Below are positions 1 to 38,871 of a DNA stretch of 38,871 bases, piece by piece. Source of the stretch: Halohasta salina (GTDB taxonomy: Archaea > Halobacteriota > Halobacteria > Halobacteriales > Haloferacaceae). Below the pieces are notes generated by a model. It had not been told where the DNA came from and searched no databases. It worked only from the letters and a program-made list of their open reading frames with translations. The translations under genes were made by a program, and so were the position numbers. Within the stretch, counting starts at the first letter, position 1. The number at the start of each line of letters is the position of its first letter. The stretch spans positions 1-38,871 of the forward strand of contig NZ_JAMZIE010000011.1 of assembly GCF_024178165.1 (NCBI RefSeq), in the 5' to 3' direction.

Positions 1-236
1 TCAAGAACTCGCTGACTTGACTGAGAATGAAGGTCACTGTAGCGTTCGTGGTCTTTCAATTCTGATTTGAGTTCGCTGTCGTCGGGAATTTCCCCGTCTT
101 CGTCCCACCGGCCTTGAGAGTAGTATCGGGCGACATTCCACAGCTTCGACGCGGAGAGCCCACACTGATCGAGGTCGTCGCACACCTGCTGGTGGTTGAC
201 GATTTTTGCCCGATAGGTGCGGGTAGTCTCCAACAT
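1..236 (-). CDS. tnpB: IS200/IS605-family TnpB, N-terminal part (runs off window)
   Basis: The minus strand from the ATG at 236 reads without a stop to the window edge and gives about 78 residues. It begins MLETTRTYRAKIVNHQQ and contains ASKLWNVARYY, DEDGEIPDD and DHERYSDLHSQSSQ, the usual N-terminus of haloarchaeal TnpB (IS1341 type). TnpB is the RNA-guided nuclease of IS200/IS605 elements. The RuvC residues lie outside the window, so activity cannot be judged. Family assignment rests on recognising the N-terminal sequence; no TnpA is visible here. Confidence 0.85.
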   Translation of the reverse strand, partial: MLETTRTYRAKIVNHQQVCDDLDQCGLSASKLWNVARYYSQGRWDEDGEIPDDSELKSELKDHERYSDLHSQSSQRVL

Positions 237-244
237 CGTCCTGT

Positions 245-282
245 GTTCATAACAAGTTATGGAAGATTATATATTAAAACCA
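245..282 (-). promoter_or_regulatory. Putative tnpB promoter with palindrome
   Basis: Upstream of the TnpB start there is a perfect palindrome CATAAC-AA-GTTATG (248-261). Next to it is an A/T-rich stretch (266-280, minus strand TTTTAATATATAATC) that fits an archaeal TATA box 30-44 nt before the ATG. The palindrome could be an operator or part of the element's left-end structure. Confidence 0.45.
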
Positions 283-339
283 ATGACTGAACGTGGAATA
301 TCCAGCAATACCATCGAACGTGGTTAGTGAGAGGTCAGT

Positions 340-376
340 CGGCTGTATCCCCGCCCTGAAGGGCGAGGTTTTAGCC
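340..376 (-). mobile_element. Orphan TnpB 3'-end (right-end/omega-RNA type) hairpin
   Basis: A hairpin with arms CGCCC (352-356) and GGGCG (361-365), loop TGAA, extends outward with one mismatch. The minus-strand reading resembles the C/G-rich hairpin that closes haloarchaeal tnpB genes and their guide-type RNA. No TnpB reading frame remains on its 5' side (376-530), so it is probably a relic. The intergenic stretch 282-530 holds nothing else I can support. Confidence 0.45.
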
Positions 377-494
377 TTGTTTCTCCCATAACATCGAAAA
401 CAGCGACATAAATCCCACAGTATCGCGTGGAAGGTTGATGAATCACCGGGTGAACGGTTACCCAGTGGTTCACTATCCCGTTTGTGGTGGAATC

Positions 495-532
495 TGACAA
501 ATTAAGTATGAGGCCGACGGGAATGCTAATAA
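495..532 (+). promoter_or_regulatory. TATA-like element of the FilR1-type regulator
   Basis: The A/T-rich CAAATTAAG around 497-505 lies about 30 nt before the ATG at 533 and no Shine-Dalgarno sequence is seen. This suits leaderless transcription and supports the chosen start over the out-of-frame ATG at 523. Confidence 0.45.
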
Positions 533-1417
533 ATGCCGTCGCAGTCTCCAAACGAGTTCGTCATCACATCCTCTGTGCGGACAGAGATCGTGCTCAAGGT
601 AGCGGAGAGTCTGACATCGACCGACGTGCTGCTGTCGGAAATTACTGCGAGCGACTCCGCGATCTACGACGCGCTCGGGACGCTCAGAGATCGTGGGCTG
701 GTAACCCAGAACGAGGATGGTTGGGAACTCACGGCCCATGGCGCTCTTGTCGCAGACAGCGTCTCGGCATGGCAATCTTCGGAAGCGTTTCTCGAAATGA
801 ATCCGACGTTCTGGAAGAACCACCGGACGACCGTTATTCCAGCGCGGTTCCGTCAGCGGCTCCCAGAGATCGGCGAGTATGAGATCATCCGCGATACGCC
901 ACAATATCCGAACCGGTCCGAAGATGTGGCTATCAGTATACTCCAATCAGCCGACTCCTGTGAGCTCACAACGCCGTACTACTCACGACGCCATCAGGAG
1001 GCTATTCCGACGACCCCAGACACACGTTTGTTGGTAACTCGAGACGTGATTGATGTCAGCTTCCAGCGGTACGAGGACGGTCACCGTGAGGAGCTGAACA
1101 ACTTAGATCCAGCAAGTATCCGGCTGACAGACTGCCAGTTTGCGTCAGTTGTCACTGACAACAAACTAAAATTCGAACTGCCGACTGTGAGCGAGGGCAC
1201 AAAAGGTCGATATGACGAGCCAGAGGTGACTGACTCATTAGAACGTGGATCGATCGCTGATACCACTGCCCTATTTGTTTCCGAGACTGAGGCAGCAATA
1301 CAGTGGGGACGCGACCTCTTTGAGACGCTCTGGGCGGACTCGGACCCACTCGGTCCGTACCTCAAACGCGAATTCCCCGAACTATGGGAGCGACATTTGT
1401 CGGGAGAGTCAATCTGA
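533..1417 (+). CDS. FilR1/DUF1724-type winged-helix transcriptional regulator
   Basis: A 294-residue protein with an N-terminal winged helix (about residues 10-80; segments SAIYDALGTLRDRGLV and WELTAHGALVADSV are typical recognition-helix and wing regions). A middle/C-terminal alpha-beta domain follows, with the pattern of haloarchaeal regulators annotated as FilR1 domain proteins (formerly DUF1724), including DTRLLVTRDVIDV and a late SETEAAIQWGRDLFE. Such proteins are cytosolic DNA-binding regulators whose ligand is usually unknown. It stands alone; the next gene starts 200 nt downstream with its own promoter signals. Family call is fairly secure, target unknown. Confidence 0.8.
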   Translation: MPSQSPNEFVITSSVRTEIVLKVAESLTSTDVLLSEITASDSAIYDALGTLRDRGLVTQNEDGWELTAHGALVADSVSAWQSSEAFLEMNPTFWKNHRTTVIPARFRQRLPEIGEYEIIRDTPQYPNRSEDVAISILQSADSCELTTPYYSRRHQEAIPTTPDTRLLVTRDVIDVSFQRYEDGHREELNNLDPASIRLTDCQFASVVTDNKLKFELPTVSEGTKGRYDEPEVTDSLERGSIADTTALFVSETEAAIQWGRDLFETLWADSDPLGPYLKREFPELWERHLSGESI

Positions 1418-1530
1418 AAACCCGTGCTAATATCAGATTCCACGCATGTCTGACCAGTGGCCCGTGCGTGGACGATTCCTAACGGTGTTCACTGTAATTG
1501 CATAGCTTGAATCTTATTTCTTGCAAAACT

Positions 1531-1612
1531 ATGATGTTTAAATGTCTACGATTCGATCCATGTTACTGTGTCTCAAATGACCGACACCAATCCACAAGCA
1601 ATTGAGGGAGAC
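1531..1612 (+). promoter_or_regulatory. TATA-like element and Shine-Dalgarno of the SDR gene
   Basis: TGTTTAAATG at about 1533-1542 resembles a TATA box. GAGGGAGA (1603-1610) is a good Shine-Dalgarno just before the ATG at 1615. Together they imply a leadered transcript, unlike most genes in this window, and fix the start. Confidence 0.5.
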
Positions 1613-1614
1613 CA

Positions 1615-2397
1615 ATGAGTCAACTACTCGCAAACGAGACGGCTATCGTGACGGGGGGAGCAAGCGGCATCGGCCGTATGATCGCGTTGACGTTTGCCGA
1701 TCACGGTGCCGATATCGTCGTTGCTGATGTCCGCGAGACGCCACGAGAAGGTGGCGAGCCGACACACGAGCAGATCACGACCGAGACCGACCAAACGGCG
1801 GTCTACGTCGAGTGTGATGTGACAGAGCGAGCAGACCTGGAAGCCGCCGTCGACGCTGCCGAAGATCTCGGTGGCCTCGATATCATGGTCAACAATGCAG
1901 GCATCCACAATGAGACCCCATTTTTCGAAGTTACAGAAGAGGAATTCGATCAGCTCATCGATATCAATGTCAAAGGCGTCTTTTTAGGGGCGCAGGTCGC
2001 TGGCCAACGACTGATCGAAAACGATGAGGGAGGGACGATCATTAATATGGCAAGCCTCGCGGCAGATCAAGGGGCGTCTTATCAGACGATTTATACTGCT
2101 TCGAAAGGGGCCGTGAAATCACTGACCTACGCGCTGGCTGATGTTTTCGGTGGGCATGGGGTCCGCGTCAACGCCATCAAACCAAGTTTCACCGAAACGC
2201 AAATGTTAGCTCAGGGTGGGATGGGAGAAGGCGAAGCTGGCAAGCAGCTCGAAAAGGCGATGCTGGGTGCGACACCCGCCGGCCGATTCGGCGAACCCGA
2301 AGAGATCGCCGATGTGGCACTGTTTCTCGCCAGTGACCTGAGTTCCTACGTCAACGGTGAGTCGGTCTCAGTCGACGGGGGGCTCGGCCATACCTAA
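1615..2397 (+). CDS. Short-chain dehydrogenase/reductase (SDR), classical type
   Basis: A 260-residue soluble NAD(P)-dependent oxidoreductase, full length for a classical SDR. Visible motifs are TGGASGIG at 13-20 (cofactor loop), Asp38 after beta-2 (favours NAD over NADP), NNAG at 93-96, and the catalytic tetrad Asn118, Ser147, Tyr160, Lys164 in a YTASK context. The C-terminal FLASDLSSYVNGESVSVDGG is typical of the glucose-dehydrogenase/FabG-like branch. The substrate cannot be read from sequence. A convergent alpha/beta hydrolase follows on the other strand; a shared pathway is not demonstrated. Confidence 0.92.
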   Translation: MSQLLANETAIVTGGASGIGRMIALTFADHGADIVVADVRETPREGGEPTHEQITTETDQTAVYVECDVTERADLEAAVDAAEDLGGLDIMVNNAGIHNETPFFEVTEEEFDQLIDINVKGVFLGAQVAGQRLIENDEGGTIINMASLAADQGASYQTIYTASKGAVKSLTYALADVFGGHGVRVNAIKPSFTETQMLAQGGMGEGEAGKQLEKAMLGATPAGRFGEPEEIADVALFLASDLSSYVNGESVSVDGGLGHT

Positions 2398-2549
2398 CAG
2401 AGATACCTACGGTTTGTATTCAGCAGCTGATTCCTGCTGCACCTCGGAACGGTTGCAGACGCAGGCGCAAGACTCGAACTCTGTCTCGGTCACGCTACAA
2501 TCTAAAAACCGTTGGAAACGTCGACAGAGCCGGCGACGTAGACGGTGGA

Positions 2550-3344
2550 TCAGACATTGCGCATGAACGTGTCGACTGCTGCTGAAACCAGTTCTGGTGC
2601 TTCGGCAGGGCCACTATGGCTGACACTGTCGAACTCCACAAAACGACTCTGTGGGAGCGCATCGTGGACAGCGCGAGCGCTTTCACGAAGGAAATCCGGG
2701 CCGTCGGTGCCGCTCAGAACCAGCACGGGAACATCGACATCGAGCGTGGATGGAAGCTGGTACTGCTCGACGGCCCGATTCATCCGGACGACCTCGTCGG
2801 CGAGTTCTACACAGCGAGGCCAGACCGGCCATTCTGCCAACCACGCATCGAAGTCGTCGACGCCATCGGGATGGAGAACCTGCTCGATGTACAGTTTGAC
2901 CGCCGCTTCGGGCTCTCCGTCATCGATGAGCCGTGCCATACGATCCGAGAGATCCGCCTCCGTGCGGAAGGCTTCGGGGAGCACTGCTGGCTCGTATGCA
3001 ATGGCTGCCTCGACGGCTGCATCCCTCGCGGCCTCGATTGCTGTGAGTGCACCGAACGAATGGCCGAGCAAGATCGGATCGCCGTCGACGGTATCGGCGA
3101 GTCTCCGCACGTAGGCCACTTCCCGAGCCAGCACCTCGTCGGCTATCGTCTCGGTCAGGTCATCGAGGCAGGTGCCGAATCCAGGTCGCTGGGGAACCAC
3201 TGCGGCATAGTCTTCGAAGTGGGGGACGACCGGAGTCCAGTACTCCCGCGGAGCCATTCCTCCGTGGAGCATGATTATCGGTTGCCCGGTGCCGTGGCGT
3301 TCATACGTGAGTTTGGTCTCGTCTTCGAATTGAGTCGACTGCAT
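2550..3344 (-). CDS. Alpha/beta-fold hydrolase
   Basis: A 264-residue single-domain hydrolase. HGG (27-29) forms the likely oxyanion hole, GHSFG (94-98) carries nucleophile Ser96, Asp214 in SGTDGPD is the likely acid, and His243 in VSHSGP the base. Length and motif spacing fit the esterase/epoxide-hydrolase-like superfamily. The substrate is unknown. The start at 3344 begins MQSTQFEDETKLTYERHG, a normal N-terminus just before the first strand. Confidence 0.88.
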   Translation of the reverse strand: MQSTQFEDETKLTYERHGTGQPIIMLHGGMAPREYWTPVVPHFEDYAAVVPQRPGFGTCLDDLTETIADEVLAREVAYVRRLADTVDGDPILLGHSFGALTAIEAARDAAVEAAIAYEPAVLPEAFRTEADLSDRMARLIDDGEPEAAVKLYIEQVLHPDGVDDFDAWLAEWPVWPRCVELADEVVRMNRAVEQYQLPSTLDVDVPVLVLSGTDGPDFLRESARAVHDALPQSRFVEFDSVSHSGPAEAPELVSAAVDTFMRNV

Positions 3345-3395
3345 GCACCTCTGGCTTCGAGAGCGAGTTGGCTAAGACGTTCTCTCAGTGATTCG

Positions 3396-3420
3396 GCCGT
3401 TTAAATTAGCTATACAGAGA
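3396..3420. promoter_or_regulatory. A/T-rich core between divergent genes
   Basis: GTTTAAATTAGCTATACAG is the only clear TATA-like stretch in the 178-nt intergenic region between the hydrolase (minus) and the Bat-like regulator (plus). On the minus strand it is about 60 nt from the hydrolase ATG, and on the plus strand about 110 nt from the regulator. Shared use is possible but not shown. Confidence 0.3.
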
Positions 3421-3522
3421 TACGCCGCTCCGGGCTCGACTGGTGGACTCGCTGTGCGAGTGAGATAGATCGCTTGTCAGAATGACCGACACTCCCTTTG
3501 CAAACGGTCAATACGGTGGGAT

Positions 3523-4209
3523 ATGGGGCTTCATGCTGAGTTCGATATCGACTGCGAGGCTCTCCCACTTGTTGGAGTGGCAGCAAGCGTCCCTGAAGCG
3601 ACGATAACACTCGAACTGCAGTACAACCATGGAAACCGACCCGTGTTCCTCGTCACCGTTCAAGACGGCTCTCGGGAGGCAGTCGAGAACGCCTTCACGA
3701 ATGCATACGATGTTGCAGCGTGGACACTCGTCGGGCAGGCTGGAGAAACCCGTCGATACCAGATACACCCAGCGCTGAGTCTGGAGGAGCAACTCGGAGA
3801 GCATCTCGACGATATAGAAGGCCTCGAAGCCCTCGCGACGGTCGACGCGATCATCGAGCGGATCGCGGTGCTACGGGACGGATGGCGACAGACCGGCTGG
3901 TTCGCCGACCGGGACGCGTTCGGTGCGTTTTCCTCCTTTTGGCGGCAAAACGCCGGCTTCCGGTTGCATCGGCTGACCCAAGACGGGGAGTCCGAACCGG
4001 CAGGTAATGGACTTACTGATCGTCAACACGAGGCGCTTCGAATCGCCTACGAGTTGGGCTATTTCGACATCCCACGGCGGGCGTCACTAGAAGACATCGC
4101 CACGGAACTGGATATCTCTCCGTCCTCCGTCTCCGAACGACTGCGCCGAGCACAAACCCAACTCATCGAAGAGACCGTCGCGACGACGTGGCCGCCACTT
4201 CCCAACTGA
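3523..4209 (+). CDS. Bat-type HTH_10 transcriptional regulator
   Basis: A 228-residue protein. The C-terminal 55 residues (about 165-220) match the HTH_10 domain: LTDRQHEALRIAYELGYFDIPR, then LEDIATELDISPSSVSERLRRAQ. The N-terminal half is an unassigned sensor-like alpha/beta region, as in many short Bat-like regulators of haloarchaea. It ends about 95 nt before the first codon of the downstream ABC ATPase on the same strand, so it may regulate that exporter. That link is inference. Confidence 0.85.
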   Translation: MGLHAEFDIDCEALPLVGVAASVPEATITLELQYNHGNRPVFLVTVQDGSREAVENAFTNAYDVAAWTLVGQAGETRRYQIHPALSLEEQLGEHLDDIEGLEALATVDAIIERIAVLRDGWRQTGWFADRDAFGAFSSFWRQNAGFRLHRLTQDGESEPAGNGLTDRQHEALRIAYELGYFDIPRRASLEDIATELDISPSSVSERLRRAQTQLIEETVATTWPPLPN

Positions 4210-4238
4210 GTAGGACGGTTGGGGCTGCCACGGGACGG

Positions 4239-4248
4239 GTATTTAAAA
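4239..4248 (+). promoter_or_regulatory. TATA-like box before the ABC exporter
   Basis: GTATTTAAAAG lies between the regulator and the ATPase gene. It is about 60 nt before the ancestral ATG at 4305, so a leadered transcript would be expected. Confidence 0.4.
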
Positions 4249-4304
4249 GCCCCCACAGATTCGAGAATTCCCTACCCGAGTCCGTCCTGATTTCCCGATC
4301 GCCG

Positions 4305-5360
4305 ATGTCATTACAACAGCCACGACAATAGTCCGAGGCGGACGAACCCACCTCGAAGCGTCGGACTGCTATCGACGCAGACGGTGTGCATGTAACGTAT
4401 GAGGATGGAACCGAAGCCGTCCAAGGCGTCTCTCTCGACGTCAAAGAAGGCGAGTTCTTCGGGTTCCTCGGCCCAAACGGGGCTGGCAAGACGACTACGA
4501 TCAAGACCCTGGTCACGCTGCTGTATCCGACACAGGGAGCAGTCCACATCAACGGCTACGATACGAAAACCGATCCACAGGCCGTGCGCGAATCTATCGG
4601 CTACATGGCCCAAGAGACGAGTATCGACTTCGAACTCACACCCCGTGAGAACTTACGGGTAGCCTGCCGGATATACGGTGTTCCGAAAGCCCAGCGCGAA
4701 GAGCGGATCGAGGAACTGCTTGATCTCGTCGACCTACAGGACGTCGCAGACAAGCGAGCAGAAACGTTCTCCGGCGGGATGCAGAAACGTCTCGACACCG
4801 CAACTGTCCTCGTCCATCGTCCACCTGTCGTCTTCCTCGACGAGCCGACGACCGGTCTGGATCCCGAAGCACGACTTCGAGTCTGGAACTACTTCGAGAA
4901 GATCAACGAGCAGGGAACGACGGTGTTTCTCACGACGCAGTATCTCGAAGAAGCAAACGAGTTGTGTGATCGGCTGGCCATCCTGCAGGACGGTCAGATC
5001 ACTCATACCGGCACACCTGCGGCACTCAAATCAGCCGTCGGGACCGAGACGGTCACACTCTCGCTAGATAAGCCGACCGACGAGACCCAACGCCGTGCGC
5101 TGGAAGCGGTTCGTCGTCTCAACGCACTCGACGCGGCGAGGATCGAGACCACCGCAGACGGCCTCGTCATCGACGCCGACAACGCTCGTGCGGCCACCAG
5201 TGACCTCTTCACCGAGTTGGCCGCCGCAGACACCGCGGTCGACGATTTCGAGATTCGATCACCGACACTGGATGACGTCTTCCTTACTGTGACCGGCGAC
5301 GACGCTGTCGACGAGCAGCGTGAGACGGCTGAATCAACAAGCTCCGAGGTGGCTCAATGA
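4305..5360 (+). pseudogene. DrrA-like ABC transporter ATPase with an early in-frame stop
   Basis: From the ATG at 4305 the frame reads MSLQQPRQ, then TAG at 4329-4331, then continues through a normal ABC N-terminus (SEADEPTSKRRTAIDADGV) to the stop at 5358. Restart at GTG 4386 gives 324 residues with Walker A GPNGAGKT (29-36), FSGGMQKR signature (128-135), Walker B VVFLDEP (148-154) and a Q-loop-type TTQYLEEA typical of daunorubicin-resistance (DrrA) ATPases. The restart loses the first beta-strand of the ATPase fold. With the truncated permease behind it, the exporter is probably inactive, although the restart product could still be made. Confidence 0.75.
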
Positions 5361-5929
5361 GCGGCGTTACTGACGAGCACGGTCCCATCGATGGTGAGTC
5401 GGCCACGAGAGCATCCGGCAACGGATCGCCGACAGACGCATGGATCAGTTTCAAGCGGTGGCTCCTCAAGAGTCCCCGCAATCCGTATGTGACGTTCACC
5501 TCGCTTGTCCAGCCGATCATCTTCTTCGTCCTCTTGGCGGAGGTCCTCGGTGCTGTCGCTGGTGGAGCCCTAGCTCAGTCGGTCGACGGTGGCGTCTCGT
5601 ATGTGACTTATCTCACCCCGGCGATCATCATTCAGTCGGCGTTGGCTGCTGCGGCCGTCTCCGGCATCGGCCTGGTCGACGATATGGAGACGGGGATGTT
5701 CGACAAGACACTCATCTCCCCGATGAATCGGAGCGCCCTGTTCGTCGGGAAGGTACTGTCCGAACTCGTCCGGATCACCGTCCAAACGGGGATCATCCTC
5801 GGCCTCGGGTATCTCCTGTTGGGTTTCAAATCGGGCACATCCGTCGCCGGCCATCTCCAGACAGGGGTCTTCGGTGTTCTGGGGATATTCGTTATCACCC
5901 TGATCGTTGGCAGTGTGTTCATGGCGTGA
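5357..5929 (+). pseudogene. ABC-2 type permease, C-terminally truncated
   Basis: Overlaps the ATPase stop by 4 nt (ATGA), a translationally coupled pair. The 190 residues have a cytosolic N-terminus and about four hydrophobic segments (SLVQPIIFFVLLAEVLG; YLTPAIIIQSALAAAAVSGI; TVQTGIILGLGYLLLG; VFGVLGIFVITLIVGSVFM), as in DrrB/ABC-2 permeases. It stops at GSVFMA, where full-length relatives (around 250-280 residues) continue with two or more further helices. The missing 3' end lies just before the toxin-antitoxin promoter, so arrival of that module or a deletion may have cut the gene. Confidence 0.75.
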
Positions 5930-5972
5930 TTGATTCTTTCATCCTGCTCTATTCTGGAGTCTCCCCACCGAA

Positions 5973-6005
5973 GCGTTTGTATACAATGCAAACATAGCAA
6001 ACACC
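5973..6005 (+). promoter_or_regulatory. Toxin-antitoxin promoter with GTTTG/CAAAC arms
   Basis: GTTTG (5975-5979) and CAAAC (5989-5993) are inverted around TATACAATG, and GCAAAC recurs at 5998-6003. The TATACA core lies about 25 nt before the antitoxin ATG at 6006, so the arms overlap the promoter of a leaderless gene. Autorepression by the antitoxin is the usual arrangement and would fit. Confidence 0.5.
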
Positions 6006-6296
6006 ATGGGGACGATTTCCGCACGGGTGCCGGATGAATTAGAGACAGAACTTGAGACCTATCTTGAAGATGAGAACCTTGATCGATCCACGGCAGTTCG
6101 GAAACTACTCTCAGAGAGTCTCAAAGACTGGCGTCGACAACGGGCACTCGAACAGCTGTCGGATGGGAAAGTGACGTTCAGCAAGGCAGCTGAACTCGCA
6201 GACATGTCCGTCTGGGATTTTGCTCAGTTGGCCGAAGAACACGATATCACATGGGTAGATGACGACCACCTCGATGACGATCTTGAGGCACTCTGA
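6006..6296 (+). CDS. UPF0175-family antitoxin with ribbon-helix-helix N-terminus
   Basis: A 96-residue protein. Residues 1-40 (MGTISARVPDELETELETYL, then DRSTAVRKLL) read as a ribbon-helix-helix DNA-binding segment. Residues 55-85 (KVTFSKAAELADMSVWDF then LAEEHDI) match the UPF0175 family. UPF0175 proteins are usually paired with a PIN-like partner, which follows here directly: the TGA at 6294 is followed by the partner's ATG at 6297. Likely antitoxin and autoregulator. Confidence 0.85.
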   Translation: MGTISARVPDELETELETYLEDENLDRSTAVRKLLSESLKDWRRQRALEQLSDGKVTFSKAAELADMSVWDFAQLAEEHDITWVDDDHLDDDLEAL

Positions 6297-6809
6297 ATGT
6301 GGGTCTTCGATGCAACGCCACTCATCTATCTCGCGAAAGTCGACCAACTCACGCTGATCTCACACCTCGACGAGTCGTGTGTCATCCCACAGCGAGTCTA
6401 TACCGAAGTTGTCGACACAGGTATCGAACAAGGCTACCCAGATGCTCGACGTATCGAACGGGGCGTTGAGGATGATGTCTTCAGTGTAATTTCAGTAGAC
6501 GACGATGAGTTCTTTGCGCGAGTACAACGCAACCCCAAGCTAAGCGACGCTGATGTTGCTGTCCTTGCCTGTGCGTCCGCTCACGACGGTGTGGCTATGA
6601 TGGACGAGACATATGGGCGCGACGTCGCATCAACTGAGGGAATCACGACACGAGGCACTGCGTATCTTGTATTGTACCTTGCTAGCCAGAACGTGATCGG
6701 TATTGAGAAAGCACGAACGGTGATCGACGAAATGGTCGAACAGGGGTGGTACTGCTCACCCAGCATGTATGCGAAAGTCATACAGAAACTCGACTCATTT
6801 TCGGAGTGA
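6297..6809 (+). CDS. PIN-domain toxin, DUF3368-like
   Basis: A 170-residue PIN-like nuclease. Acidic residues in PIN positions are Asp5 (MWVFDATPLIYLAK), Glu37 (VYTEVV), Asp84/Asp86 (LSDADVAVLACA) and Asp103 (AMMDETYGR). It begins right after the antitoxin stop, so the two are co-translated. The sequence resembles DUF3368-type PIN proteins that accompany UPF0175 antitoxins. The expected role is RNA cleavage kept in check by the antitoxin. All acidic positions look intact. Confidence 0.85.
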   Translation: MWVFDATPLIYLAKVDQLTLISHLDESCVIPQRVYTEVVDTGIEQGYPDARRIERGVEDDVFSVISVDDDEFFARVQRNPKLSDADVAVLACASAHDGVAMMDETYGRDVASTEGITTRGTAYLVLYLASQNVIGIEKARTVIDEMVEQGWYCSPSMYAKVIQKLDSFSE

Positions 6810-6859
6810 TCCGAAGGCTAGTTCAGTAGCAATGTGAGCAACTCGGTCCCAGTCATCTA

Positions 6860-7054
6860 TCACACGTCGACCTCGGCCAGCCGGTGTGCTTCGTCGAAGT
6901 AAATAACGGCCTTTGCAATCATACAGTTTCGACGTGTCGACTGCCACTGTCCGATGTCACTCCATCCCTTGTCGTCGGGTTCCAGCTCGGTCGCGGGATC
7001 ATCGGGGCTCTCAACGACGTGGATCACATCCACCTCAGGAGTCGACTCGTTCAT
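6860..7054 (-). CDS. Small acidic hypothetical protein
   Basis: 64 residues, acidic and haloarchaeal in composition (NESTPEVDVIHVVESPDDPATE), with no domain I recognise. A TATA-like GATAAATTAAAAC lies 15-28 nt upstream on the minus strand, compatible with a leaderless transcript. The C-terminal half (CMIAKAVIYFDEAHRLAEV) could form one helix. It is convergent with the PIN toxin gene. Function unknown, and it may be spurious. Confidence 0.45.
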   Translation of the reverse strand: MNESTPEVDVIHVVESPDDPATELEPDDKGWSDIGQWQSTRRNCMIAKAVIYFDEAHRLAEVDV

Positions 7055-7343
7055 TTCTGAGGCGGTTTTAATTTATCAATTGAGGTAACATTCTCTCTAC
7101 GAGGCCAAATCAGCAAGCCTAGTTGACGTAGCAGCCGGCCAAAGCCTATCTTCGGTGTCTCTGCCAGTAGTCCCAAACAGATACTGATACAGCAAGACGG
7201 CCATTCCCCCCAGAAGGGCCTATTGCTGGATATCAGTCAGCCCGGCTTCAATACGACTGCTGCATTCCCCCACACAGCAGACAGAGTGGAACTGAATCCA
7301 CATTTGAAACCAAGACTGCGGAGAATATAAAGAGCGAAGCTGA

Positions 7344-8696
7344 CTAGTCAGTGTGTGCTTTTCCCGATGCTTCGAATAACTGTTCGAAGACCGCTTGTTC
7401 CGCTTTGCGGAGGTGACGATTGTATGTTTGTCGTGTGATTCCCAAGCGATCTGCTAACTCGTCGCCGGAACTTGTTCGTGGTGTCTCAAAGTAGCCGCTA
7501 TAGTAGGCTATCTGTACGGCTGCGAGCTGCTTTTCGGTCAGAGCATCTTGCACGATAGTATACAAGAGCCGTGGCGAGTAGTTGAGTTCGTGCGACACTA
7601 ATTCAAAATCTGAATACACACATCGAAGCTCTCTGAGTGCAGTTCGTAGGTCGATATCTCCCGGTAGTTTTCCAGTAAGCGCCGCTGAACCATCGGATTG
7701 GGTTTTCATGAGAGAAATCGCCTGTCCTCCGAGATCCTCAAAGACTAATGGAACACACAAGGTCCCTACATGGACTTCTAATCGACAGCTCTCATCAGTC
7801 GACTGGAGTAGGTTCGTATCCAAGACAGTAGAATCCTGTGCGAAGACTTCACGCAGTGTTTTTATTGGAATGCCAGTTGCGGTGAGATATTCAAGTGCAG
7901 TCCCATCAGGAAGCCTCACAACCTCATCGAAATCAATCTGGAATTCTGCATCAGTAGCGGCCACAAATGGCTCGAACAGCTGTTTTGAAGAGAGTTCGAT
8001 CAGTCGTGTCTCTTCGCTCGTCAACTTGTCTTCGCGATCTTTCAGCGCTGTCGCATCTTCAATGCCCACAATGATGTAGTCGACATCCCCAGTCGCATTG
8101 AGTACAGGTGCTGAGTTACTCGACAACCATCGTTCGGTCCCATCTGGGAGTTCGATCCCGTGTTCGAATCCATACACAGCCTGTTTCGTTTTTAATATAC
8201 GTGTGATTGGGTGTTCGTCGACAGGGACTGGCGTTCCATCTTCATGATAGATGTTCCACTCGGGTTGGCTGTAGGTTCGGCTCGTGATCTCACTGCGCTC
8301 GAGGCCTAACATCTCCTCAGCACGTCCGTTCGCAAATTCGATTTTCCCAGAGGGGTCGACAACGACGATACTCACGGGGCTGGCCTCCAAGATCTGCTCG
8401 ATGAGTGTATCTTCGCCTGGGACACGAACGATGCCACGAGTGCTGTCGGATTCAGTACGTCGATGAGCCAGATCACCCACTTTCAGTGGTCGCCACCAAA
8501 CCCGTGTGTGGTCACCAATCAGTTTGGTCTTCAACAGGTCTTGACTGCCCAGTGAATCCAATGTGGCCAACGCTACAAATAACTCACATCCCACAGCACT
8601 GGCGACTTCTTCGGTAGAAAGAGGCTCTGTAGGATCACCCACCGTATCGAAGACCCTGAAAACCTCTTGCGTATCGATGTGGCCCGAACGATCCAT
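7344..8696 (-). CDS. PAS-HTH_10 (Bat-like) sensor-regulator
   Basis: 450 residues. Residues 1-70 form a winged-helix-like region (LSTEEVASAVGCELFVALATLDSL split around residue 40). A PAS domain covers about 95-220 (IEQILEASPVSIVVVDPSG, then IEFANGRAEEMLGLERSEI, ending in a PAC-like VDYIIVGIEDATALKDRE). A bacterio-opsin-activator-type middle domain follows, and the C-terminal HTH_10 is at about 385-440 (LTEKQLAAVQIAYYSGYF; ELADRLGITRQTYNRHL). It is a one-component regulator responding to an unknown signal. No target is adjacent: upstream is a 440-nt gene-free stretch. Confidence 0.88.
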   Translation of the reverse strand: MDRSGHIDTQEVFRVFDTVGDPTEPLSTEEVASAVGCELFVALATLDSLGSQDLLKTKLIGDHTRVWWRPLKVGDLAHRRTESDSTRGIVRVPGEDTLIEQILEASPVSIVVVDPSGKIEFANGRAEEMLGLERSEITSRTYSQPEWNIYHEDGTPVPVDEHPITRILKTKQAVYGFEHGIELPDGTERWLSSNSAPVLNATGDVDYIIVGIEDATALKDREDKLTSEETRLIELSSKQLFEPFVAATDAEFQIDFDEVVRLPDGTALEYLTATGIPIKTLREVFAQDSTVLDTNLLQSTDESCRLEVHVGTLCVPLVFEDLGGQAISLMKTQSDGSAALTGKLPGDIDLRTALRELRCVYSDFELVSHELNYSPRLLYTIVQDALTEKQLAAVQIAYYSGYFETPRTSSGDELADRLGITRQTYNRHLRKAEQAVFEQLFEASGKAHTD

Positions 8697-9135
8697 CGTC
8701 TACTCTAGGTGTGTACACGAATAGACGTTGTTGACTATTTTCCTGAAGGTCAGTATTTGGGTACCACTAGTTTCGTCCGAAAACGAATCATTTGGCAGTC
8801 TTCGTGCAGCCCCGTGGCTAATCGGCCACCAGACCTAATCACAGATCGCTTCTTGAGTAGGGTGTTCCCCTATCTTGGCGACAGTGGATCGTGAGGTAAG
8901 AGTGATCGACTTCGAATGTCGCAATTGCCGAGTGGAGCTTCTAGACGACGTGTCTGCCGACTGAATCGGTGTGCTTGCACTCAACGAGGATTGTCTTGCT
9001 ATAGGAGTATTCTACAGCTCTACATAAGAGCGCGACATGTTAACCAACAGTTTAGAATTAAATACGCCCTCTGTTGGTTAAGATAGCTCCAACCGACGAC
9101 GAATATTTCGCGGTCCCTCACTTCTATAGGTGGAG
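8697..9135. other. Gene-free stretch with one paired inverted repeat
   Basis: 439 nt without a convincing gene. A very short frame starting at GTG near 8901 encodes a CRNC knuckle (IDFECRNCRVELLDD) but stops after about 20 residues and may be debris of a small zinc protein. The only structured element is the paired inverted repeat at 9040-9081, listed separately. Confidence 0.5.
9040..9081. repeat. Paired inverted repeat, copy a
   Basis: TTAACCAACAG (9040-9050) and CTGTTGGTTAA (9071-9081) are perfect 11-nt inverted arms separated by 20 nt (A/T-rich, TTAGAATTAAAT inside). The same 10-nt arms with 20-22 nt spacing recur at 12715, 13171 and 30225. Confidence 0.85.
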
Positions 9136-9456
9136 CTAAGAATCCGACATATGTTTATCAATGAACTCCACCTCCGAGTCACAGTCGTATTCGTCACGAC
9201 GTGTGATGTAGCCGCCAAATTTGTATCGTCGCCAGCATTTCTGGCCGTTTATAAAGACTGGGTTGGGGTAATGGCCGATGCTCGCCGTAGGCGGGTACGA
9301 TCCCGGTTCATTGCCCTTTTCAGCTACCGCTCGCATCTCGCAATCTTCACAGACGAGATTGGTATACCTCGAAGCGAAGTCGGGATCCTTCCATTTGAAT
9401 GGCTCATCACAGATCGCACACACCTCCTGTGGTTCTCCACGAGGATATTCGACCAT
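9136..9456 (-). CDS. Small zinc-binding hypothetical protein
   Basis: 106 residues. Two Cys pairs, CAIC (13-16) and CEDC (about 36-39), 20 residues apart, make a treble-clef or zinc-ribbon-like knuckle. The C-terminal half (ASIGHYPNPVFINGQKCWRR, then YKFGGYITRRDEYDCD) has no family I know. Composition and the ATG at 9456 look real. It sits just left of an IS6 element that begins 100 nt upstream, so its native promoter region may have been altered. Function unknown. Confidence 0.65.
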   Translation of the reverse strand: MVEYPRGEPQEVCAICDEPFKWKDPDFASRYTNLVCEDCEMRAVAEKGNEPGSYPPTASIGHYPNPVFINGQKCWRRYKFGGYITRRDEYDCDSEVEFIDKHMSDS

Positions 9457-9557
9457 ATTTTTGAGACTGTATTAGCGCTTAGCTGTGAGCAGTCGAGACC
9501 GGTTGTTTGCTCAGACGTCGTTTTAGCAACTTGGTTTTTCGATATGAATGGTATGAC

Positions 9558-10299
9558 GGTACTGTCTAGTTAAGCCAGTTTGAGAAGTGAGCAGGTCGTT
9601 GAGTTAATTGGTCAGAATGCTCGCAGACCTGCTCAGCGAGTCGTTGGCGGCGGATTATCAAGAATGTTGGGAGCGTGAGCGGACGGCGACACCCGCCAGG
9701 GTGTTCGCCGTCCAGCTCCACGCGACCGGCTGTTCACTGAGAGAAACAAAAGGGATTCTTCGTCTATTGGGCATTCAACGCTCTCACCAAGTCGTTTGGC
9801 AGTGGGTACATCAGCTAGCTGACAGCGGTCACAACCCGCCTGAGGCGAAGCCGAAGCGGGTTGCGGTTGACGAAACCGCTGTCAAAATCAATGGCGAGTG
9901 GTCTTGGTTGTATGCTGCAATAGACATCGAGACAAAATTGATTCTCGATGTCGAGTTGTTCGGACGACATGGCACCGATCCAGCTGCAGCGTTTCTCCAT
10001 CGACTGACCGAGAAACACGATCTCTCCGAGACCATATTTCTCGTCGATGGCTACGGCTACCAGACTGCCCTTGCCCGATTAGGACTGAGCGGTCGGCTTG
10101 ACTACGTTGAGCGAAACCCCATCGAAAAATGGTTTCACACACTCAAAATGAGGGTTGACCGCTTCCATAATTCGTGGGTGGGCAGTCGGTCAGCCGTCCG
10201 TGAGTGGTTGATACAGTTTGTTCAATACTACAACTTTCACCGACCGCATCAAGCTCTCGATGGACGAACGCCAGTTGAGGAGGTTATCTAGACAGTGCC
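9558..10299 (+). mobile_element. IS6-family insertion sequence, about 742 bp
   Basis: Terminal inverted repeats GGTACTGTCTAG (9558-9569) and CTAGACAGTGCC (10288-10299) match at 11 of 12 positions and bracket one complete transposase gene whose TAG stop lies inside the right repeat. The flanking 8-mers (GGTATGAC left, TAACATCT right) do not match, so no target duplication is visible. That suggests recombination between copies or decay at one side after insertion. Confidence 0.85.
9617..10291 (+). CDS. IS6-family DDE transposase
   Basis: About 224 residues starting MLADLLSESLAADYQE; an in-frame start three codons earlier (9608) is possible. An N-terminal HTH-like region (CSLRETKGILRLLGIQRSH) precedes the DDE core, with Asp in RVAVDETAVK, Asp in IFLVDGYGYQ and Glu in YVERNPIEKWFHTLK. 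The C-terminus YYNFHRPHQALDGRTP is typical of IS6 transposases, which mobilise DNA by replicative cointegrate formation. All catalytic residues are present, so the enzyme looks intact. Confidence 0.9.
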   Translation: MLADLLSESLAADYQECWERERTATPARVFAVQLHATGCSLRETKGILRLLGIQRSHQVVWQWVHQLADSGHNPPEAKPKRVAVDETAVKINGEWSWLYAAIDIETKLILDVELFGRHGTDPAAAFLHRLTEKHDLSETIFLVDGYGYQTALARLGLSGRLDYVERNPIEKWFHTLKMRVDRFHNSWVGSRSAVREWLIQFVQYYNFHRPHQALDGRTPVEEVI

Positions 10300-10313
10300 T
10301 AACATCTTTAGAA

Positions 10314-10934
10314 TCAATCTAATCGATCGAGTTCACCTCGACGTTCCCGTTGCATGACACCGCCAGCGAAGAATCGGAGTTTATCAACGAGTTCCGCCTC
10401 TGTTTCGTAGGTTTCGACCCGCAGATCCCACCGTACTCGTGCTGAACGGATCATCGCGCTTGTGACGTTGTCCTCGTGAACGAATACCAATCGGTCGCCA
10501 TGGGTCTCAGACAGTGCTTCGAGAATACTTCCTGCTTCTTCACCAACGCCAAAGTTGTGCCCGAGAAACGGTAACACGAACGCAGTCGCATTACTACACC
10601 TCGTATATTCGATGCTCTGTGTTGCTGCGTCGACATCGTCAGTATCGACATCAATATCGAGCGCCAAGAACGCATTAATGCCGGGTCTCACTCGGAGCAG
10701 ACCCTGAATTCGCCTCAAGAGAGCCTGTGCGGAATCGATATCATCCTTATTCTGAAACAGGCGACGCAACGGTCCTGGAAGGTCTTCGATGTCGATCTCA
10801 TCGCGCTCCTCCTCACTGAGTACGTAGTTGAGATTGAACGATTTGTATGGCCCCATCAAATAGAATAGAAATCGATCGTAGGTCACCTGACCCAAGCGGT
10901 CGACGATCAGATCGCGTGTGATCTCTACTGACAT
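10314..10934 (-). CDS. DUF7509-like haloarchaeal protein
   Basis: 206 residues from the second of two nearby ATGs (10934; the other is at 10940). The TATA box TTTAAATA centred near 10960 sits 26 nt upstream of 10934, as expected for a leaderless start. The sequence (TYDRFLFYLMGPYKSFNLNY, later AFVLPFLGHNFGVGEEAG and DRLVFVHEDNVTSAMI) resembles a nucleotide-hydrolase-like alpha/beta fold and the haloarchaeal DUF7509 group. It is divergent from a winged-helix gene, a common pairing. Biochemical role unknown. Confidence 0.7.
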   Translation of the reverse strand: MSVEITRDLIVDRLGQVTYDRFLFYLMGPYKSFNLNYVLSEEERDEIDIEDLPGPLRRLFQNKDDIDSAQALLRRIQGLLRVRPGINAFLALDIDVDTDDVDAATQSIEYTRCSNATAFVLPFLGHNFGVGEEAGSILEALSETHGDRLVFVHEDNVTSAMIRSARVRWDLRVETYETEAELVDKLRFFAGGVMQRERRGELDRLD

Positions 10935-11032
10935 ACGCATCTGTACCTACCCAGCCTATTTAAAGAATTGTGTTTTTGGGAATAGTTGGCTTGAGAAAAG
11001 CTAAGAGTCTCTCGCTCGTATCTCAGCATATC

Positions 11033-11446
11033 ATGTCGACGGACGATGTCCAAATGGGCGGTGGTGAGTTCCCAGAGAGCCCCGAGGACCTCTTGCCAGA
11101 CGATAGTATCCTCACTCTTGAGGAGTACTTAGCAATGCATGCTGCTGTCGGCCATCGGACCCGGTACGAGATCCTATATCGACTCGTCCACAGTGGAGAG
11201 ATGAGTCCGAAAGAACTCGAAGAAGCGATCAGTATCGACGACAGCACGCTACACTATCATCTCAACAAGCTCGTCGACGTAGGCCTCGTCGAAAAGCGCC
11301 AGCGAACTGATAAAGGCCAAGATGGACTATACACGTATTACCAAGCCACTGTATTCGGAGAAGTAACACTCTCTGAGGGCGTTGATGAGTTAATCCGCGG
11401 CGAGCAGGAATTCAAAAAAATATACGATAGTTCGACCAGTAGTTAA
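11033..11446 (+). CDS. ArsR-like winged-helix transcriptional regulator
   Basis: 137 residues from the ATG at 11033. The ATG at 10970 would add 21 residues without haloarchaeal character. The core winged helix covers about 35-110: LAMHAAVGHRTRYEILYRLV, MSPKELEEAISIDDSTLHYH, LNKLVDVGLVEKRQRTDKG, then a wing with YTYYQATVFGEV. It is divergent from the DUF7509-like gene and the two probably form a functional pair. The 3' end is followed within 15 nt by a truncated tnpB, marking a recombination junction. Confidence 0.85.
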   Translation: MSTDDVQMGGGEFPESPEDLLPDDSILTLEEYLAMHAAVGHRTRYEILYRLVHSGEMSPKELEEAISIDDSTLHYHLNKLVDVGLVEKRQRTDKGQDGLYTYYQATVFGEVTLSEGVDELIRGEQEFKKIYDSSTSS

Positions 11447-11459
11447 CTCAGATTAGTAT

Positions 11460-12257
11460 GTCTGTGGACACCGAACGTCGTGGGAGTTGCACGTCACCGT
11501 CGAATACTTGGTCGACGAACCGACCAACTCGGACGAATACAATGAGACGTACATCGGCTTCGACGTAGGTGAGAGTGCGTTGATTACGGGCTGTGCCCTC
11601 AAACGCGACGTGCCACGGAAGCTGATGCTCGTCAGTGGCAGTCGAGCGCGACACCTCCGCAAAGAGATGTTCACGACTCTCCGACGGCTACAGAAACGGG
11701 ATGCCGCCGAGTGGCGGATCGACGAGCGATTCGATCACTATCAGGACGCACTCACAGATATTGTCGAAAAGGCGTCTCGGCAGGCTATCGAGTACGCCCG
11801 AGAATTCGACAACCCAGTGATCGTACTGGAAGACCTCTCGTACATCCGTGAACGATTGGATTACGGAAAGTGGATGAACCGTCGACTCCACGCATGGGCC
11901 TTCGCTCGGCTACAGGGTCGAATTGAAGACAAAGCCACCGAAGCGGGGGTTCGAGTAGAGTACGTCAATGCGGCGTACACATCCCAAACCTGTCACGCCT
12001 GCGGTCGCCTCGGTCGACGAGATCAGCAAGCGGAGTTCGTGTGTCCACACGACGACTGCCACGTATCAGAGTTCCAAGCAGATATCAACGCGGCGGTAAA
12101 CATCGCTGGTCGCGTCAACCCGTGGGGTGAGAGCGTCCGTTGGGAACCCGGACACAATGACACGCTTCAGGATGGGAGCGGTTGTGACACCGCCACAGTC
12201 CAGCGTGAGACGAGCGAGAAATCCTCACAGATGACGCTCACAGCATATTCGGACTGA
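11460..12257 (+). pseudogene. tnpB: TnpB, 5'-truncated (RuvC and zinc finger retained)
   Basis: The frame opens after a TAG at 11454 with TSWELHVTVEY, the segment just before the RuvC domain, so the N-terminal region (about 150 residues) is missing. It keeps the three RuvC acids: Asp in YIGFDVGESAL, Glu in VIVLEDLSYIRER, Asp in FQADINAAVNIAGR. It also keeps the zinc finger CHACGRL...CPHDDC. The first usable start would be TTG at 11487. Without its N-terminal RNA- and target-recognition domains it is not expected to be an active nuclease, yet the frame has stayed open. Confidence 0.85.
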
Positions 12258-12322
12258 AACCTGCCTACCGGATTCACCTCGTAGGGGAAGCCCCGGCGTT
12301 CACGCCGGGGAGGATGTCGCCT
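12240..12322 (+). ncRNA. TnpB right-end hairpin (omega-RNA type)
   Basis: Directly after the tnpB stop, CCCCGGCG-TTCA-CGCCGGGG (12291-12310) is a perfect 8-bp hairpin with a tetraloop, followed by AGGATGTC. This is the typical end of haloarchaeal IS200/IS605-type elements. In TnpB systems the 3' end of the gene gives rise to the guide (omega) RNA with the hairpin in its scaffold. Transcription here is inferred. Confidence 0.65.
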
Positions 12323-12651
12323 GTTCGGGAAACTGCATCGACAAGCCCACCGAGAGGCGGAAACCCCGACCCTTTTCGAGGAGATCGTTCATGATACCCG
12401 AGACCACAACCGATGCGGCCTCGTCGACGATCAGGTTCACAACATAGTCGTCTGCGTACTGTGCGAGGTCGCGTTTGCGTTCTTTGAGTGCATCATCGAG
12501 GTTTGTCAGAATCACACCCGTCATGATGCGGGTAGCCTCCCCGCGGAGATCACCGAGGTCGAACAGAAAGGCCGTGTTATCGTCGATCAGATCCCGGAAA
12601 TCGAACCGGTTCTCAGTGTTGTTGAAGATGCGTCGGAGGTGGGTACCACGA
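12313..12651 (-). pseudogene. Fragment of a VirD4/HerA-like conjugation ATPase
   Basis: About 110 residues on the minus strand (NTENRFDFRDLIDDNTAFLF, DLGDLRGEATRIMTGVIL, YVVNLIVDEAASV, GRGFRLSVGLSMQFPEQ) look like the C-terminal core of a TraG/VirD4- or HerA-type DNA-translocation ATPase, with a Walker B-like LIVDEA. Neither Walker A nor a start is present. The 3' side is cut exactly where the tnpB right end begins, and the 5' side is lost near 12651. It marks a former plasmid or conjugative segment. Confidence 0.7.
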
Positions 12652-12675
12652 ATACAGCGGCAAGAAGGGGGGTCG
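12651..12675 (+). repeat. Origin-type repeat, outlying plus-strand copy
   Basis: AATACAGCGGCAAG followed by AAGGGGGGTCG matches the repeats around the orc1/cdc6 origin (TTACAGCGGCAA, 2-3 nt, GGGG). It lies 640 nt beyond the nearest other copy and on the opposite side of cdc6 from the core, at the broken edge of the VirD4-like fragment. Confidence 0.65.
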
Positions 12676-12714
12676 TTTGAGCAGAGTTGGCCGGTGCGAT
12701 GTAACGACATCTGC

Positions 12715-12755
12715 TTAACCAACAAAGCTATGATTTTGAGGATACTGTTGGTTAA
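12715..12755. repeat. Paired inverted repeat, copy b
   Basis: TTAACCAACA (12715-12724) and TGTTGGTTAA (12746-12755), 21 nt apart. It ends 13 nt before the ATG of the small gene at 12769, so it overlaps that gene's expected promoter. Confidence 0.85.
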
Positions 12756-12768
12756 CACGGACGGAGCT

Positions 12769-13092
12769 ATGTCCTATGAGCCACCGAACCCACCAACAGA
12801 TCTCCCCGATAGCGTCGTCGACACGCTCGACGACTACTCACCTGACCTCCTTCGAAACGTTGCTAGCTACGCCGAGGAGTTAGCTGAATACCGCGAGCGC
12901 GAAGCACGTCTCGACGAGAAAGCCAACCAAAGCGAGGTCGAAGAACGACCAGACGATCTCCCAAATGATGTCCCATCGAAGGCGACAATCACAATCAAGG
13001 AAATCAACAGCAACCGCTACTACTACTGGCAGTGGCGAGAAGGAGACCGAGTCAAATCAAAGTACAAAGGACCGGTCAATTCAGATGAATGA
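12769..13092 (+). CDS. Small DUF6788-like protein
   Basis: 107 residues from the ATG at 12769. The N-terminal two thirds form an acidic helical region (DLLRNVASYAEELAEYRERE, predicted coiled coil). The C-terminus TITIKEINSNRYYYWQWREGD, then VKSKYKGPVN, resembles the short beta motif of DUF6788 proteins, which I know as small plasmid- or virus-linked haloarchaeal proteins of unknown role. Its flanks are unusual: the paired inverted repeat occurs on both sides (12715-12755 and 13171-13212), so gene and repeats form a unit of about 500 nt. Confidence 0.65.
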   Translation: MSYEPPNPPTDLPDSVVDTLDDYSPDLLRNVASYAEELAEYREREARLDEKANQSEVEERPDDLPNDVPSKATITIKEINSNRYYYWQWREGDRVKSKYKGPVNSDE

Positions 13093-13170
13093 AATCCTCG
13101 ACGAAACAAAGCCAACACAAATATTTGCTCTGTAGTATCAGTGCGGTCAGTCGTGTCGAGGCACTGTATC

Positions 13171-13212
13171 TTAACCAACTCATAGCCACAATTGAACCGC
13201 AATGTTGGTTAA
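13171..13212. repeat. Paired inverted repeat, copy c
   Basis: TTAACCAACT (13171-13180) and TGTTGGTTAA (13203-13212), 22 nt apart, with one mismatch in the arms. It lies between the convergent small gene and orc1/cdc6. Confidence 0.8.
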
Positions 13213-13290
13213 GACAATCTGGCAGAAGCTCTATTTTCTACGCCAAATCTAACAATCGTCGACAATAAAACGCTAGAATACCTGAATCGA

Positions 13291-13311
13291 CACCCCACGT
13301 TGCCGCTGTAA
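13291..13311 (-). repeat. Origin-type repeat downstream of cdc6
   Basis: On the minus strand it reads TTACAGCGGCAACGTGGGG, nearly identical to the copies at 14700-14722 and 15003-15028. It sits 9 nt beyond the stop of orc1/cdc6, with its G-run pointing away from the origin core. Confidence 0.8.
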
Positions 13312-13319
13312 GAGTTCGG

Positions 13320-14516
13320 TCAAGCCGAGTTACAGGCTTTGATAACCAGTTCTGCGTCATCCACGAGTTGGTTTACCGTGTGAGCACCTCTCCCACGGCC
13401 TCTCCCTTTGTGCTGTTGGTTAATCACCGATAGGAACTCGAGTTCAGACAACAGATCTCGGACGCGGCGATTTTTGAGTGGACTGGTATTCTCTTGATCG
13501 CACATGATCTCATAGAGTGAGTAGATGTCCTCGGTGGGGATTTCTGGATCGTCCTCGTCGTGTTGTTGGACCTGCAACGCCAGAGCCTTCAACAGGTGTT
13601 TTGAGTGGGTCGGCAATTTCGAGATCAACTCCGAGAGACGGTTTCGTTCCTCTCGTTCATGGGCTTCGTCGACATGAACCTCTGAGACGACCTCACTATC
13701 TCGTTCGTAGGCTGCCTCACCGGCATACCGCAAAATATCGATCGCCTTCCGGGCATCCCCGTGTTCTCTCGCAGCGAGAGCTGCGATCTTCGGGATGACC
13801 TCGTCATCAAGTACCCCTTCGTGGAAGGCATCACTCCGCGATCGCAAAATCTCGCGAAGTTGATTCGCATCGTACGGTGCAAAGACGAGATCCCGTTCGG
13901 AGAGACTCGATCGAACACGCTCGTTCAGTGAGTCTTTGTATCGGATTTTGTTGCTGATGCCGATGATGCCAAGAGTACTGTCGGTGAGTTTCCCCGACTC
14001 GGTAGCCCTAGAGAGCTGCATGAGGATGTTGTCGTTGTCGAGTTTGTCGATTTCGTCGAGAATCACCAATCCGACATCGTACTGAGCATCGAGAATGTCC
14101 CACAATCGACGGTAGTAATTCGACGTACTCAGCCCGGACATCGGAACAGACACGTCAGTCTCAGCAGGTACGTTGAGTGAATCAGCGACCGATCGGACAG
14201 CCTGTGTCTCGGTTGAGTCCTGAAAACAGTCGACGTAGGCGACGCCGACCGAGACATCGTTTTCTTTCGCTGACTCCATCAAATCGTTCGTTATGAATTT
14301 AGTACAGAGTGATTTTCCAGTACCAGTCTTCCCGTAAATCAAGACGTTATTCGGTGTCTGACCGTAGGTGGCGTCTTTGATCGCGTTTGCGAGTTTGGTG
14401 AGCTCGTCTGTGCGACCGATGATTCGGTCTTTCTTCGGAAGGTGTTGAACACGGAGCAGGTCCTTGTTGGCAAAGATGGGGTCGGGACTGCCAAAAAAGG
14501 AACTCGACTCGGACAT
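13320..14516 (-). CDS. orc1/cdc6: Orc1/Cdc6 replication initiator
   Basis: 398 residues, full length for archaeal Orc1/Cdc6. Walker A GKTGTGKS (62-69), Walker B VILDEIDKLD (151-160), sensor 1 LGIIGISNKI, sensor 2 HGDARKAIDILRYAGEAA, then a C-terminal winged helix from about 305 (HSKHLLKALALQ, later YSLYEIMC). It binds origin repeats as an AAA+ initiator and helps load MCM. Repeats of one type lie on both sides of the gene and through the intergenic region upstream, so it almost certainly recognises this origin. One repeat abuts its promoter, suggesting autoregulation. Confidence 0.95.
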   Translation of the reverse strand: MSESSSFFGSPDPIFANKDLLRVQHLPKKDRIIGRTDELTKLANAIKDATYGQTPNNVLIYGKTGTGKSLCTKFITNDLMESAKENDVSVGVAYVDCFQDSTETQAVRSVADSLNVPAETDVSVPMSGLSTSNYYRRLWDILDAQYDVGLVILDEIDKLDNDNILMQLSRATESGKLTDSTLGIIGISNKIRYKDSLNERVRSSLSERDLVFAPYDANQLREILRSRSDAFHEGVLDDEVIPKIAALAAREHGDARKAIDILRYAGEAAYERDSEVVSEVHVDEAHEREERNRLSELISKLPTHSKHLLKALALQVQQHDEDDPEIPTEDIYSLYEIMCDQENTSPLKNRRVRDLLSELEFLSVINQQHKGRGRGRGAHTVNQLVDDAELVIKACNSA

Positions 14517-14573
14517 ATGCAGGTTATTCTCGTAGATGGTTATTAATCTATCCCACCCAATTGCCGCTGTAAA
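14517..14573 (-). promoter_or_regulatory. cdc6 promoter with adjacent origin repeat
   Basis: On the minus strand a TATA-like ATTAATAACC (about 14540-14550) lies 25-33 nt before the ATG at 14516, compatible with a leaderless mRNA. An origin-type repeat (14552-14573; TTACAGCGGCAATTGGG on the minus strand) directly borders the TATA/BRE side, so initiator binding there would block transcription. Confidence 0.6.
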
Positions 14574-14722
14574 ACATTCGCGATACCTAACAACCCCTCA
14601 CAAACGGGCGGTAGGAGATTCAAAATCGCTGATCTAGGAACCACCGATTGACCCAATCACCCGACGTTGCCGCTGTAACGGTCTATAGCCACCTACACAC
14701 ACCCCCCACGTTGCCGCTGTAA
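14552..14722 (-). repeat. Left cluster of origin-type repeats (three copies)
   Basis: Three minus-oriented copies at 14552-14573, 14658-14678 and 14700-14722, sharing TTACAGCGGCAA and a G-run. Their TTACAG halves face the A/T-rich core to the right. The middle and right copies both continue as TGTAACGGTC towards the core. Confidence 0.85.
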
Positions 14723-14865
14723 CGGTCGACTGTATGGGGGAGTCTATCCATTGGATACTCTCTATCGATAGCGCCGTACAGCCTGTATTCACGGGATTGG
14801 GCACCATAGTAGTACAGTAGCGCCTCCTTGTGTTCGAGTCTTCACAGCCAAAACGAGTTTGGCTG

Positions 14866-14928
14866 TTCAGTACGTCAAAATTGTGGTACGGTAGCAAAGG
14901 ACATAGTAATATATAAAACCACTAGATT
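14866..14928. other. A/T-rich core, probable duplex-unwinding element
   Basis: ACGTCAAAATTGTGG and then ATAGTAATATATAAAACC form the most A/T-rich stretch of the region, midway between oppositely oriented repeat clusters. That position is where DNA melting would be expected. The TATATAAAA could alternatively be a promoter firing rightwards, but no gene follows. Confidence 0.6.
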
Positions 14929-15002
14929 GGGAGACGACTAGCCACAACTCCGGTTTCCAGCATCGGGCCTAGTATACCGCTGTTGGCCCGAGTCCTGTGG
15001 AG

Positions 15003-15130
15003 TTTACAGCGGCAACGTGGGGGGTGTGCGTCTGAGCGGGAAGCGTCCAACCGATGGGACCTCTGTGTCCACTCCTGAGTCAAGCCCACCGTCACTCAAC
15101 TTCAGTTACAGCGGCACTGAGGGGTGGGTG
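15003..15130 (+). repeat. Right origin-type repeats, proximal pair
   Basis: Copies at 15003-15028 (TTTACAGCGGCAACGTGGGG, then GGTGTG) and 15106-15130 (TTACAGCGGCACTGAGGGG, then TGGGTG). The first is the mirror image of the left copy at 14700-14722, over more than 20 nt. Confidence 0.85.
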
Positions 15131-15390
15131 GTGTACTGACGGGGCACCTGATCGAGAGCCCCTCTACGACCGTGTATCCTCATTGGCCCGCGTATTTCTC
15201 TGTCATCGACTACGACGGCTTCCTCACGAAGACTTGGTCAAATCTCGCTCGACGTCTCATCTCGATCGACGTCTCTGTTCTACGGAGGCAGCGACGGCAT
15301 AGTCTTTCATGAATAGCGATGTCGCAATTCCGAGACAACTCGTCTTCAGCTATTCCTACATGTTCGGTCAATATCATCCATACAAGATTG

Positions 15391-15526
15391 TTTTACAGCG
15401 GCAACGAGGGGTGTCTGATGCACAGCCGTCAAGAGATGGATCTCTCCCGAGCCAGTATCGAGTTTACAGCGGCAATAAGGGGTGTCGGTGGGGACGTCAC
15501 TCTTACAGCGGCACTGAGGGGTGTCT
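15391..15526 (+). repeat. Right origin-type repeats, distal triplet
   Basis: Copies at 15391-15416, 15463-15488 and 15502-15526, each TTACAGCGGCA(A/C), two or three variable bases, AGGGGTGTC. Spacings are 72 and 39 nt. Confidence 0.85.
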
Positions 15527-15629
15527 CTGGGGCGACGTTATAGAGTAGGAATCGGTCGGAACGGAGCGGATTCCGTCCTGTCCTTCGGAGGTGGCCTGTC
15601 CACCCACGAAACGAGGCAATATCCGAAAC

Positions 15630-15920
15630 AGCAGTCAGTGAACACACATGCTAGAAGCGTGTGTCTGTGTTGACTGCTCACAGCGACTCAGAAAGATACC
15701 CCCGACTCTGCCGACGCCTGCTGGCATCCCCGTGGTCAAAACAACACCGGGATGCCGTACACGGTCGAGGATAGGGGTAACGGCCACTTGGCATGGCCAG
15801 CAATCCACTAGTCCGATGCTGTGGGACTACCCGTGCCCGAAAGGTCTGGTAGTCAGTTGCTTGGAAAACCTGAAACTCCCACCGCTCGGGATTCCTCCCG
15901 CCTTCAGGCGGAGGAGGATG
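15630..15920 (+). mobile_element. Decayed IS200/IS605-type 3' end
   Basis: No open frame of note, but the stretch ends in a hairpin with arms CCTCCCGCC (15894-15902) and GGCGGAGG (15907-15914), loop TTCA, followed by AGGATGTCAA. This is the same terminal signature as the tnpB right end at 12291-12318 (AGGATGTC). It was probably inserted into the origin's right arm between the repeats at 15526 and 15923. Protein remnants upstream of the hairpin are too decayed for me to identify. Confidence 0.5.
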
Positions 15921-15922
15921 TC

Positions 15923-15948
15923 AATACAGCGGCAATCAGGGGCGTCTA
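15923..15948 (+). repeat. Origin-type repeat, most distal right copy
   Basis: AATACAGCGGCAATCAGGGG then CGTCTAC. It begins right after the IS-type right-end hairpin, so the IS relic may have split it from the other right-arm copies. The AATACAG start is shared with the outlier at 12651. Confidence 0.75.
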
Positions 15949-16017
15949 CTCGGTATGTGTATCTACGTGGATACTGATCACCGGCTGATTCATACCCCTA
16001 ACTCACCACCCAGCAGT

Positions 16018-16773
16018 ATGGGACGAGTTCGTCTGTTTGCCCTTGTCGGTGTTCTTGTGATCTCGGTTCTGGCCGGCTGTAGCGGGAGCCCTACGCTGGA
16101 TCCTGCATCCCCAGCTACCGATGTCAGTGACACCCGGACCGTCACTGTCACTCGTGTGATCGACGGTGACACCATGGCAATCGAGTATCCCAACGGCACT
16201 GATGACACCGTCCGCCTGCTAGGCGTCGACACGCCAGAAACGACGCTGTCTCGTGTTTCACCCGCTGAATTCGAAGGGGTACCTGACACCACTGGCGGTC
16301 GTGATCACTTATTTGACTGGGGCGAACGCGCCACTGCTCTCGCCGTCACTGAATTGGAGGGCCGCCACGTCGAGATCGCGGTCGACCCAGCGTCCGACCG
16401 CCGCGGCTACTTCGGCCGGTTGTTGGTATACATCTACGTCGACGGCGAGAATTTCAATGAACGGCTGTTGGCCGACGGCTACGCTCGGACGTATGATAGT
16501 CAGTTTAGTTTCCGTGAGCAGTTTCGCGGGACCGAACAGCAGGCCCAAGATGACAACGTAGGGGTGTGGAGCTACGAGCAATCCGCACCTGACTCAGCAA
16601 GCCATGTGTCGACGACCGACGACGATGTTCCCCCACCGCCTCCAGATGGCGATTATGACTGTTCGACGTTCGAGACACAAGGGCAAGCACAACACGTCTA
16701 CGAGGAGACTACCGGAGATCCGCATCGGTTGGATCAAGACGGCGATGGGATCGCGTGTGAGTCGTTACCGTGA
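16018..16773 (+). CDS. Thermonuclease-like lipoprotein with excalibur domain
   Basis: 251 residues from the ATG at 16018. An upstream ATG at 15955 would place 21 residues before a normal signal sequence and is rejected. The signal [20 protein letters not shown] ends in the lipobox LAGC (Cys21), so the protein is anchored outside the cell. Then come an SNase-like domain ([39 protein letters not shown]), a Pro/acidic linker, and a C-terminal excalibur calcium-binding motif (DCSTF ... [12 protein letters not shown]). It is likely an extracellular Ca-dependent nuclease, perhaps for DNA scavenging. Confidence 0.9.
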
Positions 16774-16817
16774 TTCAATCTACCGTGAGTGTGTTGTCAC
16801 CGTGATTCAGTCTCGTT

Positions 16818-17399
16818 TTAATCGATCGGTGAACCGATGACCGCGTAGAACGGGTCTGATCCAGACTGGTCGACGACACACTCGGTCTGGGCGAGGCCGC
16901 CGGCAGTGAGATACTCTTCGACAAGCGTGGCACGCTCGTCCATCGATCGCATTCGCCACGCACGAACTGCCTTTGTCGGGAACATTCGATTGGTGAAGCT
17001 CACGATCACCCGTCCGCCCGGCGCTAGCACGCGTTCAAATTCAGTGAATATTTCTCCCGGATACTGGAGATACTGCACCGAGAGGGCACAACAGACCATA
17101 TCGAACTGGTTGTCCTCAAGCGGAAGCGTCTGCTCGGTGTTGAAATTCTGGACGAAAAATTCGTCCAACTGCTCGTTTGCCTCGAGCTCGGCTTGGTTCA
17201 GACCATGGCCCACGACATGGTCGAACGAGAGCGGTGGCAGAAACGATACCCAACTGCTCATCGCATCGAAGACTCGGTCCCCAGGCGACATCACAGATGC
17301 GTACAGTTCGGTTAACCGTGAGCAAAAGGCGTCATCTGCGTGGGTCACGAATCGTGGCGATTGATAGAATGAACGATCGTCACTGTTGTCGACTTTCAT
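16818..17399 (-). CDS. Class I SAM-dependent methyltransferase-like protein
   Basis: 193 residues from the ATG at 17399. A GTG at 17429 would add ten residues, but the TATA-like ATATTATAG at 17432-17440 lies too close to it. Rossmann-like order: DRVFDAMSSWVSFLPP at motif I, VVGHGLNQAELEAN, DMVCCALSVQYLQYP (motif IV-like), then EFERVLAPGGRVIVSFTNR. The motif I glycines (E/DxGxGxG) are replaced by DAMSSWVS, which weakens the case for normal SAM binding, although methyltransferase-like proteins with this variant occur. Substrate unknown. Confidence 0.75.
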   Translation of the reverse strand: MKVDNSDDRSFYQSPRFVTHADDAFCSRLTELYASVMSPGDRVFDAMSSWVSFLPPLSFDHVVGHGLNQAELEANEQLDEFFVQNFNTEQTLPLEDNQFDMVCCALSVQYLQYPGEIFTEFERVLAPGGRVIVSFTNRMFPTKAVRAWRMRSMDERATLVEEYLTAGGLAQTECVVDQSGSDPFYAVIGSPID

Positions 17400-17429
17400 C
17401 CGGTCTGTCTCTGAGAGGACTTGCGGCAC

Positions 17430-17442
17430 ATCTATAATATGG
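17430..17442 (-). promoter_or_regulatory. TATA-like box of the methyltransferase-like gene
   Basis: Minus-strand CATATTATAGATG lies about 35 nt before the ATG at 17399. This supports that start with a leader of about 10 nt. Confidence 0.4.
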
Positions 17443-17652
17443 GGCTGTAGGACGAAGAACGTTGACTCTACTCCCGATAGGTTCAGGTCCTTTCGCCGAA
17501 CATTCGCTGTGTCGACTTGGATCCTCGTCGCCGCCGAATCGAGAACATCGCTGCAAAACGCTCAAAAACGACTCTACTCGATCATTATTGAATTGACAGC
17601 TGGGGACCGATAGACAAGTAGCACCTCCACTCCCGACGGGATTGCTCTGTCT

Positions 17653-20600
17653 TCACACAGAGGACGATTTCAACCGGGCCATCCAAACCGATGCCAACAA
17701 CGCGACTATGGCAAGGCCAAAGCCGAATCCTGGTGTATCATCATCTGTCTCTCCTGATTCGTCCCCCTCTTCCGCAGCATTCAGATCTTCTGTCGCGTCT
17801 TCATTGATGCCGGTTGCAGTCGTTACTGCCATATGCGAGAAGTGGTCTGTACTCGCTTCTAATACGAACGCTTCGTCCGTATCTTTAACAACTTCTGTTT
17901 TGAGTGGCTCCCACTCGCCGTCGACTTCTTGCCAGATCGTGAGCGTTTCTCGATCCAGCTTTGAGAGGTCTCGCTGTGGCTTCACGACCCTCTTTAGGTT
18001 GAATCGGAGTGTTGCAGTCTCGTCTCGCAGTTTGTACGGAACCATGATCTCGTTTGCAGAAACGAGCTCCCCTGGTGGTGTCCCAGCTCGCGACGGCATG
18101 TCGCTGTAGTCTCTCACTTCGATTTCACCGGTCGTATTCTGATCATCCCAGATGACTGTCTCAATAACAGGTCGATCCAAGAAACTGCCTGGTTGGGCAT
18201 AGCTGTATCCGTCGGCGCTCTTGATGCGCCCTTTAGCGAGTGTGAGCATGACGACATCTTCAGGGTGTGGTGTGGGTAATGCCGATCGGACAAAACTACC
18301 ACTTCCACCGCCACCGCCTCCGCCACCGCTGCTACTACTGCCACCGCTACTGCTTCCTCCTGTGTTTTTCGAGTTAGAGCTATCGTCGACGTCTACCGTG
18401 ACCGTTTCTGTAGCAGTGTTACCGGCTTTGTCGGTCACCGTCAGCTCGATCTTGATTGACTCCCCATCAGACAACCCGGTCACTTCGATTTCGCTCTTTG
18501 CCGAGGTCGTCGTCGCCGTATAGCGGTTTGAGTCAACATCTGCAACGACTGCCGTTTCGCTGACGTTGATTCCCGACTGTTGATCAGTGTACTCGAAGAC
18601 GACATTAATTGGCCCGCTATCGCTCTTAATCTCTGTACCGGGTGTGACGCTTACCGAGTTGACTTCGGGAGCTGCCGTGTCGACGCCTCCTGCAGCGAAC
18701 TGACTGAATCCATCGACGGTTGCGACGAGTGCGTTTGCCGTGCTGTTGTATTCGGTTTCAATCTCGTAGTAGTCCGAATTTCCATCGTCGGACTTCATAA
18801 TCATCAACTCATCGGTGTCGAACTTCTCGACGACGTCCCGATCGAGTTCACTCAGTGGGATGTGGATACTCGCATTTTCGAGTTCGCTATCTGTGAGTCC
18901 GATATCGTTCACGTTGATGAATCCGCCACCGATCTGGTTCGGTTGTAATGCAGTCCCGGCGGGCGACGTGCGACCACTGCTTACGATCGCTTTTCGAGTT
19001 GCGGTGGACCCAACCTCCGTCTCGTTGGCGATGACACTAATTTGGCTGTTCGCGCTCGGAGAGACCGTTCCTCGTCCACCGGTCAAGTCGTAGCTTTCGA
19101 CCGACGCAGTGAGATTTTCACTAATAGAATTCCCCGTTGTGTCGACTGCTTTGACCGTGATATTGAAGATACTCACACCCGGTGTAGCGGACTGACTACT
19201 GTTGAAGTCCACAGAGGCTGTGTCTCCTTTCGCTTGGAGTCCACTCGGGATCGCTTTTGTACCCGGGCTTCTATCGCTACCATCGTCTGCTTCGATGGTC
19301 ACATCAGTAATTTCGAAGGTTTCAGATCCTTCGACGAGGAGCGTGCCACTGCCCGAAGTGAGGTTTTCAGTATCGAGCCGGATCTCGGGTGGTGTCGTAT
19401 CGATCGTGATTGGAGAGCCACTCTGTGAGACTTCTTGGCTCGCGTTGTCGACGGCCGTCGCGACCGGCGTGTAGCGCCCATCGCCAACGAGGTGGTCGAC
19501 GGGGATGTCCGTAGAGAAGTCTCCACCAGAGCTCACATCTGCCTCGACAGCCGATTTATTGCGATAGGCAGTGAAGTTGGCTTCCAGTGCGAACGAAACG
19601 CTGTCGACCGGGAGACTGCCTGCTGTGACAGTCCCATTGACAGTGACTACTTCCCCGGCAAGGTCGTGTTGTGCTTCGACCGCTGTAATCTCGGCTGGGT
19701 TGGGATCTTCGACGATGACTACTCCATTGGCGCTGGTCTGATTCGACGCGAATACGAACGTGTTCTCGCCGATATCGTCGAGGTCGGTGTCGTATTCGAA
19801 GGTCAGTTGCGTGCTTGCATCCGCATCAAGCGTTGTCTCGTTTGAATCGAGAGGCGCTTCTGACCCGTTTCGCGAGAACGTGACCGGTTGCGTCCCAGAG
19901 ACGTTCCCGATATTTTCGACGTCGACGGTCGCCGTAATCGGATCTCCAGCACTCACCGGCGACGTGATCGAAGCAACTTCGATATCGAATGTCGCCTGAC
20001 GGAGGACCGTAACAGACTGAGTCGCCGTACTGTTCGGAGTCGACACCTCGGCTGTGTAGGTTCCGTAGTCGCCCACGTCAGTTGGGAATCCAACCGACAG
20101 CGCCGTCGAGTTACCTCCGTCAAGCACGACGGACGTGTTGTTCGTAGCGAATCCGCCGATGGTAGTAGTCACGTTCTGTTCGAGCAGGAGGTCGCCTGTA
20201 TTCTCGACGAGGAAGTCGACAGTGATCTGCTCAGACTCGACTGGGGAATTGATCGCTGTTATACTGACTGCGGACTCTGCGGGCCGGAGGACCTCGACCA
20301 TTTCTGTCGACGCCCCGGTTTCGGTCTTCACTGTGACGTTCAGTTCGGGGTAGTCGGTGTCTGTGACGTTGTATTCGAATGCCACGGTCGCTTGTTCGCC
20401 CACGCCCGTTTCGGGGATGTTCCCTGCTCCAGTTTCGACGAGCGTTTCGTTGACATAGAGATCGGCGCTTCCTGGACCGCTGATGCCTCCGACGTTCTCG
20501 ACGTCGACAGTGATCGTTGCAGTCTCGTTCACCACGAACGGGTCTGTAGCCGAAGTGTTGATCGTCGGGTCGAACGAAGCGGGTTCGGCGACATCAGCCC

Positions 20601-22560
20601 AGTATTCAGTCTGCTGTGTATCTGTTACTGCAGTAATGTTGATCCGTGGGAGGTCTGCTTCGGTCGCCGTGTAGTTGAACTCGACGTCGGTAGTGTTGTT
20701 CGGGCCGAGTTCTGGGATATTATTGTCTCCTGTGACGACGAGGCTCTCGTTCACATACAAGCTGAGGTTGCCTGTATCGCGGAGATCGCCCACGTTCGTG
20801 ACTGTGACATTGAAGCTCGCTTCTTCGCCGACAACGAAAGGCTCAGAGACATTCGAGCCGTTAATCTCTGGCTGGAATTCCGCTGGCCCCGCGATTGTGA
20901 CGCTCTTGTTGTAGGTGACATCCCCTGTTTCGATGGTGACATTCTTGACGCCGGTGTCTGCTTCGGTAGTCTGGTATTCGAAGGTGAGTTCTTGAGTCTC
21001 TCCAGACGGGATTTGAACACTTTCGGATCCGATCACAGTGCCGTTGAGAGACGTCGTGACCGTCCTCGTGGCCTCATCACCGAGAACATTCACATTCGAG
21101 ATGTTGGCCGTCACAACGAGTGTGTCACCGTACTCGACACCACTCGGTGCGTCGACCGAACTAACCGTGGCGAACCCACCGGGATTGCTCAGAGCCAGCG
21201 AGTTGTATGCATTTGCGATCCCGTACCCCGAACGAGTATTCCGACCATCGGGTACCCCAACGGCGTCGGTTGCCCCCTCCCGAAGCACGTACTCGATTTG
21301 AGCGGGGGTGAGACTTGGATTGTTAGCCAGCATGAGCGCGACAATTCCACTGACGTGAGGGGCAGCCATGCTCGTACCCGACTTCCGGGTTAGCGAATCT
21401 TCATCCCAATAGGAGGCACTCCAGACGCTGTCACCTGGTGCGACAATATATGGGCTCACCTGCGGGTCTTCCCAACTGTTTTGATCTTTGGTGACGTTGT
21501 ATTCGTCCAGATTGTACGTCCCCCCGCTTGAGAACGACGGAACGTTTCTCGAACTGTCCGTAGCTCCAACACCGATGACGGGCTCGTACGCGCTAGGAAA
21601 ACCGATGTGGCCTTCTCCGGAATTACCAGATGACGAAACGACGGTGATTCCCAATGTCCGTAGATTTTGCACTTCTTCTAATTCAGATGTTGTTGGGGTA
21701 CTCGATCCGAGACTCATGCTTACGATATCCGGATCTTGTTCGGCCATCCACTGCATCGAGCCAATGATATCGAATCCGTAGCCGCTGCCGTCATATAGCG
21801 GGGTGGAATGAATGAGTCTTACATCGGGTGCTACACCGATCGCAGTGCCCGTCTGATTACCTCCTGCAATAGTCCCCGATACGTGCGTGCCGTGACCATC
21901 TGAGTCGAATGGTTCTGGGGCATTAACGCCTTCCCGGGTGTCTCCGAGTGTAAACGAGCCGTTCGGGTAGTAATAGGTGTGCCAGGCTCCCTTGTAGTTG
22001 TTCGTAGAGTCACCGTTGTTCAGTTCGAGTGAGATGTGGTTCGGATTGATTCCAGTGTCGATCACGCCGACAGTCACCCCCTCACCTTGCGTATCAAACG
22101 TCTCCCAAGCATCCGGCGCGTTGGTCTGTTCGAGACCATAGGTACCGGGATCGTCTGGCATACTCTCGGTCCCATAGGACGGGTAGGGATCAGGAACCTC
22201 GACTCTCTTATCGACCTCGACGGCGACAATCTGCGAGTGGCTTACGAGCTCGTCTGGTTGCATACGATCTGTGTCGACAGTCACTAGAATGCTATTAGAG
22301 ATCCAAAATTGCCGTTCGACAGCCACCGCATCGAGAGGCTCGAGATAGTCAATTACCGGCCTTTGGCTTTCTTTGGTCTGCTGTTTCAGGTCTTCTTTCG
22401 AGTCAAACGATTCGATCTCGGCCAATTGAATGAGGGCTCGAACATCTTCCTGGTCATGAGTGGTGTTTGTACTCTCTGTAGCGGCAACCAAACCACCACT
22501 ACCGATTATAAAAAAGATAGCAATAATAACGACAAGTATGTGGCTTAACCAGTCCTTCAT
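17653..22560 (-). CDS. Very large secreted subtilase (S8) with CARDB-like repeats and PGF-CTERM-type anchor
   Basis: 1635 residues from the ATG at 22560, supported by TATA ATATTTATAC 26 nt upstream and by the signal MKDWLSHILVVIIAIFFIIG. Domains: propeptide (about 30-130); S8 protease with Asp168 (VIDTGIN), His223 (GHGTHVSG), Asn313 (SSGNSG), Ser397 (GTSMAAPH); about five Ig-like CARDB repeats (about 460-950); further beta domains; a Gly/Ser-rich linker; a PGF-pre-PGF-like region; and a C-terminal DTPGFGFGLAIVALLA then MARLKSS tail typical of archaeosortase A substrates. Role: surface-anchored protease. Target proteins are unknown. Confidence 0.9.
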   Translation of the reverse strand: MKDWLSHILVVIIAIFFIIGSGGLVAATESTNTTHDQEDVRALIQLAEIESFDSKEDLKQQTKESQRPVIDYLEPLDAVAVERQFWISNSILVTVDTDRMQPDELVSHSQIVAVEVDKRVEVPDPYPSYGTESMPDDPGTYGLEQTNAPDAWETFDTQGEGVTVGVIDTGINPNHISLELNNGDSTNNYKGAWHTYYYPNGSFTLGDTREGVNAPEPFDSDGHGTHVSGTIAGGNQTGTAIGVAPDVRLIHSTPLYDGSGYGFDIIGSMQWMAEQDPDIVSMSLGSSTPTTSELEEVQNLRTLGITVVSSSGNSGEGHIGFPSAYEPVIGVGATDSSRNVPSFSSGGTYNLDEYNVTKDQNSWEDPQVSPYIVAPGDSVWSASYWDEDSLTRKSGTSMAAPHVSGIVALMLANNPSLTPAQIEYVLREGATDAVGVPDGRNTRSGYGIANAYNSLALSNPGGFATVSSVDAPSGVEYGDTLVVTANISNVNVLGDEATRTVTTSLNGTVIGSESVQIPSGETQELTFEYQTTEADTGVKNVTIETGDVTYNKSVTIAGPAEFQPEINGSNVSEPFVVGEEASFNVTVTNVGDLRDTGNLSLYVNESLVVTGDNNIPELGPNNTTDVEFNYTATEADLPRINITAVTDTQQTEYWADVAEPASFDPTINTSATDPFVVNETATITVDVENVGGISGPGSADLYVNETLVETGAGNIPETGVGEQATVAFEYNVTDTDYPELNVTVKTETGASTEMVEVLRPAESAVSITAINSPVESEQITVDFLVENTGDLLLEQNVTTTIGGFATNNTSVVLDGGNSTALSVGFPTDVGDYGTYTAEVSTPNSTATQSVTVLRQATFDIEVASITSPVSAGDPITATVDVENIGNVSGTQPVTFSRNGSEAPLDSNETTLDADASTQLTFEYDTDLDDIGENTFVFASNQTSANGVVIVEDPNPAEITAVEAQHDLAGEVVTVNGTVTAGSLPVDSVSFALEANFTAYRNKSAVEADVSSGGDFSTDIPVDHLVGDGRYTPVATAVDNASQEVSQSGSPITIDTTPPEIRLDTENLTSGSGTLLVEGSETFEITDVTIEADDGSDRSPGTKAIPSGLQAKGDTASVDFNSSQSATPGVSIFNITVKAVDTTGNSISENLTASVESYDLTGGRGTVSPSANSQISVIANETEVGSTATRKAIVSSGRTSPAGTALQPNQIGGGFINVNDIGLTDSELENASIHIPLSELDRDVVEKFDTDELMIMKSDDGNSDYYEIETEYNSTANALVATVDGFSQFAAGGVDTAAPEVNSVSVTPGTEIKSDSGPINVVFEYTDQQSGINVSETAVVADVDSNRYTATTTSAKSEIEVTGLSDGESIKIELTVTDKAGNTATETVTVDVDDSSNSKNTGGSSSGGSSSSGGGGGGGGSGSFVRSALPTPHPEDVVMLTLAKGRIKSADGYSYAQPGSFLDRPVIETVIWDDQNTTGEIEVRDYSDMPSRAGTPPGELVSANEIMVPYKLRDETATLRFNLKRVVKPQRDLSKLDRETLTIWQEVDGEWEPLKTEVVKDTDEAFVLEASTDHFSHMAVTTATGINEDATEDLNAAEEGDESGETDDDTPGFGFGLAIVALLASVWMARLKSSSV

Positions 22561-22577
22561 ACAGTTCGCAGAACTGG

Positions 22578-22592
22578 ACAGTATAAATATCC
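22578..22592 (-). promoter_or_regulatory. TATA box of the subtilase gene
   Basis: Minus-strand ATATTTATAC (22581-22590) is centred about 26 nt before the ATG at 22560, with no Shine-Dalgarno between. This is a leaderless arrangement and decides against the upstream start at 22629, which would begin inside an IS relic. Confidence 0.65.
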
Positions 22593-22616
22593 GGGTCTTA
22601 CCTATGTCCGTAAATT

Positions 22617-22639
22617 GCCTCGGGGTCAAGCCCCGAGGC
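22617..22639 (-). ncRNA. TnpB 3'-end hairpin (relic)
   Basis: GCCTCGGGG (22617-22625), loop TCAAG, CCCCGAGGC (22631-22639): a perfect 9-bp stem spanning the stop region of the decayed tnpB on the minus strand. A near copy occurs at 38612-38634. It is the omega-RNA-type end of an IS200/IS605 element and sits directly upstream of the subtilase promoter. Confidence 0.6.
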
Positions 22640-23125
22640 TTTCGCGTGGACTCACGTTCTCACTGCTGAAAGCGATAGGCGAATATTCTCGCTTCACATT
22701 TGATATTCCGCGATTCAAGCGCACATCTGCGGGTACGCTTCCGTCGTTTGCGTTTTACTGACGATATCGGTTCTGCAAACCGATGTTCTTCGAAGCGTCG
22801 TGGTTAGCGTGGTTCTCATACCTGCACTTAACAGAACACTTCACCAGACCGACCGTCGCTATCGGTACACCCACACGCCGAACCCGTTTGGACGTATTCC
22901 GAGGGTCACCCTACACGACTTCGACGCCATGCTCCTCTGTCCTGTATTCGACATCCTTGTAGAGGTGTCGGAACGCCCAGACGTGTTGCCACGTCGACCT
23001 TGAGATGTTCTCCCGAATCTGGATCGAGTCTTCGAACACGATGTGCGAGCAGTCGTTTCGACGGTCTCTTCAATGAATTTCGAACTCTACATCCGTGTCG
23101 ACGTAGTCCGGAACTACTACCCGAG
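22626..23125 (-). pseudogene. Decayed tnpB, C-terminal half
   Basis: On the minus strand, pieces of TnpB can be read in order: HIVFEDSIQIRENISRSTWQ, VWAFRHLYKDVEYRTEEHG, a stop, then RNTSKRV, and after a frame change GLVKCSVKCRYENHANHDAS, KNIGLQNRYRQ, stop, and a tail ending AFSSENVSPRESLGA before TGA at 22626-22628. The RuvC Glu (FED) region, one half of the zinc finger and the last acidic motif (now NHD) are recognisable. At least two internal stops and one shift rule out function. No N-terminal half is present. Confidence 0.8.
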
Positions 23126-23168
23126 ATCCGACTAGTGAACAGTACGCCAATCAGGTCGCCTGAGAATC

Positions 23169-24125
23169 TTACTTGAACAGATCCTTGCGTTCGGACTCCG
23201 AGAGTCTAACATCCGGGTGTGCGTGGGCCGAACACTCTTCGCACTCGTAGGAGCCGCTGCCGGCTTCGAACTGGTAAATCGGATAGCCGAAGAGGAAAAA
23301 CGCATCCTCTTGGTGGCGTTCGATGACCGCGTCGGCGGTCGCGCCACAGCCCGGACAGTAGTCCTCGTCCATCGCCGGGACCTGGTAGGTGATCTTCTTC
23401 CGGCCCATGAACGCCTCTCTGTAGGCTGCGCTCTGTGATGTCTTGATGAGGTCCTCGACGGGGAAGTCGTCGACACTCACCGTGTTGTCGTGGCCGGGTT
23501 CGGTAGCGACGGTGACGTCGGTGTAGGCGCTTACTTCGACGGTGTTGTTCGACCCGACGAGGTGGAGCCGAATGCTGCCGTGGCCGTCGACCCGGATGTC
23601 GTTGTTCCACCCGGTCAGATAGAGTTCGAACTCCGCTTCGGTGTTTTCGATCCGAACCGAGTTCCGCCCGCCGGTGACCGACACTCCGGTGTCGGGCTCG
23701 GTGACGCTCACTTCGCGATCCCAGCCGGTTATACTCTCGTCGTACTGGTTCCGCGGGTGTGGTTCGGTGTCACTTTCGTCGTGGAACCGCTGTTCGTCGC
23801 CGATGATCTGGAGATCGCCATCGACCGCTTCGTGTTCGATAAATACGTCTTCGGCGTCGACAACGACGACGTCGCCGCTGACTCCGCCCGATTCGAGATA
23901 GCCGTCCTCGATCGTGCCGCTGATCTCGGTCTCGATGTCGCCGATCTCGGCGGTCCCGCCGGCCGGCGTGTTGGTGTAGACGTATTCGGCGTTCAGCACC
24001 TTTAGATCGCCGTCGACGGCCCCGGACTTGACGTGGACGTTTTCGGGGTCGACGAGTTTGACTGGTGGCTGTTCGTCACCGTTGAGCGTAATATCGCCGG
24101 AGTAGGTTGTCGAAGGGGAACTCAT
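23169..24125 (-). CDS. Bactofilin-like beta-solenoid protein with C-terminal zinc ribbon
   Basis: 318 residues from the ATG at 24125; a TATA-like CTAAATA 26-32 nt upstream supports it over the ATG at 24134. Residues 1-110 repeat a V-x-GAVDGDLKV / GGVSGDVVVVDAEDVFI pattern like bactofilin-type right-handed solenoids. Residues 130-225 continue with GGRNSVRI, LTGWNNDIRV, GSNNTVEV, DNTVSVD turns (DUF3060-like). Residues 255-305 hold CPGCG and CEECS, a zinc ribbon. No signal or TM segment, so cytosolic. It is last in a five-gene minus-strand cluster. Function unknown; a scaffold or membrane-associated polymer is possible. Confidence 0.7.
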   Translation of the reverse strand: MSSPSTTYSGDITLNGDEQPPVKLVDPENVHVKSGAVDGDLKVLNAEYVYTNTPAGGTAEIGDIETEISGTIEDGYLESGGVSGDVVVVDAEDVFIEHEAVDGDLQIIGDEQRFHDESDTEPHPRNQYDESITGWDREVSVTEPDTGVSVTGGRNSVRIENTEAEFELYLTGWNNDIRVDGHGSIRLHLVGSNNTVEVSAYTDVTVATEPGHDNTVSVDDFPVEDLIKTSQSAAYREAFMGRKKITYQVPAMDEDYCPGCGATADAVIERHQEDAFFLFGYPIYQFEAGSGSYECEECSAHAHPDVRLSESERKDLFK

Positions 24126-24186
24126 TGGTATCAACTAACTGTGAGTCGTGTATTTAGTCATGAGTGGTGTGTTTTTGATCGTGATA

Positions 24187-26358
24187 TTAGATTTCGCTGC
24201 GTTTGATCAGGGCATAGAGGAACAGCCCCGCGAGGATCACGTTCATGTAGACGAGGAACGCGGAGACGAGTCTGGCAGCGGGGCCGATCGGCCCGATGTT
24301 GCCGTAGCCGATCGTGAGGAACGTGATATACGAGAAATACAGGTTCAACCCGAGTGTCTGGAGCCCATCGAACGTGGCGATTTCGGTGAGGGCGATCTGT
24401 CCGGCCCCGGTTTCGAACGGCGAGCCGCCGACCGCAAACAGGAGGCCGGCAAACAGCGGAAACAGGATGAAGACAGTCGTGATCCGGTAGAGCCGCAACC
24501 CGTAGCCACAGGAGATCCCAAGAAACAGGTTCTCGATGCCTCGGAGCGCATTCCGCCCCCGTGTCAGCAGAGCTTCGCTCGAATCGGCGGCGATCTCGAA
24601 GAACTTCCGGCGGGCGTGCTGTTGGCGTTTGACGCGGAACTCGCCGGCAGCCTTTACGTTGCTCTGAGCCGAGGCGCTGTTTTTCGCCTTGAGGTACGTC
24701 TTTTCGATGACGTCGGGTGTCATCTCGACGGTAAACTCGTAGGGACAGCTCCCGTCGTCGAAGCTGTGGAGGTTCCAGTCGTTGCGGTCTAGATAACCGG
24801 TGTGGTCCGAGAAGGTGAACTCGTCGAAGGTCGTATCGCAGAACCGCACGTAGTCGAGGAGTTCCCGTTCGTCGGCCGGGTTCTCCGCGGTCAGTTCGAC
24901 ATCGCCGACCGTCGACCGTGTCAGATCGAACCGAACCCAGCCGTCTTCGGGTTGGACGACACGCCCCTCGGCGATGGTCGCCTCGGTGAAATCGAGATAC
25001 GTATCATCACCGAACGACTGGGCTTTCAATCGAAGCGAGTCGGTGAACTCCGCGTCAGTAAAGTCCGCGCTCTCTTTGAACGCGACCTCGGTGATGTCCG
25101 CCGCGGTACAGACGATATCGCTGAAGTCGACAGCACCGACAAACGTCGCGTTCCGGAAGACGGCATCGTCTTCTAAATGGTTGGTTCCACCGTTGAATAT
25201 CGCACCACGGAAGGTCGTCGGACCGCCGAAGACGGCGTTCGTGAACACGGCATCGCCGTCGAAGATCACTTCATCGAAATCGGCTTTCCCACCGAAACGG
25301 ACGGTTTCGAACGTCACGTCGTCGGTGAACTCACACCGCTCGAAGACCACGTCGTCGACGAATTCGGCGTCGCTGAAGTTCGAATAGCCGAACCGTCCCC
25401 GTTCGAAGGTCACGTGATCGCCGAACTCCGCAGCGGCGAACGACACGTCGTCTTCGAGTAGTGCCGTCCCGCCGCGACACTCGACACCGCGGAAGGTTGC
25501 TCCCTCAGCGAAACGCGTGTCGTCGAACAACACGTCCTCTGCGAAAGTGACCTCGTCGAAGTCAGCAGTCGCGGTGAACTCGCTGCCGGTGAACACGACC
25601 GTCCCTGCGGCTTCGACCTTCTCGAAGACGGCCTCGCCGTCGAAGCGGACGTCCCTGAACTCGATGTACTCGAAGGTGGCGTACAGAAACGAAACATCGC
25701 CGTCGAAGACGGCCCCCGAGAACGTCGTGTTGTCACCAGTCTCGTTGGATCGGCCATAGAACTGCGTCCCCTCGAAGCTCGCTTCGGCCTCGAAGACTGC
25801 GTCGGTGAAGCTCACGTCGTTGTCGAAGACGACCTCGTCGAAGATCGCTTGCTGGCTGAAGGTGGCTTCGGTAAACTCGGTGTCGTCGCCCGTAACCGTC
25901 GCCTCGAAGCAGTCGACCGTGTCGGTAAAGCGGGTGTCCGTACAGAGCACGCCGTTTTCGAAATCACAGTTGTCGGCCAGCAGTCCGCCGACGGTGCTGT
26001 GCCGCAGGTCGAGTTGTTCTTCGAACCGCCCGTGAAGGACGGAGATTCCGCCGGGAATCGTCGTATGCCGGAGGTCGACCGGGTGTTGGTCGTCGCTTTC
26101 GATGTCGACGTAGTCGAGATCCAACTCGGGGAAGTGGGCCCCGATAAACGCCCGCGTGGCGTCGGTGTCGTCTTTGAGTTTCCGGACGAGAGACGCGGTG
26201 AGATCGGCCGCCGAAATGTCGGCGGCCTCGCGCTCGTCGGGGGCCATGTGGAACGGGCAGTAGTCACTCGATGCGTGTGACTCGTGTGGACACGACCAGC
26301 GGCGTTCGATCGACGTCGAGTCGTGTGCTGCGGGATCGAACTCGTAGGCACAGGTCAT
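24187..26358 (-). CDS. Pentapeptide-repeat protein fused to a two-TM K+-type channel
   Basis: 723 residues. N-terminal CPHES...CPFH is a possible zinc site (22-38). About residues 90-500 are pentapeptide-type repeats (A/V-x-F-x-x, for example VTFERGRFGYSNFSDAEF), a quadrilateral beta-helix. A basic helical linker follows, then TM1 (about 624-645), a pore helix and selectivity filter TIGYGN (682-687), and TM2 (about 697-718), an Ion_trans_2 channel module. The repeats lie on the cytosolic side and may gate the pore or dock partners. The stop-to-start gap to the upstream DUF2617-like gene is 47 nt. Confidence 0.9.
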   Translation of the reverse strand: MTCAYEFDPAAHDSTSIERRWSCPHESHASSDYCPFHMAPDEREAADISAADLTASLVRKLKDDTDATRAFIGAHFPELDLDYVDIESDDQHPVDLRHTTIPGGISVLHGRFEEQLDLRHSTVGGLLADNCDFENGVLCTDTRFTDTVDCFEATVTGDDTEFTEATFSQQAIFDEVVFDNDVSFTDAVFEAEASFEGTQFYGRSNETGDNTTFSGAVFDGDVSFLYATFEYIEFRDVRFDGEAVFEKVEAAGTVVFTGSEFTATADFDEVTFAEDVLFDDTRFAEGATFRGVECRGGTALLEDDVSFAAAEFGDHVTFERGRFGYSNFSDAEFVDDVVFERCEFTDDVTFETVRFGGKADFDEVIFDGDAVFTNAVFGGPTTFRGAIFNGGTNHLEDDAVFRNATFVGAVDFSDIVCTAADITEVAFKESADFTDAEFTDSLRLKAQSFGDDTYLDFTEATIAEGRVVQPEDGWVRFDLTRSTVGDVELTAENPADERELLDYVRFCDTTFDEFTFSDHTGYLDRNDWNLHSFDDGSCPYEFTVEMTPDVIEKTYLKAKNSASAQSNVKAAGEFRVKRQQHARRKFFEIAADSSEALLTRGRNALRGIENLFLGISCGYGLRLYRITTVFILFPLFAGLLFAVGGSPFETGAGQIALTEIATFDGLQTLGLNLYFSYITFLTIGYGNIGPIGPAARLVSAFLVYMNVILAGLFLYALIKRSEI

Positions 26359-26405
26359 GGGTATCTCGACCCGATTGGTGGATTGGTAGACATGATGGAT
26401 TGTAG

Positions 26406-27014
26406 TTATTTCAGTTTCGTATTTGGAGTTTCGTATGTAGGTTCGCCACCGACAGGAGCTGCCGGGAGGTCGGTGAATTCGTGTTCTGAATACAGCGCCA
26501 GATCGTACTCCGGGTAGGTGTGGTAGGTCTCGTAGTTGGTGGTCGACTGGCAGTTGATCGTCGTATAGGCCTGCGGATCGAATCGGTAGGCGATGTCGAA
26601 CGGTTCGGGACCCGGAAACGCCGACAGCGGCTCTCGGCTGATCGTCGTCGTTACGCCGATCGATCCGAACCGGTAGCGGCCGGTGTGTATCTCCTGTCGA
26701 TCACGGCCAGCGGGCTCGGTCGACCGGCGGTCCGTGATTGGTCGGCCAGCGGACTCGGTCGACCGGCGGTCCGTGACTGGTCGATGCGTGTCTGTCAGCG
26801 GAACTGTCGTCACACGCCCCTCTCGGATCGGTTTGCACGACAACAGTTCGTGAAAGCCGAGTTCCGGCGCGCCGATGTAGTGTGAGTCGCCGATCACGGC
26901 GAAAGTGAACTCGGTCCCGAAGAACTGCCGCTGTACCCGCCGCTTGATATCGTATTCGGCGAGCGGTGGTTGCTCGGCCGTGTATGCGAGGTAAAGGGAT
27001 TCGGGTGGACTCAT
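26406..27014 (-). CDS. DUF2617-like protein
   Basis: 202 residues. SLYLAYTAEQPPLAEYDI, FTFAVIGDSHYIGAPELGFH, ELLSC, FDIAYRFDPQAYTTINC and YETYHTYPEYDLALY resemble the DUF2617 family, cytosolic proteins of unknown activity. The ATG overlaps the stop of the upstream spermidine-synthase-like gene by 4 nt (ATGA), so translation is coupled. Residues about 78-103 are a tandem duplication (TDRRSTESAGR / TDRRSTEPAGR) that inserts a polar loop into the middle of the protein. Confidence 0.7.
   Translation of the reverse strand: MSPPESLYLAYTAEQPPLAEYDIKRRVQRQFFGTEFTFAVIGDSHYIGAPELGFHELLSCKPIREGRVTTVPLTDTHRPVTDRRSTESAGRPITDRRSTEPAGRDRQEIHTGRYRFGSIGVTTTISREPLSAFPGPEPFDIAYRFDPQAYTTINCQSTTNYETYHTYPEYDLALYSEHEFTDLPAAPVGGEPTYETPNTKLK
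26706..26783. repeat. 39-bp tandem duplication inside the DUF2617-like gene
   Basis: Units 26706-26744 and 26745-26783 are adjacent and differ at two positions. The length is divisible by three, so the frame is kept and 13 residues are duplicated. It looks recent. Confidence 0.9.
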
Positions 27015-28810
27015 TGTTTTTCCTTTTTGACCTTGGTTTCGACGATCAGCTCGTAGTTCGGATCGAAGACGCTGTTGGGCTCGACGCCGGCGTACTGCGG
27101 CGTCTCCTTCCAGTCGACCGATGTGTACTGTTCGCTGTGGTCACGAACGTAAGCGGTCCCGTTCGCCGGGGTGATAGTCGACCGGGGTTCGTCGGGGGCG
27201 AGCACGAAGAACCGCTCGCCGAGTTGGTCGGTGCCGTCGACATCGCGGTAGGCGTAGTAGGCCATCCGGTGGTCGAAGCCGGCCTCGCGGACGGTGTTCA
27301 TGTAGGCTTTGTTGTGTGGGCCGTAGGTGTAGCCCGAATACCCCCACGTCACGACCAGTCCCTCCTCCGAGAGCCGATCGGCGAGCATGCTGTAGAACTC
27401 GACGGAGTACAGATGGAGGAGGTCGTCGCTCTTGGCGCCGGGGAGATCCAAGAGGACGAGGTCGTACTCACGGTCAGTCTCCTGCAGATACGTGTAGATG
27501 TCCTGCTGATAAACGGTCAGATTGTCGTACTCGTAGGCGTCATCGTGGTATTCTGCGAGGAACGCGCTGTCTTTGCTCCGATCCATGAACGCCCCATCGA
27601 GGTCGACTTGGTCGACGCTGACGTCGTGGTCCCGGAGGTAGTTCGCCGCGATCCAGTCGCCGCCGCCGACTAGCAACACCTCGGTTTCAGTCGAGTTTTC
27701 GTACATCGTCATCGGGACGTCGACGAGCCCGTGATGATAGGAGTCGACCCAGCTGTCACACAGTTGGATCGCCGAATCCAGCCGCAGACAGGTGTCCGAC
27801 GCGCCGGAAAACAGTCGATTCTCCGATTCGCCGTTCCACGATCGTTCATAACGGACGACCTGCTGGTTGCGGGTCGTATACTGGTCGGCGATCGACGCCG
27901 ACACCGTGTTTTGTGGGTGTTCGTCTTCGATCAGCGACTCCATGTAGTAGCCCGTCAGTTCGTCGTCGACCGCCTGATGCTGGACACTGACGCCCGCGTA
28001 GACGCCGGTCAGCAGCAAACAGGCCACTAGCACCGCCCGGTGTTCACGGCTGGTGATCGCACTATCGTCGGTGCTGGTCCTCTCCAAGCGGTTGCTGATC
28101 GCCCATCGGTCGCTGAACCGTGCCACGAACAGTAGGGCAGCGAGACAGTTCAGGAGTGCGAGTACGAACACCGACGGAATCAATCCGAGTCGTGGGTAGA
28201 GCACGAACACGTAGATGAGTGCCCCGAGGAGCCCACCGAGGTAGTCCATCGCCAACACGGTCGAGTCGGTGTCGTACGCCGTGCTCTCCCGGTCGGTGTG
28301 AAACGCGACCGAGAGCAGCCGGAACGAGCCGTTCTCGACGACCCGCCCGAGTCGGTCGACCCAGCCGGGCGTCGACGTCGAGCCGGCCTCCGACCGGACC
28401 ATCGACAACAACACCGGCAGTTCGAAGCCCGACAGCACGCCGACGACAACGACCGGCAGGCGGGCGGCGACCTGTAAGATCCCGTTCGGGAGGATCTCCG
28501 GGAGTGCGGCGGTGTTCAGCCAGAGCACGAACAGGAAGCCGACCGGCGCAGCGAGTGCCAGATACACCTCCGTCCGGAAGAAGTTCGCGTGCTGGGCGTC
28601 CTCGAAGTGGCGAACGAGAAACGAGCCGACACCGAGCGAGGAGAAAAACAGCCCGATGGTGAGTCCGTACTGTGTGACGGTCCCGCCGTACATCACGGTC
28701 AGCAGTTCCGAGTAGACGAGTTCGTAGGCGAAGCTACAGAGGGCGACGAGACACGCGATCACGTGTAACGTCGCCTGCTTGGAGACGCCCGACAACGTAG
28801 CATTCGACAT
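27011..28810 (-). CDS. Membrane spermidine-synthase-like protein
   Basis: 599 residues: seven predicted TM segments (about 15-35, 48-66, 82-100, 115-137, 187-205, 208-230, 258-276), then a soluble Rossmann-like domain similar to polyamine aminopropyltransferases. Visible are the region LRLDSAIQLCDSWVDSYHHG, GGGD (382-385), VDLD (402-405), LLDLPGA (453-459) and LYSVEFYSMLADRL. The usual DS(T/S)DP catalytic segment is DLPGA here, so classical spermidine synthesis is uncertain. In bacteria such membrane forms often neighbour DUF2617, as here. First large gene of the coupled cluster. Confidence 0.85.
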   Translation of the reverse strand: MSNATLSGVSKQATLHVIACLVALCSFAYELVYSELLTVMYGGTVTQYGLTIGLFFSSLGVGSFLVRHFEDAQHANFFRTEVYLALAAPVGFLFVLWLNTAALPEILPNGILQVAARLPVVVVGVLSGFELPVLLSMVRSEAGSTSTPGWVDRLGRVVENGSFRLLSVAFHTDRESTAYDTDSTVLAMDYLGGLLGALIYVFVLYPRLGLIPSVFVLALLNCLAALLFVARFSDRWAISNRLERTSTDDSAITSREHRAVLVACLLLTGVYAGVSVQHQAVDDELTGYYMESLIEDEHPQNTVSASIADQYTTRNQQVVRYERSWNGESENRLFSGASDTCLRLDSAIQLCDSWVDSYHHGLVDVPMTMYENSTETEVLLVGGGDWIAANYLRDHDVSVDQVDLDGAFMDRSKDSAFLAEYHDDAYEYDNLTVYQQDIYTYLQETDREYDLVLLDLPGAKSDDLLHLYSVEFYSMLADRLSEEGLVVTWGYSGYTYGPHNKAYMNTVREAGFDHRMAYYAYRDVDGTDQLGERFFVLAPDEPRSTITPANGTAYVRDHSEQYTSVDWKETPQYAGVEPNSVFDPNYELIVETKVKKEKQ

Positions 28811-28881
28811 TCTATGAGTGACTGACTGCCTGTCGGTCGACCAGCGCCAGATTCCAGAGGGGCCTCACTCGTCGGGGGCCG

Positions 28882-29652
28882 TCAGATCCGGGGTGAGACT
28901 TTCCATCGTTCGGTGATCTCTTTGCCGTCGACGGTCTGTTCGACACGGAGATCGATACACTCCCAGCCGAGATCGGTGCCTTCGTCGGGGCCCTCGGCGA
29001 CGACGATGTTGGCACCGACCCGATACCAGCCCGGTTGCACATCTCGGACCGAGGTTTCGATCTCCTCGTTGGTCGGGGAGTCGTAGGTGTCGTCCCAGTT
29101 GATCGGTCCGGGACCGGGATCCTGCTCTTCGAAGCGGGCGTTCGAACCGATGTATGCGACTCCGAGGGTGGCGATGTCGACCGGATACTGGGATACTTCG
29201 TCGTCGTGATCGTTGTACCAGCCGTTGGTGTAGGTGCCACCCCAGAACCACGCTCGACCGTTTGCGGTCCGCGGGGCCGAACTGTAGCCGCCGCTCCCGC
29301 GGCCGGTCGCGCCACGACCCTTTGCGGCCCGGGCCCTCCCGACCGGCGAGAGGGCGGTGAGCGCCGACAGGCTCGCCGTCGACTCGGTGTTCGTTCCGTC
29401 TCCGGAGCCGGCCGACCCGTCGGCGTCGAGATCACGCCGGGACTGTACCCAGCGGTCCGACTCGCCGAACGGGTCGATCCTGAGCGTCGACCCGTCGGCC
29501 GAGAGTTCGACATCGTCGATTACGTTCGACTTCCGTGGTGGTGGCTCGTTACTGCTCCCGATACAGCCCGCGAGAGCCGTCAGCCCGCCAGCCGCAACGA
29601 TGCCACTCCGTTTGAGCAGCGTGCGTCGATCGATAGGTTGTGTAGGACTCAT
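28882..29652 (-). CDS. Tat-dependent lipoprotein, family not recognised
   Basis: 256 residues from the ATG at 29652. A start 22 codons upstream would bury the signal. Twin-arginine RRTLLKRSGIVAAGG and lipobox LAGC give a Tat-exported, lipid-anchored protein. A low-complexity Ala/Gly/Arg stretch (GRGATGRGSGGYSS) precedes a beta-rich C-terminal domain (GRAWFWGGTYTNGWYND, GWYRVGANIVVAEGPDEG, ITERWKVSPRI). It is the first gene of the minus-strand cluster; a TATA-like TTTTTAGTA lies at about 29700-29708. In bacterial relatives of this neighbourhood a DUF4247 protein often occurs; I cannot show that this is one. Confidence 0.75.
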   Translation of the reverse strand: MSPTQPIDRRTLLKRSGIVAAGGLTALAGCIGSSNEPPPRKSNVIDDVELSADGSTLRIDPFGESDRWVQSRRDLDADGSAGSGDGTNTESTASLSALTALSPVGRARAAKGRGATGRGSGGYSSAPRTANGRAWFWGGTYTNGWYNDHDDEVSQYPVDIATLGVAYIGSNARFEEQDPGPGPINWDDTYDSPTNEEIETSVRDVQPGWYRVGANIVVAEGPDEGTDLGWECIDLRVEQTVDGKEITERWKVSPRI

Positions 29653-30224
29653 GTGTTCGTCGGTCCGCGTCGTAGGTAGACTGTCATTTTTGCGGAATGG
29701 TACTAAAAACCAACTCACCTGTTACCGATCCTGTGATCCGAGGAGCCGCCGTATCGGATCGGCTCGGTGTCCAACCCGGTCGTCGCAACCGCGTTGCTGG
29801 CGCTCGTCGAGCGGGACGAGATCGACATCGAGCCGACGTCGGCACCTATCTCGATATGCCGGTCGACGACGGGACCGAGCCGCAGAAACGCTCCGAACGC
29901 CGAGACGGATCGGATCCCGCTTCAACTCTCTGCCATGCACACGGGGACAGGTCCATGGCTGCACATGCGGGGGAGCCGTTTTACCGGGCGTGGCCCTCGA
30001 CGACCTGCTCTTGGGGGCCAGCGGGCATGGTCGACAGCCGTTTCAGATAGCTCCTCACGGCTCGCTCGCCGAGGCCCACCCAACCGGCCACGGGGTTGGA
30101 GCACGTACCGAAACGCCGAGTTCTCGTCCTCGGGTTGCGGCCGGCGGGGGCAATGTCTGCGTCGATCTCGGTTGTCTCGCCGCTATCGAGGCCGTCCAGC
30201 ACGTCGACTCCACGGTCACGAACG

Positions 30225-30264
30225 TTAACCAACAGATCCCTGCCCATGCGGCGATGTTGGTTAA
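30225..30264. repeat. Paired inverted repeat, copy d
   Basis: TTAACCAACA (30225-30234) and TGTTGGTTAA (30255-30264), 20 nt apart, both arms perfect. It is 17 kb from the other three copies, with unrelated inner sequence (GATCCCTGCCCATGCGGCGA). Confidence 0.85.
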
Positions 30265-30313
30265 TACTCACTTTGATTCAGTTCATCAGTACGCTGAGCT
30301 GGAGCTATCGTCT

Positions 30314-30343
30314 GTTCGACCCTCACGAGAGTTCGTCTGAAAC
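30314..30343 (-). CRISPR. Lone CRISPR repeat, degenerate
   Basis: On the minus strand it begins GTTTCAGACGAACTCTCGTG and ends GGGTCGAAC; the first 13 nt are identical to the repeats at 34136 and 34202. No partner lies within spacer distance. It flanks the PIN/AbrB module on one side; two further copies flank it on the other. Confidence 0.7.
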
Positions 30344-30374
30344 ACCGTCGACTCATTCAGCGTGTAGTGCGAAA

Positions 30375-30842
30375 TTAACCTCCAAGAAATCTGTTTAGTT
30401 CGCTAAATTCGTCGGGTGAGAGAATGACCTCGGTGTCGAACGCATCAAATCGTTCGAAATCGTCGTCGATCGTCAATACGGTATCCACCCCTTGGTCTAT
30501 CGCTACCTGCGCATAGTACCCGTCCCATCCACCAACGTTTGCTTCACTTGCCTGCGAAAACCCGCTCCGAACTACGTCCTTGGGCATCCCGTCGTACCAG
30601 TGGATTCGCTTCGCGTCCATGAAATTCTGGAGCAGCCGAGATGCGTCTGCATTTGACTGTCCGTAGTACGTCGTCAGGACGGTGTGGGCTCCGAAGAGCG
30701 CAGGGTACGGAACAACGGCATTTATGTCGCCAGCGATGGCATCTTGGATGTACGAAAGCGCAGACTCACGGACTGGAGCCGCTGTGTGTGCGAGGGCTAT
30801 CACACCGACATCAAAAAGATACGATCGATCAGTGTCACTCAT
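30375..30842 (-). CDS. PIN-domain toxin, VapC-like
   Basis: 155 residues from the ATG at 30842, overlapping the antitoxin stop by 8 nt. Longer upstream starts lie inside the antitoxin gene and are rejected. An N-terminal Asp sits in YLFDVGVIALAHT, and late acidic residues in WDGYYAQVAIDQGVDTVLTI then DDDFERFD. The middle PIN glutamate is not obvious (VVPYPALFGAHTVL), so the active site may be atypical. Expected role is RNA cleavage, restrained by the AbrB-type partner. Confidence 0.8.
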   Translation of the reverse strand: MSDTDRSYLFDVGVIALAHTAAPVRESALSYIQDAIAGDINAVVPYPALFGAHTVLTTYYGQSNADASRLLQNFMDAKRIHWYDGMPKDVVRSGFSQASEANVGGWDGYYAQVAIDQGVDTVLTIDDDFERFDAFDTEVILSPDEFSELNRFLGG

Positions 30843-31119
30843 CGCTGTTTTCCTCTGTCCCTCTTCGAACCGCGTCTCTGTGCTTCTGGGCAATGGGGTC
30901 AGCCCCTTCGTCAATCGGTCTCGTCTCCTCTCGCTCGGAAGACGTTTCGGCGATGAGTCGATTCATGCGTTCGATAATCTGTTCGGGGCTGTTTTCAGGT
31001 TCTACGACTGCTTTCCCGTCTTCTTCGCGAATCGCTACTTCTGTACCGGGAGTAATACCGAGATCTTCTCGCACCTTCTTCGGGAGGACGATTCGCCCCT
31101 TTGAATCCACCTTGGTCAT
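30835..31119 (-). CDS. AbrB/SpoVT-type antitoxin
   Basis: 94 residues from the ATG at 31119. The swapped-hairpin AbrB domain is at the N-terminus (MTKVDSKGRIVLPKKVREDL, GITPGTEVAIREEDG, KAVVEPE), followed by an acidic helical tail that should bind the PIN toxin. A palindrome TCCCACT-TGG-AGTGGGA just upstream fits autoregulation. The operon is antitoxin first, toxin second, overlapping. Confidence 0.88.
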   Translation of the reverse strand: MTKVDSKGRIVLPKKVREDLGITPGTEVAIREEDGKAVVEPENSPEQIIERMNRLIAETSSEREETRPIDEGADPIAQKHRDAVRRGTEENSDE

Positions 31120-31120
31120 A

Positions 31121-31153
31121 TTCCCACTTGGAGTGGGATTGAGTATAATCGTT
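31121..31153 (-). promoter_or_regulatory. Antitoxin promoter and palindromic operator
   Basis: Minus-strand TATA-like GATTATACTC (about 31143-31152) and a perfect 7-bp inverted repeat TCCCACT-TGG-AGTGGGA (31122-31138) lie directly before the ATG at 31119. The palindrome covers the expected transcription start, as in autorepressed toxin-antitoxin operons. Confidence 0.65.
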
Positions 31154-31211
31154 TGGTTCAGACCACTGCTTCCACCTCTCAGAGCAAATGAAGAAACCGT
31201 AGTACCGGGAA

Positions 31212-31307
31212 AAGCTAATCTCACGAGAGTTCGTCTGTAACTGGGTGGTCTCGGACGTCCATCCCTCAAATTCAGGGGTTTCGACCCTACGAGGGTTCGT
31301 CTGTAAC
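31212..31307 (-). CRISPR. Two-repeat degenerate CRISPR unit
   Basis: On the minus strand, repeat 1 (31307-31278) begins GTTACAGACGAACCCTCGTA and ends GGGTCGAAAC. Repeat 2 (31241-31212) begins GTTACAGACGAACTCTCGTG and is degenerate at its 3' end (AGATTAGCTT), as last repeats of arrays often are. The spacer between them (31242-31277) is exactly 36 nt, the same as in the plus-strand mini-array at 34136. It lies 93 nt upstream of the AbrB start on the same strand. Confidence 0.75.
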
Positions 31308-31514
31308 GTTTAGCAGTTCAGAGTTGAAGCCCCGCTGGCTCCTGAAAGTATACCGAATCATCTCGCCGCTCCAACTGAACAGAACATTTTCGAATCAATG
31401 CGAACCGCACTCCAATCACGTGTGTCAGGATATCTATTGCCTGATTTCCGACGAGTCTCGCAGATTTTCCCGACATAGCAGAACCCGATTGAGTGGTTGA
31501 ACGTTCTTTTTCAG

Positions 31515-31540
31515 AACAACATGTGACGTGACATGTACTG
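31515..31540 (+). promoter_or_regulatory. ACATGT direct/palindromic sites before the second AbrB gene
   Basis: ACATGT (31519-31524) and ACATGT (31531-31536), each self-palindromic and 12 nt apart, lie 28-45 nt before the ATG at 31564. They are a possible operator. The 31308-31514 stretch holds no supported feature. Confidence 0.35.
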
Positions 31541-31563
31541 TGCACGAGGCTGTACTAGAGTGT

Positions 31564-31836
31564 ATGGCAGCCGAAGAATCTCCTGAAGAAACCAAAGTCA
31601 GTGACCGAGGAGTGGTCACGATCCCAGCGGTCCTCCGCCGACATCTCGATATTGAGCCGGGTAATAAGCTCCGCTGGACCACTGACGAAGAAGGCAATCT
31701 CTCCGTAGAGGTGGTCAAGCAGCGCTATGGAGCGTTCGAAGACGACAATATGAAGGCTCCGATGGGCGATGACAGCCTCGAAACGCATGATCTCGCTGGG
31801 AATGAGGCAGACCCCGCATTTACTGAGGATACCTGA
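31564..31836 (+). CDS. AbrB/SpoVT-type antitoxin (orphaned)
   Basis: 90 residues from the ATG at 31564. The AbrB fold is TKVSDRGVVTIPAVLRRHLD, IEPGNKLRWTTDEEG, NLSVEVVKQRYGAFED, followed by an acidic tail. An upstream ATG at 31528 adds 12 residues of no value. The partner toxin that follows at once is truncated, so the antitoxin is orphaned. It may still bind its own promoter or protect against related toxins. Confidence 0.8.
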   Translation: MAAEESPEETKVSDRGVVTIPAVLRRHLDIEPGNKLRWTTDEEGNLSVEVVKQRYGAFEDDNMKAPMGDDSLETHDLAGNEADPAFTEDT

Positions 31837-31837
31837 A

Positions 31838-31976
31838 TAGCAGTTGGGGTAGTCGATACCAACATCCTCATCGACTACAAAGACACGAGTTCGGATGCTC
31901 GTCATGAACGAGCTCAGAACATTGTCTATGCCATCGACAGCGGCGATCTCACGACGGCCCGAGTCACGAATTACCG
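31838..31976 (+). pseudogene. VapC-type PIN toxin, N-terminal fragment
   Basis: Reads (I)AVGVVDTNILIDYKDTSS, then DARHERAQNIVYAIDSGDLT and TARVTNY, a standard VapC N-terminus with its first catalytic Asp. The expected start codon is ATA (TGAATAGCA where TGAATGGCA would be usual). After about 46 residues the similarity ends, and the promoter region of the next gene begins. It is doubly inactivated: start lost and about two thirds deleted. Confidence 0.75.
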
Positions 31977-32043
31977 AGCTCCAAAAGCCACAGATATATG
32001 CAAAATACAAAGATATATTGAGTGCGCGATTGTAGATGTTGCT

Positions 32044-32571
32044 ATGGCCGAGTTTGATCCTGTCCCTGATTCAGAGGCTCCCCGTCGACGATGGCAAGAC
32101 GGGACTGACACCTTTAGCCGGGTCTATGAGGTCGCTCTGGGGATTACGTCACCCACAGCGTACACGGACATTGCAGAGCTAGCTGATTGCTCTCCCAATG
32201 CTGCAAAAAAGCATCTTGAGCGTCTGTCCGAAATGGGCATCGTTCGAGAAAATCAAGAGAGTCGACCGGCACAGTATGAACGCAATGAGGGGTATCTAGA
32301 GTGGCAGGATGCAAGCCGGATCGCTGACGAACTCGCTGTCGAGGAGATCATCGATCGGGTGCGATCACTCGAAACACAGCGTGAGGAGTACGAGACACAG
32401 TTCGAGGCGACAGATCCGACGGCGGTCTCTGTGTTCGACGCCGAACGCCACGACACCGTTCATGAGCGAATGGCTGCGGTCAGTGACTGGCAGGGAGTAA
32501 TTCGTGATATTCGGCTGTACGAACTCGCTCGTCAGCTCTCCCAAAACGATGGCCGCCTCATTCCCGCATAG
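32044..32571 (+). CDS. DUF7342-like winged-helix regulator
   Basis: 175 residues. Winged helix at about 20-95 (VYEVALGITSPTAYTDIAEL, ADCSPNAAKKHLERLSEMGI, VRENQESRPAQYERNEGYLE), then a coiled-coil helix (IADELAVEEIIDRVRSLETQ). This is the pattern of haloarchaeal DUF7342 proteins, cytosolic HTH proteins often found with a small second gene. Its TAG is followed immediately by the ATG of the next gene. Probable antitoxin-like regulator, by position only. Confidence 0.75.
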   Translation: MAEFDPVPDSEAPRRRWQDGTDTFSRVYEVALGITSPTAYTDIAELADCSPNAAKKHLERLSEMGIVRENQESRPAQYERNEGYLEWQDASRIADELAVEEIIDRVRSLETQREEYETQFEATDPTAVSVFDAERHDTVHERMAAVSDWQGVIRDIRLYELARQLSQNDGRLIPA

Positions 32572-33024
32572 ATGGGCCTGCCATCAGACGACTCGAATCC
32601 AACACCGGATGCGACTGGTCCACCGGATCGACAGACGTTGCGGCTCCTGGAGAAACACCTGAGCTCGGACTCACTGGTCGCCGAGACCGCATTTGATCCC
32701 GATAGCTACGAACCCAGAGTGCTTCGAGCGCTGCTTGATACGGGTCGATATCCGGAGTCGACGACTGCTGTGAGAGTCGATATCCGATGGTTCACGACGG
32801 GCGATTTCTCAATGCACTACGTGGAAGAACACAACGACGGAGAGTCGTGGGAATGTCGCTGGGACAGACATCCAAACACTCACAATAGCCGCTTGCACTT
32901 CCATAAGCCACCGTCTGCTGCTGATATCACTGATCTTGAACTCCCGTCGACTCATCCGCTGGAAGTGTACTCGATTGTACTGTCTGCTGTCGAGCAACGA
33001 ATCGAGAGGCTGTGGTCCGAGTGA
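32572..33024 (+). CDS. Hypothetical protein, possibly TumE-like toxin
   Basis: 150 residues, starting directly after the HTH gene's stop. Conserved-looking core: TTAVRVDIRWFTTGDFSMHY, ECRWDRHPNTHNSRLHFHKP, LPSTHPLEVYSIVLSAVEQR. The His-rich RHPNTHNSRLHFH segment and the HTH partner recall the TumE/DUF6516 type of toxin, but I cannot confirm the family. The tight pairing and the location in an island of toxin-antitoxin modules support a two-gene toxin-antitoxin-like unit. Confidence 0.6.
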   Translation: MGLPSDDSNPTPDATGPPDRQTLRLLEKHLSSDSLVAETAFDPDSYEPRVLRALLDTGRYPESTTAVRVDIRWFTTGDFSMHYVEEHNDGESWECRWDRHPNTHNSRLHFHKPPSAADITDLELPSTHPLEVYSIVLSAVEQRIERLWSE

Positions 33025-33113
33025 CTGGGGTTCTGGCCCGGCTCAAGCGCCCGCTACTGTACCTGATGGTCCCAGCGTACGTCATCGCAGGTGTGCTGCA
33101 TTATCGTTCCTGA
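33021..33113 (+). pseudogene. DoxX-like membrane protein, N-terminal fragment
   Basis: 30 residues from a GTG overlapping the previous stop: VLARLKRPLLYLMVPAYVIA then GVLHYRS and a stop. This is the first TM helix of DoxX-family proteins, which run to about 120-150 residues. The rest is absent; A/T-rich DNA follows. Probably a remnant left by a deletion next to the orc1/cdc6 pseudogene. Confidence 0.5.
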
Positions 33114-33154
33114 GTTGTATATATAGATTATTCTACTATTCATCCTAATTCATC

Positions 33155-34135
33155 TTAAGCTATCGGTAGGTCCTGAAACTCGAAGTCCTCTGCCGACGAC
33201 ACTGTCTCATCGACGACCTGATACTCCCGATGGCGATTGGCACCTGTGATCTCGATGAGGTCGTATGCTTCGATCTTCTGTAGTTTGTTCCGGCGGGCCC
33301 GCTGGCCGACCGGGACGCGGTTGCGGTTCGCATACACGCAGTCTGCAACTGCTTCGTATCGCTTATGAAGGCCGCGCGGGGTCAGCGGTCCCACCTGGTG
33401 AAGCAGTTCGTACAACAGCTGGTGGTGCAGCGGGAGCGACCCGAGGTTTACAGCTCGCTCGAATGCGGTCTCGATGTCGACGGCTTCGACTGTCGAGTGT
33501 TCCTCGCTAGCGATTTCTCTAGCGGCTCGCAGCGTCTGAATACCGGCTTAGGCCACACCGCCAACGTGGTCGGCGATCGACTCTAGATACGCCCGGTCGA
33601 CATCTGCGTGGAGTCCGTGGCGGACTCGTGGTTCGAGAATATCGGCCAACTCGGTGGTGCTGTACCGTGTTAATTCGAGTTCTTGGCCCACAAGTCGTTG
33701 GTGGACGTGGTCGTCTTCGGCTCGCGAGAGGAGTGCTTCGGGTTGGTGGACAATTACCACAACCGCCAACAATGGAATGTCGGGAGCTTCGAGAGGGCCT
33801 TGGGCTGGTGATCGTCGCCTTCATCAAGGACGACAATCAGCGGTCGCTCGACACGCTTGTGGAGCCGTCGCCACAGCTCCGCTTCGGGGGTTGTTCGTGT
33901 CGGATCGCCACCGAGTGCGTTGAGGACCGCACGGGCGATTCCCGCTGGCGACTTTCCCAGCGACCGGACGTGGGCGAAGTCGACGGTGGCCTGTCGCTGG
34001 AGTCGTTTGAAGGTATGGCGTGCCAAAACTGTCTTGCCGACCCCACTGGGGCCATAGATCAATACGTCGGCTGGCCGGCGACCCGCGATTGCGGGTTCGA
34101 ACGCGTCGGCGAGCACTTCGACGGCCGGAAATGGA
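33155..34135 (-). pseudogene. Second orc1/cdc6, frameshifted and N-terminally truncated
   Basis: Minus-strand pieces in order: TPFPAVEVLADAFEPAIAG, ADVLIYGPSGVGKTVLARHT (Walker A), RPLIVVLDEGDD (Walker B), a frameshift near 33785, IPLLAVVVIVHQPEALLSRA, TELADILEPRV, ADHVGGVA and a stop, a second shift near 33550, IQTLRAAREIASEEHS, then the winged-helix part LYELLHQVGPLTPRGLHKRY to NRHREYQVVDETVSSAEDF. Two frameshifts break it. The first 30-40 residues are missing and the similarity ends exactly where a CRISPR repeat begins (34136). No origin repeats of the 13-16 kb type are nearby. Confidence 0.85.
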
Positions 34136-34231
34136 GTTTCAGACGAACCCTCGTGGGGTTGAAGCCCGGGCCGGTGAGCGCCTCACCCAGCTCGGGATCC
34201 CGTTTCAGACGAACCCTCGTGGGGTTGAAGC
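34136..34231 (+). CRISPR. CRISPR mini-array: two identical repeats, one spacer
   Basis: Two identical 30-nt repeats (34136-34165, 34202-34231), each beginning GTTTCAGACGAACCC, followed by TCGTG, and ending GGGGTTGAAGC. They are separated by a 36-nt spacer (34166-34201). The repeat matches the form I know for haloarchaeal type I-B systems. No cas gene is in the window and no leader is recognised. The spacer contains its own palindrome GGTGAG-CGC-CTCACC (34173-34187). The 190 nt after the array hold nothing I can name. Confidence 0.9.
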
Positions 34232-34422
34232 CAACAGTGCGGTTGAGATCACTATTAACGAATTAGATAACGGAGATGCGACTGCGAGGAGTGAACTATC
34301 GGCCAGTGTGAGCAAGTTGGATTGAGAACGGTCGGTTGTGGCTTGTTCGACAGCCACCGAATACTCTCTTGTCCTGTAATCCGTTTGCAACACTTTTGTA
34401 TCTTATTCTGCAACTGATCTGT

Positions 34423-35385
34423 ATGATCAGCCGACGGAACGTACTGATTGGACTCAGTGGGGTAGTAGCACTCGCGGGGTGTACTGAGTTCCAACAACAG
34501 GAGGACCAAGTCGACGAACAACAAGAAGCCGAAAACCAGTCACAGGGAGATCAGCCACAGGAAGAAGTAGATCAGCAACAGAACGAATCACAGGAGCAAA
34601 CGGACCAGCAATCGGACGACGGTGACCGAATAGAACGGATTGCCCCGGAACGCGAGACAATAGAGGACGCACTCGATACGTACGTCGCGTTTCTGGACGA
34701 CGAGGACGCCGATATACTGGCAGTCACCTCGTTGTCCGAGGAGTTCGACCATCTCCCGATAGTGAACGCCATGCAGACGGTCAGCGAGGACCTCGACAGG
34801 AAAGCGCGGCGGGAACCCAACGAGGAAATATCGGACGAGATCAGCACCGTTCGACGGGAGGCGAGAGCCATCGAGGCCATTGCTCAAGCACAGAATCGCG
34901 GCCAGAGAACGGCTATGAGCGCGCAAAACTATGTCGAAGAGATGGGGGATACAGTAACTCTATCCCAGATACACAGCAACCTCGTTCCGCGAATTGAATC
35001 GTTCGCAGAGGCGGTTGACACCGTCTCGGCACGGGTAGAGCGCCTACCGTCGGCGAGGATCAACGAGTCGCGTCTCTACGAGGCGAAGCTCACCCAGTTC
35101 GAAAACGAACTCCAAAACTTCAGGCTTTATGCGGCGATCCACGACGATTACCGATCGGGAATAAAGAGTCTGAGTCAGGGACTCTCCAAACTCAAGAGCG
35201 AGAAATACGCCTCGGCGGAAAAGTTGAGCCGTACCGCGGTCGAACGGTTCGACCGTATCTTGGACGAACTCTCCGGGGTGACCGACGAACTACAGCCACT
35301 GACCGACGAGATGGTATCGCAGGTCGAATCCGACAAGGAGACTGCAGAGGCACTCAGAAAGATCACGACGGAGTTGTCGAACTAA
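34423..35385 (+). CDS. Helical Tat/Sec lipoprotein, family not recognised
   Basis: 320 residues from the ATG at 34423 (29 extra upstream codons rejected). A signal with ISRRNVLIGLSGVVALAGC gives a lipobox Cys and twin arginine, so it is lipid-anchored outside the membrane. A Gln/Glu-rich linker (about 25-65) leads into a long all-helical domain (ETIEDALDTYVAFLDDED; LSQIHSNLVPRIESFAEAVD; YEAKLTQFENELQNFRLYAA; SGVTDELQPLTDEMVSQVES), which looks like a coiled-coil bundle. TATA-like TTTTGTATCTT lies about 25 nt upstream. Function unknown. Confidence 0.8.
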   Translation: MISRRNVLIGLSGVVALAGCTEFQQQEDQVDEQQEAENQSQGDQPQEEVDQQQNESQEQTDQQSDDGDRIERIAPERETIEDALDTYVAFLDDEDADILAVTSLSEEFDHLPIVNAMQTVSEDLDRKARREPNEEISDEISTVRREARAIEAIAQAQNRGQRTAMSAQNYVEEMGDTVTLSQIHSNLVPRIESFAEAVDTVSARVERLPSARINESRLYEAKLTQFENELQNFRLYAAIHDDYRSGIKSLSQGLSKLKSEKYASAEKLSRTAVERFDRILDELSGVTDELQPLTDEMVSQVESDKETAEALRKITTELSN

Positions 35386-36391
35386 ACACTGGCGTCGGTG
35401 GATTCTGGCCTAAAGTGCCGGCCAGTGTCGGCAGCGACCCACTTACAGGACCCGCGTTCCAGGGACAGAGTCGCTGTGAGTCGTCATTGACGCCAGACAA
35501 GATGCGGGACTTGGAGACGTAATCTTGCAACTTCTCTTAGTAGACTACTGTCGGTTAGTCTGCTAACTCCTGACCGATTTCGGTCTGTCGTCGACAAGCC
35601 AACCCGGACTCACTTGGATGCCGCTAGGGGTACCGAGTTGGTGCCCGCGTTGGCATTCGGTTGCTGGTGGGACTGTGACCAAGGCCGTTCTCTCTGCGGT
35701 CGCGTCTCCCCTGCCATCCGTCGACCCACCGTGCACCGCGCCATACGGCGGTCGAGCTGAGCGGACCTACTCCGAATCTCGCTGTCGACGCCGTGGTACT
35801 GTCTTACTGGATCCCGGTGCTGTACGAGGGATTATTGCCTCGTCTGTAAGCTGGCAAGCTCGTCGACCCAGAAGTCGAGACGCCCAGAACCGACAGCCGG
35901 TAGTCGTCGACGGTGGGACACCCAGTGGACGACCAGGAGGGAATGGCCACCTGTCGACGACGGTGGGGATGTCGGCAGAGCAGTCCCACTGTGTCAGCGG
36001 GCCCAGTGTGTCGACACCGGGATCACGGACTGATGTGGCAGTCGACGGCAGGCAGAGAGGTACGACACGAGGGAAGAGAGGTCCGGGGATACTGTGGCCG
36101 GGATGGCGGTGGCCTTGAACCGGGATCGAGGCACAGACACGGGCCGCCAGGAGCGCCACCCGGCTGTCGACGCTCGATGTGCCCCTCGGCTGTCCACCGG
36201 TCGTCGACACTGGGGAAGCCGGGCTGTCGTCGACGGCCACGAGTTGCATCGGATCCTAGCCCGTCGACTGTTCGCCTTCGCGTAGCAGGACGGCCACGAC
36301 TCCTGCTCGTTTTACAACTCCGAGTGACTCTCTCGGCGGCGACGAACTGGATTGATTGACCGGTGGATCGACTATCGTGGCAGCGACGTAC
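35386..36391. other. 1-kb GC-rich stretch without a convincing gene
   Basis: Long frames exist on both strands here but have non-haloarchaeal composition (rich in Arg, Ser, Pro, Cys, poor in Asp/Glu), so I do not call them. The DNA is rich in GTCGAC and GTGTCGAC-type words (for example CTGTCGACGACGGTG at 35951 and TCGTCGACGGTGGGAC at 35905). A hairpin with arms TTAGTAGACTA (35537-35547) and TAGTCTGCTAA (35556-35566) lies at the left. No TATA box is obvious before the GH15 gene. Confidence 0.5.
35537..35566. promoter_or_regulatory. 11-bp hairpin downstream of the lipoprotein gene
   Basis: TTAGTAGACTA, loop CTGTCGGT, TAGTCTGCTAA; one T-G pair, otherwise perfect. It is 150 nt after the lipoprotein stop. 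No U-tract follows, so it is not a classic terminator. Role unknown. Confidence 0.45.
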
Positions 36392-38335
36392 ATGTCACAG
36401 TATCAGCGACCTACCGATCGCGATCCGCCGAGTGAGGTGTTCGAACCGATCGAAAACTACGGTCTCGTCGGCAATCTCGAAACCTGCGCGTTAGTGAGCC
36501 GACAGGGATCGGTCGACTGGTTTCCGGTCCCACATCTCGAATCACCGAGCGTCTTCAGCCGGATCCTCGATGACGGTGGTGGCTGCTTCGCTGTCGAACC
36601 AGTCGGCGACTTCGAGTCAACCCAACGCTACCGCGAGCGAACGAACGTCCTCGAGACCACGTTTCGAACCGAGGAGGGCACACTCCGACTCACGGATTTC
36701 ATGGCCCCACTGACTGATGACGAGTCGGAGGTCCCTGCGCGAACGCTCTACCGGAAACTCGACTGTCTTGCGGGACGCGTCGACTTCCGAGCCGTCTTCG
36801 AGCCACGATTCGATTTCGCTCGTACCGAGCCCACGCTGTCGACCACGACCGAGGGAATTCACGCAACCGGCGATGAGACACCGCTGTGCTGTTGGTCTAC
36901 GCTTCCTGAGCCGTTCGAAATCGACACCGAAGCCAGCCGCGCGACGGCCAGCGCCACGCTGTCGGCGGGCCAGCAGACATCGATCGGCGTAAGCTACGGA
37001 GAACTGATCGCTCCCGACCCGGCGACCTGCGAGCAGGCCCTCGTCGAGACAGTCGACTACTGGCGCGAGTGGAGCCACTCCTGTGACGATCAGTCCGAGT
37101 GTGTCTTCGGTGGCCCGTGGCACGCACTGGCCGTCCGATCGGGGCTGGTGCTCAAGCTGCTGACGCACTACGAAACCGGCGCGATCGCGGCCGCACCGAC
37201 GACCTCGCTGCCCGAGGAGATCGGCGGCGTTCGCAACTGGGATTACCGGTTCAACTGGATTCGAGACGCCGCCTTCACAGTGCAGGCGCTCTCGAATCTC
37301 GGTCACACGGTGGAGGCCAGCGAGTATCTATCGTGGTTTTTGGATCTGTGTCGGACGACCACGCCGGCGGAGCTGCAACCCCTGTATGGCCTCCACGGCG
37401 AGTCGGGACTCACCGAACGGATCTTGCATCATCTCTCGGGCTACCGGGACTCCGGACCGGTTCGGATCGGCAACGAGGCTGCCGACCAGCGTCAACTCGA
37501 CATCTACGGTGAACTCCTGTTGGCCGTCTTCGAGGCGACCCGGTCGGGAATCCCGCTCACCGAGGCCGACTGGCGGGCGATCTGTGAGATCGTCGACTAC
37601 GTTACCGACGTCTGGGAGGAGCCGGATTCGGGCATCTGGGAGGTTCGAAGCGAACCCATGCAGTTCGTTTTCTCGAAACTGATGTGTTGGGTTGCCCTCG
37701 ACCGGGCGATCGATCTCGCCGAAGAGCAAGCGTTCGACGCCCCACTCGACCGCTGGCGTCGACATCGCGAAAAAATTCGCACGGCAATCCTGAACGACGG
37801 CCTCGATCCGACCGGCTCGTACTTTGTTCGATCCTTCGAAGAAGAGGACGTCCTCGATGCGGCAACTCTATTGATTCCGTTTGTCGGTTTCCTCCCGTTC
37901 GACGACTCCCGAGTCCGAGCCACTATCGAGGCGGTCGACGACCGACTCACCTCCGAGACCGGGCTCGTCTACCGCTACGACGGCTATGACGGGTTGCCAG
38001 GCGGCGAGGGGACCTTCCTGCTCTGTTCGTTTTGGCTCGTCGACGCCCTCGCGCTGGTCGGGCGGGTCCGGGAGGCCGAAGCGCGGCTTGAACGACTCAT
38101 CGACTACGTCAATCCCGTGGGGCTGCTGGCCGAGGAGGTCGCCGAGTCGACGGGCCGACAGCTGGGCAACTTCCCGCAGGCGTTCAGCCACATCGGCCTT
38201 ATAAACTCAGCGCTCCACGTGAGCCGCGCCAAGGGGATGGCCGTCCCCGGCACGGAACTGATCGGCATCGAACTCGGGACGGGGGCGACCGTTGAAGCTG
38301 TGCGCGACTCCGACAACGATCACTCGGATTCGTAA
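36392..38335 (+). CDS. Glycoside hydrolase family 15 protein (glucoamylase/trehalase-like)
   Basis: 647 residues from the ATG at 36392; an ATG at 36356 adds 12 residues before the conserved N-terminus. The N-terminal beta-sandwich starts PIENYGLVGNLETCALVSRQ GSVDWFP (read with the break), followed by an (alpha/alpha)6 barrel with the hallmark TTSLPEEIGGVRNWDYRFNW then IRDAAFT, a probable catalytic Glu in DVWEEPDSGIWEVR, and a second acidic motif in DGLPGGEGTFLLCSFWLVDA. No signal peptide, so it acts inside the cell, probably on maltooligosaccharides, glycogen-like glucans or trehalose. No other sugar genes are adjacent. Confidence 0.92.
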   Translation: MSQYQRPTDRDPPSEVFEPIENYGLVGNLETCALVSRQGSVDWFPVPHLESPSVFSRILDDGGGCFAVEPVGDFESTQRYRERTNVLETTFRTEEGTLRLTDFMAPLTDDESEVPARTLYRKLDCLAGRVDFRAVFEPRFDFARTEPTLSTTTEGIHATGDETPLCCWSTLPEPFEIDTEASRATASATLSAGQQTSIGVSYGELIAPDPATCEQALVETVDYWREWSHSCDDQSECVFGGPWHALAVRSGLVLKLLTHYETGAIAAAPTTSLPEEIGGVRNWDYRFNWIRDAAFTVQALSNLGHTVEASEYLSWFLDLCRTTTPAELQPLYGLHGESGLTERILHHLSGYRDSGPVRIGNEAADQRQLDIYGELLLAVFEATRSGIPLTEADWRAICEIVDYVTDVWEEPDSGIWEVRSEPMQFVFSKLMCWVALDRAIDLAEEQAFDAPLDRWRRHREKIRTAILNDGLDPTGSYFVRSFEEEDVLDAATLLIPFVGFLPFDDSRVRATIEAVDDRLTSETGLVYRYDGYDGLPGGEGTFLLCSFWLVDALALVGRVREAEARLERLIDYVNPVGLLAEEVAESTGRQLGNFPQAFSHIGLINSALHVSRAKGMAVPGTELIGIELGTGATVEAVRDSDNDHSDS

Positions 38336-38350
38336 TTAGTCATCAGCTAT

Positions 38351-38612
38351 TTACATACTCGGTCTCTCCTCGATCGGCGTCCCGATTCGCCCGGCGGCGT
38401 GGCGGTAGAGGTCGACGTCCGGTTTGAATGTTCGAATCTCGTCGGCGCTGATCGTGTCTTCGATCAGACCGTCGATCTCGGCGTGGTCGACCATCGAATC
38501 GGGCATCTCGGGGTTCCCCTTCGAGACGACATAGCAGTCCTACCCACACTCGCTGAGTCGCTTGATTCTTTCACACACACGTCGTCGAAGACGTCCAGTT
38601 CGTGGTGAACCG
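38351..38612 (-). pseudogene. Haloacid dehalogenase type II, internal fragment
   Basis: Minus-strand reading: HHELDVFDDVCERIKRLSECG, a TAG stop, DCYVVSKGNPEMPDSMVDHA, EIDGLIEDTISADEIRTFKP, DVDLYRHAAGRIGTPIEE, then a stop. This is the middle of an L-2-haloacid dehalogenase (HAD superfamily); GNPEM and the Lys in TFKPD are recognisable core motifs. The N-terminal part with the nucleophile Asp is cut by an IS right end at 38612, there is an internal stop, and the last 60 or so residues are missing. Confidence 0.75.
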
Positions 38613-38634
38613 CCCTTGGGTCAAGCCCCGAGGC
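38612..38634 (-). mobile_element. TnpB 3'-end hairpin relic, second copy
   Basis: Shares GGGTCAAGCCCCGAGGC (38618-38634) with 22623-22639, but the left arm has changed (GCCCTTGGG), so the stem is imperfect. It lies at the broken 5' edge of the dehalogenase fragment and marks the insertion that cut it. No tnpB frame survives beside it. Confidence 0.55.
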
Positions 38635-38776
38635 ACTCGCCTTGTTTTCTCTGCAGACCCCATTTTATCGTCCGTGTAGATCCGAGCGAGCGTCCAGTAC
38701 GACGATAATTCTCGGCGAGCGTCCGACAGCAAATCTTAAATAATTTTTCGCTCTTGTGGCGGAGATTGTTGGTGAG

Positions 38777-38871
38777 TCATAGTGCAGCGTCGAGGATGGT
38801 TTTCAGAGCTTCTTCTCCTGATTTTCGGTAGACTCGGCGACGAAGCTGAAACGCTCTGAGGTACGGCGTGA
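38777..38871 (-). CDS. C-terminal fragment of an unidentified protein, possibly a transposase (runs off window)
   Basis: 31 residues to a TGA at 38777-38779: TPYLRAFQLRRRVYRKSG then EEALKTILDAAL. The basic helix and position among IS relics suggest a transposase C-terminus, but I do not recognise the family. The DNA at 38640-38776 is A/T-rich with no supported feature except a repeated GCGAGCGTCC (twice within 50 nt). Confidence 0.35.
   Translation of the reverse strand, partial: TPYLRAFQLRRRVYRKSGEEALKTILDAAL

Follow-up and report, generated by a model that had tools for sequence, protein, structure and literature searches.

The paired inverted repeat dispersed over the window (the whole stretch of 38,871 nt of Halohasta salina DNA analysed here) is probably the recognition site of a plasmid-encoded family of putative DNA-binding proteins. 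This family includes a 107-aa protein encoded in the window itself, which would repress its own gene and bind at many places over the plasmid, and we put the chances of this reading at about three in four. By its kind, it would be a plasmid operator-plus-protein system in which the protein family is new and the two-arm site is unusual. The site itself, its spacing, its placement among genes, its co-occurrence with the protein and the changes in its arms were all computed, and it is the covariation of the arm with the protein subfamily that provides the main argument for considering the 107-aa protein as the likely binder. The first-pass annotation had described the repeat but had not linked it to this gene, whose promoter region is the site at 12715. 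The features involved are listed in Table 1.

Table 1. Location of the two-arm sites and neighboring features in the window (positions in nt).
Feature	Position	Strand	Description
IS1595-type terminus	9019-9032	+	TCTACATAAGAGCG; 7 nt from the site at 9040
Dispersed site 1	9040-9081		TTAACCAACA-N22-TGTTGGTTAA, exact; IS1595-type terminus adjoining
Site 2	12715-12755		Spacer 21, exact; putative operator of the 107-aa gene, 13 nt from site end to ATG
107-aa protein gene	12769-13092	+	MSYEPPNPP...YYYWQWREGD...; proposed binder of the site
Site 3	13171-13212		Spacer 22; left arm TTAACCAACT, single mismatch at arm position 10
orc1	13320-14516	-	Replication initiator of the Orc1/Cdc6 family; converges on the 107-aa gene, whose family it often accompanies
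Site 4	30225-30264		Spacer 20, exact; intergenic, 110 nt past the 3' end of the called gene 30375-30842 (-)

A two-arm site of constrained spacing

The repeat is real, widespread and specific. Its four copies in the window have the coordinates and the near-perfect arms originally reported, three of them being exact and one carrying a single mismatch, and shuffled sequence gave none. Their contexts differ from one copy to another, as had been noticed; site 3, for example, sits where the 107-aa gene and orc1 converge, between their 3' ends. The spacer of site 2 contains the sequence GCTATG, as do most promoters of the 107-aa family. Within orc1 (window 13366-13423) there are also two arms that have the same orientation and are not paired as a site, an exact one at 13414 and one with two mismatches at 13366.

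The spacing was analyzed in plasmid contigs totalling 1.31 Mb (most of them complete plasmids and one of them partial), allowing at most one mismatch per arm and all distances from -5 to 100. Inverted arm pairs with spacers of 20, 21, 22, 23 and 24 nt numbered 6, 37, 38, 7 and 1, respectively. Only three inverted pairs had a different distance within the limit of 100, and everted or direct pairs were absent from these contigs. With nearly all inverted pairs at 20-24, the constraint on spacing proposed in the first-pass annotation stood clearly. Each plasmid contig had 2-24 near-identical sites and, allowing up to two mismatches per site, 73 out of 89 were perfect. The commonest variable position was arm position 10 (12 of 19 mismatches), the same one that differs at 13171. 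The spacers, on the other hand, are in general not conserved between copies and their composition is near background, i.e., the inner sequence is indeed unrelated. The possibility of an RNA hairpin was set aside, as the fixed two-helical-turn spacer and the position at promoters would favor recognition as DNA.

The arms are also well above chance. In the source genome (3.04 Mb in 25 contigs), contigs C2, C12 and C25 together carried all six exact copies, and the reversed pattern was absent. Among 292 sampled Halobacteria genomes, exact copies of TTAACCAACA-N20-24-TGTTGGTTAA were present in 191 (up to 30 in each), with the reversed-pattern control giving zero in all genomes listed. We found more than 119 stretches with the site in public genome contigs, nearly all haloarchaeal (the bacterial matches L037 and L075 were excluded as probably unrelated), and 50 in viral contigs (L126-L175). 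Among the papers listed by a literature search with either arm as a string all were unrelated, and no such repeat appears in the haloarchaeal origin paper.

The 107-aa protein and the arm it would recognize

The 107-aa family is the protein family most often adjoining a site, its gene being found beside 31 of 203 sites in a first pass. An autoregulated operator is expected in the promoter region of its own gene, and this was the situation at 47 of 50 canonical loci, where an exact site ends 9-16 nt upstream of the start codon, and for 28 proteins of a variant type. A CTATG-like promoter sequence was located in the spacer at 36 of the 50. The gene lacked an upstream site at three loci, and in two of these (L202 and L092) the end of an IS1595-type element replaces it in the promoter, 6-15 nt upstream of the start codon.

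A full-length gene was detected in over half of the sampled Halobacteria genomes (155 of 292). Sites were present in 154 of these 155 genomes (mean 7.4) against 37 of the 137 without the gene (Fisher p = 2e-45), a co-occurrence that is partly circular because most gene copies bring their own site, although the mean of 7.4 per genome implies that the remaining sites are additional to it. The 37 genomes had 1-7 sites each, and the loci that could be read resemble plasmid relics. Homologues are carried by 200-232 PLSDB plasmids, and the annotated copies among the matches listed are all described as "hypothetical protein." Sequence searches with the 107-aa protein against Pfam, NCBIfam, PADLOC and PDB gave nothing significant, and PHROGs only a weak unnamed match.

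In viral contigs no relative was found using the protein of the window as query, and two when the homologue of phage ChaoS9 was used. This phage carries plasmid-type replication genes and has one site directly upstream of the homologue, gp49, and another at the 3' end of its orc1. The paper describing ChaoS9 terms the homologue "uncharacterized" and makes no mention of an inverted repeat. There are about 50 viral stretches with the site, yet a 107-aa-type protein was found at two viral loci only; viruses may respond to the 107-aa-type protein of a host plasmid. In one viral stretch (L139) the site is located 18 nt upstream of a large ATPase-like gene, possibly a terminase.

A site bound by the protein should also change with it. 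One diverged subfamily, of the C-terminal SWKNEY type, shares about 38% identity with the canonical one. Its 28 proteins have TACCCC-type arms at the same place as the canonical site, nearly all of the GTTACCCCA form; the arm at these loci, given as GTTACCCCAC(A), builds an inverted repeat with geometry similar to the canonical one. At the same place we found CTAACCAAC arms in three diverged homologues, a CTAACCAACA arm in another homologue type, and the single cases TAACCAAG and CTAACCCAC at distant homologues. None of 10 chromosomal paralogues without the C-terminal tail had an inverted repeat there. In 103 of 117 cases, a protein and its nearest protein neighbor had the same type of arm, or both had none. 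Altered arms were predicted to occur elsewhere too, and this was tested: TTACCCCACA pairs were detected in 17 of the 292 genomes, and 15 of these 17 belong to the 25 genomes that have the SWKNEY subfamily (Fisher p = 8e-17; p-values overstate the certainty, since the genomes are not phylogenetically independent). Some copies of TTACCCCACA are tens of kb away from the listed genes (e.g., G239:C1:358292 and G080:C4:183678). Pairs of CTAACCAACA were present in both genomes that have this homologue type, with 6 copies in one and 3 in the other, and were absent from 18 further genomes. Chromosomal paralogues ending in ...ESKTVQ (L335-L346 and others on Halobacteria chromosomes), with no inverted repeat upstream, may no longer recognize DNA.

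At 18 loci (L028:5043-5969 and 17 similar ones) there is a gene for a 308-aa multi-winged-helix protein whose C-terminal domain is HVO_2833. It usually diverges from the 107-aa gene, with which it has the operator region in common, and its product may be a co-regulator. We regard it as quite improbable that the sites are the operators of another regulator such as this one, with the 107-aa gene being merely its main target. All 18 members in the fetched loci are about 83 nt from a site and nearly all diverge from the 107-aa gene, but the protein is missing beside most 107-aa gene copies, including those of the window, of ChaoS9 and of the TTACCCCACA subfamily, and the arm type tracks the subfamily of the 107-aa protein. 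A different regulator following 107-aa-type proteins so closely is possible, but would be a less simple explanation than recognition by the 107-aa protein. The earlier suggestion of an operator of an oligomeric regulator is supported by a site at the promoter of a small-protein family and by an arm that changes with the protein.

Placement of the dispersed sites

The position of the sites relative to genes, called with a simple in-house caller, was counted on the same plasmid contigs. None of the 89 sites was inside a gene, when 68 would be expected, and for the 75 sites that are not at the 107-aa gene, the probability of finding zero intragenic is about 1e-47. Excluding the 107-aa gene, the dispersed sites were in tandem, divergent and convergent gaps 48, 16 and 10 times (40, 21 and 13 expected), i.e., promoter bias is absent, so that ordinary transcription control of the neighbors does not follow from the placement. 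These counts uphold the original remark that a single promoter role does not suffice for the copies. There was a marked excess of sites at 0-20 nt from stop codons (27 vs. 4.5 expected), and at some of them the TAA of the arm itself is the stop codon. At some genes (DUF6610) the site is upstream, directly before a TATA-like box, but at others this was not so.

Recombinase sites and ends of tiny mobile units had also been put forward, and we consider it highly unlikely that the sites are used in site-specific recombination or delimit small mobile cassettes. The abutment to stop codons, and the two sites that flank the 107-aa gene of the window, would be expected in such a case. However, the unrelated spacers of variable length (20-24) leave no shared crossover core of the Xer/pdif, loxP or attC kinds, and there was no excess of breakpoints at the sites, with conserved gene adjacency of 0.36-0.41 across them vs. 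0.29-0.51 across other long intergenic gaps. The conserved interior expected of MITE or IS ends was not found between site copies, and the mobile elements present here have different ends of their own. The arms do not match the R-box consensus of integron-like attC sites either.

One such element, of the IS1595 type, uses the site as a target. It is about 1,044 bp long, with ends CGCTCTTATGT...ACATAAGAGCG, and has 138-bp derivatives; insertions of the element or its derivatives are those at window 9019-9040 and in L420, L421, L410 and L429. We sampled 42 flanks of IS1595-type ends independently of the sites, and in 12 of them a complete site was located exactly 7 or 8 nt off the end (chance about 4e-37), with no complete sites at other distances within 30 nt in these 42 flanks. 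Some insertions show 8-bp duplications (ATTCTTCT in L421 and AGACGGAC in L420), and in the source genome the three IS1595-type ends found all abut sites. An intact transposase gene was not recognised in the body of the element in the window. The element seems to choose these sites for insertion, which suggests nucleoprotein complexes that are occupied in cells. No account of an IS1595-type preference for such targets was found in the literature searched.

Sites away from the 107-aa gene are nearer to this gene and orc1 than random intergenic positions (median 15.7 vs. 28.6 kb, P = 0.001), and an Orc1/Cdc6 gene is found within 1.4 kb of the 107-aa gene at 44 of 69 canonical loci. Clustering toward ParA was not detected on the plasmid contigs (P = 0.57); on the plasmids examined, distances of tens of kb mostly separate ParA from the 107-aa gene, which has no adjacent parA. 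We view as doubtful, if worth considering, that the protein and its site form a segregation (centromere-like) or copy-number system, in which the sites would hold plasmid copies together or apart and autoregulation would be the usual feedback. Such a system would have sites like these, which are near-perfect, found on plasmids or their relics only, placed between genes with no preference for promoters, and more closely set around the gene and orc1. Against it, besides the lack of clustering toward ParA, the 107-aa protein has no match to a ParB-type domain in Pfam, NCBIfam or PHROGs, and the same arm is common to up to eight gene copies per genome and three per plasmid. Several gene copies with one arm type in a cell are hard to square with an incompatibility specificity determinant. 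Of the partition site suggested in the first-pass annotation, what holds is the restriction to plasmids, the near-perfect arms and the clustering toward the gene and orc1, and what speaks against it is the lack of clustering near ParA and the coexistence in one cell of several gene copies with the same operator. The clustering toward the gene and orc1, together with the gp49 and orc1 sites of ChaoS9, suits a KorB-type protein that regulates or organises the plasmid as a whole.

Proposed mechanism and related systems

An AlphaFold2 model built from 27 homologues (pLDDT 77, pTM 0.44) predicts two helices in the 107-aa protein (14-21 and 25-55), followed by an acidic linker that is disordered and by a sheet with strands at 73-79, 82-91 and 94-100. 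The predicted C-terminal three-strand meander is rich in Tyr, Trp, Arg and Lys and may resemble three-stranded beta-sheet DNA-binding domains such as AP2 and the N-terminal arms of the lambda and Tn916 integrases; searches with Foldseek and VIA-align gave no significant fold match. We do not take the lack of a match as a new fold, and the DNA-binding role rests on covariation rather than on fold.

We infer direct binding as follows. The N-terminal helical hairpin would dimerise and, through the flexible acidic linker, present the C-terminal beta-sheets, each of which would read one 10-bp arm. The arm centers are 30-34 bp apart, i.e., three helical turns and on the same face of the DNA, so that one dimer or a pair of dimers could grip both arms and ignore the spacer. 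As the site covers the promoter of the 107-aa gene, binding would repress that gene. On the rest of the plasmid the same protein would occupy sites at a density of about one per 10-15 kb, only in intergenic positions, often just past a stop codon and more densely near the orc1/107-aa module. There it would most likely act as a KorB-like plasmid-wide regulator, or as a punctuation or organising factor, this being the least certain step.

The KorB/O_B system of the IncP plasmid RK2, which works with KorA, has distal and promoter-linked operators and serves both gene regulation and segregation (PMC11790492, PMC5577506). Like it, the 107-aa system is plasmid-encoded and has distal as well as promoter-linked sites, with binding being putative here. 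KorB differs from the 107-aa protein in having a CTP-binding N-terminal domain of ParB. The operators differ as well, O_B being one compact palindrome and the 107-aa site two 10-bp arms 20-24 bp apart. By analogy, the 107-aa protein could be functionally KorB-like and unrelated to ParB. With ParB/parS and other plasmid centromere-binding systems it shares several near-perfect inverted repeats concentrated toward the replication region and a small, putatively autoregulated protein. It differs from ParB/parS in the absence of a ParB domain and of an adjacent parA, and in sites that are spread round the plasmid instead of at one locus.

More tentatively, and at somewhat less than even odds, this may be a new haloarchaeal plasmid-wide nucleoprotein system: a new family of small beta-sheet proteins coupled to Orc1 modules that marks gene boundaries via a rigid two-arm site, with at least three mutually distinct specificities, and that provides IS1595-type elements with a safe insertion address. 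The 107-aa family is found in about 200 haloarchaeal plasmids, yet no Pfam or NCBIfam family covers it. With the protein and its exact recognition code, it would become testable how control or organisation is achieved in archaeal megaplasmids, and the arm/protein pairs would be ready orthogonal operator-regulator pairs for halophile genetics.

Follow-up and report, generated by a model that had tools for sequence, protein, structure and literature searches.

The five-gene locus and its conservation

The window, the whole stretch of DNA analysed, covers 38,871 nucleotides of the Halohasta salina genome. At positions 23169–29652, reading of the ORFs gives five intact, co-directional genes on the minus strand, as are all motifs within them described below. 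In gene order these encode a Tat-exported lipoprotein (28882–29652, 256 aa), MSS, which has an N-terminal membrane domain followed by an aminopropyltransferase domain (27011–28810, 599 aa), a DUF2617 protein (26406–27014, 202 aa), a pentapeptide K+ channel (24187–26358, 723 aa) and a solenoid-zinc ribbon protein, ZnR (23169–24125, 318 aa). The intergenic distances from the lipoprotein gene to the ZnR gene are 71 nt, −4 nt (an overlap), 47 nt and 61 nt, and these coordinates agree with the first-pass annotation, which had described five intact genes in one direction with such gaps. The same annotation called the cluster GC-rich, and this holds when its 58–65% is compared with the 49–58% found over 6–23 kb of the window, but the parts at 2–6 kb and 33–38 kb are equally GC-rich; the GC contrast of the cluster with its surroundings is only partly distinctive. 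The H. salina genome (3.04 Mb) has one MSS/SpeE-like gene at E ≤ 0.001. The nearest named relative is Halohasta litorea, whose MSS is 86% identical and which has the five genes in identical order. Just upstream of the cluster, at 30375–31269 on the minus strand, translations suggest an AbrB-like and a PIN-domain-like protein, probably a VapBC toxin-antitoxin pair. Directly downstream, at 17653–22629 on the minus strand, is the gene of a secreted protease, subtilisin-like and 1658 aa long, which contains long repeats and has a PGF-CTERM-like tail. An anti-phage defence system was considered and rejected, as the PADLOC models of such systems match none of the five proteins.

The lipoprotein has a twin arginine (R9R10) of a Tat signal, a lipobox cysteine (Cys30), the conserved stretch GRGATGRGxGGYSSAP and a β-rich C-terminal part. 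It belongs to no Pfam family, and its AF2 model (mean pLDDT 65.6) has no PDB match at E ≤ 0.001. In the channel an N-terminus rich in Cys and His is combined with pentapeptide repeats that extend over about 500 residues (PF13576, 138.7 bits) and with a two-TM pore (PF07885, 33.1 bits), an architecture that is conserved throughout the family. Its selectivity filter, TIGYG (residues 682–686, positions 24301–24315), has invariant T682, G684, Y685 and G686. ZnR is probably a β-solenoid with a C-terminal ribbon of four invariant cysteines; the repeat-rich N-terminal part matches DUF3060 weakly, and the zinc-ribbon matches are weak as well. The suggestion that this solenoid forms a bactofilin-like polymer was not sustained, and a bactofilin identity is rejected, since a Pfam scan of 30 members returned only the weak DUF3060 and zinc-ribbon matches and no match to the bactofilin profile. 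Four ZnR relatives (loci L052, L061, L062 and L063) consist of the C-terminal two-thirds only and do not have the N-terminal third of the solenoid. At these four loci ZnR and the channel are on the opposite strand, 330–760 nt apart.

A survey of 194 haloarchaeal genomes, in which MSS was counted if full length and the lipoprotein at E < 1e-70, places the MSS, DUF2617, lipoprotein and ZnR genes in an identical set of 32 genomes and nowhere else among the 194. The channel family is present in all 32 of these genomes and in 10 further ones. The cluster genomes are spread over 18 of the 65 haloarchaeal genera, and a second Halohasta genome (G068) is without the cluster. The cluster is plasmid-borne in Haloarcula, Halorussus and others. 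In 33 neighbourhoods the order lipoprotein, MSS, DUF2617 is constant while the position of the other two genes varies: the channel followed by ZnR in 5 loci, which are those of the nearest relatives, ZnR followed by the channel in 14, ZnR divergent upstream in 8, and both genes downstream on the opposite strand in 4, with the remaining 2 loci broken off by contig ends. No sixth conserved gene was found among the 33 loci, and most of the other ORF families that recur there come from reading the five cluster genes in other frames. A grouping of this kind is far beyond chance. The five genes are one system, kept or lost whole, and the proposal of a conserved five-gene functional unit is upheld by this neighbourhood search. 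Two further observations concern relatives of single members. Six genomes without the cluster (G042, G027, G111, G152, G139 and G133) have channel relatives in much longer frames of about 1160–1390 aa, and stray lipoprotein paralogues, possibly partial or broken, are found outside the cluster at G171:C1:1542652-1543560 and G154:C7:46587-48036.

The membrane aminopropyltransferase and the possible source of its donor

Aminopropyltransferases use as donor dcAdoMet, which comes from AdoMet decarboxylase (AdoMetDC, SpeD). By sequence and predicted fold, MSS is an aminopropyltransferase. Its C-terminal domain scores 50.8 bits against PF01564 (cut-off 22.9), its sequence matches 1uir, 3anx and 7xif in the PDB, and its predicted structure (pLDDT 82.6) matches 1uir in Foldseek with an E value of 1.8e-11. 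Solved spermidine synthases use three Asp residues: that of the GGGD motif holds the aminopropyl group of dcAdoMet, another takes a proton from the acceptor, and one in the gate loop fixes the diamine at its far end (PMC10146546, PMC12812037). The first two, D385 of GGGD (positions 27656–27667) and, by alignment to 1uir, D455 of the gate-loop motif D455-L-P-G458 (27437–27448), are invariant in 31 of 31 MSS sequences. Position 458, the diamine-anchoring Asp site of DxxD, is Gly in all 31. The first-pass annotation had noted a changed active site with DLPGA for DSTDP. The proper comparison is with the DLPDP of the bacterial membrane synthase of Alteromonas rather than with the DSTDP of soluble enzymes; the acceptor-anchoring Asp alone is lost and the other two Asp residues are kept. 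The difference from bacterial MSS is one of DxPG against DLPDP. This pattern of invariant D385 and D455 with invariant Gly458 suggests that the donor chemistry has been kept and the acceptor changed, so that the acceptor of MSS is probably something other than a simple diamine. Because the diamine-anchoring Asp is invariably Gly, we do not file MSS as a spermidine synthase.

A related protein is known from Haloferax volcanii, where HVO_B0357 is a membrane SpeE homologue with a GGGD(W/Y) motif (PMC6267482). The cluster MSS shares this motif, with GGGDW in 19 and GGGDY in 10 sequences of the haloarchaeal family, and a DUF2617 gene is present in H. volcanii too. Spermidine was undetected in H. 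volcanii, agmatine is the main haloarchaeal polyamine and a strain lacking HVO_B0357 showed no phenotype in the conditions that were tried (PMC5178350). In the same work Prunetti et al. found no AdoMetDC in H. volcanii or other halophiles, asked where dcAdoMet comes from and left the role of the haloarchaeal SpeE homologues open (PMC5178350). Our searches bear this out for the cluster genomes. The AdoMetDC family PF02675 is over the cut-off in none of the 32 cluster genomes and in 2 of the 194 haloarchaea, both without the cluster. True speD genes are rare in haloarchaea; they are seen in G139 and G090 and, near a soluble speE, at 3984–5762 of locus L108 on a Halobaculum rubrum plasmid. The eukaryotic-type family PF01536 has no match in the 32 cluster genomes, a search in which the controls gave none either. 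In bacteria the decarboxylase gene can be next to the transferase gene: speD directly follows MSS on Alteromonas pAMCP48-600 and is one gene from MSS on Novosphingobium p1. The gene directly after MSS in every complete haloarchaeal locus is DUF2617.

Similarity of DUF2617 to AdoMet decarboxylase

The first-pass annotation had named the third protein DUF2617-like, and PF10936 (DUF2617) indeed matches 30 of 30 family members with a best E value of 8.8e-10; the window protein itself scores 21.6 bits, slightly below the cut-off of 22.3. None of the 30 members is over the cut-off for PF02675, and the next Pfam family after DUF2617 is AdoMet_dc, at E 0.058 in 1 of the 30. When the whole-family DUF2617 profile was compared with 177,635 PDB sequences, the sole match at E ≤ 10 was an AdoMetDC, 2iii (E 0.23). 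A profile of the C-terminal half gave five matches in the same set, of which ranks 1–4 are AdoMetDC (2iii at 0.064; 1tlu, 1vr7 and 1tmi at about 1), and a profile of the N-terminal half gave none. In profile-profile comparison with AdoMetDC the C-half reaches P 4e-7 and the N-half P 0.002, with local decoys that are partly other-frame readings of the five cluster genes. Both halves align to one AdoMetDC region, ESH-HTWPE-TC. The C-half alignment spans 31–38 columns and includes F-x-P-x-[AG]-x-T ahead of the HTxPE motif. In a null ranking of 5,294 sequences, whose null part consisted of 3,150 shuffled SpeD sequences and 2,123 local ORFs, the C-half model places SpeD at ranks 1–16 and the N-half model places Halobaculum SpeD at rank 1 (VIGESH...VELLTC against VIGxSHYV...FHELxSC). 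In the null test an unrelated family of local ORFs scored P 8e-4 through a bare HxxPE motif, and for this reason we rely on the PDB ranking of the C-half and not on a single alignment. The single scores are modest and none is conclusive alone, the best PDB E value being 0.064; it is the agreement among them that persuades. DUF2617 thus looks like a distant relative of AdoMetDC, and its C-half is very probably homologous to that enzyme.

The conserved residues of DUF2617 fall into two sets. The 30 members share five invariant residues in the first half, G42, S44, H45, E56 and C60, and five in the second, T163, H165, Y167, P168 and E169. In profile comparisons, the C-half motif H165-T-Y-P-E169 (positions 26508–26522) aligns to the HTWPE of AdoMetDC. 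In the weakly matching N-half, S44 of the S44-H45 motif (26880–26885) aligns to the Ser that forms the pyruvoyl group and C60 (26835–26837) to the protonating Cys; the Glu that precedes the cleaved Ser of AdoMetDC is not conserved. Masking of single residues against the Pfam DUF2617 model indicates weights of 4–7 bits for the first-motif residues G, S and H and for T, H and P in the second motif, 2.4 bits for the Cys and about 1 bit for each of the two Glu, including Glu169. The first repeat of human AdoMetDC contains Ser68 and Cys82, and the second His243 and Glu247. In AdoMetDC a Ser is turned into the pyruvoyl group and a Cys gives the product its proton, while processing involves a His of strand 12 and the ribose is held by the Glu that ends this strand (PMC1282579, PMC3975893). 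In eukaryotic class 2 AdoMetDC, two copies of the small enzyme of bacteria are fused (PMC10407285). Weaker evidence suggests that DUF2617 has an N-terminal second copy with a pyruvoyl-type Ser and Cys, as in the eukaryotic enzyme, and a direct comparison of the N-half with the C-half gave no match. The likeness to AdoMetDC (class 1b SpeD and the class 2 enzyme of eukaryotes) comprises HTxPE with its preceding strand and, more tentatively, Ser-His and Cys at corresponding places of the putative N-terminal repeat. DUF2617 differs in being below the Pfam cut-off for AdoMetDC, in having no pyruvoyl Ser in the better-matching C-half and in fitting its two putative repeats into about 170 residues, which is much shorter than class 2 AdoMetDC.

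The DUF2617 gene is present in H. volcanii and Corynebacterium glutamicum, and Mycobacterium tuberculosis has it as well (PMC11237479). Viral contigs gave no relatives, and plasmids outside the haloarchaea gave no convincing match.

A candidate membrane aminopropyl-transfer module

Bacterial MSS operons have been tied to the PSP response, with variants that contain DUF2617, lipoproteins and K+ channels, by Ravi et al. 2024 (PMC11237479). The haloarchaeal cluster resembles their DUF2617/DUF4247 variant in having MSS, DUF2617 and a lipoprotein, and a K+ channel occurs in a related operon type (PMC11237479). MSS stands beside DUF2617 and the lipoprotein in all complete haloarchaeal loci. The kinship with bacterial MSS/DUF2617/DUF350/DUF4178 operons, which had been pointed out in the first-pass annotation, is corroborated by that paper (PMC11237479) and by the Alteromonas and Novosphingobium clusters. 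The differences are also clear: the haloarchaeal loci are without DUF350, DUF4247 or another conserved neighbour such as PspA, and have the pentapeptide K+ channel and the solenoid-zinc ribbon protein instead. The lipoprotein does not match DUF4247 and DUF350 is over the cut-off in none of the 32 cluster genomes, so both memberships are rejected, and the idea that a K+ channel takes the place of some bacterial partners is in line with these counts. The clusters of Alteromonas pAMCP48-600 and Novosphingobium p1 are similar in that a membrane aminopropyltransferase has a decarboxylase gene adjoining or one gene away, but the gene is a true speD, not DUF2617, and the partners are TelA, DUF4178, DUF350, band-7 or an amine oxidase. 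Another product of the Alteromonas operon is lipoprotein-like and has a tail rich in Gly, Arg and Ser, a possible parallel to the Gly/Arg stretch of the haloarchaeal lipoprotein. Within the searchable literature, which leaves most subscription papers outside, the haloarchaeal five-gene system and the link of DUF2617 to AdoMetDC appear to be new.

The explanation that we favour, at somewhat under an even chance, is a membrane module for aminopropyl transfer that supplies its own donor, uses an unusual acceptor and is coupled to a K+ channel. DUF2617, as a divergent relative of AdoMetDC that probably consists of two repeats, would convert AdoMet to dcAdoMet, and the membrane-tethered MSS, whose invariant donor-binding Asp points to the use of dcAdoMet, would move the aminopropyl group to an acceptor other than a simple diamine. 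Acceptors that could fill this role, none of them favoured, are polyamine-like molecules (for example agmatine), lipid head groups and protein amines. The Tat lipoprotein would act at the outer face of the membrane, and the channel and the zinc-ribbon protein may link K+ flux to the product or to the state of the membrane. What we infer is that DUF2617 is a decarboxylase with an N-terminal repeat, which acceptor is used, and what the lipoprotein, channel and ZnR do; it is through gene linkage alone that these three are connected with the chemistry. The sensing or repair of membrane or ionic stress suggested in the first-pass annotation gained no support. The more specific proposal, that DUF2617 is an unrecognised pyruvoyl AdoMetDC family of two degenerate copies in haloarchaea and Actinobacteria, which feeds dcAdoMet to MSS for non-spermidine membrane aminopropylation, is put forward a little more tentatively.

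Homology of the C-half alone would also fit a protein that has the AdoMetDC fold but senses or regulates through AdoMet or dcAdoMet, or decarboxylates another amino acid, while MSS uses AdoMet or another donor. The weak support in the N-half leaves room for such a role, and neofunctionalised SpeD homologues are common, for example the SpeD-derived arginine and ornithine decarboxylases (PMC10407285). The invariance of S44, H45 and C60, with S and H strongly weighted in the Pfam model, speaks against it, as do the invariant donor-binding Asp of MSS and the finding of no other dcAdoMet source in the 32 cluster genomes; we consider it unlikely, although a real contender. That the resemblance to AdoMetDC is a chance matter of the short HTxPE motif, with DUF2617 an unrelated β-sandwich enzyme and the chemistry of the cluster unknown, is less probable still. 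The P value reached by a bare HxxPE agrees with it, and DUF2617 has been predicted to be a β-sandwich enzyme with two conserved His, in a description that, in the accessible part of its source, does not mention AdoMetDC (PMC11237479). A chance motif accounts poorly for a match of 31–38 columns that takes in F-x-P-x-[AG]-x-T, for AdoMetDC at the first four of the five PDB ranks and for a DUF2617 gene that adjoins an enzyme needing dcAdoMet in genomes without SpeD.

A different division of the cluster would make the lipoprotein, MSS and DUF2617 one pathway and the channel and ZnR co-travelling membrane-stress genes on a mobile stress island. The patchy distribution over genera, the plasmid locations, the 10 genomes with the channel family and no cluster, and Haloferax larsenii, in which the channel is ~160 kb from the rest of the cluster on the same plasmid, are all compatible with this arrangement. 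Loose co-travel would be expected to show a loss in some genome, yet the channel and ZnR are found in 32 of 32 cluster genomes despite at least three rearrangements, and we regard this division as improbable.

If DUF2617 is the missing decarboxylase, the question of the dcAdoMet source (PMC5178350) would become directly testable in a model archaeon, H. volcanii, since HVO_B0357 and a DUF2617 gene are both present there. An enzyme function could then be assigned to a Pfam family that has had none, in Actinobacteria as well. Membrane aminopropylation would also be tied to a K+ channel, which would bear on how membranes are controlled in saturated salt.
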